In this document: piece after piece, positions 1 to 56,043 of the stretch
How the letters are laid out: every line of letters starts with the position of its first letter
Numbering within the stretch: position 1 is the stretch's first letter
Origin: Alistipes sp.
Lineage (GTDB): Bacteria > Bacteroidota > Bacteroidia > Bacteroidales > Rikenellaceae
Length of the DNA stretch: 56,043 nt
Assembly (NCBI GenBank): GCA_017465055.1
Contig: JAFTWZ010000012.1
Coordinates: 1 to 56,043, forward strand
Reading direction: 5' to 3'
Position numbers and translations under genes: made by a program
Notes under the pieces: model-generated
Database searches by the model: none
Told to the model about the DNA's origin: nothing
Seen by the model: only the letters and a program-made list of their open reading frames with translations

Positions 1-291
1 AGTCTGAAATTCTGGTGGAGTAATAAATGATATCAATACGTCATCGCGAAGAATTGCATCTACGAGCGGTAGTGATACCCACTTGGGTCTATGCAATTCT
101 GTGGCGATCTTCCTTTGTTTATACTTCCGCACTGATACGTAAGAGTTGTAATCACAATTCGCACCGCACGCACGACTATCAATCACACTCCGCACGGCTC
201 TATAAACAGCGGAAGACCCCCACGTCGGAGCATAGTGGCGTTATCTCACTCCGCACACTCATACTTGCTCCTCCTCGGGGTGACGATATTT
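1..291. repeat. Terminal structured repeat, copy 1
   Basis: This segment recurs in direct orientation at 55707-56030 with high identity. Its left part can fold into a branched structure. An outer stem is formed by 43-47/104-108 and 50-59/91-100. It encloses two small hairpins, 60-63/69-72 and 77-80/85-88. In copy 2 one C of the second small hairpin is a T, which still pairs by wobble. The outer ends (cgtcatcgcgaag at the left, the complement of ctcggggtgacg at the right) are imperfect inverted repeats. ORFs inside it look spurious. I infer a dispersed non-coding or MITE-like element. Confidence 0.75.
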
Positions 292-427
292 ATATTCCGT
301 TTAGCTACTATTTTTGCATGATTTTTTTTCAATCCCCACTGGAATTTACGACTGAGCCATTATTTGCCCACTAGTCTTGTCAACTATTTTCTTTAGCTGA
401 GCATATTTAGTCAATAAAAACACAAGA

Positions 428-463
428 CCCCATAGGGTAGCACTCGACGTACAGCCTATGGGG
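428..463. terminator. Stem-loop, possible terminator
   Basis: A perfect 9-bp stem (ccccatagg at 428-436, cctatgggg at 455-463) encloses an 18-base loop. It lies between the terminal repeat and the palindromic element downstream of pth. No strong T-run follows on either strand, so a terminator role is only suggested. Confidence 0.35.
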
Positions 464-477
464 CCTTACTAATTGTT

Positions 478-585
478 GAGGCTGAATAAAAAGTGTTTAG
501 CTCGCCTTCAAAATGCTCATTTACGCAAAGTAAACTCCGCTTTTTCAGGCATCGCCAGCCTAAAACTACATCTTTTTATTCACCC
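478..585. repeat. Palindrome-ended 110-120 bp element, copy A
   Basis: This is the reverse complement of the element at 9380-9499, with near identity apart from a short internal deletion near 496 and a decayed right end. The left end gaggctgaataaaaag is the terminal inverted repeat. The only ORF here is produced by the repeat and is not supported as a gene. The stretch 586-727 between this element and pth shows nothing else recognisable. Confidence 0.8.
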
Positions 586-727
586 TTTGAAGTCTAAGGG
601 ACGAGCTAAACGATCCTTAGCCAACCCCATTGTTATAGTCGCCTGCGTAGCAGCCTATTAAGAAACTATCTTTTGCAGCAACGAACAAACTCTTTCAATA
701 AAATTCAAAACAGCTTCTAAGTAGTAG

Positions 728-1291
728 CTACTTACCGTTGTAGGTATTCATCGTGCGGTCGGCGCCGATAGAGGCAAACGACAGCACAGCGTCGCCAAAG
801 AGTTTCAAACGCTCGGGCATAGCCTTATTCTCCTCGTCGCTAAACTCGCCAAGCACATAGTCCACCTGGTGGCCACGGGGAAAGTCGCCGCCCACGCCGA
901 AGCGCATACGTGCGTACTGATTATCGCCCAGTAGCTCGGTGATACTCTTCAGACCGTTATGCCCCCCCTCTGAGCCATTCTTACGCATACGGAACGTTCC
1001 GAAAGGTAGTGCTATATCGTCCGAGATGATAAGCAGGTTCTCGCGTGGCACGCGCTCCTGCTCAAGCCAGTAGCGCACAGCCTTACCCGAGAGGTTCATA
1101 TAGGTCGACGGCTTGAGTAGCAGTATGGTGCGCCCACGATGCTTGAGCGTAGCCATAGCGCCGTAGCGTACCGTAGTAAAAGAGATATTGGATGCCTCGG
1201 CTAAGGCATCCAACACTCTGAATCCGATGTTGTGGCGGGTAGAGGCGTACTCTGCGCCTATGTTGCCCAGCCCGACAACAAGATATTTCAT
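728..1291 (-). CDS. pth: Peptidyl-tRNA hydrolase
   Basis: A 187-residue protein of usual family length with an ATG start. It hydrolyses the ester bond of peptidyl-tRNAs released prematurely from ribosomes, recycling tRNA in the cytoplasm. Visible signatures are the N-terminal VVGLGNIG with Asn10, the catalytic His20 in the TRHNIGF segment, the YMNLSG segment, the DDIALPFG segment and the GGHNGLKSI segment, all standard for bacterial Pth. The gene lies 24 bp downstream of rplY on the same strand, a common bacterial pairing, so the two are probably co-transcribed from the promoter at 1963-1992. Nothing unusual is seen. Confidence 0.97.
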   Translation of the reverse strand: MKYLVVGLGNIGAEYASTRHNIGFRVLDALAEASNISFTTVRYGAMATLKHRGRTILLLKPSTYMNLSGKAVRYWLEQERVPRENLLIISDDIALPFGTFRMRKNGSEGGHNGLKSITELLGDNQYARMRFGVGGDFPRGHQVDYVLGEFSDEENKAMPERLKLFGDAVLSFASIGADRTMNTYNGK

Positions 1292-1315
1292 CTCCGATTC
1301 GGTTTAGCTCTGCGA

Positions 1316-1876
1316 TTACTGTGCAGCACGTGAAGCACGTGTTACGCGAACAGCGCAAACAGCGGTAGTTGCAGGAGTTACGAATGTGAGGTTCTCGCGC
1401 TTGATATCGCCTACGAAGATTGTCTGACCAACCTTCAAAGGAGTAACATCAACAACGATCTCATCTGGAATGTACTCTACAAGAGCCTTAACGGTGAGCT
1501 TACGAGCTGAAAGCTGGAGCTTACCACCGATCTTAACACCCTCAGCGTTACCTGTGAGGCGTACTGGTACGTTAACTGCAACAGGCTTACCCTCCTGAAC
1601 GCGGTAGAAATCTACGTGGAGAACCTGCTCGCGAACTGGGTGATACTGAACCTCGCGCATTACTGCCTTCTCGATAACGCCGTCGATGTTGAGCTCAACG
1701 ATGTATGAGTTAGGAGTGTAGATGAGCTGGCTGAGCTCCTTAGCGTCGATAGTGAATGCCTTCTCCTCGCCGCCACCGTAAACGATGCAAGGTACCTGAC
1801 CCTCGCGACGTGCTGCCTTAGCATACTTCTTACCGAAGTTGTTACGTGCAGTACCGTTAATCTGAATTGACTTCAT
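1316..1876 (-). CDS. rplY: 50S ribosomal protein L25 (Ctc form)
   Basis: A 186-residue protein of the long L25/Ctc (TL5-like) type that binds 5S rRNA in the large subunit. The N-terminal L25 domain covers about residues 1-95, with the early motif NFGKKYAKAARREGQVPCIVYGG. A C-terminal beta-rich CTC domain covers about 96-180. The ATG at 1876 is preceded by a short AT-rich leader and a promoter with a TATCTTTG -7 box. The gene heads the rplY-pth pair. The assignment is by family recognition and gene order. Confidence 0.95.
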   Translation of the reverse strand: MKSIQINGTARNNFGKKYAKAARREGQVPCIVYGGGEEKAFTIDAKELSQLIYTPNSYIVELNIDGVIEKAVMREVQYHPVREQVLHVDFYRVQEGKPVAVNVPVRLTGNAEGVKIGGKLQLSARKLTVKALVEYIPDEIVVDVTPLKVGQTIFVGDIKRENLTFVTPATTAVCAVRVTRASRAAQ

Positions 1877-1962
1877 AAATACTTAAATATTAATAGTTTA
1901 ACTTCGATGTCGCTCAAGTGCGATAGTCACTCGCACCCCCATAGACATCTGCTTTTGGACGG

Positions 1963-1992
1963 CAAAGATAGTAAAAAAATCGCAAATGCAAA
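1963..1992 (-). promoter_or_regulatory. Promoter of rplY-pth
   Basis: Reading the minus strand, TTTG (plus coordinates 1989-1992) is followed after 18 bases by TATCTTTG (1963-1970). This matches the Bacteroidota housekeeping consensus TTTG / TAnnTTTG. It lies about 90 bases upstream of the rplY start. Confidence 0.75.
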
Positions 1993-2031
1993 TCTTTTAA
2001 CCCACTTTTCGCAGTGGCTCTGCACTTTAGC

Positions 2032-2856
2032 CTACGATATTGCGAAGTCGCGCAGGGCGTCGTTGAGCGAGGTCTTCTTATCGGTAGACTCCTTGCGGTG
2101 GCCGATAATCAGGGCGCACTGCACGCCATAGTCGCCTGCGGGGAAGTGCTTGGTATATGTGCCCGAGACCACTACCGAGCGTGGTGGCACATAGCCCTTA
2201 TACTCCACAGGCTCGGGGCCTGTGACGTCGATGATATGTGTCGAGCCAGTGATTACGGTGTTCGAGCCGAGCACCGCCTCGCGGCATACGTGAGCACCCT
2301 CGACAACGATAGAGCGTGAGCCTATGAAGCAGTTATCCTCGATGATTACGGGAGAGGCCTGCACTGGCTCGAGTACGCCGCCGATGCCCACGCCTCCTGA
2401 GAGGTGTACGTTCTTGCCTATCTGTGCGCACGAGCCCACCGTAGCCCACGTGTCGACCATAGTGCCGCTATCGACATAGGCACCTATATTTACATACGAG
2501 GGCATAAGTATAGCTCCTGGGGCGATATAGGCGCCATAGCGCGCTACTGCGTGGGGCACAACCCTTACGCCCAACTCCTCATATCCGCGCTTAAGCTCCA
2601 TCTTATCGTACCACTCAAGCTCGCCAGCCTGCATCGTGCGCATAGTCTGTATCGGGAAGTACATAATGATGGCCTTCTTGACCCACTCGTTGACCTGCCA
2701 CTGGCTCTTCTCTAAGTCGATAGGCTCGGCGCAGCGCACTAGGCCCTTATCTACGGCCTCGACGACGCGGCGGATGGCCTCCTTAGTCTCCTCCCTCTGT
2801 AGCAGCGTGCGCTCCTGCCACGCCTGCTCGATAATTATTCTCTCTGTCTCAAACAT
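2032..2856 (-). CDS. dapD: 2,3,4,5-tetrahydropyridine-2,6-dicarboxylate N-succinyltransferase
   Basis: This enzyme transfers succinyl from succinyl-CoA to tetrahydrodipicolinate in the meso-diaminopimelate/lysine pathway, which supplies peptidoglycan. The central half is a left-handed beta-helix of hexapeptide repeats, with the hallmark stretch VNIGAYVDSGTMVDTWATVG followed by GSCAQIGKNVHLSGGVGIGG and EDNCFIGSRS. I choose the ATG at 2856, giving 274 residues, the same length as E. coli DapD. The open frame extends nine codons further to a TTG at 2883, which seems less likely. It lies 42 bp downstream of dxs and is probably in the same transcript. Confidence 0.95.
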   Translation of the reverse strand: MFETERIIIEQAWQERTLLQREETKEAIRRVVEAVDKGLVRCAEPIDLEKSQWQVNEWVKKAIIMYFPIQTMRTMQAGELEWYDKMELKRGYEELGVRVVPHAVARYGAYIAPGAILMPSYVNIGAYVDSGTMVDTWATVGSCAQIGKNVHLSGGVGIGGVLEPVQASPVIIEDNCFIGSRSIVVEGAHVCREAVLGSNTVITGSTHIIDVTGPEPVEYKGYVPPRSVVVSGTYTKHFPAGDYGVQCALIIGHRKESTDKKTSLNDALRDFAIS

Positions 2857-2898
2857 ATCTATCTCTATCTTACTATTATTCAACGTTATCTTGTTCTG

Positions 2899-4764
2899 TT
2901 ATATACTCTCCAAAACCTTAAGTAGCGCCTTGCTGTCGTAGCCGCACTCGGCATATAGCTCCGCAGGCTTGCCGTGCTCGACAAAGCGGTCGTCGATGCC
3001 TAAGGTGGTAACCGTCGTTGTGCTGGCCGTGCGGCCCAGATGAGCAGCTATGGCCTCGCCCACGCCGCCACGAAGGATGCCATCCTCGATGGTTACGATC
3101 TTGCTAAAGCGGCTGGCAATATCCTCTATAAGCGTGGTGTCTAAAGGCTTAGCATAGCGAATATCGTATACTGCCACGCTACGCGTAGTCTGCTCGGCGG
3201 CCCTCAGCGCAACGTTGACCATAGGGCCTACGCCTATGATGGCTATGTCGCTACCGTCGCGCAACTGCTCGCCGCGACCCTCCTCGAGCGTGGTAAAGGG
3301 TGTGTCGCGCCACTCGACACCCTCGCCTATGCCTCGTGGGTAGCGTATGGCTGTGGGGTGATTGGCCTGCGATGCGGTGTACATCATCTGTCGCAACATC
3401 CACTCGTTGCGCGGTGCGGCGACGACGATATTGGGCACGCAACTAAGATAGGCAAGGTCAAAGGCGCCGTGATGCGTAGCACCATCCTCGCCAACGATAC
3501 CTGCGCGGTCGAGGCACAGAACCACAGGGAGGTTCTGGAGCGCCACGTCGTGTATCACGTTGTCGTAGGCGCGCTGCATAAACGACGAGTATATGTTGCA
3601 GAAGGGGCGTGCGCCAGCTACGGCAAGGCCTGCCGAGAATGTTACGGCGTGGCCCTCGGCGATGCCTACATCGAAGCAACGTGTCGGCATCTGGCGCATA
3701 AGTATATTCATAGAGCATCCCGAGGGCATAGCGGGCGTAATTCCCACGATGCGCTCGTCGTTGCGTGCAAGGTCGAGGAGCGTAGTGCCAAAGACATCCT
3801 GGTAGCGGTCGGCCTTGTACTCGCTCTTTATCCTCTCGCCTGTGGCCACGTCGAAACGACCTGGGGCGTGCCACGTCGCTGGATCTTGCTCTGCTGGGCT
3901 ATATCCCTTGCCCTTCTTGGTCTTGATATGCAGTAGCTTAGGGCCTCCGATATCCTTGAGTGCTGTGAGCGTGCGTATAAGCTCCTCGATGTTGTGACCA
4001 TCGACTACGCCAAAGTATCGGAAGTTGAGGCTCTCGAAGAGGTTGCTATTTTGTAGAAGTCCCTGCTTTATGGCGTTGCCCGTCTTGCGCACCAAGCGGT
4101 GCAGAGGGGGAATTAGCCCGAGACCCTTCCACAGTCCCGTCTTGAGGCTGTTGTACCAGCGCGAGGTAGACATCCGCACAAGGTAGCGGTCTAAAGCCCC
4201 TGAGGGCTTGTCTATCGACATCTCGTTGTCGTTGAGCACTACAAGGAGGTCGGTTGTGGGCGATGCGCCAGCGTTATTAAGTCCCTCGAAGGCGAGGCCT
4301 CCAGTGAGTGCGCCATCGCCGATGACGGCTACCACGTGGTGGTTTGCCCCCTGCATCTCAAGGGCCTTAGCTATGCCAAAGGCTGCCGAGATACTTACTG
4401 AGGAGTGTCCTGCGCCGAACGAGTCGTACTTGCTCTCGCCGAGGCGTGGGAATCCGCTGATGCCTCCATATGTTCTATTTGTGGTGAAGGCGTCGCGGCG
4501 CTCGGTGATGATCTTATGGGCGTATGCCTGGTGTCCCACGTCCCACACTATGCGATCCTCGGGGGTGGCATATACGTAGTGCAGGGCTATGGTGAGCTCC
4601 ACGGTGCCGAGGCTCGAGCCGAGGTGTCCGGGGTTTGCCGCGCAGCACTCGACGATATAGCGACGTAGCTCCTCGGCGTAGCTCTTAAGCTCCGCGAGGC
4701 TCATACTCCGCAGGTCGGCAGGGGTGTTTACTCGACTAAGGTATCTGTATTCTATATCGCTCAT
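2899..4764 (-). CDS. dxs: 1-deoxy-D-xylulose-5-phosphate synthase
   Basis: This thiamine-diphosphate enzyme condenses pyruvate and glyceraldehyde-3-phosphate, the first step of the MEP isoprenoid pathway. With the ATG at 4764 the protein has 621 residues, the usual length. It shows NPGHLGSSLGTVELT near residue 44, the ThDP/Mg motif GDGALTGG at 149-156 with LNDNEMSI about 25 residues later, a transketolase pyrimidine domain, and a C-terminal transketolase domain. The frame stays open to 4920, but the putative promoter box at 4826-4833 lies inside that extension, which supports the later start. The same pathway is represented by ispG in this window. dapD follows. Confidence 0.96.
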   Translation of the reverse strand: MSDIEYRYLSRVNTPADLRSMSLAELKSYAEELRRYIVECCAANPGHLGSSLGTVELTIALHYVYATPEDRIVWDVGHQAYAHKIITERRDAFTTNRTYGGISGFPRLGESKYDSFGAGHSSVSISAAFGIAKALEMQGANHHVVAVIGDGALTGGLAFEGLNNAGASPTTDLLVVLNDNEMSIDKPSGALDRYLVRMSTSRWYNSLKTGLWKGLGLIPPLHRLVRKTGNAIKQGLLQNSNLFESLNFRYFGVVDGHNIEELIRTLTALKDIGGPKLLHIKTKKGKGYSPAEQDPATWHAPGRFDVATGERIKSEYKADRYQDVFGTTLLDLARNDERIVGITPAMPSGCSMNILMRQMPTRCFDVGIAEGHAVTFSAGLAVAGARPFCNIYSSFMQRAYDNVIHDVALQNLPVVLCLDRAGIVGEDGATHHGAFDLAYLSCVPNIVVAAPRNEWMLRQMMYTASQANHPTAIRYPRGIGEGVEWRDTPFTTLEEGRGEQLRDGSDIAIIGVGPMVNVALRAAEQTTRSVAVYDIRYAKPLDTTLIEDIASRFSKIVTIEDGILRGGVGEAIAAHLGRTASTTTVTTLGIDDRFVEHGKPAELYAECGYDSKALLKVLESI

Positions 4765-4825
4765 CCGTGTTATCTTCTGTTTTGTGCTACGCCAAGCGCT
4801 GTGGCGTGGCGAGCTATTCATCCTA

Positions 4826-4833
4826 CAAATGTA
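4826..4833 (-). promoter_or_regulatory. -7 box upstream of dxs
   Basis: TACATTTG on the minus strand fits TAnnTTTG. It gives a leader of about 55 bases to the dxs ATG at 4764. A clear -33 TTTG is not visible at the expected distance. Confidence 0.5.
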
Positions 4834-4980
4834 CAAAATTTTTATGGAATACCGCACACCTATTGCAAAAACCATACTCCGAGGTTGGTGCTTGCGGGTT
4901 GTAAAGTAGCTATGTAACACCCGAAAAATGGAAATAGCCGCGTCGTGGCTATGGCATAACGTAAAAACTCGCTATAAAGA

Positions 4981-5011
4981 TTGTATAATTAGCCAAAAAT
5001 TATTACCTTCG
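4981..5011 (+). promoter_or_regulatory. Promoter of pyrH
   Basis: TTG at 4981-4983 and TACCTTCG at 5004-5011 are spaced 20 bases apart, close to the Bacteroidota consensus. The box lies 28 bases upstream of the pyrH ATG. Between dxs and this promoter a small 6-bp stem-loop (4934-4939/4947-4952) is visible. Confidence 0.6.
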
Positions 5012-5038
5012 CATAATTATTAAATGTAAAAAGCTATT

Positions 5039-5755
5039 ATGGCAACTTCAAAATATCGTAGAATACTGCTCAAGCTCAGTGGTGAGTCGTTGCAGGGTAA
5101 GCAGAATTATGGTCACGACGTTGAGGTGTTGAACGCCTACGCCGAGCAGATTAAGCGCATCAAGGAGATGGGCGTGGAGATAGGCATTGTCATTGGTGGT
5201 GGCAACATCTTCCGAGGCATCCAGGGCGCGGGGCGCGGCTTCGATAGAGTCAAGGGCGACCAGATGGGTATGCTCGCAACGATAATCAACTCGCTGGCGC
5301 TCTGTTCGGCACTCGAGTCTCTGGGCGTCAAGGTTAAGGTTCTTACTTCGATACGTATGGAGCCTATAGGCGAGTACTACTCAAAGGATAAGGCTCTCGA
5401 GTACCTTAAGGCTGGCTACGTGGTTATCATCGGTGGTGGCACCTCGAACCCCTACTTCTCGACCGATACTGCCTCGGCACTGCGTGGCATAGAGATTGAA
5501 GCCGAGGTGATGTTCAAGGGTACGCGCGTAGATGGCATCTACACCGCCGACCCCGAAAAGGACCCTACGGCTACGAAGTTCGACACCATCACCTTCGACG
5601 AGGTCTTGGCGCGCCGCCTCAAGGTTATGGATCAGACAGCATTTACGCTCTGCCGCGAGAATCACCTCTCGCTTATTGTATTCGATATGGATACCCCTGG
5701 TAACCTCGAGAAGGTAATTGTAGGTGAGAACATAGGCACGATAGTTACCGAGTAG
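5039..5755 (+). CDS. pyrH: UMP kinase
   Basis: A 238-residue amino-acid-kinase-family enzyme, the bacterial hexameric UMP kinase that makes UDP from UMP and ATP in pyrimidine nucleotide synthesis. It shows the N-terminal LLKLSGESL, the glycine-rich GIVIGGGNIFRG loop, the GGGTSNPYFSTDTASALR segment and a C-terminal region covering the MDQTAFTLC stretch. The start ATG is preceded by a promoter at 4981-5011. It is followed after 53 bp by a thioredoxin-like gene and then frr. pyrH and frr are commonly near neighbours in bacteria. Confidence 0.97.
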   Translation: MATSKYRRILLKLSGESLQGKQNYGHDVEVLNAYAEQIKRIKEMGVEIGIVIGGGNIFRGIQGAGRGFDRVKGDQMGMLATIINSLALCSALESLGVKVKVLTSIRMEPIGEYYSKDKALEYLKAGYVVIIGGGTSNPYFSTDTASALRGIEIEAEVMFKGTRVDGIYTADPEKDPTATKFDTITFDEVLARRLKVMDQTAFTLCRENHLSLIVFDMDTPGNLEKVIVGENIGTIVTE

Positions 5756-5808
5756 CGTTGGGTGGTAAGTATAAAAGTAATTATTAACACTATAAAACTA
5801 AGAAAGTT

Positions 5809-6411
5809 ATGGCAATTAAGACAAATCATAAGAAGCGCGGCTCAACATTCTCGCTCATATTTATGCTCGTAGTGCTTATCGCACTTGTTGCTGCAGTAAT
5901 CTTTTGGCCCGTAGACGGAGCCACAGCCTCGTCGGGCGTCTATACTACCGCTCAGGACGACATAGAGTCTACGACGCTCATTCACGCGGGCGATGTTGCC
6001 CCCGACTTTACCGTTGAGGCGCTCAAGGGTGGCGAGGTGACTCTCTCTGAGTTTAAGGGTAAGGTAGTCCTCGTGAGCTTCTGGGCTACGTGGTGTCCCC
6101 CTTGTCGTCAGGAGCTATCGCATATGCAGGAGGGTGTTATCGACCGCTTTGCTGGCCGCGATCTTGTTGTCCTCCCCATCTCGCGTGGCGAGAAGCGTGC
6201 GACCGTGGAGAACTTTATCGCAAAGACGGGCTATACCTTCCCCGTATACCTCGATACTAACCAGAAGGCGTATCGTATGTATGCCTCGAACTACATCCCA
6301 CGTAGCGTTGTTGTCGACCGCGAGGGTAAGGTGGTCTACGTCGCTGTAGGCTACGATGAGCAGGTGGCTCGCGAGATTGACGAGGCTATAACTAAGGCGT
6401 TGGCCGAGTAG
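5809..6411 (+). CDS. Membrane-anchored thioredoxin-like protein (TlpA/ResA type)
   Basis: A 200-residue protein with one N-terminal membrane segment (about 14-34), a short linker and a thioredoxin fold facing the periplasm. The domain starts with APDFTVEALKG, typical of the AhpC/TSA-TlpA group, and carries the redox pair C96-P-P-C99 in the context SFWATWCPPCRQEL. The cis-proline region appears as YIPRSVVVDREG. I infer a thiol-disulfide reductase acting on exported proteins or on cytochrome c maturation. The substrate cannot be told from sequence. It sits between pyrH and frr on the same strand and is probably co-transcribed. Confidence 0.88.
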   Translation: MAIKTNHKKRGSTFSLIFMLVVLIALVAAVIFWPVDGATASSGVYTTAQDDIESTTLIHAGDVAPDFTVEALKGGEVTLSEFKGKVVLVSFWATWCPPCRQELSHMQEGVIDRFAGRDLVVLPISRGEKRATVENFIAKTGYTFPVYLDTNQKAYRMYASNYIPRSVVVDREGKVVYVAVGYDEQVAREIDEAITKALAE

Positions 6412-6478
6412 CACACATTTACCCCTCCCCGAAAATTGAATATTTGAGAGAAACGAGATAAACATAAAAGGTAAAAGT

Positions 6479-7036
6479 ATGGATACCAAGACTATTTTGA
6501 ATGAGGCTACGGAGCGTATGCAGCGTGCTGTAGACCACCTCGTTGAGGAGTTGCTCAACATCCGCGCAGGTAAGGCGTCAGTTAATGTGCTTAATGGTGT
6601 GTTTGTAGACTACTACGGCTCACAGACTCCCGTTTCGGGCGTAGCAAGTGTCACCGTTCCCGATGCTAAGACGGTGCTTATTCAGCCCTGGGATAAGAAT
6701 ATGATTCGTGCTATCGAGAAGGCTATTATCGACTCAAACATTGGCCTTACACCATCGAATAATGGCGAGCATATTCGCCTCTCTATACCCCCTCTCACCG
6801 AGGAGCGCCGTAAGGAGATAGTTAAGAAGGTTAAGGCCGAGGGCGAGACTGCGCGTATCAGCCTCCGCAACGCACGCCGCGATGCTGTCGAGGCCTTCAA
6901 GAAGGCTCAGAAGGATGGTATGTCTGAGGATGAGCAGAAGGATGGCGAGGCACAGGTACAGAAGCTCCTCGAGAAGTACACCAAGATGCTTGATGTTGAG
7001 TTGGAGAAGAAAGAAAAAGAGGTAATGACCGTATAA
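6479..7036 (+). CDS. frr: Ribosome recycling factor
   Basis: A 185-residue protein of exact family length that, with EF-G, splits post-termination ribosomes. It shows the N-terminal three-helix-bundle segment with LLNIRAGKASVNVLNGV, the beta-domain QTPVSGVASVTVPDAKTVLI, and the C-terminal helix with PPLTEERRKEIVKKVK and a run of charged residues ending EKEVMTV. The start ATG lies 67 bp after the thioredoxin-like gene. Transcription probably ends in the strong stem-loop of the first tandem repeat unit directly downstream (7082-7119). Confidence 0.97.
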   Translation: MDTKTILNEATERMQRAVDHLVEELLNIRAGKASVNVLNGVFVDYYGSQTPVSGVASVTVPDAKTVLIQPWDKNMIRAIEKAIIDSNIGLTPSNNGEHIRLSIPPLTEERRKEIVKKVKAEGETARISLRNARRDAVEAFKKAQKDGMSEDEQKDGEAQVQKLLEKYTKMLDVELEKKEKEVMTV

Positions 7037-7040
7037 TTTT

Positions 7041-7664
7041 CGATTATAAGGCCGCATCTGCGGCACATCCCTAAAAGTAATAGACCTCGGGCTGTACTTC
7101 AAGTACTATCCCGAGGCCTATTCTTTTGCGATGCACCACATCTACAGCCTTCTAATCAAAAATACTTCGATTATAAGGCCGACATCTGCAGCACTTCCCT
7201 AAGAGTGATACCCTTTGAGCTGTACTTCAAGTACTATCCCGAGGTCCATTCTTTTGCGGTGCACCACATCTACAACCTTCTAATCAAAAATACTTCGATT
7301 ATAAGGCCCAGATCTGCGGCATTTCCCTAAGAGTGAGACCCTTTGAGCTGTACTTCAAGTACTATCCCGAGGTCTATTCTTTTGTGATGCACCACATCTA
7401 CAGCCTTCTAATCAAAAATACTTCGATTATAATGCCGACATCTGCGGCATTTCCCTAAGAGTAAGACCCTTTGAGCTGTACTTCAAGTACTATCCCGAGG
7501 TTTATTCTTTTGTGATGCCCCACATCTGCAGCCTTCTAATCAAAAATTTTTCGATTATAAGGCCGACATCTGCGGCACTTCTCTGAAAGTGATACCCTTT
7601 GAGCTGTACTTCAAGTACTATCCCGAGGTCTATTCTTTTGCGATGCACCACATCTGCAGCCTTC
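7041..7664. repeat. Five tandem units of about 128 bp
   Basis: Units begin with cgattataa at 7041, 7168, 7296, 7424 and 7552. The period is 127-128 and the last unit is truncated at about 113 bp. Every unit contains the near-palindrome gtacttcaagtac followed by tatcccgagg and ttctttt. There is no conserved open frame across units, and the spacing, length and near-identity throughout exclude a CRISPR array. Confidence 0.92.
7082..7125 (+). terminator. Stem-loop terminator after frr
   Basis: In repeat unit 1, agacctcggg at 7082-7091 pairs with cccgaggcct at 7110-7119 with one mismatch, and the inner gtactt/aagtac arms extend the stem. The sequence tattctttt follows. Units 2-5 keep the right arm but have ctttgag in place of the left arm, so only unit 1 forms the full stem. 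Confidence 0.65.
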
Positions 7665-7757
7665 GTCTACCCCCTCTTTAGCTACTCTTTAATTCTTAGG
7701 CTGCATCATAAAAATCAAAAAAACGCGGCTTAGTTCTCGGTTTAAGAAATTCTTTTG

Positions 7758-7765
7758 TACCTTTG
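7758..7765 (+). promoter_or_regulatory. -7 box of the CotH-family gene
   Basis: TACCTTTG matches TAnnTTTG exactly and lies 25 bases before the ATG at 7791, just after the tandem repeats. No convincing -33 TTTG is seen at 18-20 bases upstream. Confidence 0.6.
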
Positions 7766-7790
7766 TAGAATAAACATACACCGTTAAACA

Positions 7791-9314
7791 ATGAAACAGC
7801 GACTTAGCATTATATCTCTACTCCTTATCTGCGTACTCCTTGTTGTAGGATGTGTCGAGGATAACGCCTTCATACTTCCCGACGATAGTACGACCGAGCA
7901 ACCCGATGGTGGCAAGGATGATGGTAAGGGGGATGATGGTAATAGCGAAAATCCTGAGCCAGAGCCCGAAAAACCGGACTATCCCAACACTGCGTGGGCC
8001 GCAGGTGAGCTCGACTGGGTATTCGATATGAACGCTCTGCCCGAGATACGCATATCGGTAACCGAGGAGCAGTGGAACGAGCTACTTAAGGAGTATGACC
8101 GCGATAGCAACACCGCAACATATATCCATTGCGATGCGGAGTTTAAGTCGAAGGGCGAGACCCATAACTTCGTAGATGCTGGTCTGCGTCTGCGAGGTAA
8201 CACCTCGCGTCGTCGTCCCGAGGGTAACGGCGGCGAGATGCACAAGCGCGATAATGCTGACTGGCACCACTGCCACTTTATGCTCAACCTGCGTAAGTTT
8301 CAGAAGGACGATGCACACGAGCTGCATAACGTGCGTAAGCTCCACCTGAAGTGGCATAAGGATGACCGTGCATACTGCAGAGAGCTATACTGCTACGACC
8401 TCTTCCGCCGCTTCGGTATATGGACTGCGGCATACAGTTCATACTGCCGCCTATGGATACACGTCGAGGGTGACTCGAAGGCCGCGTACTACGGCGTCTA
8501 CGAGATGATTGAGGCCATAGACGATAAGTATGTTAAGAAGCGTAAGGAGCTATTTGGAGACCATAATCACAACCTGTGGAAGTGTCGCTGGGGTGCTTCG
8601 CTCAACTACAACGATAGAAACAACGTATCGATTAACGTCGACGATGACTCGGGGGCAAACTATACCTACGAACTTAAGTCGAACACCGAGAACTTTGCTG
8701 CAGCAAAAACTCAGCTTATAGAGTTTACCAAGAACCTCACACAGCGCACTGGTAAGGATTTTCACGACTGGATAGCCTCGGTGTGCGACGTGAGATTGCT
8801 TCTTAGAACCTATGCTGTAAATGTTGTTGTAGGTATGTGGGACGACTACTGGAATAATAGCAACAACTACTACATCTACTTCAACTCGTCGGATAAGGAT
8901 AACTACAAGTTCTTCTTTATCCCCTTCGACTACGACAACACGCTCGGTACGTCGAGCAACTGTGGCGTGCAGAGCGACTCGGGCCGCCACGACCCACTAA
9001 ACTGGGGCGATACGGGGCGTAATCCACTTATTGGCAAGATATTGCAGTTTGACGACTATCGTAAAATTTATATCGAGGCGCTCAACGAGCTTATCGACCC
9101 GGCAAACGCTCTCTTCTACTATCAGGCATCTATCGACCGTATAAATGGTTGGCACGCGATGATTCGTGACTATGTGGTCAACGACACCGAGGAGGATTGC
9201 GAGATTAAGGATCGCCCAGCCGGATGGGGCAACATCTACGACTACCGCATCCTCGATGCTGGCTCGTCGATGAACTTCTTTAAGGTCAAGGCCGAGTCGA
9301 TACCATCGAAGTAG
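7791..9314 (+). CDS. CotH kinase-family lipoprotein
   Basis: A 507-residue exported lipoprotein. The signal peptide ends in a lipobox with Cys21 (LLVVGC). An acidic, Asp/Gly/Glu/Pro-rich linker spans about 25-65, followed by a CotH domain that begins near INVTEEQW-type sequence (here ISVTEEQWNELL). Further CotH-like features are GLRLRGNTSRR, YGVYEMIEAIDDKYVKK, and FIPFDYDNTLGTSS, where Asp residues correspond to the metal-binding end of the atypical kinase core. CotH proteins are protein kinases in spore formers. In Bacteroidota the substrate is unknown, and surface exposure is inferred from the lipobox. It stands alone between the tandem repeats and a terminator. Confidence 0.85.
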   Translation: MKQRLSIISLLLICVLLVVGCVEDNAFILPDDSTTEQPDGGKDDGKGDDGNSENPEPEPEKPDYPNTAWAAGELDWVFDMNALPEIRISVTEEQWNELLKEYDRDSNTATYIHCDAEFKSKGETHNFVDAGLRLRGNTSRRRPEGNGGEMHKRDNADWHHCHFMLNLRKFQKDDAHELHNVRKLHLKWHKDDRAYCRELYCYDLFRRFGIWTAAYSSYCRLWIHVEGDSKAAYYGVYEMIEAIDDKYVKKRKELFGDHNHNLWKCRWGASLNYNDRNNVSINVDDDSGANYTYELKSNTENFAAAKTQLIEFTKNLTQRTGKDFHDWIASVCDVRLLLRTYAVNVVVGMWDDYWNNSNNYYIYFNSSDKDNYKFFFIPFDYDNTLGTSSNCGVQSDSGRHDPLNWGDTGRNPLIGKILQFDDYRKIYIEALNELIDPANALFYYQASIDRINGWHAMIRDYVVNDTEEDCEIKDRPAGWGNIYDYRILDAGSSMNFFKVKAESIPSK

Positions 9315-9337
9315 CATATCACCTATATAATACATAA

Positions 9338-9374
9338 GGGGATGACTAAAAAGTGAATTTGTCATCCCCGTTTT
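9338..9374 (+). terminator. Terminator after the CotH-family gene
   Basis: A perfect 9-bp stem (ggggatgac at 9338-9346, gtcatcccc at 9361-9369) is followed by gtttt. It stands 23 bp after the stop codon and separates the convergent recO. Confidence 0.75.
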
Positions 9375-9379
9375 GCCAA

Positions 9380-9499
9380 GAGGTTGAATAAAAAGATGTA
9401 GTTTTAGGCTGGCGATGCCTGAAAAAGCGGAGTTTACTTTGCGTAAATGAGCATTTTGAAGGCGAGCAGAACGACAAAATACACTTTTTATTCAGCCTC
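9380..9499. repeat. Palindrome-ended 120 bp element, copy B
   Basis: The terminal inverted repeats are 16 bp (gaggttgaataaaaag at the left, complement of ctttttattcagcctc at the right) with one G:T mismatch. The inside contains small hairpins (aggctggcgatgcct; tttactttgcgtaaa). A second copy in inverted orientation is at 478-585. It is too short to encode a transposase, so it is MITE-like or a structured intergenic repeat. Confidence 0.85.
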
Positions 9500-9513
9500 T
9501 TTCGTTTGTCGAA

Positions 9514-10242
9514 TTAGAATACCTCCTTCATTATTCGTAGCGATTCTACGGAGCGTATTGTGTCGAGGTGAAAGGCGTAGTAGCGGAGCATATCCTCGAG
9601 GAATGAGCTACGCTCGGAGCGATTGAGGCCTATCTCGGCCAAGTAGCGCACGTCGCACTCGAGCATATCGTGCAGTATGCGAGCGTTCTCAGGCGATATG
9701 GCCATACTCGGGGCTATGACGTGGTGCGTAAAGTGTCCATCGCGTATATCTAACCACGCGCCGTCGCTATACTCGTTGTCGGGAGAGAAGCCTAAAGGAC
9801 GGCTCAGGTTGGCCAAAAACCATAGGTGGAAGTTGGCTATGCCCTCCTCTAAGGCGTCGAGTGCCGCAACCGATGCCCACACAATCTCGAAGAGTTCGTC
9901 GTGTGGCTCGTTATCTCTAATCAATCGATACAGCACCTCGGCCATAAAGAGTGCCATAGTCGACTTGCGCACGTCGAAGGGTGTCGATTGCAGGGCTAAG
10001 GCTGGCGATAGCTCCTTGATGCGGTGCATCGTCATCTTTGCCGACTCCAGACCCTCGAACTCTACGGCAAACATAGGTTGTAGCAGCGCCATCTTTGACC
10101 CCCTGGCAGTGGGGCGTACGCCCTGAATCATATAGCTTTGGCGGCCGAAGCGGTCGGTGAGCATATGCACAATGACTCCCTTCTCGCCATACTTGAGTGT
10201 GCCGAGAACTATGCCACGTGCCTTATAACTCTTCATCGCCAT
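9514..10242 (-). CDS. recO: DNA repair protein RecO
   Basis: A 242-residue protein matching RecO: an N-terminal OB fold (about 1-80; ARGIVLGTLKYGEKGVIVHMLTD) and a helical C-terminal part. RecO loads RecA on SSB-coated single-stranded DNA together with RecR in the RecF pathway. The ATG at 10242 is 3 bp from the stop of ispG, so the two are almost certainly translated from one message. A second ATG two codons later is also possible. The zinc-finger cysteines found in some RecO proteins are not evident here. Confidence 0.92.
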   Translation of the reverse strand: MAMKSYKARGIVLGTLKYGEKGVIVHMLTDRFGRQSYMIQGVRPTARGSKMALLQPMFAVEFEGLESAKMTMHRIKELSPALALQSTPFDVRKSTMALFMAEVLYRLIRDNEPHDELFEIVWASVAALDALEEGIANFHLWFLANLSRPLGFSPDNEYSDGAWLDIRDGHFTHHVIAPSMAISPENARILHDMLECDVRYLAEIGLNRSERSSFLEDMLRYYAFHLDTIRSVESLRIMKEVF

Positions 10243-10245
10243 ACG

Positions 10246-11730
10246 CTACTCGGGGTCGTGCCAGCGTCCGTCGCGCTTGATGATATCGATGAGGTGGTCG
10301 AGGGCTTCGCTCTGGTGTATGCCTCGCTCGACAATCTCGCGACCGCGGTAGAGGGTGATATGCTCGGGCGATGAGCCTACGTAGCCGTAGTCGGCATCGG
10401 CCATCTCGCCTGGGCCATTGACGATGCACCCCATAACGCCTATCCTAAGATCCTTGAGGTGCGAGGTGCGCGCCTTGATCTCGGCCAGCGTAGATTGTAT
10501 GTCGTAGAGTGTGCGTCCGCAGCTTGGGCAGGCGATATACTCGGTGCGCGAGAAGCGTAGGCGCGATGCCTGCAGGAGCATAAGCTCTATGTCGTTAATC
10601 TGCTCGGCCTCGATCTGGGGAGCATCTATCCATACGCCCTCGGCTAAGCCGTCGATGAGTAGCTGTCCCATATCTGCTGCAGCGTATATTGCTATGCGCT
10701 CGATATCTGTACCGCTGTATCGGCGGCGGAGTACTATGGGGCGCTTGTCGTGGCGGTTGAGTATCGCGCTGCGCCACTCGTGTGTAGGGTTGTCGGTCGT
10801 GGCCTCAATGACCTCGTAGTCGTCCGTTATCTCGCTATGTGTTACGGGGCGATAGGCTGTCCTTGCACGATACTCTGTGGGGTGGTAGTCCGAGGTGTTG
10901 TCTACGATAAACTCGGCTGTGCGGCCTGCGAAGTGCTCGGCGAGGATGCGACCTACGGGCACCTCGTTCTCGGGGGCCTCGGTGAGCGATACTCGCAGAG
11001 TGTCGCCTATGCCGTCGGCCAATAGTGCTCCTATGCCTACGGCGCTCTTTATGCGTCCCTCGAGGCCATCGCCAGCTTCGGTTACGCCGAGGTGCAGCGG
11101 GTAGTTCATACCCTCGCGAGCCATAGCCTCGACCAAGAGGCGGTAGGCGTGGACCATCACACGAGTATTGCTCGACTTCATAGACACCACAACGTCGTTA
11201 AAGTCCGCACGACGACACATCGCTAAAAACTCCATTGCAGAGGCCACCATACCCTCAGGCGTGTCGCCATACTGGTCGAATATGCGTTTGGCCAGCGAGC
11301 CGTGGTTTACGCCTATGCGTAGTGCCACGCCACGGCGTCGACATATCTCTATGAGGGTGTCGAGCTCGCCATTCGATGTGCGGAAGTTGCCTGGGTTTAT
11401 GCGCACCTTGTCCACAGCCTCGGCCGCTATCATCGCTATCTCGGGTGTGAAGTGTATGTCGGCAACTATGGCTGCTTGGCACCCCTCCTCCGCGAGACGC
11501 TCCATTATCGGAGCAAGAGCCTCGCCCTCCTTACGCCCCTGGGCGGTTAGACGCACTACCTCGGCGCCGCACTTGGCTATGCGCAGTGTCTGTGCTACGG
11601 TCGCCTCGATATCGGCCGTTGGGGTGTTGGTCATCGACTGTATGGCTATGGGGTTGTTGCCCCCGATTTTCACACCTCCGAAGCACACCTCGCGAGCCTC
11701 GCGGCGGATATATTTTAGTATCGTTCCCAT
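10246..11730 (-). CDS. ispG: (E)-4-hydroxy-3-methylbut-2-enyl-diphosphate synthase
   Basis: The penultimate MEP-pathway enzyme, a [4Fe-4S] protein converting MEcPP to HMBPP. The TIM-barrel part covers about residues 1-260 (GGVKIGGNNPIAIQSMTNT near residue 18). The cluster domain has Cys401, Cys404, Cys435 and Glu442 in CPSCGRT and GVMGCIVNGPGEM. Between them lies an extra segment of about 140 residues, the insertion known from Bacteroidota, Chlamydiota and plants. At 494 residues this form is shorter than the 600-plus I recall for Bacteroides. I choose the ATG at 11730; a GTG three codons upstream at 11739 is the alternative. recO follows after 3 bp. Confidence 0.95.
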   Translation of the reverse strand: MGTILKYIRREAREVCFGGVKIGGNNPIAIQSMTNTPTADIEATVAQTLRIAKCGAEVVRLTAQGRKEGEALAPIMERLAEEGCQAAIVADIHFTPEIAMIAAEAVDKVRINPGNFRTSNGELDTLIEICRRRGVALRIGVNHGSLAKRIFDQYGDTPEGMVASAMEFLAMCRRADFNDVVVSMKSSNTRVMVHAYRLLVEAMAREGMNYPLHLGVTEAGDGLEGRIKSAVGIGALLADGIGDTLRVSLTEAPENEVPVGRILAEHFAGRTAEFIVDNTSDYHPTEYRARTAYRPVTHSEITDDYEVIEATTDNPTHEWRSAILNRHDKRPIVLRRRYSGTDIERIAIYAAADMGQLLIDGLAEGVWIDAPQIEAEQINDIELMLLQASRLRFSRTEYIACPSCGRTLYDIQSTLAEIKARTSHLKDLRIGVMGCIVNGPGEMADADYGYVGSSPEHITLYRGREIVERGIHQSEALDHLIDIIKRDGRWHDPE

Positions 11731-11752
11731 CTGTTTCACTGTTTCGATATCG

Positions 11753-11783
11753 CAAAGTTAACTCTTTTTCTTGGTTTAGCCAA
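11753..11783 (-). promoter_or_regulatory. Promoter of ispG-recO
   Basis: On the minus strand, TTGG (11780-11783) is followed after 19 bases by TAACTTTG (11753-11760), a good Bacteroidota promoter. It gives a very short leader to the ATG at 11730. Confidence 0.65.
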
Positions 11784-11852
11784 TTTTTCGATGGTTAGTA
11801 GCTAATGTGTTTATTATCAATGTGTTAGCTGGGTATTTTGTGCTCTATTTGT

Positions 11853-11875
11853 AACTTATTGATTATCAATGAGTT
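11853..11875. promoter_or_regulatory. Near-perfect 23-bp palindrome
   Basis: Two 11-bp arms, aacttattgat and atcaatgagtt, surround a central T with one mismatch. A related half (ttattatcaatgtgtt) lies about 40 bp to the left at 11810-11826. It sits in the 320-bp gap between the divergent ispG and lipoprotein promoters and could be an operator. The binding protein is unknown. Confidence 0.35.
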
Positions 11876-11960
11876 GAAAAATTGGCAAAAATCGCATTTG
11901 TAATACATTGAAAATCAGCATCTTTATATTGCCGTCGCTGAAATATTTGAGGCCAAAAAA

Positions 11961-11992
11961 TTTGGTGTCGCCCTGCTATTATAGTAATTTTG
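11961..11992 (+). promoter_or_regulatory. Promoter of the lipoprotein/radical SAM operon
   Basis: TTTG at 11961-11964 and TAATTTTG at 11985-11992 are separated by 20 bases, matching both boxes of the consensus. The first ATG is at 12053, leaving a leader of about 55 bases. Confidence 0.75.
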
Positions 11993-12052
11993 CAAAAAGA
12001 AAAGTTGCGGTTTGCTGGTGCAAATTAATTATTAACCTAAGGTATAGAGATT

Positions 12053-12493
12053 ATGAAACGATTGATCTACTTTTTGATGGCGCTTGTAGGTTTTGGATTT
12101 ACAGGTTGCGAGGATAGCCCCTTTGCTCAGGAGGATGCCTATGGCTGTCCATATGTAACGTTCCGTATGACGGCGCGTGTTGTCGATAGCGAGGGCAGGC
12201 CTATTGAGGGTATAAGTGTCGGCTTCTCCGACGTTGGAACCTGCGCTTATAGCGATGCCGAGGGTGGCGTCGACATAGTTAAAACAATCGGTCGCGTACC
12301 TAAGGAGGTGGCCTTTATAGATAAGGATGGAGCGGAGAATGGTGGAGAGTATGACATCCTAAGGCTCGACATTAGCGAGATGGTTGAGCAGACGGGCGAG
12401 CCTTCGGGTGCTTGGCACAATGGTGACTATGAGGCAGAGCTGGGCGATGTGGTGATGACGCTAAAAGATGATGGCCAGGATAGTAACGAATAA
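12053..12493 (+). CDS. Radical SAM-associated putative lipoprotein 1
   Basis: A 146-residue exported protein with a signal peptide and lipobox ending at Cys19 (GFGFTGC). The mature part has one beta-rich domain: RVVDSEGRPIEGISVGF, then DKDGAENGGEYDILRLDI, and finally ELGDVVMTLK. This resembles a carboxypeptidase-regulatory-like or transthyretin-like fold. A Cys sits in YGCPYVTF soon after the lipobox. It is the first of four paralogues ahead of a radical SAM/SPASM gene, the arrangement known in Bacteroidales as the rSAM/lipoprotein system (NCBI families I recall as TIGR04134 and TIGR04133). Molecular function is unknown. Its stop lies 10 bp before the next ATG. Confidence 0.82.
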   Translation: MKRLIYFLMALVGFGFTGCEDSPFAQEDAYGCPYVTFRMTARVVDSEGRPIEGISVGFSDVGTCAYSDAEGGVDIVKTIGRVPKEVAFIDKDGAENGGEYDILRLDISEMVEQTGEPSGAWHNGDYEAELGDVVMTLKDDGQDSNE

Positions 12494-12503
12494 AAATTGG
12501 GGT

Positions 12504-12980
12504 ATGAAACGGCTGATTTTCTTTTTGATGGCACTTTTGGGCTTTGGCGCGGTAAGTTGCGACTCTGTTGACTTTGAGGTAGCAGCCGAGTATGGTTGTC
12601 CACACGTTAACTTCTCTCTTAAGGCGCGTGTTGTTGACCAGGCTGGAACGCCTATTCAGGGTATCGAGGTGCGCCTAAAGGGGGATCATCGCTTCGATAA
12701 TAAGACTGGATTTTCGGACTATATGGGTAATATTGATGCCTATGGTAGTGTGTGGCCAGGGTCGCAGTACGAGGTGGTATTCGTAGATGATGATGGTGAG
12801 GCTAATGGCGGCCAGTTCGAGAGCATAGAACTTGATATCACCGACAAGGTTCGCCAAACCGAAAAGGGTGATGACCGCTGGTATGAAGGTAGCTACATAG
12901 CCGAACTTGGCGATGTGACTATGACACTCGTGGCAGATGAGGGTAACGAGGAGAGTGCAGAGAACGAGACTGGGGAGTAA
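12504..12980 (+). CDS. Radical SAM-associated putative lipoprotein 2
   Basis: A 158-residue paralogue of the preceding gene. Its signal peptide is nearly the same, with a lipobox Cys in GFGAVSC, and the YGCPHVNF cysteine is kept. The core is ARVVDQAGTPIQGIEV, then DDDGEANGGQFESIELDI, then ELGDVTMTL, with an acidic tail. The frame is open upstream to 12468, inside the previous gene, but the ATG at 12504 starts the signal peptide and is preferred. The similarity of the two leaders points to a recent duplication. Role as for the first paralogue: cell-surface or periplasmic lipoprotein of unknown function. Confidence 0.82.
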   Translation: MKRLIFFLMALLGFGAVSCDSVDFEVAAEYGCPHVNFSLKARVVDQAGTPIQGIEVRLKGDHRFDNKTGFSDYMGNIDAYGSVWPGSQYEVVFVDDDGEANGGQFESIELDITDKVRQTEKGDDRWYEGSYIAELGDVTMTLVADEGNEESAENETGE

Positions 12981-12982
12981 CT

Positions 12983-13402
12983 ATGCGTAGATTATCACTA
13001 TTATTTACTACCTTTGTGCTACTTGTGGCTACAAGTTGCGAAGAGGCAACCTATGACGATAATCCGTACTACGTACTGTGGATTACGGCTACTGTTGTAG
13101 ATGAGCAGGGCGAGCCTATTGAGGGAATATATGCCTACCCTGAAGGTGGAAACTTTGATGGGCGAGAGGGGTATACTAACTATTTAGGCAATATAGGTGC
13201 AAGTGCTCGTCTTACGCCACGCGAGCGTTGGGTAGTATGCTTCGAGGATGTCGATGGATACCACAACCGAGGCCTCTATGAGAACACGATGGTTGATATT
13301 ACCGACAAGATCATAGTGCCGCATAAGCCAGATAGTTGGGGGTATACTGGTAGCACGTTTATCGAGATGGGTACAATAGTGTTAAAGAGATTAGCAGAGT
13401 AA
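12983..13402 (+). CDS. Radical SAM-associated putative lipoprotein 3
   Basis: A 139-residue paralogue with lipobox Cys19 (LVATSC). The core TATVVDEQGEPIEGIYAYPEG and the end EMGTIVLKRL follow the family pattern. The middle motif is diverged (EDVDGYHNRGLYENTMVDI in place of DGxxNGG), and the YGCP cysteine of the first two copies is replaced by NPYY. The ATG is 2 bp after the previous stop, so translation is probably coupled. The divergence suggests the tandem copies have different jobs or substrates. Confidence 0.78.
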   Translation: MRRLSLLFTTFVLLVATSCEEATYDDNPYYVLWITATVVDEQGEPIEGIYAYPEGGNFDGREGYTNYLGNIGASARLTPRERWVVCFEDVDGYHNRGLYENTMVDITDKIIVPHKPDSWGYTGSTFIEMGTIVLKRLAE

Positions 13403-13430
13403 AAGGATTGATGTTGTAAATTTTGAGATT

Positions 13431-13805
13431 ATGTTAGGTAAGATTCTTACGCGACTATTTGCCTTGTTTGGCTTTTCGCTTACGTGCGTGGCCTGCTACG
13501 GCACTATGTACGACGAGTATAACCCCCAATACTTGGTCTCGGGACGTGTGGTCGACAGCGATGGTAAGCCGATTAAGGATCTCGAGGTATCGAGCAACCA
13601 GCGGACAACGACAGATAGCGAGGGACGATTTCGTTTAGGTGCAAGCTATGCAACCATACGAATCGAGGATGTCGATGGTGTGGAGAATGGTGGAGAGTTT
13701 GAGCCGCGCGAAATAAAGATTCAAGATAAGTACTCATACGGCAACTACATCACCGACTTAGGCGATATAGAGCTTAAGCGTAAGGAGGAGCACAAGGCCG
13801 AGTAA
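13431..13805 (+). CDS. Radical SAM-associated putative lipoprotein 4
   Basis: A 124-residue member, the shortest and the one closest to the radical SAM gene. The signal peptide ends in a lipobox around Cys22 (TCVAC), followed by YGTMYDEYNPQYLV. The domain shows GRVVDSDGKPIKDLEV, TDSEGRFRL, DVDGVENGGEFEPREIKI and DLGDIELK. It looks closest to the lipoprotein family usually found singly beside the radical SAM enzyme. That makes it the likeliest partner or substrate of the enzyme, which is inference from position. It is 28 bp after the third paralogue and about 30 bp before the enzyme. Confidence 0.8.
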   Translation: MLGKILTRLFALFGFSLTCVACYGTMYDEYNPQYLVSGRVVDSDGKPIKDLEVSSNQRTTTDSEGRFRLGASYATIRIEDVDGVENGGEFEPREIKIQDKYSYGNYITDLGDIELKRKEEHKAE

Positions 13806-13835
13806 TCGACAACACACCAAACAACGAAATTGATT

Positions 13836-14912
13836 ATGGGAAAACGTATGGGAGTGCGCCAGTGGTTGGCACTCAAACTATTCAAAAAGTTGCGTCAAAT
13901 ACGTCGCGATGAGCACGTACTAAATACCCTATTCTGGGAGTGCACGCTGCGCTGCAACTTGCAGTGTCGCCACTGCGGTAGCGACTGCAAGGTAGATACC
14001 ACGCTCACGGATATGCCCGCAAAGGAGTTCTTCCGAGTGCTCGACAACGAGATTACACCGAACGTAAACCCCAACAAGGTGCTCATAATACTCTCGGGTG
14101 GCGAGGTATTGGTGCGCAAGGATCTGGAAGATATAGGCATAAACCTCTATCGTAGGGGCTACCCCTGGGGTATGGTGTCGAATGGCTTGGCGCTGACGCG
14201 CCGCCGTCTCGACTCACTGATAAAGGCGGGTTTGCACACCATAACCATCTCGCTCGATGGCTTCGAGGAGCAGCACTACCACATACGTCAGAACAAGGAT
14301 AGCTTTGCGCGCGCTGTTGAGGCTGTGCGTATGGTATCGGCCGATAAGGAGCTGGTATCGGATGTTGTTACCTGCGTCACGCCAGCGTTGCTGCCACGTC
14401 TCGAGGAGTTTAAGGAGTTCCTATACTCGCTCGGCGTGCGTCACTGGCGACTATTTACAATCTTCCCCGTAGGTCGTGCGGCAACTGACCCATCGTTGCA
14501 GCTTAACGACGAGGAGTTTACCTTCGTGATGCAGTTTATTGAGAAGTGTCGCAAGGAGGGGCGCGTAATGGCGTCGTATGGCTGCGAGGGCTTCCTCGGA
14601 GGCTACGAGATGCGCGCGCGTCAGAATCCCTTTGAGTGTCACGCCGGCGTGGGTGTCGCCTCGATACGCGTAAATGGCGATATATCGGGATGTACCTCCG
14701 TGAGGGCCAACTTTACGCAGGGAAACATATACAAGGATAACTTCTGGGATGTGTGGCAGAATCGTTTCGAGAAGTTCCGCAACCGTGCCTGGGCCAAGAA
14801 GGGCAAGTGTGCCGACTGCAAGATGTGGCAATACTGCGAGGGTAACGGTATGCACCTCTACGACGATGACGAGAACTTGCTCGTATGCCACTACCAGCGC
14901 ATAGTGCGTTAG
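13836..14912 (+). CDS. Radical SAM/SPASM protein of the rSAM/lipoprotein system
   Basis: A 358-residue enzyme. The AdoMet-cluster motif is C40-NLQ-C44-RH-C47, followed by a radical SAM barrel (ILSGGEVLVRKDLEDIG; TISLDGFEEQHY). The C-terminal SPASM region (about 260-358) carries cysteines in CHAGVGVASI, ISGCTSV, KCADCKMWQYCEG and LVCHYQ for auxiliary iron-sulfur clusters. SPASM enzymes modify peptides or proteins. Here four lipoproteins precede it in one operon, so lipoprotein modification is plausible but unproven. I prefer the ATG at 13836 over a TTG at 13830. It ends 8 bp from convergent comF. Confidence 0.88.
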   Translation: MGKRMGVRQWLALKLFKKLRQIRRDEHVLNTLFWECTLRCNLQCRHCGSDCKVDTTLTDMPAKEFFRVLDNEITPNVNPNKVLIILSGGEVLVRKDLEDIGINLYRRGYPWGMVSNGLALTRRRLDSLIKAGLHTITISLDGFEEQHYHIRQNKDSFARAVEAVRMVSADKELVSDVVTCVTPALLPRLEEFKEFLYSLGVRHWRLFTIFPVGRAATDPSLQLNDEEFTFVMQFIEKCRKEGRVMASYGCEGFLGGYEMRARQNPFECHAGVGVASIRVNGDISGCTSVRANFTQGNIYKDNFWDVWQNRFEKFRNRAWAKKGKCADCKMWQYCEGNGMHLYDDDENLLVCHYQRIVR

Positions 14913-14920
14913 ATAGTGTT

Positions 14921-15646
14921 CTACCTTATAGCGGAGATATACTCCGAGACGGCAAGGGTTGCAACCGAGAGGCGGCAGTCTGGAAGAGCTGAGTGGATGG
15001 CGCTAAGGCAGGCATAGAGCGTAGCTCCTGACGTGAGCACGTCGTCGACAACGAGGATATGCTTGTTGCTTAGTCGCTCGGGATGCCGAACAGCAAATAG
15101 GTCATCAACATTGTGCCAACGCTCGTTAGCCTTACGCTTAGCCTGCGAGGGGTTGTTACGCACGCGAACAACACTGCGCGCATCGACAGCGATGCCCATA
15201 GCCTCGGCCATACCTTCGGCCAGGTAGCGCGACTGGTTATAACCTCGCTTGAGCAGTTTAACGGAGTGTAGCGGTACAGGTACGATGACATCAATGTCGT
15301 CGTAGAGCCCCGAGGCCTTAAGCTCCGAGCCGTACCATAGACCTAAGGTGTGGGCGAAGCGCCACTTGCCACCATATTTGAAGCGTCCGATAAGTTGCGC
15401 CCACTGCGAGCGCCCCTTATATGTGAAGAATGAAGAGCCGTGAACGATGGGAATAAGACCGTCGAAACGGCTCTTTGTGGGATTATCATCCTTGAGCCAC
15501 CAGTAGGTGAGCGGAATATCGAAACGGCACTTGGGACATATCCCCTGCATAGTAGGCGTGGTGCTGACGCCGCAGACCATACATCTCGGAGGGAAGAGTA
15601 GCGAACGAAGCTCTCGCAGCATATCACAAAGCATCGACGTCGACAT
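14921..15646 (-). CDS. comF: ComF family phosphoribosyltransferase-like protein
   Basis: A 241-residue ComF-type protein. The N-terminal zinc-binding region has CMVCG and CPKC pairs. A phosphoribosyltransferase domain follows, with PVPLHSVKLLKRGYNQS and the PRPP-loop sequence LVVDDVLTSGATL. ComF acts in DNA uptake in competent bacteria, where it works with PriA-like helicase activity. In Bacteroidota the role is unsettled. The ATG at 15646 lies inside the end of priA (23-bp overlap); a second ATG at 15634 is possible. The coupling with priA suggests a shared function in single-stranded DNA handling. Confidence 0.88.
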   Translation of the reverse strand: MSTSMLCDMLRELRSLLFPPRCMVCGVSTTPTMQGICPKCRFDIPLTYWWLKDDNPTKSRFDGLIPIVHGSSFFTYKGRSQWAQLIGRFKYGGKWRFAHTLGLWYGSELKASGLYDDIDVIVPVPLHSVKLLKRGYNQSRYLAEGMAEAMGIAVDARSVVRVRNNPSQAKRKANERWHNVDDLFAVRHPERLSNKHILVVDDVLTSGATLYACLSAIHSALPDCRLSVATLAVSEYISAIR

Positions 15647-17876
15647 CTACGCGTACCGATTTAATATCGTTAATCTTCGCTACCTCGGCTATGACGTGGC
15701 GTATATGTTCGCGCGCGCGGCTCATAGAGCTCCCCGTATCGACCTTCACAAGTATCTCGGCGCGGTACTGGCCACGTAGCATCTCGAGAGCCGAGGCCAC
15801 AGGGCCCATAACACCACTCGGAAACTTAGCACGTAGAAGCTCGGCGACGTGGTGTGCGGCGCGGCGCAGTAGCTCGTAGTCGGCGTGGTGCATAAGCAGG
15901 CGCACGAGGCGAGAGTAGGGAGGATAGCTGAAGGCACGGCGCTCCTCGAGCTCCGTAAGTGCCATAGCGCGGTAGTCGCCCGAAGCGACATATTGAATGA
16001 CGGGGTGTTTGGGTTGCGAGGTCTGGATAACCACGCGGCCACGGTCGTTGTGTCTGCCTGCGCGTCCCGAGACCTGCATCATAAGCTGAAAGGCACGCTC
16101 CGAGGCTCTAAAATCGGGCTGCGAGAGAAGGTTGTCGGCATTGAGGATGCCTACGGTGCTGACACCCTCGAAGTCGAAGCCCTTAGTGATAATCTGTGTG
16201 CCCACAAGGATATCGGTCTCGCGTGCCTCGAAGCGGTGAACGATGCGCTTAAAGGCGCTCTCCGAAGTCGACGTGTCGCCATCGAGACGGTCGACGTGTG
16301 CCTCGGGAAAGAGGTGAGTAATCTCTTCGACGACCTTCTCTGTACCAAAGCCCATAAGCGCCATATCCTGAGTTTCGCAGTTGGGACACACCGTAGTGAC
16401 GGGCTCGTTGTAGCCACAGTAGTGACACTCCATACGCGACGAGGCCTTGTGCTTGGTGAGTGTGACGTTGCAGCGTGGACAGCGAGGCGAGAAGCCACAG
16501 GTGCGGCACTGCACATAGGGCGAGTAGCCGCGACGATTCTGAAAGAGGATGGCCTGGTCGCCAGCCTCCAACGAGCGCGTGATATTCTGAAGCAGCTCGA
16601 GGTTAAAGTGTGTCTTGCGCTCGCCACGCTTAACGGCACGTATCGTGTCCGAGACAATAATTTCGGGCAGTACGCCATCGCCCCAGCGCTCGCTGAGTTC
16701 GACGTAGGCATACTTGCCAGCAAGGGCGTTCATATAGCTCTCAAGCGAGGGTGTGGCGCTACCTAAGACCACCTGTGCGTTGCAGGCGTGGGCGATATAT
16801 ACGGCCGTGTCGCGAGCATTGTAGCGCGGCGCAAGGTCGCTCTGCTTATAATTGGCGTCGTGCTCCTCATCGACGATGATAAGGCCGAGTTTGTGCGTGG
16901 GTAGGAAGATAGATGAGCGCACGCCGACGATAAGTTCGCCCCCCGATGAGCCACTTAGGCGCAGGAAGGTCTCGCCACGGCGCAGGGCTGTAAGGCGCGA
17001 GTGGTATGTAGTGGTGCGACCCTCGAAGATACGCTCGAGGCGCTCGACAAGTTGCGAGGTGATGACTATCTCGGGCACGAGCATCACTACGTCGCGCCCC
17101 GAGGCCAAAGTCTCGGCAATAAGGTGTATGTATATCTCGGTTTTTCCCGAGCCTGTGACGCCGTGAAGCAGCGCGACAAGGCTGTCGCGGTGTGCTGCGT
17201 GGATAAGCTCTAAAGCGCGGTGTTGAGCCTCGGAGAGCGTCGGTAGCAGAACATCTCCTAAGGTGCGTATTGGCTCTGCGGGGCGGTGCTCCGTGTGCAC
17301 AAGACCGAGCCTCTCGAGCGCAGCTATGTGCTCGCTTTCGGCGTCGATAAGGCGTCGCGGAATCGAGCTGTTGAGGCCTCCACGCGTAAGAGCTATCGCC
17401 CCTATCTTATCGAGCGTAGCGCAGCGACGTGGCGCGCGGCGTGAGTGCTTAGCGTTATAGTCGGCAAGGGCCTCCTCGTGTTGTAGCTCCGCGCTGAGGC
17501 GCACGTAGCGCTCCGTAGGTGGCGCTATGCTACGCTCCTCGAGCTCCTGGAGCGATGTGGCCGAGGGCTTGGCAAGTGAGGGTAGCGCTACACGCATAAC
17601 CTCGCCAAGTGAGCAGATGTAGTAGTCGGCAATCCACTCCCATAGGCGTTGCATTGCGGGCGTGAGGAGTGGCGCGGAGTAGAGGCGACGAAGTATAGGC
17701 TTGAGGCGTGGGTAGTCGGGCCTATGCTCACTGATGCTCCATACGATACCCGTATAATAACGGCTGCTGCCAAACTGTACGACCACAGCATCGCCTACTC
17801 TGACAGCCAACCCCTCGTCGAACGAGAATGTATAGGGCGGCTGCGCTAATGGTAGGACTACCTGGGCATAAAGCAT
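15624..17876 (-). CDS. priA: Primosomal replication restart helicase PriA
   Basis: A 750-residue superfamily 2 helicase that recognises stalled forks and reloads the replisome. It shows an N-terminal 3'-DNA-binding domain (about 1-105), Walker A GVTGSGKT at 239-246, DEEH at 336-339, and four CxxC pairs (CRTC, CPRC, CHYC, CPNC) of the zinc-binding domain. The helicase C-terminal motif region contains VGTQIITKGFDFEGVSTVGI and QVSGRAGRH. Length and domain order are normal. comF overlaps the 3' end. The large plus-strand open frames seen opposite this gene are codon-bias shadows. Confidence 0.97.
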   Translation of the reverse strand: MLYAQVVLPLAQPPYTFSFDEGLAVRVGDAVVVQFGSSRYYTGIVWSISEHRPDYPRLKPILRRLYSAPLLTPAMQRLWEWIADYYICSLGEVMRVALPSLAKPSATSLQELEERSIAPPTERYVRLSAELQHEEALADYNAKHSRRAPRRCATLDKIGAIALTRGGLNSSIPRRLIDAESEHIAALERLGLVHTEHRPAEPIRTLGDVLLPTLSEAQHRALELIHAAHRDSLVALLHGVTGSGKTEIYIHLIAETLASGRDVVMLVPEIVITSQLVERLERIFEGRTTTYHSRLTALRRGETFLRLSGSSGGELIVGVRSSIFLPTHKLGLIIVDEEHDANYKQSDLAPRYNARDTAVYIAHACNAQVVLGSATPSLESYMNALAGKYAYVELSERWGDGVLPEIIVSDTIRAVKRGERKTHFNLELLQNITRSLEAGDQAILFQNRRGYSPYVQCRTCGFSPRCPRCNVTLTKHKASSRMECHYCGYNEPVTTVCPNCETQDMALMGFGTEKVVEEITHLFPEAHVDRLDGDTSTSESAFKRIVHRFEARETDILVGTQIITKGFDFEGVSTVGILNADNLLSQPDFRASERAFQLMMQVSGRAGRHNDRGRVVIQTSQPKHPVIQYVASGDYRAMALTELEERRAFSYPPYSRLVRLLMHHADYELLRRAAHHVAELLRAKFPSGVMGPVASALEMLRGQYRAEILVKVDTGSSMSRAREHIRHVIAEVAKINDIKSVRVDVDVDAL

Positions 17877-17938
17877 AGCAGCAGCAGTATTTTATTTAAC
17901 CGTGAGTCTCTGTGACTAATTAGGTGTTGTCGCAGAAA

Positions 17939-18910
17939 TTAGGCCTTGTTGAGGGCGTCGAAACCCTGGCCATAGACACCCATAACCGAGCCAACAGTGA
18001 GGAAGGCGTTGGGGTCCTCCTCCTTGATGAGCTTGAGGATGGTCGAGGTGTCGCGCTTGCGGCATACAACCATAACAGCCTTAGATGGGGTCTTGGTGTA
18101 CCAGCCCATAGCATCGATGAGCGTAGCACCACGATGAGCCTTGGTGTTAATCATCTCGGCCATAGACTCGTAGTCCTTGCAGAAGATCAATATCTGGTTA
18201 GACTGCTGGTTGCCCGACTGCACCAAATCGACTGTGTAGCCAATAACGGCAATCATAATGAAACCGTAGACCATACGAGCAAAGGCCAGTGACGACAGTG
18301 GCTCGATGACAGTATCTACGCCACCATAGCTTACCGTAGTAGTGAGGAACAACGATGAGATAAGGATACCGCAGTCGGTGCCAAGCAATACCTTGCCGTA
18401 GCTTACCGTGCGGAACTTATTGATAATCATCGCTACGATATCTGTACCGCCTGTCGAGCCTCCCTGCATAAACGATACGGCGATACCAACACCGCACGAT
18501 GCAGCACCCATACATACGAGCAACAAGTCGCCAGCGGCAACCTCCGCGAACATTCGAACCATAATGCCCTGAGGGAAGTAGTCTGACTCTACAATGTTGA
18601 ACATCACAGACATCATAAGGATGCAGTACAAGGTCTTGATGCCGAACTTCCAGCCCACAATCATAACACCGAGGGCAAGCAGAATAACGTTAATGATGAA
18701 GACCAGCGTACCGATAGTGAGGAACGAGGCGATGTTGGCAGGAAGAACTGCATTGATAAGCGTAGCCAAACCTGCAGCACCACCACCCATACCACCAGCG
18801 GGAAGAACGCACTGCAACCAGCCAAAGGCGTAGCAGAACATACCAAAGGTCATCAAGAGATACTCCTTGATGCCGATAAGAATCGAACGAGAAGAGATTT
18901 TTACACCCAT
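17939..18910 (-). CDS. YitT family membrane protein
   Basis: A 323-residue integral membrane protein. Five to six hydrophobic segments fill about residues 15-225, with the glycine-rich LPAGGMGGGAAGLATLIN and FMQGGSTGGTDIVAMIINK stretches typical of the family. A cytoplasmic C-terminal DUF2179 domain occupies about 235-320 (THRGATLIDAMGWY-like region, here AHRGATLIDAMGWYTK). YitT proteins have no agreed function and are often listed as putative transporters. The gene has its own promoter at about 18981 and lies 62 bp upstream of priA. Confidence 0.88.
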   Translation of the reverse strand: MGVKISSRSILIGIKEYLLMTFGMFCYAFGWLQCVLPAGGMGGGAAGLATLINAVLPANIASFLTIGTLVFIINVILLALGVMIVGWKFGIKTLYCILMMSVMFNIVESDYFPQGIMVRMFAEVAAGDLLLVCMGAASCGVGIAVSFMQGGSTGGTDIVAMIINKFRTVSYGKVLLGTDCGILISSLFLTTTVSYGGVDTVIEPLSSLAFARMVYGFIMIAVIGYTVDLVQSGNQQSNQILIFCKDYESMAEMINTKAHRGATLIDAMGWYTKTPSKAVMVVCRKRDTSTILKLIKEEDPNAFLTVGSVMGVYGQGFDALNKA

Positions 18911-18980
18911 ATCAATTCAAAAATTAATTAAGTTGAGCTTTTGTTCTATTTACATTTATGTAAAATCCAATTTTGCGGCG

Positions 18981-19012
18981 CAAATGTACAAACTTTAGCT
19001 CGAAAAGCGCAA
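18981..19012 (-). promoter_or_regulatory. Promoter of the YitT-family gene
   Basis: On the minus strand an ATTG lies about 21 bases upstream of TACATTTG (18981-18988). The -7 box fits the Bacteroidota consensus exactly. The leader is about 65 bases. Confidence 0.55.
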
Positions 19013-19084
19013 TATTTTTCATTTATTTTATAGCTCAGTACATAACAGCCTGTTTGTTAGCTTGTTATGCACTGAGTCATAGAA

Positions 19085-21265
19085 CTAATACCAACAGCTC
19101 TTCTCGCTACCCATAGTGAATACGAGCTTGCCGCCTGAGATCACCTCGTCGTGGGTGATGTAGTTGCGCTCGAGCACCTGGCCGTTAAGCTCGACGCTCT
19201 GTATGTAGCGATTCTCGTCGCTATAACCCTCGCGAAGGATGGTAAACACGCCACCAGCGACATCAATCTCGGCCTTGTCAACAAGTGGTACGCCGATGAC
19301 GTAGCGTCCAGCAGCTGGCTCTACGGGGTAGAAACCGAGAGTAGTCATAATGTACCACGCCGACATCTGACCTACGTCCTCGTTGCCCGAGAGTCCATCA
19401 ACCTCGGTAGAGTACATCGTGTCGCAAACCTCGTAGATGCGGTCGGCAGCCTTCCAGGGCTCGCCAAGCATCGTGTAGAAGTAGATGATATGGTGGCTCG
19501 GCTCGTTGCCGTGAACATACTGGCCGATAAGACCCGAGATATCGGGAGTTACATCCTCGCCCTCCATCTTGGTGTCGGCCGTAAAGAGGCCGTCGAGCTT
19601 CTCGATGGTATTCTCAACGCCACCGAAGCACTCAACCAAAAGGTCGAGGTCCTGAGGTACAAGCCAGGTGTACTGCCAAGCGTTACCCTCGCAGTACTCG
19701 TTGGCGATGCGCGATGCGTTGAACGGATTGAAGTCCGCGCGCCACTGGCCCGTAGATGACTTGCCTCGCACGAAGCCTGTCGATGGGTCGAAGTAGTTGA
19801 GCCACGAGTGGCTGCGGTTATCAAGGTATGCAAAGGCCTCCTCCTTGCCGAGCTTCTTAGCAACCTCGGCAGCGGCAGCGTCGGCAATGGCAAACTCCAT
19901 ATCGTGGGCGATAGACTCGGCCTGCAGGTCGCGAGGCATATAGCCATACTGCTTGCGGTACTTACCGCCACGCATATCGTGCATATACGATGTCTCGAGT
20001 GCCTTCCAAGCGCGCTCAGCATCGATGCCCTCGATACCTTTGGCTACGGCATCTGCCACGGCGATGATACCTGGAGAGCCCACCATACAGCCGTTATCCC
20101 AGCCCCATAGGTGCCAGATAGGCAGGAAGCCCTGCTCGTCGCAGAGGTTAATCATCGTGTTGATAACGTCGTCCATACGCTCTGGATGGGTGATGGTCAT
20201 AAGCGGAAGCTTAGCGCGGTAGGTATCCCACAACGAGAATGTTGTATATGTGTCGTGGCCAGGGTTCTGGTGTATCTGCTGGTCGGCACCGCGATAAGTG
20301 CCGTCAACGTCAGAGAACAACGATGGCGCTACGTACATATGGTACATACCTGTGTAGAATATCTCCTCCTGCTCTTCAGTTGCGCCGTAGATGCGAATCT
20401 TTGAAATCTCGTCGTTCCACTTCTTCTCGGCAAGCTCGGCCGTAGCGTCAAACTCGGCATTGGCCACCTCGGTGTCGAAGTTGAGGTGTGCACCCTCGAT
20501 GCTTGTAGACGAGAGTGCTACCTTAACGCCAATCTGCTCGCCCTCGGTGGTCTTAAAGTGTAGGCGATAGTAATAGTTATCATCGCCAATAGGCTCGAAC
20601 TTATCGAATGGCTTCGAGAACTCAATCACGAAGTATACCTTCTGGAAGTTGGCCCAGCCGTAGGTGTGGCGGTGACCCTCGATGCGGTTGTTACCAATAG
20701 CCTCGGCATAGAGATCCTCGGGGCGATCCCAGCAACCTCCGTGCACAAGGTCGAGGATGATGGCTGCCTCATCGCTGGCAGGGAAGGTGTAGCGGTGCAG
20801 GCCACCACGCTCCGTAGCTGTCATCTCGGCGGTGATGTTGTAGCGTGTCAAGGGCACTGAGTAGTAGCCTGGGCGTACTACCTCCTTCGAGCGGTCGGCC
20901 TCAGACCAGAAGCCCGTAGAGTAGTCGCCAAGACGACCGCGACCATACTCTACTTCGCCAATAACGGGCATAAGCGTAACGTCGAAGAGGTCGCCACAGC
21001 CCGTACCCGAGAGGTGGGTGTGCGAGAAGCCGATGACGCTATTCTCCGAGTCGTGATATCCTGAGCACCAGTCCCACTCCTGCGAGATGCTGGTAGGGCC
21101 TACCTGTGTCATACCGAAAGGTACGTTTGCACCCACGAAGACGTGGCCGTGGCCGCCAGAGCCGATTTTAGGGTTTACCTTAGCGGTGTAGTCTACCTCC
21201 GCTGGTGCGCAGCATCCTACCATCATAAGTAGCGATGCGATAGCGAATAAGTTCTTGATTCTCAT
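19085..21265 (-). CDS. GH92 alpha-mannosidase, lipoprotein
   Basis: A 726-residue exported lipoprotein (lipobox LLMMVGC, Cys18) with the two-domain GH92 architecture: an N-terminal beta-sandwich (about 25-270) and a C-terminal (alpha/alpha)6 barrel. GH92 enzymes are calcium-dependent exo-alpha-mannosidases acting on N-glycans and yeast mannan. Signatures are VGANVPFGMTQVGP, GNEPSHHIIYFY (the Glu is in the position of the catalytic acid) and GLSGNEDVGQMSAWY. It follows a second GH92 by 10 bp. The linkage preference cannot be read from sequence. It is the last gene of the rlmN-GH97-GH92-GH92 run. Confidence 0.93.
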   Translation of the reverse strand: MRIKNLFAIASLLMMVGCCAPAEVDYTAKVNPKIGSGGHGHVFVGANVPFGMTQVGPTSISQEWDWCSGYHDSENSVIGFSHTHLSGTGCGDLFDVTLMPVIGEVEYGRGRLGDYSTGFWSEADRSKEVVRPGYYSVPLTRYNITAEMTATERGGLHRYTFPASDEAAIILDLVHGGCWDRPEDLYAEAIGNNRIEGHRHTYGWANFQKVYFVIEFSKPFDKFEPIGDDNYYYRLHFKTTEGEQIGVKVALSSTSIEGAHLNFDTEVANAEFDATAELAEKKWNDEISKIRIYGATEEQEEIFYTGMYHMYVAPSLFSDVDGTYRGADQQIHQNPGHDTYTTFSLWDTYRAKLPLMTITHPERMDDVINTMINLCDEQGFLPIWHLWGWDNGCMVGSPGIIAVADAVAKGIEGIDAERAWKALETSYMHDMRGGKYRKQYGYMPRDLQAESIAHDMEFAIADAAAAEVAKKLGKEEAFAYLDNRSHSWLNYFDPSTGFVRGKSSTGQWRADFNPFNASRIANEYCEGNAWQYTWLVPQDLDLLVECFGGVENTIEKLDGLFTADTKMEGEDVTPDISGLIGQYVHGNEPSHHIIYFYTMLGEPWKAADRIYEVCDTMYSTEVDGLSGNEDVGQMSAWYIMTTLGFYPVEPAAGRYVIGVPLVDKAEIDVAGGVFTILREGYSDENRYIQSVELNGQVLERNYITHDEVISGGKLVFTMGSEKSCWY

Positions 21266-21275
21266 AGGTTAGCTT

Positions 21276-23525
21276 TTAATATAATTTTAATTTTAACTCT
21301 TTTGCATTTATAAGCTCGTCGTGCCTGATGCGGAAACGGTCGGTGCTCTTGTTACCAAGCACTATGCCACCACGCTTGATGTAGTTGCCCTCACCCTCGG
21401 TGCTGATGACTATCGTGCCGTGGTCGGTATCTATCTCCACGCGATGGAAGCGTGGCGTGGTGATGGTGTAGTATGGCTCGCCAGGGCAGTCGGGGTAGAG
21501 CCCCATCATCGAGAATACGGCCCACGCCGACATCGTTCCCGTATCGTCGTTACCAGGCAGACCATCGGGCGAGGTGGTGTAGTTCTCGTCGAGCAGACGC
21601 TTAACATACTCCTGCGTAAGATGCTCGTAGCCCTTAACACGACTGAAGAGGTATGGGTAGGCGATATCGGGCTCGTTGGTAGGGTCGTAGTGACCATTCT
21701 CGAATATCCATTGCAGGCGCTCTACAAATCTCTTGCCGCCACCCATCACCTTGATAAGGCCGTCGATGTCGTGAGGCACAAAGAAGGTGTAGTTCCACGA
21801 ACTTCCTTCGTGGAAGCCTATGGTGTTGGAGAAGTTAGCTCCCGCTGCAGGGTCAAACTCGCCGACAAACTCTCCATCGGGACCTATGGGGCGCATAGCA
21901 CCGTCGGCCTTGGAGTAGTAGTTACGCCACCCAGCGGCGCGGCGCTCCATCTCGTCGGCTACGACGTTGTCGCCTATAGCGCGTGCGAAGGTGGCAAGGG
22001 CGTTGTCGGCAACGTAGTACTCTAAGGCGTGCGATACGGAGTTATCGCCCGACATATCCTGTGCAAAGAGCCCCACAGGGATGTAGCCGTGCTCGATATA
22101 TGGGTCTATGTCGGGGCGTATGGCGTTGTGCTTGCCCTCGGTCGTCGCCGAGCGGAGCATAGCGTTGTAGGCTGCCGAGATATCGAAGTCGCGCAACCCC
22201 TTGAGATAGCTATCCACGATGACTGCTATAGCTGGGTCGCCCTCCATAGTAAATGTCTCGCGACCATAGAGCTCCCAGCGTGGTAGCCAGCCACCCTCCT
22301 TCGACATATCGACCATCGAGCGAATCATATCGGTTTGCACCTCGGGGTATACCAACGTTAGGAGCTGATGTACGTTGCGGTAGGTATCCCACAGCGAGAA
22401 TACGGTGTATCGCTCATAATCTGTTGCTACGCCCGTGTGTGCACTCTCCATAGCAGGGTACTCGCCATTTATGTCGCTAAGCAGATTGGGGTGGAGCAGG
22501 GCGTGATATAGCGCGGTGTAGAATATGGTGTGGTCATCCTCCGAGCCCCCCTCTACGCGGATGCGTCCTAAGGCCTCGTTCCACTTAGCGCGCGCCTCGC
22601 TACGTACCGAGTCAAAGGATTTTGTGCCCACCTCGGCCTCGAGGTTGCGACGTGCGTTCTCGATCGATACGTACGAGATGCCCACCTTAACCTCTACCTC
22701 GGTATTGGGAGCTACCTCGCCTAACGAGAAGTAGAAGCCTATGTCGTCGCCCATAATCTCGCGTGAGTAGCTCTTATATAGCTTATACTGGCCACTATCG
22801 CCCGACCACTGTGCCTCGATGCCTGTCATCTCGGGTTGTAGCTTCCAGTAGCCTGTAGCCTCGGCCTTATGCGAGATGCGGGCCACGAAGTAGATGGGAA
22901 ATACCGCCTGGTTGGTGTAGCAGAAGGTGCCTAAGAGGCGCATACCCTCAACCTCGGTGTCGCTCACGCGACGTAGCATAGCGCCAGACTCGTTCGAGAG
23001 AGCTGTGCCTAAGTTTACAAGGATGTTGGCCTTGCCACCGTTGCGGAAGGTGTAGCGCTCTACCGAGGCACGTGCCGAGGTCGTTGCTTCGGCGCGTATG
23101 GCGTAGTTGTCGTAGGTGGTGGCGTAGTAGCCAGGTGTGGCGACCTCGTCGCTATATGTCGAGCCGTGGTCGTGGCAGTCGGGCATAACGTCGCCAACTG
23201 TCGCCATAGTGATTATAGCGCCCATCTCGGGGCAGCCCACGCCACTGAGTGCCCCGTGAGCAAAACCCACAGAATACTTGTTGCGTATATCGTAAGGCGT
23301 TGACCACCAGCGTGTGTCCTTGTCGTAGCGGTTAAGCTCCGAGCCTGTGACATTAAATGGTACAGCCGCCATCATACCGTGGGGCACGACAGCTCCTGGG
23401 TGCGTTGCCGAGTAGTCGGCCGTACCGATAAATGGGTCTACATATTTTGTATAGTCAGCCTCCTGTGCCGAGAGTGTCAAGCACGAAAGCAAAAGCGTTA
23501 ATATGGTGGTTAATACTCTTCTCAT
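21276..23525 (-). CDS. GH92 alpha-mannosidase, secreted
   Basis: A 749-residue protein with a Sec signal peptide (cleavage probably after LTLSA, no lipobox) and a full GH92 fold. Family signatures are YVDPFIGTADYSATHPGA, the TNEPDIAYPYLF segment with the presumed catalytic Glu, and GLPGNDDTGTMSAW. It is clearly diverged from the neighbouring GH92, so the pair probably differ in linkage or position: this one periplasmic, the other lipid-anchored. It lies 12 bp after GH97 and 10 bp before the second GH92. No SusC/SusD pair is present nearby, so this is not a typical complete polysaccharide utilization locus. Confidence 0.93.
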   Translation of the reverse strand: MRRVLTTILTLLLSCLTLSAQEADYTKYVDPFIGTADYSATHPGAVVPHGMMAAVPFNVTGSELNRYDKDTRWWSTPYDIRNKYSVGFAHGALSGVGCPEMGAIITMATVGDVMPDCHDHGSTYSDEVATPGYYATTYDNYAIRAEATTSARASVERYTFRNGGKANILVNLGTALSNESGAMLRRVSDTEVEGMRLLGTFCYTNQAVFPIYFVARISHKAEATGYWKLQPEMTGIEAQWSGDSGQYKLYKSYSREIMGDDIGFYFSLGEVAPNTEVEVKVGISYVSIENARRNLEAEVGTKSFDSVRSEARAKWNEALGRIRVEGGSEDDHTIFYTALYHALLHPNLLSDINGEYPAMESAHTGVATDYERYTVFSLWDTYRNVHQLLTLVYPEVQTDMIRSMVDMSKEGGWLPRWELYGRETFTMEGDPAIAVIVDSYLKGLRDFDISAAYNAMLRSATTEGKHNAIRPDIDPYIEHGYIPVGLFAQDMSGDNSVSHALEYYVADNALATFARAIGDNVVADEMERRAAGWRNYYSKADGAMRPIGPDGEFVGEFDPAAGANFSNTIGFHEGSSWNYTFFVPHDIDGLIKVMGGGKRFVERLQWIFENGHYDPTNEPDIAYPYLFSRVKGYEHLTQEYVKRLLDENYTTSPDGLPGNDDTGTMSAWAVFSMMGLYPDCPGEPYYTITTPRFHRVEIDTDHGTIVISTEGEGNYIKRGGIVLGNKSTDRFRIRHDELINAKELKLKLY

Positions 23526-23537
23526 TTAGTAGTTAAT

Positions 23538-25598
23538 CTAATCTATTCCAATTCTTGTCCTCCTCATATCCTTATCGCTACGTATGTGGGTCTTAATAAC
23601 AAAACCGCCACCAGGGGACATATCCATCTTAAGCTCTGAGGGGAAGTTATCTCCTATGACATATCGAGTGCCATTGGTTTCGATACGCGTGTAGTCGTAG
23701 TCGGTAGAGTTGTCGCCTTTATCGCTATATATCTCTATATCACCATAGTGCCAATTATCAGGACTATGTCCAAGTGTGCCAAAATTGATAGTGACTTCTC
23801 GACTGGTGTTGCCATTAAGTCCAGCATAGTATAGATATCCATCCTTTTTACCGCGCACCACGATATACTCGCCAATCTCACCATCTATAGCCGACCAAGA
23901 GTCCCACGTGGTAGGAATCTCGGCGAGGAACTTGGTGAACTCAGGCTCCGCCTCATACGCCGTAGGTGAGTCGCAAAGCATAGCTAAAGGTTGGTTGTAA
24001 ACCACATACATAGCCAGCTGATGACATCGTGTGCCCTGACTCATTGGGCGTGAGTAGCTTGGCTCATACTCCTCTCTTGAGGCGTTGCGCATAGCTCCTG
24101 GCGTGTAGTCCATAGGCCCTGCCAAGCCACGAATATAGGGTATGGTCACGTCGTAGGTTATCTGGTCGTGCTCCCTGCCGAGCCACTTCATCGTCTCCAG
24201 TCCGTGAACGCCCTCAAAATTTATGGCATTGGGGTATGTTCGTTGCAGCCCCGTAGGCTTATAAACACCGTGATAGTCAACAAGCAACTTGTATTTTGCT
24301 GCTATCTCAGCCAAGTCGTAGACAAAGCGTACCATCTCTTGGTCATCGCGGTCGAGAAAGTCCACCTTCCAGCCCTTAATGCCCATCTCGGAGTAGTGTC
24401 TGCACAGCCCCTCGATATCACGATTAAGTGCCCAGTAGCCTGCCCAGAGGATGATGCCAACGCCGCGCTTCTTGCCATAGGCGACAAGCTCGGGGATGTC
24501 TATCTCGGGGACCACTTTGTATAGGTTGGCTTCGCCCTTGACCGACCACCCCTCGTCCAAGATGACGTACTCGATGCCGTAGCGCGAGGCAAAGTCGATA
24601 TAGTACTTATATGTCTGGTTGTTGATACCTGGCTCGAAGTCCACGCCCTCCAAGCCCCAGTCGTTCCACCACTCCCAGGCCACCTTGCCAGGCTTAATCC
24701 ACGAGGTATCCTTGATGCGGCACTCATCGGCAAGTTCCCACACAAGTCTGTTATCGGCAATTGTACTCCATCCCCCTGCTTCGATAATAAGACCTCGCCA
24801 GGGGAATGTGCGCTTGCCGCTACACTCGGCGATGTAGGGTTTTCGCGACTTAACGATGCCCTGTAGCATATTGTATCCTCCCTGCTCGACAACATCGGGC
24901 ACAGGGGCAAACTCCGTATCTATGATATTATCGCCATCGCGGTTTGAGAGGAACATCCCGGGGTAGTCTTCGAGGTTGGACTCGACAATAGCCACCATCA
25001 GCTGCCCCGAACGCCTATTTACGCAATCTACGACTACTGGGGTAAATATAAGCCTGCGAGGGTCGATATCCTTGATAGCGGTCTTGGTATATGTGTTCTC
25101 AAACGAGGTCTCAAACTGTGTGGCATAGTCCGACGTGGCATCGGGGCGGAAGTTGGTGTATGGTATCCACGCTGTCTCCTCGCCTTTAAATGTAAACTCG
25201 GCCAGCTCATCCGTAACCGTATAGTCGCCCTCGATCTTCGATATAAAGCGGTAGGCAACTCCAGGATTCGGATGCTCGTAAGCGCGAAGCTCAACGGCAA
25301 AATCCTCGAACTCGACAATGGCACCGTAATACCCATCAGATGAGTAGTGTTGCACCGTAGCCTCGCCCACATTCTCGCCCCACACCCCCACGGAGGTATC
25401 CATACGTAGTCGCGAAGGGGCTACAAACTGGTAAATATCATAGTACGAGGCAGACCAACGCAGCGTGCCATCGCTCCAATCGAGGGTAATGTTCGCATCG
25501 TTAAACGCCGTAGAGACCGTAACGCTACGACCATCGGCCATAGCATTAAAGCTCGCAAGCAACGAGCAGATTACAAATAACAATCTTCGCATAATCAT
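23538..25598 (-). CDS. GH97 glycoside hydrolase
   Basis: A 686-residue exported enzyme with a signal peptide (LLFVICSLLASFNAMA). The N-terminal beta-supersandwich covers about 25-290, the catalytic TIM barrel about 290-590 (GKVAWEWWNDWG, EYVILDEGWS, GIILWAGYW), and a C-terminal beta domain the rest. GH97 includes inverting alpha-glucosidases (SusB type) and retaining alpha-galactosidases. The KVDFLDRDDQ segment carries an Asp where the retaining branch has its nucleophile, so a retaining alpha-galactosidase-like activity is the better guess. The ATG at 25598 overlaps the rlmN stop as ATGA. The frame runs on to 25910, but the signal peptide fixes the start. Confidence 0.9.
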   Translation of the reverse strand: MIMRRLLFVICSLLASFNAMADGRSVTVSTAFNDANITLDWSDGTLRWSASYYDIYQFVAPSRLRMDTSVGVWGENVGEATVQHYSSDGYYGAIVEFEDFAVELRAYEHPNPGVAYRFISKIEGDYTVTDELAEFTFKGEETAWIPYTNFRPDATSDYATQFETSFENTYTKTAIKDIDPRRLIFTPVVVDCVNRRSGQLMVAIVESNLEDYPGMFLSNRDGDNIIDTEFAPVPDVVEQGGYNMLQGIVKSRKPYIAECSGKRTFPWRGLIIEAGGWSTIADNRLVWELADECRIKDTSWIKPGKVAWEWWNDWGLEGVDFEPGINNQTYKYYIDFASRYGIEYVILDEGWSVKGEANLYKVVPEIDIPELVAYGKKRGVGIILWAGYWALNRDIEGLCRHYSEMGIKGWKVDFLDRDDQEMVRFVYDLAEIAAKYKLLVDYHGVYKPTGLQRTYPNAINFEGVHGLETMKWLGREHDQITYDVTIPYIRGLAGPMDYTPGAMRNASREEYEPSYSRPMSQGTRCHQLAMYVVYNQPLAMLCDSPTAYEAEPEFTKFLAEIPTTWDSWSAIDGEIGEYIVVRGKKDGYLYYAGLNGNTSREVTINFGTLGHSPDNWHYGDIEIYSDKGDNSTDYDYTRIETNGTRYVIGDNFPSELKMDMSPGGGFVIKTHIRSDKDMRRTRIGID

Positions 25599-26623
25599 CT
25601 CTTTTCGGCAGTTGATAGTAGTCCACACGCTGCCTCGATATCCTCGCCTCGCGAAGCACGCAATGTAGTCTGTATGCCGCGCTTGGTGAGCGTGTCGCGA
25701 AACTCGATAATCTTCTCGAGCGGTGGAGAGAAGAATGGCGAGTCGGGAATCTTGTGAAAGCGAATCAGGTTGATACGACACTTGATGCCATCGAGAAGGC
25801 GCAATAGCTCTTTTATATGGCGCGGTGAGCAATTCATACCCTCCAATACTATATATTCGAACGATACGCGTCGCTGGTGCGTGAAGTCGTAGCGGCGCAG
25901 GATGTCGCACACATCCCAGATAGGGTAGGCATTCTCAATAGGCATAATCTCCTTGCGCTCATCGGGGAAGGGATTATGCAGCGATACGGCAAGGTGCACC
26001 TTCGACTCGTCTAAGAGGCGTGGTAAGGTCTTGGCAACACCCGAGGTCGACACCGTGATGCGCGTAGGCGACCACGCCATTCCCCACTCCGAGGTGAGGA
26101 TGTCGAGCGTCAGCATAAGGTTGTCGATGTTGTCTAACGGCTCGCCCATACCCATAAAAACCAGGTTGGTGAGCTTATCACGCTCAGGAATCGAGATTAT
26201 CTGGTTGATAATCTCGGTTGAGGAGAGGCTATGCCGCAGTCCCATACGCCCTGTGGCGCAGAACTTACAGCCCATACGGCAGCCCGCCTGCGACGACACG
26301 CAGAGCGTCATACGCTCGCCATCGGGGATTAATGCCGATTCGATATACTCGTCCTCGGAGGTGGCAAAGAGATACTTCTTCGTACCATCGCTCGATGTCG
26401 ACACCTTTAGTGGCGCTGAAAGACCCAAATCGCACTGCTCTTTGAGGCGCTCACGAGCCACCTTCGATAGGTCGGTCATAGCGTCGATGTCGGTGACAAA
26501 ACGCGTATATAGCCATTTGGCTATCTGCTTATGCGCAAAGCGTGGTAGGTCAAGTTGCTCACATATAGCCCTTAACCCCTCCAATGTGCTACCATATAGT
26601 TGCGGTTTTTTAGTCTTTGTCAT
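25595..26623 (-). CDS. rlmN: Dual-specificity RNA methyltransferase RlmN
   Basis: A 342-residue radical SAM enzyme that methylates C2 of A2503 in 23S rRNA and A37 of some tRNAs. The cluster motif is C115-RMG-C119-KF-C122. Other marks are GMGEPLDN, the S-T-SG segment ITVSTSGVAKTLP, and the C-terminal catalytic Cys333 in EAACGLLS. The ATG at 26623 follows a -7 box TATTTTTG at 26648-26655. Its stop overlaps the start of GH97, making a housekeeping RNA modifier the first gene of a glycosidase operon. Confidence 0.96.
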   Translation of the reverse strand: MTKTKKPQLYGSTLEGLRAICEQLDLPRFAHKQIAKWLYTRFVTDIDAMTDLSKVARERLKEQCDLGLSAPLKVSTSSDGTKKYLFATSEDEYIESALIPDGERMTLCVSSQAGCRMGCKFCATGRMGLRHSLSSTEIINQIISIPERDKLTNLVFMGMGEPLDNIDNLMLTLDILTSEWGMAWSPTRITVSTSGVAKTLPRLLDESKVHLAVSLHNPFPDERKEIMPIENAYPIWDVCDILRRYDFTHQRRVSFEYIVLEGMNCSPRHIKELLRLLDGIKCRINLIRFHKIPDSPFFSPPLEKIIEFRDTLTKRGIQTTLRASRGEDIEAACGLLSTAEKR

Positions 26624-26647
26624 ATCCTCACAGCCTTATCTCGACTA

Positions 26648-26655
26648 CAAAAATA
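26648..26655 (-). promoter_or_regulatory. -7 box of rlmN operon
   Basis: TATTTTTG on the minus strand fits TAnnTTTG and lies 25 bases before the rlmN ATG. A matching -33 element is not clear. Confidence 0.45.
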
Positions 26656-26709
26656 ATAAAATTTAAACATTTTTCAGTCTAAAGTGACATTTATTTCAAA
26701 TTTTATATA

Positions 26710-26717
26710 TATCTTTG
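26710..26717 (+). promoter_or_regulatory. -7 box of tonB
   Basis: TATCTTTG fits TAnnTTTG and lies about 92 bases before the tonB ATG. The gap between divergent rlmN and tonB holds both promoters. Confidence 0.5.
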
Positions 26718-26808
26718 CGTAGTGTAGTGTGCGTGTGTGGTGCTCTGGTGCGGAAATACGTAGACTGCTCTCGTGGTAAGTAATTTAAAACTAAAAAATT
26801 AGATATAA

Positions 26809-27510
26809 ATGGAGATTAAGAAATCACCTAAAGCAGACTTGCAGAACAGAAGAATCATATTTCTTCTCGTTGGTCTGGTAATCGCCTTAGGCATTACTGG
26901 CCTCGCATTTTCTATTAACTCAAAGCCAGAGGCTGGCGAGTACAAGCCACCTAAGCGCGAGACTACCGAGATGGAGCAGATCGACAACACTCGTCAGGAT
27001 CAGCCAGAGACTCCCCCAGAGCAGCAGAAGGCTCAGGCTCAGGTGGTAACCGACGTGCTTAACATCGTATCTAACGATCAGAAGATCGAGACAAACATCG
27101 TCTTCGTAGACGAGGCTGACGACTTCGGCGACTTTGAGATGGTTATCGAGGATAAGGAGGAGGAGATTGTCGAGGAGGAGATCTTCATCACCGTAGAGGA
27201 TATGCCTACATTCCAGGGCGGTGGTCTGCCAGAGTTCCGTAACTGGGTACAGCAGAATGTGAAGTATCCACAGATTGCCCTCGAGAATGGTATTCAGGGT
27301 AACGTGGTTGTTCAGTTCGTTGTAGGTCCTGATGGCAAGATGACCAACTTCAAGGTTCTTCAGTCGCCTGATAAGACCCTCTCAGACGCTACTATCGCTG
27401 TGCTCAATAAGGCTAATGAGCTTAAGAGAGGCTGGAAGCCTGGTAAGCAGCGTGGTAAACCAGTGAAGGTGTCATTCACAATGCCCGTACGATTTGTAAT
27501 CCAGCAGTAA
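26809..27510 (+). CDS. tonB: Energy transducer TonB
   Basis: A 233-residue inner-membrane protein that passes proton-motive energy to TonB-dependent outer-membrane receptors. One membrane segment spans about 16-35. A Pro/Glu/Gln-rich periplasmic linker and an acidic stretch (about 100-130) follow. The C-terminal TonB domain (about 145-233) shows YPQIALENGIQGNVVVQFVV, the usual Bacteroidota form, and PVRFVI near the end. No exbB/exbD genes are adjacent. A strong terminator follows directly, so it is probably monocistronic. Confidence 0.92.
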   Translation: MEIKKSPKADLQNRRIIFLLVGLVIALGITGLAFSINSKPEAGEYKPPKRETTEMEQIDNTRQDQPETPPEQQKAQAQVVTDVLNIVSNDQKIETNIVFVDEADDFGDFEMVIEDKEEEIVEEEIFITVEDMPTFQGGGLPEFRNWVQQNVKYPQIALENGIQGNVVVQFVVGPDGKMTNFKVLQSPDKTLSDATIAVLNKANELKRGWKPGKQRGKPVKVSFTMPVRFVIQQ

Positions 27511-27536
27511 CGAGGCTGACAGATATGAAAAACAAA

Positions 27537-27578
27537 GTAACGCACGTGACGGGAAGGTTGTCGTGCGTTACTTATTTA
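27537..27578 (+). terminator. Terminator after tonB
   Basis: A perfect 10-bp stem (gtaacgcacg at 27537-27546, cgtgcgttac at 27562-27571) with a 15-base loop is followed by ttattta. It lies 26 bp after the tonB stop and 33 bp before hflX. Confidence 0.8.
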
Positions 27579-27604
27579 TATATATAAGGTTGATATTGTA
27601 TTAG

Positions 27605-28837
27605 ATGAAAGAGGAGAAGGTAAGCATAAAACGCCGACGCGAAGAGCCACAGCCTACTGTCGAGGAGCGCCAGACGCGCGCTGTGCTTGTTGCCGTAGTG
27701 CGCGACAGCCAAAACCCCGCTACGGCAGTGGAGTACCTCGACGAACTGGAGTTCTTGGCCGAGACGGCAGATATAACGACCGTGAGACGCTTCACGCAAC
27801 GATTGCCACAGCCACTATCAAAGATATACGTAGGCCCAGGTAAACTCGAGGAGATAGCCCTATGGTGTAAGGAGAATGAGATTGACGTAGCTATCTTCGA
27901 CGACGAGCTGTCGCCAGCGCAGACACGTAACATAGAGCAGGCGATGCCCTGCCGAATAATGGATAGAACGCGCCTGATTCTCGATATCTTTATGTCGCGA
28001 GCACAGACTGCATATGCCAAGACGCAGGTGGAGCTGGCGCAGAACGAGTATATGCTGCCACGACTGGCGGGACTATGGACCCACCTCGAGCGTCAGCGTG
28101 GTGGTACGGGTACGCGTGGCGGTGCTGGTGAGCGCGAGATTGAGACCGATAGACGTATCGTAAGAAACCGCATAGCCAAGCTCAAGGAGGACCTCAAGAA
28201 GATAGACCGTCAGATGGCTGTGCAGCGTTCAAATCGCGGTCAGATGGTGCGCGTGGCACTGGTAGGCTATACCAATGTCGGTAAGTCGACACTGATGAAC
28301 CTCCTCTCGAAGAGCGAGGTATTTGCCGAAAACAAGCTCTTTGCAACGCTCGATACTACGGTGCGCAAGGTGGTCTTCGATAACCTGCCCTTCCTAATGT
28401 CCGACACCGTAGGCTTTATCCGCAAGCTCCCTACGGAGCTTATCGAGTCGTTTAAGTCGACGCTCGACGAGGTGCGTGAGGCCGATCTGCTACTGCACGT
28501 GGTAGATATCTCGCACCCAGGCTTCGAGGACCAGATTGCCGTGGTGAAGCAGACTCTCGCAGATATCGGCGCTGGCGATAAGCCAGTATTCTTGGTGTTT
28601 AACAAGATTGACGCCTACACCTACACGCCTAAGGAGGAGGACGACCTGACGCCTGCGACGAAGGAGAATATGTCGCTCGACGACCTCAAGAAGAGCTGGA
28701 TAGCTAAGGCTAACACCCCCTGCATATTCATCTCGGCACGCGATAAGACAGGAGTCGACAAGCTCCGTGCAGACCTCTACGGTATGGTGCGCGAGATACA
28801 CGCGGGCCGATATCCGTTCAACAACTTCCTATACTAA
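27605..28837 (+). CDS. hflX: GTPase HflX
   Basis: A 410-residue ribosome-associated GTPase that rescues stalled or heat-damaged 50S subunits. The N-terminal HflX domain occupies about 20-180 (VGPGKLEEIA, IFDDELSPAQTRNIE, glycine-rich GGTGTRGGAGEREIETDRR). The G domain follows with G1 GYTNVGKST at 221-229, DTVGFIRKLP (G3) and NKID (G4). The ATG at 27605 stands 33 bp after the tonB terminator. upp follows after 20 bp, suggesting a shared transcript. Confidence 0.96.
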   Translation: MKEEKVSIKRRREEPQPTVEERQTRAVLVAVVRDSQNPATAVEYLDELEFLAETADITTVRRFTQRLPQPLSKIYVGPGKLEEIALWCKENEIDVAIFDDELSPAQTRNIEQAMPCRIMDRTRLILDIFMSRAQTAYAKTQVELAQNEYMLPRLAGLWTHLERQRGGTGTRGGAGEREIETDRRIVRNRIAKLKEDLKKIDRQMAVQRSNRGQMVRVALVGYTNVGKSTLMNLLSKSEVFAENKLFATLDTTVRKVVFDNLPFLMSDTVGFIRKLPTELIESFKSTLDEVREADLLLHVVDISHPGFEDQIAVVKQTLADIGAGDKPVFLVFNKIDAYTYTPKEEDDLTPATKENMSLDDLKKSWIAKANTPCIFISARDKTGVDKLRADLYGMVREIHAGRYPFNNFLY

Positions 28838-28857
28838 CGCAACAAAACCCTAAGACT

Positions 28858-29511
28858 ATGGTAAAGATACTCAACAAGGAGAATACTATTCTCAACAAGT
28901 TCCTCGCTCAGATGCGCGATAAGAGCGTGCAGCGCGATTCGATGCGTTTCCGCCGTAATATGGAGCGTGTGGCCGAGATTATGGCCTACGAGATATCTAA
29001 GAAGCTAAACTACAAGACGCAGCACGTAGAGACGCCTCTGGGTATAGCGGCTGTCGAGTGCATAAGCGATAAGGTGGTCATAGCAACGATACTACGTGCG
29101 GGCCTGCCATTCCATCAGGGCTTTTTGAACTACTTCGACGATGCCGACAACGGATTTGTATCGGCCTACCGTAAGAGCCGCCCCGATGGTAGCTTTATAG
29201 TCGATGTTGAGTATGTCTCGACATCGTCGCTGTCGGGCAAGACGCTTATTCTTGTCGACCCGATGCTCGCTACGGGTACCTCGCTGATGTTGGTATACGA
29301 CGCCCTGGTGCGCCGCGCTGGCGAACCCGAGCATACGCATTTTGCCGCAGCCTTCGCCTCGGAGCAGGGCGTGGACTATGTGCTTAAGCATACCAACCCC
29401 GAGAAGTGCACACTGTGGTGCGCGGCAGTAGATGAGGAGCTTACCTCGAAGTCGTATATCGTTCCAGGCATTGGCGACGCTGGTGACTTGGCATACGGCG
29501 TAAAGCTGTAG
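28858..29511 (+). CDS. upp: Uracil phosphoribosyltransferase
   Basis: A 217-residue enzyme making UMP from uracil and PRPP in pyrimidine salvage. The PRPP-binding loop DPMLATGTS is at 134-142, and the flexible arm and dimer region ATILRAGLPFHQGF near 76-90. The C-terminal uracil-binding stretch GIGDAGDLAYG is intact. Length is normal for the family. It lies 20 bp after hflX. Confidence 0.96.
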   Translation: MVKILNKENTILNKFLAQMRDKSVQRDSMRFRRNMERVAEIMAYEISKKLNYKTQHVETPLGIAAVECISDKVVIATILRAGLPFHQGFLNYFDDADNGFVSAYRKSRPDGSFIVDVEYVSTSSLSGKTLILVDPMLATGTSLMLVYDALVRRAGEPEHTHFAAAFASEQGVDYVLKHTNPEKCTLWCAAVDEELTSKSYIVPGIGDAGDLAYGVKL

Positions 29512-29547
29512 CCTACGGCGAGATACTAACCAATTAGCGTTGAGGAT

Positions 29548-30276
29548 ATGAAAAGAGGTCTACTTCTTGCGGCGGTGTTGCTGCTCGGTATTACGTCTGT
29601 GAGTGCTCAGGACGTTACACACGGCGTGCTAAGGCAAAAGAGTGGCGAGCTACTATATGCTGCTGACGACAACCAGTGGCTCACGCGCGAGGCGTGGATA
29701 GAGAGATACGGACGTAAGGAGTTTAGGCTGACGTTTGGCAACGACTCGCGATATGATCACGCTCAGGAGCTGGGTATGGTGCGTACCGATATCCTGCAGA
29801 GCGTAAAACTTATTGGCGAAGGAAACATCGTTTGGGAGCGCGTCATAGAGAGCGATGTCCCCGTTGAGCAACTAAAGCTCGCGGCGCGTAAACGTTTGGC
29901 TAGCGTGCTCTATGAGTCGAAGGATAAGATTGTCGGTGGCGTCATCGAGCACGGCTTTGTTCGCGACGATAAGGGGCGTCCGTGGGGTATTAAGAATGCC
30001 CATTGGAAGGGCGTGGTGACCTATGAGTTCAAAGAGGGACGATACAAGGTGTCGCTGTCGCACGTGCAGTATAAGACTCTGCGTAGCAGTTCGCTCGGTA
30101 TCTATAGCCTCGGCTTTGCTACCGAGAAGACCTATATCCCTTTAGCCAATCTGCTCTACCCCTACAGCCAGAGAGCCAACACGGGGCGTTACTATCGCCT
30201 TGTCGACTTTATTGACTACAACTTCTCAGCCATCTTCGTACTCTTCGAGGCCGCGATACCTGCGGAGGAGTGGTAG
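29548..30276 (+). CDS. Exported protein of unknown function, possibly DUF4468-like
   Basis: A 242-residue protein with a clear Sec signal peptide (LLLAAVLLLGITSVSAQ). The middle part (about 85-200) has an IVWERVIESDVPVEQLKLAA stretch followed by a beta-rich region (VTYEFKEGRYKVSLSHV). This reminds me of the Bacteroidota DUF4468 domain with a TBP-like fold, but the match is from memory and not certain. It lies 36 bp after upp and before a stem-loop at 30337-30373. Location is periplasm or outer membrane. No function can be named. Confidence 0.7.
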   Translation: MKRGLLLAAVLLLGITSVSAQDVTHGVLRQKSGELLYAADDNQWLTREAWIERYGRKEFRLTFGNDSRYDHAQELGMVRTDILQSVKLIGEGNIVWERVIESDVPVEQLKLAARKRLASVLYESKDKIVGGVIEHGFVRDDKGRPWGIKNAHWKGVVTYEFKEGRYKVSLSHVQYKTLRSSSLGIYSLGFATEKTYIPLANLLYPYSQRANTGRYYRLVDFIDYNFSAIFVLFEAAIPAEEW

Positions 30277-30336
30277 TCGCGAGCTAACATTTATTTGGCG
30301 TAGTATCTTCTAACACGAAGAGTATCGAGATAAACG

Positions 30337-30373
30337 GTTAAGGTGCAAAAAACAACGCTTTTTGCACCTTAAC
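30337..30373. terminator. 15-bp stem-loop between convergent operons
   Basis: gttaaggtgcaaaaa (30337-30351) and tttttgcaccttaac (30359-30373) form a perfect 15-bp inverted repeat with a 7-base loop. It lies between the exported-protein gene and the end of the 20-kb operon and may serve both strands, although no separate T-run follows. Confidence 0.6.
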
Positions 30374-30420
30374 TACATCAGTCGCAGCCTTACGCAGGCG
30401 AAGTTATAGCACGGGGCGCG

Positions 30421-31074
30421 CTATTGTCGCGTTAGGCTATAAGTATGCACAACGCCCGAGGCCTTAGATACTACGCTCAGATCTGAGATGTTGCTACAGA
30501 GAATCTTGAGACAAGTCTCGTAGCGAAGCAGCTCGAATCGCTCTTTATAAGCTCTAAGCGTCGAAGAGTCGTTGTCCTTGTCGTTTAGAAACGACTCTAT
30601 CTCACGTAGCTCCTCATCGATGTCGGCAAATAACTTGACAATATTATCACCATCGAAGAGCCTTGTGGCAAAGTCTACCTCTCGACTATTGAGCCCCAAG
30701 CAGTATATATCGCAACGTGCCGTGTTACATATGTATGGCTTTATGCGCTCTAAAAACTGCGCCCACTCCTTGTCATCAGCAGCCTCGTGAACCTCAATGC
30801 TCAAGAAGAGTATATCCTTGCCACAGATGCTCTGGTGGATATTGACAACATCGTTGATATCCTCCCACGAAACAACAACGTTGGTATCGGTAGGAAGATC
30901 TATGCGCCTCTCGCCAATAGTTGCGTAAATAAAATCTGACTCGGACTTTAGACCCAAGCCCTGCAATCTCCACGAAACATTGAAATATCGAGTCTGTCCA
31001 GCATCCAGAGTACTGAGATTATCGATATATCTCTCCTTCGTGTGATTATATACTCGAAGTGTGTATCTGCGCAT
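30421..31074 (-). CDS. Unknown protein, tenth gene of the ATPase/SEDS-PBP operon
   Basis: A 217-residue protein with no signal peptide or membrane segment. The N-terminal half looks beta-rich (RYTLRVYNHTKERYI; RRIDLPTDTNVVVSWEDI). The middle alternates strand and helix (DILFLSIEVHE, CDIYCLGLNSREVDF, DNIVKLFADIDEELREIESF), as in Rossmann or vWA-like folds. No metal-binding motif can be named. The ATG at 31074 is 3 bp after the preceding stop. I do not recognise the family. Its position suggests a cytoplasmic accessory of the operon's complex. Confidence 0.75.
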   Translation of the reverse strand: MRRYTLRVYNHTKERYIDNLSTLDAGQTRYFNVSWRLQGLGLKSESDFIYATIGERRIDLPTDTNVVVSWEDINDVVNIHQSICGKDILFLSIEVHEAADDKEWAQFLERIKPYICNTARCDIYCLGLNSREVDFATRLFDGDNIVKLFADIDEELREIESFLNDKDNDSSTLRAYKERFELLRYETCLKILCSNISDLSVVSKASGVVHTYSLTRQ

Positions 31075-31077
31075 ACC

Positions 31078-31521
31078 TTATTTACCTTCAAAACAATTAT
31101 CCTCGGCTAACTTGTAGACCATCCACGTCGGGACAAGCACAAAGTTGCCATCCGTAGGTAGCAACACATAGTTGTCGTCCACCTCGAACTTATGCACCTC
31201 GGAGATATCGGCAAGAATACGCACATCGTCGAGGTCTACGTTAAACTTGTAGGTGTTGACGTCACCCTTAGGTCCAATCTTGATAGACGAAAAGCGGTTG
31301 TTCTCAACCTTAGCCCAATTAGATTTGTTGACAGCCGTCTCGAAGATGTCCTCCTTGAGCCATATGGTCGCCTTATCGAGAGGCATATTCAGGTGTCTGT
31401 TCACCGTGTCAACATCCTGCGTCGTAACCTTCGTTGCTCGAGTGCAGAAGTAGGCACCGATGCCCATCACCAAAAGGATAAAGATGTATGCTCCGATGTG
31501 ATTTGATATTCGTGTTCCCAT
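31078..31521 (-). CDS. Small bitopic membrane protein, ninth gene of the operon
   Basis: A 147-residue protein with one N-terminal membrane segment (about 9-27; IGAYIFILLVMGIGAYF) and a soluble part of about 120 residues that seems mixed alpha/beta (NTYKFNVDLDDVRILADI; NFVLVPTWMVYKL). It is probably anchored in the inner membrane with the domain outside. No family is recognised. It starts 6 bp after the SEDS-PBP gene and ends 3 bp before the last gene, so translation of all three is likely coupled. Confidence 0.78.
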   Translation of the reverse strand: MGTRISNHIGAYIFILLVMGIGAYFCTRATKVTTQDVDTVNRHLNMPLDKATIWLKEDIFETAVNKSNWAKVENNRFSSIKIGPKGDVNTYKFNVDLDDVRILADISEVHKFEVDDNYVLLPTDGNFVLVPTWMVYKLAEDNCFEGK

Positions 31522-31527
31522 AGTATA

Positions 31528-34500
31528 CTATTTATTTGTGTTCATATAATCTAAGAAGGCCTTAGACGTTACTACAGTATCGATAATGCTCTGGTCCAAA
31601 GCTCTCCATCCTCCGTTGCCCGAATGCTCGTAGTCAACCTGGTATATAATGAAGTACTTTACCTCCTGTAGCTCCTCGGCTGAGCACTGCGTAAGCTTCC
31701 TGTCGGTAATGATGGTTACCAATAGGTGGTCCTCTTTGTCTATGCCATTCCAATATCCATTTATAGTACCTGTCTTACCATAGACGTAGAATGTTGGGAC
31801 AGAGCTTGAACTCTCCTCGGCCTTGCCGTCATCAATCTTAATCTTTATATTGCCTTGATTAGTCTTATAATCTTTAGCTGTGCCGAGGCCACTGGCGGTA
31901 CCAGTTCCACTCTGGTATACCAAACTCATACCCTTTATAAGCTCGTTGCGCACGTCGAGATAGTCAGTGATGCCGTCGCTCCACGAGTCGTCTATGTCAA
32001 ACTGCTCATATGGTGGTCTCTTCTTGCTTTTGTCTAAGTTGTACAGTGAGAGCGAGTAGTTCTTATTAAGTGTTATAAGACGTCCGTACATCTCGGCCAT
32101 ATCGTATGGCGAAACGTTCCAAATGGTGTTGCTACCAATGGCTACGGAGCGAACCATATACTCGTTTAGCTGTCGAGGTGTGGTTCTGCCTTCGCGCACG
32201 GCGAGATTGAAGAATGACCTTGGTCTTAGAGAGTCATAGTCCTTGTAGAGCTTCAGTCCGAAGTTTGTCGACAAGCCAGCCGGTAGTAACGCCGTGGTGT
32301 CGCTGGCAGTAGTTATGCCGCGAGCTATGTCCGAAGATAGGAACCTATTGAACGACAAGGTGCTGTTGCCGCCAACCTTACTAATCCTCATTTCGGGGAA
32401 TGAGGCGGTATTGCTGTTATACCACTTCTTCAAACGCTTATTGTAATCGTCTGTACTCTCTCCCTTCTGTCGCTGAGGCTTAGCCTGCTTGTAACCTGGT
32501 ATACTACTATGATTGGGCTTAAAGAACATAGTGTTTCTATCGCGCTCTTTCGATGCGGTCATATAATCTTTCTGTCCCAATGACTCTTTAGTGAAAGCAC
32601 CTATATATGCCATTATAGAGTTGTAGTAGTTACTTGATTTATAGATATAGTTCTTAATATCTATGACGCCATTAACACCCTGCTCATCGCCCTTTAGCGA
32701 CTTGAAGGTTGTTTCTAAGGGCTCTCCAGCATAACTCTTGAAGGTGTAGTGCTTGCCATTGGTGGTCTTAGTCTCTTTATCCATTGATATCTCTCGAGGC
32801 GCAAGCATATTGAGATTTGTCCACCAGCCAGTGTTATACATCGTGGTGACGGCGGTCCACACAATAGGCTTCTGCGTCGAGCCTGGGCCTCGACGAAGAT
32901 TGTTGCGCGAGAAGTTGCCGAAGTAGCGAGTCTCCGTAGCTCGGCCCTTCTCGAAGTTGATATAGAGCGAGTCGGAAATCTTACCAATACGACTATAGTC
33001 GTTAGGGTTGAGGCGATACTCCTTGTTTGAGCGATAATCGACCATCGCCTGAACACGACCATCGCCATCGGCAACAATAACAGCTCTATCGGCTGCGTCG
33101 CTCTTGTTGTCGAGATTACCAAGTTTGTCGCTATACACCTTGTACAACGCCATAGTTAGCTCGCTATCGATGCTGAGTGCTATGTCTGTGTTAGGTAGAC
33201 CCTGACCTTTCTCCTTAATCAGACGCTTGTGTGCGGTCATAATGTCGCCAACAACATCGCGAGACCAGAACATCTTGTGGCCAAATGGATAGAGGAAGGC
33301 TCTATCGCCGTTGATCAAGATATTCTTAGCAAAATAGGTGCTACGCTGGAGTGGGAGGTTGTCTAAGGCACTATTCTGGTCATTGATGACGAAGTCGTTC
33401 TTGCGAACGTTAGCAACATTTAGACCCTGCGGATTTAGCTCGACAATGCCATCGGCTCCGATAACCACTCGACGCCCCGATGTGCCTGCTGCCACAAGCT
33501 GCACGGCCTCGCCATTGGTTAGACGCTTGGGGATGTATACGATACCATCGCTGTATACGCACACACTGTCTCCAGCGTTGCTACTATCGGCCTCGATAAT
33601 GCTACCAGTCCACTGACTACGCCTCTTAGATGGCATATGGTAGTTAATAGCGTTGATGCCTGTGGCAAACTCCAGAGTGTCGTGATAGATGACGTTGTAC
33701 TTATTCGCTCCCTTTACCTTATCGTAGCTAATCGAACGAACATTGCGCAGGCAGATAACATTCTGCAAGCTATTGTTCTTCGAGCCCGACTCCTTGTAGT
33801 GCTCAAGCAGTCGTTGCGTCATAGGATCGCACTTTTCGAGTGCTATTATGACAGAGTCGTACTTATACAACGAGTCGACAAACGACGACATATCTCGTCG
33901 GAGAGGTACTCGGTGCTTAAGTTCTCTCTGATAACTCTTGAGCGCAGGGGTGATGTAGGTGTCAAGATCGTTGGCGACTTTGGCCATAAGGAACTCGATG
34001 TTGTATACGCCTTGATCATAGTAGGCGTAATCCTTAAAGTCGGTCTTGGATAGAACCTCCTCAGGCGATTGTTTCTCTATCGCCTCGCTGTAGGTTATAC
34101 CTTCGGAGTAGTCATTATTGTGTCCTGTGGTATATAGCACGATAGCTGAAATAATAAACAGGGCAACAATGAATAGGCCGCCTATCTCCTGCCTCTGTCT
34201 AATGCTGACATAGAGCATTGAGTTGTCCTCAATCATACGGTTGAACTGATTCTTGCCAAAGAGAGCTGAGATTACTCCAAGCGCAACCAGTATAAAGAAG
34301 TAGAGTGCAGAGACGCGCGAGGTGATAGATATAAGTGGGAAATCCTGGCCAAAGAAGATAAATGACCTGGTATTTGCCAAGAATATCATCAACGATTGCA
34401 CGGCAAAGAGCAGTGCTACCTGTATGACAATGACACGTGACCAGCGATATATAGCCACTGAGTATAGCGCTATCAGAAGGTACACGCTAAAGGATAAAAC

Positions 34501-37500
34501 AAAGAGAATTGCAAGCCACAATCCGTGTTCGGCGATGATGTATCGCGATAGGCAAATGTCTGTAGTCTGCGCAAACCACATAGCGCCGACCTTAGACTGA
34601 GGCTGAAGCTTAAAGTAGCCAGTACCACCCTCGCCAAAGGTTGCAATCTCTTTGCCAATACTCTGGTACTCGTGTAGTATCCAGTCGTTGAGCGATGCCT
34701 GCAGGAATCTATTCTGCTCGCTGTTGTCCTCAACCTTAGCGAGTACCTCGCCAGGAGTCTCCATATGTACGCGAATACGATACTCCGTATGACCACCTGT
34801 AAACTTATCCAGTACGCCCATATGTGTGGCAGCTCCTGCGCCGACGATAACAGCGATAGGTATGGCAAGATGCCACCAGCGGAATCGAATATTGAGCGCA
34901 ACCATCACAGCCGCAACGACAGCAAGGAATATCGCTACAGCCATAAAGACGAAGGAGTACTCATTGCCGTCAGCAATCGCATTGTACAACCCTAAGAAGA
35001 TGTCCTTATAGCCTACGATTACTCCAATAAATACTGCCAATATGATCAGTAGCATAGCTGTAGGTAGCCATTTAAACCTTCTATTGCTGTGAACCTCGTA
35101 GTTGCTTACGTCGATAATCTTTACCCAAGTGGCAAAAATCGCAAAGAGGGTAAACATAATGCCATAGCCACCATCGGCAATCAATGTGGCACCCGACATA
35201 CACAGCATATTCCAAATCGAGAGCGAGAAGGCGGTCTTATCCGAGGTCTCGTTGTCTTCAACCGCGTTGACATAGTCAGCAACGTACGATGCGCTGAATA
35301 TCTTGTATATAAACCAGTCTACGGCAAAGTATATCAGTGCACCTCCGAGAACGCGGAACATTGGGCGCGCTAAGAGCATCTCGATGACAACATATGCTAC
35401 GGCAATCAACGGGATAGCAGCAAAGACTACCCAACGAAGGTTTTCCCTATTGGGGATGATGACTACTACGTAGCGTACAAAGCATAGGATGGCCAATGCG
35501 CACAAAAGGAGCATTGGGTAGATCATAGTCCAAGAGAGGCCCAGAATGATAAGTCCGGCGCTGATAACGCCCGCGACAGTGGTAAAACGTGAAACTGTGG
35601 CTTGAGGCAATAGGTTATATAGACTTGCTACTACGCCCACAAAGCCAATCGCAAGGCCTACCCATAGCAATATCGTCTTAAGTACTCCCATTGAAGGTAG
35701 AGCAAGTGCCGCAGACGATATTATGATTAGAGCTATGCCTAAGCCCATAACACACTTACGCCATAACTCGGGCTGCGATTCTCCAAACTTCTGGAAAATG
35801 CCTGGAACAAGCGAGAAGATACTCTCGTCGCCGAATCGCAAAATATATCGTTTAGCCGCGAATGTAGCTACATAGAAGAATACCAAGCAGTAGACGATGG
35901 TCGACAGCCACGAGGGGTCTCTAAAGTGATTGAACTCGAAGAGGGTGATAGACGACACTGGTGAGAATACCGTGGTTCGCCAAAGTAGGAAGAACTTAAC
36001 GGTCAGATAGGCAATCAACAAAAGGTGCGTCGCACACTCTACGGTTGTATAGAGACCGTGGGTCGAAGAGTAGAGCATAGAAAATGCCGATAATATCACG
36101 ACGCCAAAGAGAATCCATACCAACCTGTCGGCCGTAAATGGCGTAGTCTCCTTGAAATTCTCGATAGATATCAACCACTCATAGTTGCCATCCTGCGATG
36201 TGATGCCCGGAAGGTATGTGCCTGCCGTGATGCCATTCTGCACGCCAGTGCCACCATCGGTAAGGAGGCGGAAGACCATCTCGACGTTGGAGATGTCGCT
36301 GACGTAGCTTACGAAGAATGGCTTGATGTGCATATCGTTGCCGTGGTTCTCAAAGAGGTGGAAGAGAGCCAGATTCTCGGCAATATTGTCGATAAGACCT
36401 GAATCATCGGAGCTCTCCTGGGCGTTGATGATACTCGAGGCAACCATCAGAGATGTCTCACGACCTCGGTTTGTCGAGGAGAGTGCCTGGTAGCGTGGTA
36501 GCTCATACTTTAAAGCTACCTCGAAGTTGCCACTATCGTCGACATTGCACTTCGTGAACTTAACAGACTGCGTGGCATCCTCGCCAAAGCCAACGTAGAA
36601 GGCTTTGTCGTAGGGTATGGTGACCTCTTCGACCTGTTTGAGCATATCGTCAACGCTGTAGTATTGGTCGTTGACACTGATGCTCTTGATGTTGTTCTGC
36701 TTCTCAAGCTCAATGAGATAGTCCTGCTGATGGTATTTACCCTTGATATCCTTCTGCTTTAGGTTGCGGTAGATGACTGGACGGATAAGGTTAACGCCTC
36801 CCAGGTCCATCTGCGTATAGGCATCCAGAGCAATAGATTGCAGTGGGTAGCCACCCTTAATGAATTTGGTAAACGACGAGGCAACTAAATCATCGCCACG
36901 GCCAAAAGAATATATCGTGCTATCCTTGCCGCGCTTCAATTTGCATAAATTCTGATCCTCGTGATTTTGGTCGATGGTAATATCTACACGGTAGTTATTG
37001 TTGTTTGCGTCCTTATTAAGGCCTACAAAGGTAGCTTTATATATGCTATCTTGGCTATCGGTTCGGAAGAGACACTGGGCGTTGATGCACGTATCCTTTA
37101 GTGGATTGCCATCCTTTGTGTACTCCTTAACGTATATAGGCGAGGTTACGCCTCTAAGCTGCAGGGTAACACCATCCTTGCCGAGGTGAGTGACGCGTAT
37201 CGATCCATTGATTGTCGAATTATCGAGGAATGACTGACCATCGTTGCCTGCGACGAAGAAGCCCTCATTAACCTTGATACCCTCGACCTTGATGGCGTGG
37301 TGGTCGTAGTTATAGAAGATCTTCTTATCGGGATTTACGTAGTTGCCAAACGTATATATCGATAGGATTCCGAAGAGTACAATGATGAAGTATGACCAAA
37401 ACAGCGCGCCGTAATTCTGGCGAGGAACTCCATCAACGCGAATAAAGTCCTTTATCTTCTCTCCATCTATATACTGGTCTGTGATCCGATACTCCTTGTT

Positions 37501-37638
37501 GGAAAACATCCAGATCATCAGTGCAAAAAGCACACTGAATAGCGCAACAAAGTTAAATGTGAAATTATGGTCGATATACCAAAATAGAAGGATTGCGCCG
37601 AATAAAATAAGCAATGTCTTAATAATACTCTTTTTCAT
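31528..37638 (-). CDS. SEDS (RodA/FtsW-like)-PBP transpeptidase fusion, 2036 residues
   Basis: Two to three membrane segments at the N-terminus (about 5-100) lead into an exported soluble region (about 105-500) of unknown fold. A membrane domain of about 17 segments follows (503-1170). Its end resembles SEDS glycosyltransferases: a GEGGTG turn, then TTDICLSRYIIAEHGLWLAI with Asp1027 at the RodA/FtsW catalytic position, and FGQDFPLISITSRVSAL. The last part (about 1180-2036) is a PBP transpeptidase with S1587-TQ-K1590, S1668-S-N1670 and K1955-T-G-T. SEDS proteins polymerise lipid II and class B PBPs crosslink it, usually as two proteins. Here both activities would be in one chain. The motif spacing is wider than usual, implying inserts. 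The central gene of the ten-gene operon. Confidence 0.85.
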   Translation of the reverse strand: MKKSIIKTLLILFGAILLFWYIDHNFTFNFVALFSVLFALMIWMFSNKEYRITDQYIDGEKIKDFIRVDGVPRQNYGALFWSYFIIVLFGILSIYTFGNYVNPDKKIFYNYDHHAIKVEGIKVNEGFFVAGNDGQSFLDNSTINGSIRVTHLGKDGVTLQLRGVTSPIYVKEYTKDGNPLKDTCINAQCLFRTDSQDSIYKATFVGLNKDANNNNYRVDITIDQNHEDQNLCKLKRGKDSTIYSFGRGDDLVASSFTKFIKGGYPLQSIALDAYTQMDLGGVNLIRPVIYRNLKQKDIKGKYHQQDYLIELEKQNNIKSISVNDQYYSVDDMLKQVEEVTIPYDKAFYVGFGEDATQSVKFTKCNVDDSGNFEVALKYELPRYQALSSTNRGRETSLMVASSIINAQESSDDSGLIDNIAENLALFHLFENHGNDMHIKPFFVSYVSDISNVEMVFRLLTDGGTGVQNGITAGTYLPGITSQDGNYEWLISIENFKETTPFTADRLVWILFGVVILSAFSMLYSSTHGLYTTVECATHLLLIAYLTVKFFLLWRTTVFSPVSSITLFEFNHFRDPSWLSTIVYCLVFFYVATFAAKRYILRFGDESIFSLVPGIFQKFGESQPELWRKCVMGLGIALIIISSAALALPSMGVLKTILLWVGLAIGFVGVVASLYNLLPQATVSRFTTVAGVISAGLIILGLSWTMIYPMLLLCALAILCFVRYVVVIIPNRENLRWVVFAAIPLIAVAYVVIEMLLARPMFRVLGGALIYFAVDWFIYKIFSASYVADYVNAVEDNETSDKTAFSLSIWNMLCMSGATLIADGGYGIMFTLFAIFATWVKIIDVSNYEVHSNRRFKWLPTAMLLIILAVFIGVIVGYKDIFLGLYNAIADGNEYSFVFMAVAIFLAVVAAVMVALNIRFRWWHLAIPIAVIVGAGAATHMGVLDKFTGGHTEYRIRVHMETPGEVLAKVEDNSEQNRFLQASLNDWILHEYQSIGKEIATFGEGGTGYFKLQPQSKVGAMWFAQTTDICLSRYIIAEHGLWLAILFVLSFSVYLLIALYSVAIYRWSRVIVIQVALLFAVQSLMIFLANTRSFIFFGQDFPLISITSRVSALYFFILVALGVISALFGKNQFNRMIEDNSMLYVSIRQRQEIGGLFIVALFIISAIVLYTTGHNNDYSEGITYSEAIEKQSPEEVLSKTDFKDYAYYDQGVYNIEFLMAKVANDLDTYITPALKSYQRELKHRVPLRRDMSSFVDSLYKYDSVIIALEKCDPMTQRLLEHYKESGSKNNSLQNVICLRNVRSISYDKVKGANKYNVIYHDTLEFATGINAINYHMPSKRRSQWTGSIIEADSSNAGDSVCVYSDGIVYIPKRLTNGEAVQLVAAGTSGRRVVIGADGIVELNPQGLNVANVRKNDFVINDQNSALDNLPLQRSTYFAKNILINGDRAFLYPFGHKMFWSRDVVGDIMTAHKRLIKEKGQGLPNTDIALSIDSELTMALYKVYSDKLGNLDNKSDAADRAVIVADGDGRVQAMVDYRSNKEYRLNPNDYSRIGKISDSLYINFEKGRATETRYFGNFSRNNLRRGPGSTQKPIVWTAVTTMYNTGWWTNLNMLAPREISMDKETKTTNGKHYTFKSYAGEPLETTFKSLKGDEQGVNGVIDIKNYIYKSSNYYNSIMAYIGAFTKESLGQKDYMTASKERDRNTMFFKPNHSSIPGYKQAKPQRQKGESTDDYNKRLKKWYNSNTASFPEMRISKVGGNSTLSFNRFLSSDIARGITTASDTTALLPAGLSTNFGLKLYKDYDSLRPRSFFNLAVREGRTTPRQLNEYMVRSVAIGSNTIWNVSPYDMAEMYGRLITLNKNYSLSLYNLDKSKKRPPYEQFDIDDSWSDGITDYLDVRNELIKGMSLVYQSGTGTASGLGTAKDYKTNQGNIKIKIDDGKAEESSSSVPTFYVYGKTGTINGYWNGIDKEDHLLVTIITDRKLTQCSAEELQEVKYFIIYQVDYEHSGNGGWRALDQSIIDTVVTSKAFLDYMNTNK

Positions 37639-37640
37639 AC

Positions 37641-38375
37641 CTAAATCTTATAGCCTGAAAAAATTATGTTTGAGTTCTCGGAAACAATCTCCTTGAAAGT
37701 GGTGCCTAAAGCCCTGGCCCACTTAGGAGTTATTGTGGGGTTATCCGTAATCTTTATAGCTTGGCTAATAGCCTCTTCGGTGGTAATTTTGCCGTTGACA
37801 ATATCAACATTCAGCCTCTGCTCCTCGCGATTCGATACATTGCTCCAACCTGCCGTCTCGGCGATATCAAATGCCATCATCGCTATACGAATGGTGCTAT
37901 CGACGATAGCCTGACGATCGGCTTCGCTAAGAGGCATATTAACATCGCGTAGTTGCTCTATAAAGCGAGTAGTAATAGTGTTGCGAAAGTTCTCTAAAGT
38001 TATCTGGTCATCGGTGGTATAGGCCCCCTCGAGCTGTTTAACCTCATCCTTAAGTCGGTGGTTTTCGTGCTCTAAGGCCTTGACGCGATTACTCTCCATT
38101 GTTAGAGCTTCGCGAAACCTATTTCTGAAGTCCTCGCTACTATGAAGCCTCTCCTGAAGGTCCTTGATCTGTTTGTTAAGGTTGTTGTTTTGGGCAAGCA
38201 GCGTGGATATAATAGCGCTCACTCGATAAGTGACCAATATCGAAACAAGACCTATGGCAATGATTATGACGTTAAGCATAAAGCTGCCGTTGGCTACAAG
38301 GCCCAATATTGAGATAACGCTGCATCCAATGCTTACCAGAGCTATCAGATATAGCCATTTAATGTGACTTACCAT
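37641..38375 (-). CDS. Two-TM coiled-coil protein, seventh gene of the operon
   Basis: A 244-residue protein. Two hydrophobic segments (about 7-27 and 32-54) form an N-terminal hairpin. A coiled coil at about 58-116 (QNNNLNKQIKDLQERLH; ESNRVKALEHENHRLKDEVKQLE) and a mostly helical C-terminal domain follow. The layout recalls small membrane adaptors that hold cytoplasmic partners near a membrane complex. I do not recognise a family. The stop lies 2 bp before the SEDS-PBP start, so the pair is probably translationally coupled. Confidence 0.78.
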   Translation of the reverse strand: MVSHIKWLYLIALVSIGCSVISILGLVANGSFMLNVIIIAIGLVSILVTYRVSAIISTLLAQNNNLNKQIKDLQERLHSSEDFRNRFREALTMESNRVKALEHENHRLKDEVKQLEGAYTTDDQITLENFRNTITTRFIEQLRDVNMPLSEADRQAIVDSTIRIAMMAFDIAETAGWSNVSNREEQRLNVDIVNGKITTEEAISQAIKITDNPTITPKWARALGTTFKEIVSENSNIIFSGYKI

Positions 38376-38401
38376 AACGATATATATAAAAAGTTAAACT
38401 A

Positions 38402-41029
38402 CTACACAATCTTGCGCAGCTGTTGCTCATCCTCTGCATCCCTATTGGGCGTAGGGGTATCATTGCCTCTACGAGGTTGCTCGACGGGTACCACCTCCCT
38501 ACGCGTGGGGAATGGGATGTGGTTGTTGAGGCCTGGTTGTACAAGCAGGAATGGGAATGTCGACTCGAAAACAAAATCGCCATCCAGGTCCCTGCTACAG
38601 ATAGTCTCGATGATGCCTCCATTATGACCATCCTTGCGGATTACAAAATCGCTGCCGTCAAAGAACAACTTAACCATAACATTGCCTCGAGTGTTGAGCT
38701 GGTTAGCGCCAAACGTATACTCCGTTCCGCTGACAATCATCTTATCTGTCTGGTTAGTGATGACATCCTTGTAGCCCGATGCCAAGTCGCGTGGAGTGCT
38801 ACTAATGGCCGTAATCCTGCTCTGCTGCTCGTTAACCTGATTATTGGAGAAGGGTGCAATCACGTTCCATATGCGCCCAAATAGGTTATTCTCATCGTTC
38901 TTGAATTGAGCAAAGAACTCTACCACGGGCTTGAAAAAGTCGGTAACCTTACTCTGCTGCGTGCCACCATCCGTAGATTGAGTGTTATTGTCGTTATTCG
39001 GCTTATCCTGCTTTGCATCAGTATGGCTAATGCGTGGTATGCCGATGATGCGGCCGTTGTAGAGTCCTGCTCTAATGCCGTTAATGATAAACATACACAC
39101 ATTCTTAGGCGTAACGGCTGTGTCTTTCTCAGAAATATGGATTAAGTCGTGCATCACAGCTCCACTACATATCGTAGGATTCTGCTGCTTGAGAATCTCC
39201 TCCATCCTCTTGCGCAGTTTGTTCATCAAGAAGCCTCGACCAGCAAAGATGATGTGGTCGATCTTGAACTCCTCGCCAGTGGGGTAGCTCTTGCTAAGCT
39301 TGTTCGATGCCGAGAGGCAGATGTTGTCAATCATATTGTTGATGTACGACTCGTCGTTAACCAGAATCTTATTATCTACCATCTTCTTGATAAGATCGTT
39401 CATCCCTTCGAGTGAGGTTACATTAGCTCCATCGATAACCTGGGGGTTTCTGAGATTGCCGTTGTTGTAGAGGCGCTTGTAATCCTCGACCAACTTCATA
39501 AGCGCCGTGATCTCGGCAAGGTCGGCAGATGGGTCTAAAATGTATTTGACAACAAACGCCTCTATCTTAGCCTCTCTTTTATCCTTGTTTTGCTCGCTCG
39601 AGAATATGTGGTTGAGGATCGACAGAAGTATCGCATAGCTAATGGCATTTCCGGCGCCGATAATACCCGAGCGGAAGATGCTATTATATCGATAGTTGTT
39701 ATTCCCGTTGATGCTATCCTTGATTACCGAGAAGTCGAGCGTACCCTTACCTGCATCCATAATCAGATAGCGGCCACCGGCAGGAATCTGGTCGCTCATA
39801 TGCTCCATAACGCCGACAAACGAGGCGTCACTTTCAGATATTGAGCTGACCTCTACTCCCTTGACATTGCCAAAGGTGTCGGGGTTGTTCTTGACTAACG
39901 TCATAATGTCGGCAGATAGATGCGTGAGCACCCTGGTTACATCGCTCTGAACGTAGGTGTTAGGCACAAGCAAGACGATATTTAGGAAACGAGCTGCGCC
40001 ATCCAGTCGCGTATTCTTGAGGGCAATCTGCATAAAGGCATTGATAATCTTGCGGTAGACATCATTGTCGCCAATCTTTGGTGCCGTAAGATTTATGCCG
40101 CCGACATCGATTGTGGGTAGGAATACGCCTCGGTGGTTTGCTATCTTAAGGTTGGGGACAGCCATATACATATCTCTATATACCTCCATCTGGTTGTATC
40201 GGTTTAGCAGGAGGATATCCCTATCCTTGCCGAGCAGCTTAGTTACGTCCAAACGAAAACCATCGGGACTATTCTGTAGGTCGACGGGGAACTCTCGCTT
40301 TATGTAGAATACCGATTTGTAGTAGCGCTCGCTGTCGGAGTCATATTGCACGTAGAGAGTGGGGTCGTTGGCAGCAGGCGTTGTGTCATCGTTGAGTGTC
40401 TTGAAGAACTCATCGAAGAGAGTGCTTAGATCGTTAACATTTTGATCATCGCGGCGCGACACAATCAGCTGTGACGCCTCTGAGCCGTAGTCGAGTACAA
40501 CGTCCCAGATGCGCTGTTGTTGAGCAGCGTTAATCTGTATCGACGCAAAGTCGTTAATCTCATAGCCATCAACCTCGAACTTAATAGCAACAGAGTAGGT
40601 GTGGCGATCCCTAACTGGTAGGAATAAGCATCCGTTTTGCCAATATTGCAAGGTCTGAGTGCTGAGTACGTCGATAGCTCCATCGGGAAGAGCATTTTGA
40701 TTATTGTTATTATGCTTAGGCGTGTTATTGTGGCCATAACCCCTGCGATTGGTTTGATTACCCAGCCTAATGATAAACTCGGCACACACCTCGGTATATA
40801 TTCCAACGGGAGTCTCGCTGATAACACGATAGAAGATATTTGTTATCTTGCGAGTCTCGTCCGCGGTATCGGTGTGAATGGTACACGTGTCGCCACCAGG
40901 AAAGCGCAAAAGGTTGACACGGCCACCGGCGCCTATCTGGGCGATATATGAGTTGGGAGTACTGCTTATCCTATCGAAGTTGATAGTGTGGTCAATACGA
41001 TTGTTGACTAAAACAGTTAATAGTTTCAT
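38402..41029 (-). CDS. Divergent Hsp70/actin-fold ATPase, 875 residues
   Basis: A beta-rich N-terminal domain (1-165, with an Asn-rich stretch NTPKHNNNNQNA near 103) precedes an Hsp70-like ATPase. Phosphate-1 is LDYGSEASQLIV (179-190), phosphate-2 MDAGKGTLDFS (424-434), and the adenosine motif IIFAGRGFLMNKL (593-605). VPNTY (355-359) and SESDA (398-402) also occur in the 1185-residue neighbour, so the two are paralogues. The C-terminal 180 residues end in a Pro/Arg-rich tail. No signal peptide or membrane segment is seen, so it is cytoplasmic. Nucleotide binding is likely; hydrolysis and chaperone activity are unknown, since the usual T/G of phosphate-1 is altered. Confidence 0.85.
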   Translation of the reverse strand: MKLLTVLVNNRIDHTINFDRISSTPNSYIAQIGAGGRVNLLRFPGGDTCTIHTDTADETRKITNIFYRVISETPVGIYTEVCAEFIIRLGNQTNRRGYGHNNTPKHNNNNQNALPDGAIDVLSTQTLQYWQNGCLFLPVRDRHTYSVAIKFEVDGYEINDFASIQINAAQQQRIWDVVLDYGSEASQLIVSRRDDQNVNDLSTLFDEFFKTLNDDTTPAANDPTLYVQYDSDSERYYKSVFYIKREFPVDLQNSPDGFRLDVTKLLGKDRDILLLNRYNQMEVYRDMYMAVPNLKIANHRGVFLPTIDVGGINLTAPKIGDNDVYRKIINAFMQIALKNTRLDGAARFLNIVLLVPNTYVQSDVTRVLTHLSADIMTLVKNNPDTFGNVKGVEVSSISESDASFVGVMEHMSDQIPAGGRYLIMDAGKGTLDFSVIKDSINGNNNYRYNSIFRSGIIGAGNAISYAILLSILNHIFSSEQNKDKREAKIEAFVVKYILDPSADLAEITALMKLVEDYKRLYNNGNLRNPQVIDGANVTSLEGMNDLIKKMVDNKILVNDESYINNMIDNICLSASNKLSKSYPTGEEFKIDHIIFAGRGFLMNKLRKRMEEILKQQNPTICSGAVMHDLIHISEKDTAVTPKNVCMFIINGIRAGLYNGRIIGIPRISHTDAKQDKPNNDNNTQSTDGGTQQSKVTDFFKPVVEFFAQFKNDENNLFGRIWNVIAPFSNNQVNEQQSRITAISSTPRDLASGYKDVITNQTDKMIVSGTEYTFGANQLNTRGNVMVKLFFDGSDFVIRKDGHNGGIIETICSRDLDGDFVFESTFPFLLVQPGLNNHIPFPTRREVVPVEQPRRGNDTPTPNRDAEDEQQLRKIV

Positions 41030-41063
41030 AAATTATTGAGTGTTATAGTTAATAATCAGGTCA

Positions 41064-43322
41064 TTAATAGGCTACTACGGCTTTAACCTTCTCGCCATTA
41101 GCCATATATCCGACTTGCAGGAAGTCGTAGATGACCATATTGCCAGTATGCTCGGCATAATCGGGGAAGATGCTTGGCAGTACAAGGGTTGAAATGCTGT
41201 AGTTATGCTCGTTCTCGTTGTACTTAGTGGACAACAACTTAGGGATATATATGTTGGTTATACCCCACATTGCGAGCAGAATCTCGATCTGCTCGAATAG
41301 ATGTTTAGTATCCTTAGCTGCATCCTTGTAGTGGCCAAACACCGGCTTAAACTCCTTGGTCGAAGCATAGGCCGTAAGTCGTGCAGCGTTGTTTATCCAC
41401 GACATATGGGCTCTCATATTCGTCATCACGAAGGCGCGTACGTCGGCAATAAGCTCCTCGATGGCTCTATCTTCACACTTTAAGGTGTCGTTGATTTGAT
41501 CCTTGAACTGCTCGTAGCCATACTGCGAGCTTCGCAGCTGTTTAAGTATCTCGGATATTGGAGAGCTTGGGTCTGACTTGTCGAGGATGTTGGCAATATC
41601 TTCATCGATAAACTTAAACTGTGAGCTAAAGAATGCCAGTATCTGCTCTCTGTCGCGTCGCCAGTTATCAGTCACCGCGTTGTATTGCTCCTCCAATTCC
41701 TTATATTTTTCTTTCTCAGCGTCAATGGCCTCTTTGTGCTGCTCATTAAGACCCGCAATCTCGCTCTCCTTAGCATCGATTGCTTCCTGGTGCTCTCTGT
41801 TCAGACGCTCTATCTCCGCATTGTGAGCCTCGTCCTTCTCCTTGACTGCTTTCTCAACCTTCTCGTTGATCTCGCGCTTCAATGTTTCGAGGGCATTTCG
41901 CGCCGCCTGTAAATCGCGCTGACTTTCTTCAAGCTCGCGACTCTTGGTAGATAGCGTTTCATCAAGACTACTTATCTTGCTATTTAGCTCGCCTATCTTG
42001 CTATCTTTCGCTACGATGGTGTCATTTAGCTCCTCGACTCTCTGTCGACTCGCTTCTAAATTCGACTTGACTTGCTCCAACTCCTGGAGTTTCGCCTCGG
42101 CCTCGGCTAATTTACATTGTAGCTCCTCGAGATCATCACTCTTTGTCGCAGAATCACCGCTAGTGCTCTCCTTGTTCTCTTCGCGCCCCTGATTCTCCTT
42201 ATCGTCATCATTATCGTGATGCTTTTTCTTCTTCTTTTTCTCCTTTTTTTCTCCTCTCTTCTCTTCGCGCTCCTCCTTCTCCTCTCTCTCTCTTTGCTCT
42301 TCGCGCTCCTCTCTCTCCTTCTTGCTCTTGACTCTCTTACGCCAAATTAGCGCGCCAATCGTTGCCAAGATAGCAAAAAGAACAAACGCTGCAACAAGGT
42401 AGTGCCACCAGAGTAGCACGGGCGCTGGCGCTGGCTCGGTATATGTAAACTTGTAGGTTAATGTAATACTCTGATTGAGAACACCATTCTCATCAAAGGC
42501 TACATAGGTGAGCGTGAGAGGATTACCAGCCAAGAGAGAGTCTATATCAGAGGGCTCTAAGCCTTGTTGCTTGCTTCTCTCCTTCTCGAAATCGTTGGCA
42601 AAAGTCTCGGTAGGTATATATGATTGGCGCACGCTATCACCCACTCTAACCTCCCTAAGGATTGTATTTGCCGGAATCTTGATGTCGAGAGTATCGATTG
42701 CGCTCTTGTCTGATAATGTGATAACCTCGATGCCATCATCGCCTCTTTTGCGCGTAGCAAGGCCATCACGAACTGATAGTATGGTGCTATCCATCAGACT
42801 CTCAGCTACTTGAAACTCCGATGCGCGACATATGGTGAGACGCATTATAGGCACTGTTGTGGCAGACTTTTTAACAAAGTAAAACTCACATTTAGTCTGA
42901 CCATCTGCAAGGCCAATAGATCTACCCTCATATTCGATAATAGTTCTTGTATCATCGTTATCGGCTAATGGTTTTTTATTTTGGTCATAGTATGTATACC
43001 ATTGATTTTTATCCTTATTTTTTATAGAAGGATAAATATTTTGAGAGAGCTTCCCCTTCTCTGTACCAAAGTTAAACTTGGTATACCTCTTAGAGGTGTA
43101 GAGGCAGTAGTGGAAAATAGTATCCGCCTCGCTAAGCTTAAGTAGAGTGCCGCGAGAATTGGACATTGTTACGGTGTCAATAGCCAATGAACTCTCATTG
43201 GCGATAAGCAGAATCTCATCGTCGGAAAGCTCTGTGGTGGGCCTATGGGCAGTCACGGTAAACGCTACAAGGGTGAATGCCACGGCAAGCGTAAGTTGCT
43301 GAATTATATTAGTAAGTCTCAT
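41064..43322 (-). CDS. Bitopic protein with exported domain and long cytoplasmic coiled coil
   Basis: A 752-residue protein. A signal-like N-terminus (1-25) and an exported beta-rich region (26-300) precede one membrane segment (303-327; WWHYLVAAFVLFAILATIGAL). A very charged Lys/Arg/Glu stretch (330-370), a coiled coil (about 396-560, heptads such as LEELQCKLAEAEAKLQELE) and a globular helical C-terminal domain (565-752) follow. The coding strand is purine-rich over the charged stretch. It would connect the outside of the inner membrane to cytoplasmic partners, as MreC/RodZ-type scaffolds do. This is analogy from layout only; no family is recognised. Confidence 0.82.
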   Translation of the reverse strand: MRLTNIIQQLTLAVAFTLVAFTVTAHRPTTELSDDEILLIANESSLAIDTVTMSNSRGTLLKLSEADTIFHYCLYTSKRYTKFNFGTEKGKLSQNIYPSIKNKDKNQWYTYYDQNKKPLADNDDTRTIIEYEGRSIGLADGQTKCEFYFVKKSATTVPIMRLTICRASEFQVAESLMDSTILSVRDGLATRKRGDDGIEVITLSDKSAIDTLDIKIPANTILREVRVGDSVRQSYIPTETFANDFEKERSKQQGLEPSDIDSLLAGNPLTLTYVAFDENGVLNQSITLTYKFTYTEPAPAPVLLWWHYLVAAFVLFAILATIGALIWRKRVKSKKEREEREEQREREEKEEREEKRGEKKEKKKKKKHHDNDDDKENQGREENKESTSGDSATKSDDLEELQCKLAEAEAKLQELEQVKSNLEASRQRVEELNDTIVAKDSKIGELNSKISSLDETLSTKSRELEESQRDLQAARNALETLKREINEKVEKAVKEKDEAHNAEIERLNREHQEAIDAKESEIAGLNEQHKEAIDAEKEKYKELEEQYNAVTDNWRRDREQILAFFSSQFKFIDEDIANILDKSDPSSPISEILKQLRSSQYGYEQFKDQINDTLKCEDRAIEELIADVRAFVMTNMRAHMSWINNAARLTAYASTKEFKPVFGHYKDAAKDTKHLFEQIEILLAMWGITNIYIPKLLSTKYNENEHNYSISTLVLPSIFPDYAEHTGNMVIYDFLQVGYMANGEKVKAVVAY

Positions 43323-43328
43323 ATGTAT

Positions 43329-46300
43329 TTAGTTTTGGTTTTCAACAATAGGCCACATACTCTTCTTGAAAGAGTCTGATATGGTATCTTCGCGAGGACA
43401 CATCTCGATCTGGGCGTTTCCTATGTGGAACGATATCCTATTCAATCGATCAACAGTCATATAGTACTCCCTATTACCGATATTGGTGAAGTTGCTCGTA
43501 GCACCAATAATAGTGATAAGGTCGCGACGACCCTCCTGCCAGTCACCCTTCGTATTATTGCTATACGACTGTAGTACATAGATAGAGGCTACGTCGTTGA
43601 AGTTGCGCATCAGAGGTCTGAGTGGAATGTTGCCGAGCTGCGCGCTATTTGAGGCGCGGTGTTTTCGGGTGTCGTACTCATAGATGATAGTGCCATCGCT
43701 GGATAACTTTGCGCTATCCTCGTTGGTCGCACGCGTCGTAGAGTCGATCATAGGAACCCACTCCCAAGTGCCATCGTTGAGCATAAACATAACACCATAC
43801 TGGGCGTAGATGTTTCGGTTGCGAATCTTTAGGCTGCCGTTACCCTCACCAAAGAGGCTGCAAAAAGCCATAGCGCCATCGACAACAACAGTCTTAAGGT
43901 TGCTGATGTTATCCAAGATCGTTACACCCTCGGTTTCGGCATACTGACACTCCTCGGTGAGATTCAAGATGCGCTCACCCATAAGGTCGAGGAACATACA
44001 ATCGTTGCATCCAAATACCTGAGCAAGGGCATTATTTACCGCCTTGCGGATAACGTTCAGCGAGGTAGAACGACCCGAGAAGATAAGCAGCGAAGGCTTA
44101 ATGCTCTCCTCGTCGTTAGAGAAGAGATTATTGAAGTGCGAGAATATCTCGGTAGATATCTCCCTGAGATACTGCCTCATCTTAGCGTGTGACAAGACCT
44201 TTGAAACTATAATTTTCGAGAGCTTATCCTTATACTTTGTAAATGCAGGGTCCTCTATAAGGGCCTGAGTCTCGGGGATATGTATATCGCATATAGCTCT
44301 TTGCCCCTGGGCATTAAGCAATGGTTTAACAACGTTGCGAACAAACGACTTGAGCAATCCTGCACTCTTGCGATGCGCAGGCGTAAGACCGTTGTTGTTG
44401 AGCGATATGACCATATCCAGAGCCTGCTCGTCCTGGAGGCGGCGTGCCTTATCGGCATCGCTCTCGCCCTCGGGAGCATTATCCTTAAGTAGGTCGATGA
44501 TAATCTCGGCAAGGAGATAATCGAGGTAGTTACCTGCTCGCGAAACACCCATCTTACCCTTGAACTCAATCTCGGTATTTGTGCCATTGATAGTGCGGGT
44601 AATATAGGTTAGGTCGAGTGTGCCTGCGCCCATATCGTATACCAGCACCTTGCTGTCGATATCGTGAGACAGATTTGGCGTTCTGAGGAAGATATGCTGG
44701 CGGCGCGATAGGTAGTAGAAAACCACTGCATCCGACTCGCTGATGAAGCGGATGTTACGCAACTGCGGCATAGCGCCACATAGTATGCTGCGCAGCGTGG
44801 CGATGTTGTGGGGTGTGTACGTATTAGGCACTGTCATAACCACATTCTCGGCATCCTTAGAGTACTGCTCGGGGATGAAGAAGCGGAATAGCTGCTTATA
44901 TACGGTCTGGAATATAGACTCAACCTTGACAGGATTATCTGCACTCATAGTCACTCCGTAGGGGAGTAGCGCCGTGGGGAACTTATTGTGGCCCACGATG
45001 CTCTTCAAGCTCGGCAACATACGAGCATAGAAGTCGACCATACCAGTGGTAGGCGAGAGCCACAGAGCCATCCTGAGGTAGTCACCATCGACGCTCGACA
45101 ATATCCTCGAGTCGTCGATAGAGGTGAGGTTTACTGCAGTGGTAGAGTTGATGAAGCGGGCATCACTCTCGGAGGTGTCACCACACTTGTTCCTATCACC
45201 ATTATGTATGCTCGACATCATAGCCTGCTTCTGCGTGCCCAGCGGAATCTGGTTGTGGGCGAAGTTTCCCGCTTGGTTGAGCAGCGTGCCATATGACGCC
45301 ACGATGGCCGACGTACCTAAGTCGATACACATCCACTCGGGCTTTGCCGCCTTACGCAGTAGGATAGGTAGTGTGGCTGTGAACTCGGTAAACTTCGACT
45401 CGGCAATCTCCGAGGCCTTGTTGTACTCATCGTTGCTGTCGACGTAGTACTTGAAGCTAAGGTGTAGCCTGCGGTTAAGCTCGTAGATGGTCCTCTGCGT
45501 ATCAGGGTCGATGATGGAGTCTATGCACGAGTGGTCATACTCGATGCGTATCTTGTGAGACTCCTTGATGCCAAGCGAAAGGGCCTCGGCAAGCGATACT
45601 CTCCTGCCATTGTTATCGATGAAGGTGAGTACCGACTCCCTAACACCAGCCCTCTCCGTGATGCACTCTGTCAAGTCTATGGGAAGCTTGAGGTCTTTGA
45701 TAAAGATGCGAGCGTGCTCCTTGCCTACCTCGGCAAACTCGGCAGAGTTGCGAAGGATAAACTCATATATCGAGGTCATACCTGGAATGATATCTGGAAT
45801 AACCCCCTGTAGCACAGCGCCATTGGTGACCAATGTCTCGTTGCCATCGACGAAGTGCACCTCGAGGTTCATATCCTTGCGATTGCGCTTGAGCGTAACG
45901 TGCAGATTGGTATAGGCGGTCTCGATACGCTTGTTGTCGATGGCATTTGTGGCCGTAGCCTCAATATGGATAGAGTACCTCTCGTCATTATCGATGGGGT
46001 TACGTACCTTAGTCATATCCCACACGATGGGTATCGAGACAACATTATCGTTGGTGTGTGTGCCGTTTGAGGTGTTGACGTCGATATTGTACAACTCGAC
46101 AAAATCCTTATCCTTGAGGATAAAGCGGAAATCCGATGGGTCGCCCGACATAGGGGTCAGTGTAGTGACGTCGGCAGCAGTACGTGGGTGCGACTGCTTG
46201 ATGTCGACGTCGAACCACATAAGATCCTTGACCTCGACCATTCGTAGACCATCAGTGCGCTTGGCAGTCACGCGCATAGTGATGTTGCAAGCTGGCGAGC

Positions 46301-46886
46301 GTAGCAGGTCCGAGGCATTCCTGACCTTCAAGGTGCCGATAACGCAGGGCTGGTCGGTATGTATACTGTAGACAAGGTTGTTGCCAGCCTCGTTGGGGAC
46401 AAACTCCACAACGGGGGTCGTGAAATTGAGCCCCTGAAGGCTAATATTGGCCTCACCCTCGATGGTGGCGGCTATCTCGTTGCTACTGTCGTTTACAGCC
46501 TTCACCGTATAGCTAATCGTGAAGGTATCTGCCTCAGCGCTCTCTTTTCTCTTGCAATCGATAATTGTCGTAGGGTCGAAGTAGAGCTGAAAATCGAGCA
46601 CTCGAGCAGCATCCTTGCCAATAGGCACAACTATTGAGGCACCTTGCTGCTCGCGGTGCTTTACGTATAGTGGCGAGCTACCCACGGCCGTGATAAGGCT
46701 GTCGTCGACCTTGCACTCTACCTCGAGGCGATAGTTGACAGGTCTTGAGGATCTGTCTAAGCCGAGGAAGAACAATCTTCGGGGTAAATCCACGTGGCAA
46801 TCTTGCACTACCTGTGCAGCCTGCTTCTTATTCTGCAGGTCTACGGTGAGCACGCGCGTTTTGTTATTAGTAGTTGTTGTACTCAT
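43329..46886 (-). CDS. Divergent Hsp70/actin-fold ATPase with long N-terminal extension, 1185 residues
   Basis: Residues 1-510 are beta-rich and look like several Ig-like or beta-sandwich modules (NYRLEVECKVDDSLI; SIHIEATATNAI; NLHVTLKRN). The ATPase core follows: phosphate-1 CIDLGTSAIVASYG (520-533), VVMTVPNTYTPHN, ISESDAVVFYY, phosphate-2 YDMGAGTLDLT (750-760), and adenosine motif LLIFSGRSTSLNVI (933-946). A C-terminal part of about 200 residues ends the protein. No signal peptide is present. It shares VPNTY and ISESDA with the 875-residue ATPase. The extension may bind client proteins or mediate assembly, which is inference. It is 4 bp after the 426-residue gene and 6 bp before the coiled-coil gene. 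Confidence 0.87.
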   Translation of the reverse strand: MSTTTTNNKTRVLTVDLQNKKQAAQVVQDCHVDLPRRLFFLGLDRSSRPVNYRLEVECKVDDSLITAVGSSPLYVKHREQQGASIVVPIGKDAARVLDFQLYFDPTTIIDCKRKESAEADTFTISYTVKAVNDSSNEIAATIEGEANISLQGLNFTTPVVEFVPNEAGNNLVYSIHTDQPCVIGTLKVRNASDLLRSPACNITMRVTAKRTDGLRMVEVKDLMWFDVDIKQSHPRTAADVTTLTPMSGDPSDFRFILKDKDFVELYNIDVNTSNGTHTNDNVVSIPIVWDMTKVRNPIDNDERYSIHIEATATNAIDNKRIETAYTNLHVTLKRNRKDMNLEVHFVDGNETLVTNGAVLQGVIPDIIPGMTSIYEFILRNSAEFAEVGKEHARIFIKDLKLPIDLTECITERAGVRESVLTFIDNNGRRVSLAEALSLGIKESHKIRIEYDHSCIDSIIDPDTQRTIYELNRRLHLSFKYYVDSNDEYNKASEIAESKFTEFTATLPILLRKAAKPEWMCIDLGTSAIVASYGTLLNQAGNFAHNQIPLGTQKQAMMSSIHNGDRNKCGDTSESDARFINSTTAVNLTSIDDSRILSSVDGDYLRMALWLSPTTGMVDFYARMLPSLKSIVGHNKFPTALLPYGVTMSADNPVKVESIFQTVYKQLFRFFIPEQYSKDAENVVMTVPNTYTPHNIATLRSILCGAMPQLRNIRFISESDAVVFYYLSRRQHIFLRTPNLSHDIDSKVLVYDMGAGTLDLTYITRTINGTNTEIEFKGKMGVSRAGNYLDYLLAEIIIDLLKDNAPEGESDADKARRLQDEQALDMVISLNNNGLTPAHRKSAGLLKSFVRNVVKPLLNAQGQRAICDIHIPETQALIEDPAFTKYKDKLSKIIVSKVLSHAKMRQYLREISTEIFSHFNNLFSNDEESIKPSLLIFSGRSTSLNVIRKAVNNALAQVFGCNDCMFLDLMGERILNLTEECQYAETEGVTILDNISNLKTVVVDGAMAFCSLFGEGNGSLKIRNRNIYAQYGVMFMLNDGTWEWVPMIDSTTRATNEDSAKLSSDGTIIYEYDTRKHRASNSAQLGNIPLRPLMRNFNDVASIYVLQSYSNNTKGDWQEGRRDLITIIGATSNFTNIGNREYYMTVDRLNRISFHIGNAQIEMCPREDTISDSFKKSMWPIVENQN

Positions 46887-46890
46887 ATGA

Positions 46891-48171
46891 TTATTTCGTT
46901 TGATTATCCGAATTGTAAAAACCTATGCTTATATCCGCGTCGGTAGGGGTATATCTGCGGCGGCAAAGTATGTATACTATAAAGGCTATAATGGCGAGTA
47001 TTGTCATTATGATATCGACCCACGTAGCGACCTCATACTGATTGTCGCACCAGGGCAGCCATATGGTGTCGGGCAGCCTGAACGAGCCAAAGAGGATGGT
47101 GGCATCGGGCTCTAACACGATGTCGATATCGTGCTCTAACCTTAGGCGTGTTGCGCCATAGACCTCCTCGTTAATATGGACGATACTCTCGATGTGTAGC
47201 TTGGTGTAGGGGTTGGCGATATTGAATTGGCCAGCGATGGTGTCCGACTCTCCCTGACCGAGGCTATTACGCTCGTAGATAGGCTCTTTATCACTCTCGG
47301 TACAGCCATATGCGTCGAGGTGAAGTATGCTAAAGGTCTCGTTATACGACCTAACATCAACGTTGAAGGTGTAGTCGCCACCAGCCTGGCGCTTGGCCTC
47401 GATTACCGGCTGGGTAGCAATCACCGATGGAAGGTTGATAGATTGATGATTGGGAACTAACTCGAAAACATCGTAACATTCAAATGGCCATTTATTGGGG
47501 ACATTTGTAGTATCTTTAGGAATAGGAATAAATTTAATATTGTATTCTTGAGCAACATCGGAGCATACTCCTACTATTTCTTCAAGTTTTTCAAAGAAAT
47601 CGTTATACTTTTGATTTTTGACAAAGTTGTTTAAATAGGATAATGACTCTCCGTAGTAGTCGTTATTACCGTAAACATTGTCTGTGACGTAGAGAATAAA
47701 CGTCTGGTCAACATACTTATCTGTCTCTCCGGGAGAAAGTTTCAAGGAATCAATAGTATAGTATTTGCTAATAGATAGTAGAGAGTATGGATCCTCCTCC
47801 GCCTTGCCCGTAAACCAATCACACTTAACATAATTCTTCCAATTATCGCTTAATGTGCCTTTTGTATCCGCTCCAACCTTTTGCCATCTTAAGCGTGTCT
47901 TGACTATTGGGTCTTCGTAATTCGCAGCATTGCCAGCAGCACATACTACCGATAGCATATCGCCATCTTTGAGTCTAATCAAACTATCTTTTTCAAAGAG
48001 TTTTTCTATAACTATTTCCTCGACGTCTTCATCACCTAATTTGATACTTGAGTGGGTTTTACCATCAAAAGCCACGATGACGTGTTTGCGCATCGGTACT
48101 GAGTCGACAATACCCCACGCAGTAGAATAACAAGCTATGAGTAGACACAAAAGTGTAGCAATTCGCTTCAT
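46891..48171 (-). CDS. Exported single-TM protein, possibly vWA-like, third gene of the operon
   Basis: A 426-residue protein with a signal peptide (IATLLCLLIACYSTAWG), an exported region of about 360 residues, a C-terminal membrane segment (about 383-402; WVDIIMTILAIIAFIVYIL) and a short cytoplasmic tail with an RRR stop-transfer. The first exported strand (KHVIVAFDGKTHSS) and FILYVTDNVYG later recall strands 1 and 4 of von Willebrand A domains, but the DxSxS metal site is not present. The second half is beta-rich. I call it vWA-like only tentatively. It starts 15 bp after the first ATPase gene. Confidence 0.75.
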   Translation of the reverse strand: MKRIATLLCLLIACYSTAWGIVDSVPMRKHVIVAFDGKTHSSIKLGDEDVEEIVIEKLFEKDSLIRLKDGDMLSVVCAAGNAANYEDPIVKTRLRWQKVGADTKGTLSDNWKNYVKCDWFTGKAEEDPYSLLSISKYYTIDSLKLSPGETDKYVDQTFILYVTDNVYGNNDYYGESLSYLNNFVKNQKYNDFFEKLEEIVGVCSDVAQEYNIKFIPIPKDTTNVPNKWPFECYDVFELVPNHQSINLPSVIATQPVIEAKRQAGGDYTFNVDVRSYNETFSILHLDAYGCTESDKEPIYERNSLGQGESDTIAGQFNIANPYTKLHIESIVHINEEVYGATRLRLEHDIDIVLEPDATILFGSFRLPDTIWLPWCDNQYEVATWVDIIMTILAIIAFIVYILCRRRYTPTDADISIGFYNSDNQTK

Positions 48172-48186
48172 ATGATAATCGTTTAT

Positions 48187-49686
48187 TTAAATGTTACAAT
48201 CAAACCTCTTAATATAATCCTCGCCATTAGCTCCGCATCCCTCGGCGCAGAAGGTCACGCTACGTAGGCGGCCCTGGTGTATCGCAAGGGTTACCTTTAC
48301 AACGATATCTTTAAGTTGGCGGCCGTGGGTATATAGCGTGTCGTCGACCGTAATGTCGCACAGCACCTCGCAATCGTCGTCAACATTTATAGAGCGTCCG
48401 CCCTGATAAAATCTAACACCACCAATCTTAAAAGTGCCACTCCCCTCATCTAAGTAGGTTGGTTCGCACTTGCACTCGTGTGTATAGTCGCCATCGATGA
48501 AGCACTCGCCAACACACTCGTGGAGCTTATTGCTGCCAAAGAGCAACGATATGCGATGCATAGTTCTATTCTTGATAACAACGTTGCCATCGATAAGCTG
48601 GCCCTTGTAAGCAGCATATATCGCAGCACCACGAACAACACTATCGTAGCGATCTATGTTGTCATCCTCGGTACGCAGTGCTACCTCCCTGTCGCGGTAC
48701 TCGAAAAATACCTCCTTGAGAGCATCGCGCACTAATACCAGGCGTGATGTCCCACCTATGGGCAGAAGGTAGACATCGGACGACGAAGAGGTGGAGAAAT
48801 TATCCTTTAGGCGCGATACTAAGGTCTTGTACTTCGATAGAAAGTTATCATTCTGTGATAGCACCGTGCCAAGCTCGTCGATGGACATCTCGAGGATGAC
48901 CGGGTTGCCATTAACCATAAGGAACTCCCCCGAGTCGTCCAATACAGCTTGCTGAGAGTGGCTTTGGCCCTTATATCTTGAGAACCCCCTCTTGAGCTCG
49001 CAACAGGCACGAACAAGGGTGTCGCGGTCGATGTTTTGGAGCTCAGGGCGTTTTGCTATGAGATAGTCGGCGATATTGTTGTCTATATCGTTGCCGCCCA
49101 ACTCGAACATATGCTCGGTATTAAGCACCTCGAACTCAAACTGACCCTTGTACGATGTTGCCCTGACATTGGCAAGATCGGTAGTACCTCCACCAACGTC
49201 CGAAACAACAATATGCTGCTCATTGTGCAAGCAACCGATTCTATTCATTGCATATGCAAAGTATAGCGCTGCGGCGATGGGCTCGGGGATAATAGATACC
49301 TCAATCGACGAATCGATGCCTTTGGCCTTGAGGATGCCACGGATGTTGCTCTCAACGATGCTCTTGAGTATTCTGCATTCGCGGTCCTTGAAAGCATTGG
49401 GCACCGTAATGGCCATACTTACCTGCTTGTAGTCGCTTTCGTGACCCTCGATATGTGTCGTTAATAGCATATTTACACATAACTCGATGCAGCGACATAT
49501 CTTGTTGATATCCTCTTGCGAGATTGCATCGATGTTGTGCAACATTCGCTTAGGCGAGAGTATATATTCACAGTTGTAAGTGACGGCAGATTTTAGGTGT
49601 GTAATAGGAATATCCCCCTCGATTTTGGGAACGAAGGTAGCTACTAAGCTGTTGGTGCTGCCATAATCAATGCCTATCGCAATCAT
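48187..49686 (-). CDS. Hsp70 (DnaK-like) ATPase, 499 residues
   Basis: The most canonical of the three ATPases. Phosphate-1 GIDYGSTNS is at 5-13, the EPIAAA segment at 135-140, phosphate-2 DVGGGTTD at 163-170, and the adenosine motif LLPIGGTSRLVL at 307-318, followed by VVRGAAIYAAY as in DnaK. After about residue 365 a beta-rich region takes the place of the substrate-binding domain, and there is no long helical lid, so it is shorter than DnaK (about 640). I choose the ATG at 49686, whose ATGA overlaps the stop of the preceding gene. A TTG at 49713 would only add a tail before the conserved first strand. It is probably an active ATPase in the cytoplasm. Confidence 0.9.
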   Translation of the reverse strand: MIAIGIDYGSTNSLVATFVPKIEGDIPITHLKSAVTYNCEYILSPKRMLHNIDAISQEDINKICRCIELCVNMLLTTHIEGHESDYKQVSMAITVPNAFKDRECRILKSIVESNIRGILKAKGIDSSIEVSIIPEPIAAALYFAYAMNRIGCLHNEQHIVVSDVGGGTTDLANVRATSYKGQFEFEVLNTEHMFELGGNDIDNNIADYLIAKRPELQNIDRDTLVRACCELKRGFSRYKGQSHSQQAVLDDSGEFLMVNGNPVILEMSIDELGTVLSQNDNFLSKYKTLVSRLKDNFSTSSSSDVYLLPIGGTSRLVLVRDALKEVFFEYRDREVALRTEDDNIDRYDSVVRGAAIYAAYKGQLIDGNVVIKNRTMHRISLLFGSNKLHECVGECFIDGDYTHECKCEPTYLDEGSGTFKIGGVRFYQGGRSINVDDDCEVLCDITVDDTLYTHGRQLKDIVVKVTLAIHQGRLRSVTFCAEGCGANGEDYIKRFDCNI

Positions 49687-50300
49687 AGTAACCTCAATAT
49701 TAATTTTGCACAATAACTATATGTGTACTTAGCTTGATAATTCGTGTGCTCGGGAAGGTGGTGACGCAACTCCCTGCAAGCATCATCCCACCAGTCGGCC
49801 GTAGTTCTGATGGTTGCAACCTCTGTTCGCTCGGCGTTATCATCTGCATTATTACGGTAGTCGTATGTGGCAAAAATGGGGAGAATTATAGTGTCGGGTT
49901 GCGACAACAAGGTCATATACATATCGGCGATAACACGCTCAAAGCGGTTCTGCTGCATCGGTAGTAGACGCATATAGCCACATATTGAAGCGACCTCAGA
50001 TGCTCGTCTCACGGTGCTGCTAACCAGGGGAGCGATGCAGCTGCGTTTGTTGAGGGTGACAATGCCCTCCTCGGTGCGAACATATATGCTGTGGCGCGTC
50101 TCTATGGCCTCGCCTAAGGCCAATAGCCGCGTGGCAGAGCTTAGGTCATAGAGCTTGACATCGGGTATGTTGTGGTATTTTTTTACAGCCTCGATATCGA
50201 TATCTTGGTTGTATACATATGCTGAAACTCTATTACTATCAGAGAGATAGAGCGTAAAAGAGTCGTCGTCGCAAAATATTATCGAGCTACAGTCCTTCAT
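49683..50300 (-). CDS. Unknown protein, first gene of the ATPase/SEDS-PBP operon
   Basis: A 205-residue protein without signal peptide or membrane segment. The N-terminus reads as beta strands (IIFCDDDSFTLYLSDSN; VSAYVYNQDI), the rest as helices with conserved-looking aromatic residues near the end (WWDDACRELRHHL; YSYCAKLILRLL). I do not recognise it. The ATG at 50300 is preferred over a TTG one codon earlier. It overlaps the Hsp70 start by 4 bp (ATGA), so the two are translated together and may interact. Confidence 0.78.
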   Translation of the reverse strand: MKDCSSIIFCDDDSFTLYLSDSNRVSAYVYNQDIDIEAVKKYHNIPDVKLYDLSSATRLLALGEAIETRHSIYVRTEEGIVTLNKRSCIAPLVSSTVRRASEVASICGYMRLLPMQQNRFERVIADMYMTLLSQPDTIILPIFATYDYRNNADDNAERTEVATIRTTADWWDDACRELRHHLPEHTNYQAKYTYSYCAKLILRLL

Positions 50301-50466
50301 CAATCTATATTGTTGTCAGCCCCACGATAGCCGAGGGCTTATTTAGTAGTAGTTAAAAAGCCTCTTCGCAATGAGTGCGTCGATATACTTAGCGTGGCAG
50401 AGTGAATATGTGCCGTACGTTATTGCGTAATGTATAGTCGGGCGCTATGCGAAAAATAGAATAAAG

Positions 50467-50497
50467 CAAAGGTAGTAAATTATTGGTGAATAACAAA
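50467..50497 (-). promoter_or_regulatory. Promoter of the ten-gene operon
   Basis: On the minus strand TTTG (50494-50497), 19 bases, then TACCTTTG (50467-50474) matches both boxes of the Bacteroidota consensus with ideal spacing. The first ATG is at 50300, so the leader is about 160 bases. No leader peptide or obvious riboswitch is seen in it. The rest of the gap up to 50717 is AT-rich and holds only a weak TACCTTTA at 50635-50642 facing the methyltransferase-like gene. Confidence 0.85.
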
Positions 50498-50717
50498 CTA
50501 TTAGAGCGGTTTTCCGCGCCATTTCCTATCATTTCTTAATACTCTTTGCGCTATTTGTTTTGAGTGAATAGCAAAGAGCATCTTTTTCGCCTATTTTTTA
50601 GCAAGACTGCATTCTATTTCTTGGAGTTTTATTACCTTTACATACGTAGAGGCTTATTTTACATATTTTGTAAGATGGCTTAAACGATGAAGTCGTTGTA
50701 GTAATATTGCGAATAGA

Positions 50718-51389
50718 ATGAAAAAGGGGTTGGGAGTAAGAGCTTTGACAAGGTTTACTGGTGGGGTAGTGATGGTCGCTGCGATGCTATTCTGGCCGGC
50801 AGGGTCGTGGGGCTACTGGAATGGGTGGCTGCTTATGGCGGTGCTGTTTATCCCCATAGCAATACTTGGCACGGTGATGCTGAGGTGCGCGCCCGAGCTC
50901 CTCGATAAGAGGCTGAGTAACAAGGAGAATCAGGAGGAGCAGCGCTATGTCGTGGCGCTCTCGGCGCTGATGTTTGTTGCTAGTTTTGTCGTGGCCGGGT
51001 TAAACTATAGGTATGGCTGGCATACGCTCCCCGATGTGGTGGTGTGGATGGCCACGGTTGTATTCCTAATAGCCTATGCACTATATGCCGAGGTTATGCG
51101 CGAGAACGCCTACCTCTCGCGCACGGTGGAGATTCAGCAGGGGCAGAGGCTTGTTGACAGTGGCCTTTATGGCATCGTTCGTCACCCGATGTATACGGCT
51201 ACGGTGCTACTATTTCTCTCTATGCCACTGATACTTGGCTCGATACTCTCGTTTGTGATAATGTTGGTCTATATTCCCCTTATAGCCCTGCGCATAGTCA
51301 GCGAGGAGCGACTTCTCAAGCAGGGCCTTCCTGGCTACAAGGAGTACACGCAGCGAGTGAAATACAGACTTATACCCTATGTCTGGTAG
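50718..51389 (+). CDS. Isoprenylcysteine carboxyl methyltransferase-like membrane protein
   Basis: A 223-residue integral membrane protein with about five to six hydrophobic segments. The C-terminal half has the ICMT/PEMT-type signature: GLYGIVRHPMYTA followed by a hydrophobic segment, then EERLLKQGLPGYKEYTQRVKYRLIPYVW. These are the SAM-binding and Glu residues of this methyltransferase family. The bacterial substrate is unknown, possibly a lipid or an isoprenoid-linked molecule. It is transcribed divergently from the ten-gene operon. Its 3' end overlaps the convergent MFS gene by 13 bp. Confidence 0.85.
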   Translation: MKKGLGVRALTRFTGGVVMVAAMLFWPAGSWGYWNGWLLMAVLFIPIAILGTVMLRCAPELLDKRLSNKENQEEQRYVVALSALMFVASFVVAGLNYRYGWHTLPDVVVWMATVVFLIAYALYAEVMRENAYLSRTVEIQQGQRLVDSGLYGIVRHPMYTATVLLFLSMPLILGSILSFVIMLVYIPLIALRIVSEERLLKQGLPGYKEYTQRVKYRLIPYVW

Positions 51390-53011
51390 GGATGTAATAG
51401 TCGTTTGCTACGCCTGCGTAACCGCAAACGCAATCTTATGTCGTGGCGTATAAACTTATGAATGGCTCGATAAGTAGGCTCAATCACTCTCATTGGTCGA
51501 ATGTCACTATATCGCAACATAAGTCCGATTAGGCATACAATAGCTACGAATAGCAACCAACCGTAAATCTCCTTCATAGATTCAAGTAGTGACTGCACTT
51601 GTACCATACCATACAACTCTCCAAATTGAGTGTGTGAAGTGGAGAGTTCTACGCTGTCCATTCTTTCGCCAAGCAACATCGAGTTGCGAGTCATTACAAC
51701 CTTCAATGCTCGACCTACAATGGCATTGCCAATAGGTGCAGCCAATGCTGCACTGAACATATTTTGGAATGACAAGCCGTGCAGGAATGTATAGGGGAAA
51801 GGCAGTCGGGCATTTGCCGTTAGCATCATCACAGCAACCATTACATAACCTGCCGAGCGCACAAATACGGGCAGGTAGAGTGCCTCTTTGGGCAGATTGT
51901 AGTCTATGCGGAAATAGAAATATGCCAAGTAAAATGCGAAGCACGAGAAAGCAATTACCAGCATACGCTGATAGCTCCACTTGCGGCGTGCGAAGGTCTG
52001 CCAAGTGAAAAGAATACCTATCACCACGCCGATGATTGACACCCAATTGAGTGTTAGCGTATTCAGATGGTCGTATCCCAAAACACCCTCCATCAATGCG
52101 TGCTCGAAGATGTGCGATGGGGCAAGTAGTAAATCCATAACGAGGATTACTGCCACGCAGGTCAGCACCAACGGAAAACGGAAGATGTTAAAACCTATAT
52201 AGGGGTGGCGCAAATAAGTTGAACGCCACCAATTCATACCAAAAGTTACCACCGCCAATATTGTTGCGAACCAGATGTGTTCCGACTGCCACCAATCGTA
52301 GTGCTCGCCATATACGCAGACGAAGAGTATCGACATTGCCGTCGCACCCCACAGCAACATACCTACCCAATCAATGCCCAACAATGGCAGGCGTGGCATA
52401 ATGGAGATACCCTTGTAGCAGATAATCACAATGAGATACATCACCAGCAAAGCGCCGATAATAAGCCAATACATATAGTGCCACGAAGCCCACACCGATA
52501 GAGAGAGGGCGGCTATGCCCGTAAGTTGGATTGTGCCGTTCACCATTAGGTAGATGTAACAAAACCATATCGACATATCTCTTTTGGGAGTAATCCATAA
52601 CTGAATGGTGGAGTTGCACTCGTATATTGCCCACATACGGAAGAATCCCGACACAAGACATACTCCCACCAATAGAGGTACGCTGCTTGTGTGCATACAT
52701 ATCAGGTTGGCGGCAATGAGCACCGAGATACAACTACCGAGTGCTGTCTTTGGTCTTACGGCCCACTTCAAGCGGAACATAATGGCGAAGAAGAGTGCCA
52801 TACCCACCAGCGAGGCATAGCCAGCCATCATAATGTCCTCCTGCAAAAGTTGGGTTGAACCAACCATATCGCTCACGGCAGCAAGATAGACTCCTCCCGT
52901 GCAGTTGAATACTATGATGAAGAGTATCAGCAGCCACGGCTTCACCTTTTCGGGGATAAAGCGTATCTGCGGAATCGAAAATGGTTGATTTGGATTGTGA
53001 TGATGCCCCAT
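51377..53011 (-). CDS. MFS multidrug efflux permease, DHA2 (EmrB-like)
   Basis: A 544-residue inner-membrane transporter with about 14 hydrophobic segments, first at about 25-47. The His-rich start (MGHHHNPNQ) is odd but short. DHA2 members export drugs or other amphiphiles by proton antiport. The gene is the last of a TolC-like, HlyD-like, MFS series, the layout of EmrAB-TolC type tripartite pumps. The ATG overlaps the stop of the HlyD-like gene by one base (TAATG). The cytoplasmic C-terminal tail is strongly basic (RLRLRLRRRSKR). Confidence 0.88.
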   Translation of the reverse strand: MGHHHNPNQPFSIPQIRFIPEKVKPWLLILFIIVFNCTGGVYLAAVSDMVGSTQLLQEDIMMAGYASLVGMALFFAIMFRLKWAVRPKTALGSCISVLIAANLICMHTSSVPLLVGVCLVSGFFRMWAIYECNSTIQLWITPKRDMSIWFCYIYLMVNGTIQLTGIAALSLSVWASWHYMYWLIIGALLVMYLIVIICYKGISIMPRLPLLGIDWVGMLLWGATAMSILFVCVYGEHYDWWQSEHIWFATILAVVTFGMNWWRSTYLRHPYIGFNIFRFPLVLTCVAVILVMDLLLAPSHIFEHALMEGVLGYDHLNTLTLNWVSIIGVVIGILFTWQTFARRKWSYQRMLVIAFSCFAFYLAYFYFRIDYNLPKEALYLPVFVRSAGYVMVAVMMLTANARLPFPYTFLHGLSFQNMFSAALAAPIGNAIVGRALKVVMTRNSMLLGERMDSVELSTSHTQFGELYGMVQVQSLLESMKEIYGWLLFVAIVCLIGLMLRYSDIRPMRVIEPTYRAIHKFIRHDIRLRLRLRRRSKRLLHPYQT

Positions 53012-54045
53012 TAGTACAGCACTTTACATTCTACATTCATACCAGCACTCACTCGCTCCATCGCCTCCGTGTCGTTATCCTCTGCAAAATCGATACGAAC
53101 GGGGATACGCTGCTCGATTTTTACGAAATTGCCCGATGAGTTATCCTGAGGCATAAGCGAGAAACTTGCTCCCGTAGCACGAGAAATCGAGCGTACAACG
53201 CCTTTGAATTTATGGTTAGGGACCGCATCAACTTCAATCTCCACCTCGCAGCCCTCGGTTATGTTTGCAGTCTGCGTCTCCTTATAGTTGGCGACAATCC
53301 ACTTCTCCTCCGAATCGACAATATCGACAAGCGTTTGCCCGGGTTGAATGAGCTGTCCCTGCTGAATCTCCTTGCGACCCGTGTAGCCATCGCAGGGTGC
53401 GAGCACAACGGTATATGAGAGGTTCAAACGAGCCAACTCCAATGCAGCCTCTGCCAACTTTATACCCGCCTCATTCTGTCCCAAGCGAGTATTCTGCTCA
53501 CGACTCACCGACTGAACGCTCTCCTTTTGGCGTTTAAGCATATCGTAACGAGCCTTCGCCGCCAAATATGCGGTATTCATATCGTCGTATTGTTGGCGGG
53601 TAACGGCATTCTGCTCATAGAGCGTGCTGAAGCGCTGGTAGTTGCGTTCGGCATTTTCAAAGACGATACGAGCCTCCTCGATACTTGCGTCAGTTACCGA
53701 TAGATTGGTCGCGGTCGTTGAAATCACATTGTGCATTGCATCCTTGCCTGTTTGGGCATTGGCAAGATTCGCCTCCGCCTGCGCCACCATATAACGATAC
53801 TCCGCATCCTCGATAATTACAAGCGTGTCGCCCTTGTTTACCTTCTGATACTCGTCAAAACGCACCTCCTTGATATATCCCTGCACTCGTGAGTTTACGG
53901 GTACGATGAGTTGCTTTACCTGTGCATTTTCGGTAAACTCTACATTGCCCAAGTGAATAAACTTCTCGCAAACCCAAGCGATTGCACCGAGCAAAAGGAT
54001 GCAAGCAAAAATATTGTAAATCAGTTTTTTAGTCTTTCTTGTCAT
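53011..54045 (-). CDS. HlyD/EmrA-family periplasmic adaptor
   Basis: A 344-residue membrane-fusion protein. One N-terminal membrane segment (about 9-25) is followed by a biotinyl-lipoyl-like domain (VPVNSRVQGYIKEVRFDEYQKVNKGDTLVIIED), a long alpha-hairpin (about 80-200) with coiled-coil character, the second lipoyl half (LAPCDGYTGRKEIQQGQLIQPGQ), and a beta-barrel end. It bridges the inner-membrane permease and the outer-membrane channel. It follows the TolC-like gene by 12 bp and is coupled to the permease. Confidence 0.93.
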   Translation of the reverse strand: MTRKTKKLIYNIFACILLLGAIAWVCEKFIHLGNVEFTENAQVKQLIVPVNSRVQGYIKEVRFDEYQKVNKGDTLVIIEDAEYRYMVAQAEANLANAQTGKDAMHNVISTTATNLSVTDASIEEARIVFENAERNYQRFSTLYEQNAVTRQQYDDMNTAYLAAKARYDMLKRQKESVQSVSREQNTRLGQNEAGIKLAEAALELARLNLSYTVVLAPCDGYTGRKEIQQGQLIQPGQTLVDIVDSEEKWIVANYKETQTANITEGCEVEIEVDAVPNHKFKGVVRSISRATGASFSLMPQDNSSGNFVKIEQRIPVRIDFAEDNDTEAMERVSAGMNVECKVLY

Positions 54046-54057
54046 AATATTATTGTT

Positions 54058-55371
54058 TTATAAATTACCAGATGTATTTTTAAGTTTATAATAGTTGAAT
54101 ATCACATTGATACGAGCATTTACCAACTTCAATTCCGCATCAAGCAGTTGTGTTGAAGCATCAAGCATATCGGTTACAAGAGCGATGTCGTTGCGATAGC
54201 GATTTTCTATTACTTGGTAATTCTCGTTGGCAAGTTGCACGCTCTTTTCCAATGTGGCTACCTCATCGTATGCCTCCATATACCTCACATAGTCCGATTG
54301 AATAGTAAGCGATGTCTGTTCCACGACCTCATCTTGACGACGACGGCTCAACATTGTACTATATTGCGCCTGTCTGATGCTCTTGTTTGCCTTGTAAAGA
54401 GAGTGGATAGGGAACGATACGCCAACTCCAATATACCAATAGTTGAAATTCTTATTTATCACGGGCACCTCAATGGTAATCGGGCCATCGAAGTGGTTAG
54501 CAGCAACAAGGGCAATCTTTGGGAGTCGCTCCGAGCGAGCCAGCTTTTCGCCTCGCTCACCCATCTTAACAGCCAAAGCCGACTGCTTCACGGCGTGGGC
54601 ATTACTCTCAGCCATCTGCTGCCAATATGCAACACCCTCCATTGGTAGTATTTTTGCAAGCATTGTGGTATCAGGTTCGATTTGGGTATCGGCAGGCAAG
54701 CCAAGCATCGTAACCAAATCATAATTAAGAATCTCTACCGAGTTCTCAACTCTTCTTCTTGCGAGTTCAAAGTTCTTGAGTTGCAACTCGTAGCGAGTAA
54801 CATCGTTTTGAAGAGCCACACCAGCCTTGTTGCGAGCTTTCGTGTCCTCAATGACGATGCGGGTCAGTTCAATACTCTTATCGTAAACCTTTAATGCATT
54901 GTGTAGTTTGTATAGGTCAAGATAGAATCCCGTAAGCATAAAACGGATGCGTGAGCGCGCAGCTTCACGGTTTACGCCCGCCATCTCCTCTTTAAGTTTA
55001 GCCATAGCAACACCATTTGTTACAGCACCTCCAGCATAGATGAGTTGGGTCGCTTCGATGGCAAAATTATTCCCGAAATGGGGCATTGGAACACTCTGTC
55101 CATTCTTAAACTCTCGGTCTAAAAGATAACCATTGCCGAGATAACTCGCCGACAGAGATAGATCAATATCGGGTAGATAGCCGTTTTTAGCCACCTTGAC
55201 CCCCTGTTGTGCCTCAATGACCGCAGCATCCTCAGCCTTTATTGTTTTGCTATTTTCATCTGCCAGAGCAAACATCTGCTCTAAGGTCAGTACATAAGTA
55301 TTTTGGGCATAGCTACCCTCAGCCCATAATGATGTACACAACACCATTATGAGCAAACGTACTTTGCTCAT
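54058..55371 (-). CDS. TolC-family outer membrane efflux protein
   Basis: A 437-residue protein with a Sec signal peptide (cleavage probably after GSYA, residue 22). Two OEP repeats of helical coiled-coil type follow, with LTLEQMFALADENSKTIK at the start and YLPDIDLSLSASYLGNGY, then the second half with ERLPKIALVAANHF. It forms the outer-membrane channel of the tripartite pump. It is the first gene of the efflux operon, with a putative promoter at 55543-55550. No adjacent regulator gene is seen. Confidence 0.92.
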   Translation of the reverse strand: MSKVRLLIMVLCTSLWAEGSYAQNTYVLTLEQMFALADENSKTIKAEDAAVIEAQQGVKVAKNGYLPDIDLSLSASYLGNGYLLDREFKNGQSVPMPHFGNNFAIEATQLIYAGGAVTNGVAMAKLKEEMAGVNREAARSRIRFMLTGFYLDLYKLHNALKVYDKSIELTRIVIEDTKARNKAGVALQNDVTRYELQLKNFELARRRVENSVEILNYDLVTMLGLPADTQIEPDTTMLAKILPMEGVAYWQQMAESNAHAVKQSALAVKMGERGEKLARSERLPKIALVAANHFDGPITIEVPVINKNFNYWYIGVGVSFPIHSLYKANKSIRQAQYSTMLSRRRQDEVVEQTSLTIQSDYVRYMEAYDEVATLEKSVQLANENYQVIENRYRNDIALVTDMLDASTQLLDAELKLVNARINVIFNYYKLKNTSGNL

Positions 55372-55542
55372 ACAATATTTATATTTTAATAGTGATTTAA
55401 AAGAGAATTACATTACCTTCAGTCCTCCCAATTCGTACTGATATTGTGATGATACGGGATGTAGATATACGAAGCTGAAATGTAGTAATGTAAATATATA
55501 TTTGTTCTCATATTGATGAAGAACTTTGTGCTCTTCGGAGTG

Positions 55543-55550
55543 CAAAGGTA
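55543..55550 (-). promoter_or_regulatory. -7 box of the efflux operon
   Basis: TACCTTTG on the minus strand fits the consensus exactly and lies about 170 bases before the TolC-like ATG. The -33 position reads TTAC-like rather than TTTG. The leader shows no feature I can name. The gap from 55551 to 55706 holds AT-rich sequence with no gene. Confidence 0.5.
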
Positions 55551-55706
55551 CAAAAAATAACGCAAAGTTGTAAGGCTACGATTTCGATATTTTTTTAGAA
55601 GAGTGTATGATATGGCTGAATATAAGCGCTTTAATAGTCTTAATGAATAAGGTTTAGTTTACACCATTGGCTATATACCCAAAACGGGCTAAACTTATTT
55701 TCGTTT

Positions 55707-56030
55707 AGTCTGAAATTCTGGTGGAGTAATAAATGATATCAATACGTCATCGCGAAGAATTGCATCTACGAGCGGTAGTGATACCTACTTGGGTCTATGC
55801 AATTCTGTGGCGATCTTCCTTAGTTTATACTTCAGTATTGATACGTAAGAGTTGTAATCACACTCCGCACCGCACACACGACTATCAATCACACTTTGCA
55901 CGGCACACAGGACTATCAATCACGCTCCGCGCGGCCCTATAAACAGCGGAAGACCCCCACGTCGGAGCATAGTGGCGTTATCACACTCCGCGCACTCATA
56001 CTTGCTCCTCCTCGGGGTGACGATATTTAA
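55707..56030. repeat. Terminal structured repeat, copy 2
   Basis: Direct copy of 1-291 with the same branched fold (equivalent positions 55749-55814). It differs by scattered substitutions and by a duplicated segment of about 32 bp around the cactatcaatcac motif, which makes it longer. The ORF across it is not supported as a gene. The window ends 13 bases after it. Confidence 0.75.
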
Positions 56031-56043
56031 TTCTTCCCACTGA

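Follow-up and report, generated by a model that had tools for sequence, protein, structure and literature searches.

A ten-gene Alistipes operon combining actin/Hsp70-type ATPases with a putative SEDS-related synthase fused to a transpeptidase

A minus-strand operon of ten genes (g1-g10) from Alistipes probably encodes an accessory, self-contained peptidoglycan-synthase machine, in which a cytoplasmic ATPase (g6) would switch or position a giant synthase (g8) via a membrane protein (g7). We regard one machine, in which a cytoplasmic ATPase is paired with a wall synthase, as the best reading because the linkage of these genes is conserved across families and because they co-occur. To our knowledge, only a few actin-fold proteins direct wall synthesis, and a dedicated ATPase tied by co-occurrence to a fused synthase of its own would provide a minimal, separable system for the control of SEDS-bPBP enzymes by a cytoplasmic ATPase. 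It would also reveal an extra wall-building, perhaps beta-lactam-binding, activity, carried by a type of enzyme that Pfam-based annotation mostly misses.

Operon organization and its conserved core

The ORF list of the window, i.e. the whole stretch of 56,043 nt that was analysed, contains ten collinear minus-strand ORFs between 30421 and 50300 (Table 1). The junction of g1 and g2 is an ATGA overlap (49686-49683), and from g2 to g10 the intergenic gaps measure 15, 4, 6, 34, 26, 2, 6, and 3 bp, so that the tight spacing given in the preliminary description was borne out by the coordinates. The single strong promoter that it placed ahead of the operon was likewise found, as a TTTG-N19-TACCTTTG element which we take, from the consensus, to be of the Bacteroides type; the pattern TTTG-N17..23-TAnnTTTG occurs three times in the whole window, both strands counted together, one of them here. 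An inverted repeat downstream of g10 is a possible terminator of the operon.

Table 1. Positions of the operon features within the window
Feature	Positions	Strand	Basis
Promoter, presumably Bacteroides type, TTTG-N19-TACCTTTG	50467..50497	-	sequence; consensus
g1, 205 aa, no family found	49683..50300	-	family searches; start corrected to 50300
g2, 499 aa, Hsp70-type ATPase	48187..49686	-	Pfam PF00012; start corrected to 49686
g3, 426 aa, signal-like helix at the N-terminus, exported domain, TM at the C-terminus (385-403)	46891..48171	-	hydropathy
g4, 1185 aa, probable actin/Hsp70-type ATPase, long N-terminal part, no TM	43329..46886	-	similarity to g6/g2, hydropathy
g5, 752 aa, signal-like helix and exported part, TM at 309-327, and a coil-like tail	41064..43322	-	hydropathy, family searches
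g6, 875 aa, probable core actin/Hsp70-type ATPase	38402..41029	-	22-row alignment; Foldseek on weak model
g7, 244 aa, two TMs at the N-terminus followed by a coil-like part	37641..38375	-	hydropathy, neighbourhoods
g8, 2036 aa, putative SEDS-related polymerase fused to transpeptidase	31528..37638	-	alignments, profile comparison
g8 residues 600-1130, putative SEDS-related membrane domain	34249..35841	-	alignment, profile comparison
g8 residues 1180-2036, transpeptidase part	31531..34101	-	alignment, profile comparison
g9, 147 aa, N-terminal TM and ~120-aa exported part	31078..31521	-	hydropathy, neighbourhoods
g10, 217 aa, no TM	30421..31074	-	hydropathy
Long inverted repeat 3' of g10, possible terminator	30337..30373	-	read from sequence

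In a second Alistipes MAG, RGIG3988, all ten genes are open and collinear, with tblastn identities of 44-71% (g1 55%, g2 69%, g4 71%). In each gene, differences between the two are most numerous at third codon positions, and dN/dS is ~0.13 in the three genes with unsaturated dS. Because the order is kept in RGIG3988 and third-position differences dominate, the ten-gene operon is more than a chance arrangement.

Relatives of g8 were found in 26 genomes from at least four families (f1, f78, f122, f184) of one class, and an ATPase gene lies just upstream on the same strand in 24/24 genomes in which the contig continues (23/23 neighbourhoods, and G1284), confirming the expectation that the genes co-occur elsewhere. 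Furthermore, within one family of 195 genomes, synthase and ATPase occur in the same 20, while the other 175 yielded one weak partial ATPase match (G1014, 57 positions, 8.2e-5); since the ATPase profile (A6) includes rows from the 20 genomes, the informative part of this result is the absence of the ATPase from the other 175. The pairwise distances of synthase and ATPase correlate at 0.98 over 22 genomes, a value reached in 0 of 2000 permutations and one that shared ancestry alone also raises.

The conserved unit comprises the ATPase g6, the membrane protein g7, and the synthase g8, often together with g9: a small TM gene stands at the g9 position in 15 of 23 genomes, and a one-TM protein at that of g7 in the relatives. 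The proposed machine is thus supported by conservation for g6-g8, often with g9, which recur across families, and g1-g5 and g10 have so far been found together in two Alistipes only. The distribution is patchy, and the core of the operon is present in deep lineages, with very long branches. The layout of g3 and g4 recurs as a single fused protein in three other genomes (G209, G419, G517), and in G1055 the ATPase is preceded, at a distance of 3 bp, by a gene of the GH3 family. An empty-site search with the left flanking gene of the operon located this gene in 2 of the 60 further genomes of the genus, where its neighbours are different.

Several matches from the genome searches were rejected as relatives, namely nine others in 9 genomes of the genus, all of them SEDS ORFs of the ordinary kind (421-447 aa), a 418-aa SEDS ORF in G455, and two proteins that by their look are an RND-type pump (G334) and RND-like (G859). 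A weak match in a 188-aa frame of G477 was left out.

The putative giant synthase and the operon ATPases

The C-terminal part of g8 carries the transpeptidase motifs S1587xxK1590, S1668xN1670, and K1955TGT1958, and SxxK, SxN, and KTGT follow each other in this order in all 23 aligned g8-family proteins (alignment A5, built without three f184 proteins and the N-terminal halves of two split proteins). With E values up to 1 allowed, PF00905 matches 8/23 members, the best at 1.5e-6 and the g8 of the window not among them, and the class A glycosyltransferase family GT51 is absent from the 12 Pfam families matched by the 23 members. Among nine profile targets, the best for this part was a two-row bPBP alignment (4.3e-5); single PBPs matched weakly (class-A-like 0.0028, FtsI 0.0042, PBP2 0.023), and with such single-sequence scores class A and class B are not told apart. 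Against PDB sequences, g8 itself gave one irrelevant match and profile A5 gave five, one of which falls on a KTGT stretch in PBP1B (E 0.32).

In the membrane part, the candidate polymerase aspartate D1027 (codon 34558-34560) is invariant in 23/23 aligned proteins, as are Q1024, R1032, and E1037. Comparison by hhalign with SEDS gave E 3e-5 and a probability of 73, with D1027 aligned with the Asp of RodA TD, and among nine profile targets SEDS scored 7.4e-5 and the eight others 0.55 or worse (for a membrane-segment profile built without L082 and L084). The catalytic Asp of canonical enzymes lies in periplasmic loop 4 (RodA D262, FtsW D297; PMC10449877, PMC8765783); RodA needs P257, five residues before D262 (PMC10449877), and FtsW mutants revealed that the glycines of SxGGxS in ECL5 are required (PMC8765783). 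In the g8 family, the loop preceding the Asp differs from canonical SEDS, with a Pro equivalent to P257 in 3/23 proteins and none in the g8 of the window; the canonical FtsW of the genus has a Pro, but at another place. SxGGxS was found in 0/23 g8-family proteins, scanned as whole proteins, versus 8/8 canonical SEDS (set A7, 8 of the 12 SEDS genes at hand). PF01098 matched 0/23 members and no Pfam family matched the g8 of the window, both at E up to 1, and an AlphaFold2 model of the membrane part from a 3-sequence input reached a pLDDT of 38, for which Foldseek returned five matches (best E 5) without RodA, FtsW, or SEDS. Since g8 lacks both a Pfam match and SxGGxS, and structure prediction was uninformative, we call this part "SEDS-related", meaning a remote similarity rather than clear SEDS membership. 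Hence, the SEDS-PBP fusion claimed earlier holds as to the transpeptidase motifs and a SEDS-like stretch around D1027, but its SEDS similarity is remote and has no Pfam match. By hydropathy, the N-terminus of g8 adds extra TMs and an exported stretch of ~400 aa.

The three ATPases announced by the preliminary description found support as well. PF00012 (HSP70) matches g2 with E 2.1e-18 and 66.3 bits (cut-off 20.6), spanning residues 129-358 only, and g4 resembles g6 (3.6e-7 by phmmer, 5.5e-14 profile versus profile), both being also similar to g2 in profile comparison. Over the 22 rows of A6, from which the contig-cut ATPase of G1104 was left out, D180, G182-S183, D425, G427-T430, and D432 are invariant, in stretches that we take to be the phosphate-1 and phosphate-2 motifs; the window g6 reads DYGSEASQ, ISESDASF, DAGKGTLD, and GRGF. 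None of the 22 members matched Pfam HSP70 at E up to 1, and the DDR, MreB, Actin, and FtsA models matched weakly (PF06723, MreB, in 4/22 members, best 0.032); the host MreB-like protein matched the g6 profile with 0.0088 over 19 columns. The predicted g6 model has a mean pLDDT of 38 (51-80 over residues 451-630), and Foldseek on this low-confidence model, among the 50 matches listed, gave the Hsp70 family (with RAC), ParM, and MreB/Mbl, with a best E of 2.7e-8, DnaK in first rank, and TM-scores by query length of 0.16-0.23 only. Profile A6 against PDB gave three matches, all unrelated. Together, g6 appears to be an ATPase of the actin/Hsp70 kind in a separate family of its own, other than MreB. 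SrfB-type proteins, considered as a possible identity, were set aside, with no such Pfam match in the operon proteins or the g6 family; Kaur-type systems were also weighed and rejected.

As to the two to three bitopic proteins with exported or coiled-coil parts, g3, g5, and g9 are bitopic by hydropathy, and coils were called by eye and from weak matches to coiled-coil families, such as one of g7 to the FtsL coil below cut-off. In PADLOC, g5 and g7 gave weak matches to JetC, ZorA, LmuB, and RTasRmuC, apparently through coil similarity.

A proposed machine and its alternatives

The host also has RodA and PBP2, which lie beside MreB-, MreC-, and MreD-like genes, as well as FtsW and FtsI, whose neighbours are mur-type genes, and a third transpeptidase. 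Because of these canonical pairs, the g8 machine would be an extra one, in agreement with the independent machine originally suggested. We infer a physical complex of g6, g7, and g8 under ATP control, and on the same footing its substrate and the role of a second module: the SEDS-related domain of g8 would polymerise a lipid-linked wall precursor, the fused transpeptidase would then cross-link the strand, and g6 would switch or position g8 via g7, comparable to MreB acting via MreC/RodZ, with g9 as a putative periplasmic accessory. In Alistipes, a second module of the g2 Hsp70, a split transmembrane ATPase (g3/g4), and g5 would be added, which may sense an outside signal via g3/g5 and gate the core. 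More speculatively, and with somewhat less than even confidence, we hypothesize a third, ancient Bacteroidota wall machine beside elongasome and divisome, in which a fused divergent SEDS-bPBP would be driven by a new actin/Hsp70-type ATPase family via a membrane adaptor, and in which, in Alistipes, a g3+g4 receptor and Hsp70 would let an outside signal switch local synthesis.

The membrane part of g8 could instead be another GT-C enzyme, resembling O-antigen ligases or polymerases, so that the machine makes a different surface polymer or attaches it to peptidoglycan, with the PBP domain anchoring or transferring. The missing SxGGxS, the altered loop before the Asp, and the additional N-terminal TMs and exported stretch would suit such an enzyme, and WaaL has been called mechanistically analogous to RodA (PMC10449877); we nevertheless consider it unlikely, as g8, when searched against whole genomes, picked up ordinary SEDS ORFs in the genus, hhalign places Asp on Asp, and the fused transpeptidase has an intact triad. 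The loss of canonical SEDS motifs might also fit a non-catalytic sensor made from degenerate wall enzymes, a very improbable reading given that both catalytic sets stay invariant in 23/23 proteins over very long branches.

Rather improbable, too, is that the ATPases are Hsp70-like chaperones which help the giant synthase to fold or assemble, or check its quality, instead of being its cytoskeletal or switching partner: g2 is an Hsp70 by Pfam and DnaK ranks first for the weak g6 model, but ParM and MreB are among the listed matches as well, the g6 family escapes the HSP70 model, and family searches of the ten operon proteins found no DnaJ/J-domain or GrpE match. The stress or conflict setting first envisaged received little support. 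An NTP-dependent conflict or defence system with the PBP fusion as envelope effector would agree with the patchy spread, with one short PADLOC candidate match of g4 (PDC-M61B, 8.3e-6, a 58-residue stretch) besides the coil-looking ones of g5 and g7, with a g4-type ATPase near a tubulin-like gene in G419, and with Hsp70, vWA, and tubulin genes being parts of published conflict systems (PMC7159879). We consider it distinctly improbable, since family searches of the ten proteins turned up nothing of the toxin, nuclease, MoxR, or GTPase kind, the core is kept in deep lineages, where its catalytic residues stay invariant, and no synthase relative was found in viral contigs (pattern-based search), in phages (N-terminal half of g8), or in plasmids (G605 synthase). 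A plasmid search with g4 gave one match, a Rhodococcus Hsp70-family protein.

Comparison with known systems

Searches of an open-licence library found no description of the ATPase-synthase machine, natural SEDS-PBP fusions by themselves being known, in line with the view that the system is not already described. The HSP70/tubulin GTPase-centred and MoxR-vWA conflict systems likewise place an Hsp70-family protein in a patchy multi-gene cluster (PMC7159879), but the MoxR or GTPase core, vWA, and effector families described there were not found among the ten operon proteins, and "FtsW" and "transpeptidase" occur 0 times in the main text of that paper. Natural single-ORF SEDS-PBP fusions, for which the Rhodococcus sp. 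RHA1 genome paper is cited (PMC10449877), resemble g8 by description in joining SEDS and bPBP, and differ from the operon in that the passage on them mentions no ATPase partner. The divisome, too, links an actin-fold protein (FtsA) to a SEDS-bPBP pair (FtsW-FtsI), with no FtsZ, FtsQLB, or FtsN family over cut-off in the operon. The elongasome (MreB, MreCD, RodZ, RodA-PBP2) is alike in combining a cytoplasmic actin-fold ATPase, membrane adaptors, and a SEDS-type polymerase with a transpeptidase. In contrast, none of the ten proteins matched the MreC, MreD, or RodZ families, the operon ATPase appears not to be MreB, whose host counterpart is encoded elsewhere, and the operon synthase is one giant polypeptide with an extra N-terminal exported stretch and diverged SEDS motifs.

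An operon additional to the standard wall-synthesis genes

The window comes from contig C3 of a host genome of 2.1 Mb that is 84% complete and 4.5% contaminated; it resembles Alistipes, judging from a match to Alistipes sp. RGIG3988. Its ten-gene operon (g1-g10) has a GC content of 47.0%, with 52.5% in the left flank and 46.5% in the right. A single promoter, of the Bacteroides type by its consensus, stands upstream, and an inverted repeat follows downstream. The host has two SEDS and three transpeptidase genes over the Pfam cut-off: RodA and PBP2 on contig C36, adjoining genes that are MreB-, MreC- and MreD-like by their look; FtsW and FtsI on C5, adjoining mur-type genes; and, on C32, an 815-aa transpeptidase that may be class-A-like, judging by size. 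Since the host has its own RodA/PBP2 and FtsW/FtsI, the ten-gene locus is additional to its standard wall-synthesis genes. All ten genes are open in a second Alistipes MAG, RGIG3988, at 44-71% identity (tblastn); differences from the window are highest at third positions in every gene, with a dN/dS of ~0.13 in three genes and saturated dS in the other seven.

Location of the operon and of other features noted in the window and in related loci
Feature	Location	Strand	Description
Ten-gene operon	window, 50300 to 30421	minus	intergenic gaps of 2-34 bp or ATGA overlap
Lipoprotein-like genes and radical-SAM-like gene	window, 12053-14912		four small lipoprotein-like genes in tandem, then a radical-SAM-like gene (recognised by eye)
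Glycosyl hydrolase family 3 gene	L073:4021-5271 (genome G1055)		E 1.8e-42; precedes the ATPase with a gap of 3 bp; may serve the operon in wall recycling
Cluster C0 bitopic proteins	L038:6532-8572 and relatives		near the core in 17/20 genomes of family f122; short N-terminal part, TM, long C-terminal part; RodZ-like in layout only
g4-type ATPase row	L025:7588-19065 (genome G419)		the ATPase carries an exported and a TM part; the genes in line with it encode an exported protein and vWA-like (by look), Tubulin_2 (E 6e-49) and trypsin-like proteins, making this a cluster of actin-fold and tubulin-fold genes
2217-aa protein and its neighbours	L024:2487-18097 (genome G209)		the protein joins an exported part, a TM and a g4-type ATPase; downstream, a signal-like helix/TM protein and a 6-TM protein; upstream, a ParA-like gene (by look)

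Distribution of the synthase and its conserved core

Searching with the synthase g8 gave no further relative among the 199 genomes of the family-level sample, where nine weak matches were ordinary SEDS ORFs; the order-level sample yielded G276 (392 other genomes), and a phylum-level profile search yielded G605 (394 other genomes). Within the G605 family, 20 of 195 genomes, from 10 of 101 genera, carry the synthase; it also occurs in one of two genomes of the G276 family, and in three more of 154 genomes of the G605 order, all in one further family. When named genome contigs were scanned by pattern, three were found: two with identical 26-kb stretches from Alistipes sp. RGIG3988 (roe deer caecum), and one from Bacteroidales bacterium GMC9 with the same genes as the G276 locus. 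In total, 26 genomes carry the synthase (the window's, RGIG3988, G276, 20 in f122 and three in f184). Because its tree has several very deep branches (the program warned that long branches meet), the family is suggested to be old. Two contigs of one Alistipes MAG (L027, L028) carry the operon on an identical 26,075-bp stretch, either a true duplication or an assembly artefact.

In 23/23 neighbourhoods a g6-type ATPase precedes the synthase in the same orientation (in G1104 the contig end cuts the ATPase), and G1284 has this arrangement too; in G1300 and G1303 the contig stops at the synthase. Between the two, 19 of the 23 neighbourhoods have one gene with an internal TM (clusters C6, C8, C42 and C88), eight of which also have an N-terminal signal-like helix over threshold; the two Alistipes have the two-TM g7 type, G276 has two pieces with a masked run, and in G1002 ORF picking resolved no gene. 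A small TM gene follows the synthase in 15/23 neighbourhoods, and a 160-164-aa gene in G1300 and G1303. The synthase is divided into two adjacent genes in G1127 and G1052 (590+1187 and 595+1188 aa). The cluster C0 members that were scanned gave zero Pfam matches.

Searched against the 195 genomes, an ATPase profile hit the 20 that carry the synthase and gave one further match, weak and partial, in G1014. Some of these synthase-bearing genomes had contributed to the profile, so its new information is the absence from the remaining ones. Pairwise distances in the ATPase and synthase families correlate at r 0.98 (22 genomes; 0 of 2000 permutations as high), as shared ancestry would also produce.

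The synthase and the ATPases

The 2036-aa g8 had zero Pfam matches. Its hydropathy indicates, in order, three TMs, a loop of ~400 aa, another three TMs, a TM bundle (629-1127), a TM (1152-1170) and ~870 more residues. SxxK, SxN and KTGT are invariant across 23 aligned synthase proteins (those outside f184), as are Q1024, D1027, R1032 and E1037; Pfam Transpeptidase matched eight of the 23 (best 1.5e-6) and PF01098 none. By profile comparison (E 3e-5), D1027 aligns onto the RodA Asp that is reported as catalytic in E. coli (PMC10449877), and whose FtsW counterpart is described as essential (PMC8765783). Against this alignment, the Gly-Gly motif of SEDS is found in 0/23 synthases versus 8/8 canonical SEDS, and the loop before the Asp is altered (Pro five residues before it kept in 3/23). 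An AlphaFold2 model of the membrane part (three input sequences) reached pLDDT 38, and its Foldseek matches, which included no SEDS, are uninformative at such confidence. The part is therefore best worded "SEDS-related".

Among the other operon proteins, Pfam identifies g2 as an Hsp70-type ATPase (E 2.1e-18), and g4 (1185 aa) and g6 (875 aa) gave nothing above the Pfam family cut-off. Sequence similarity nevertheless links these two to one another (3.6e-7 with phmmer, 5.5e-14 by profile comparison) and, by profile comparison, to g2 (2.7e-8 for g4, 2.3e-6 for g6). The low-confidence AlphaFold2 model of g6 has pLDDT 51-80 at residues 451-630; of its 303 Foldseek matches (E up to 0.001), the 50 listed all bear titles of the Hsp70 family, ParM or MreB/Mbl. 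Hydropathy marks g3, g5 and g9 as bitopic and gives g7 two TMs; coils were assigned by eye and with the help of weak matches to coiled-coil families.

ATPases of the g4 type are also present in G209, G419 and G517, which belong to the same order, and a g8 match is absent from all three in the same order-level sample. At the start of these proteins a signal-like helix is followed by ~375-425 residues and then a TM, which amounts to the g3 layout joined to g4. We infer that g3 and g4 work as a pair and form a split transmembrane ATPase. Beside each lies a neighbour with two signal-like/TM helices (in G517 cut by the contig end).

Proposed mechanism and comparison with known systems

The genes, their order, their co-occurrence and the conserved residues are observations, and from them we infer a complex, its control and its product. 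Most likely, g6 would hydrolyse ATP and, as a switch or a filament, act on g8 via g7, and g8 would most likely polymerise and cross-link wall material, with g9 helping on the outside; in Alistipes, g2-g5 may add input to this core. Conflict, chaperone, other-polymer and pseudoenzyme readings were weighed as alternatives to this wall-synthesis machine.

Our literature searches on SEDS with Hsp70 or actin-like partners, on SEDS-PBP fusions and on Hsp70 conflict systems turned up no description of the system. A natural SEDS-PBP fusion is already known, according to PMC10449877, which cites the Rhodococcus RHA1 genome. In its proposed mode, the operon system would work like the elongasome, yet, judged by its members, it is not an elongasome.
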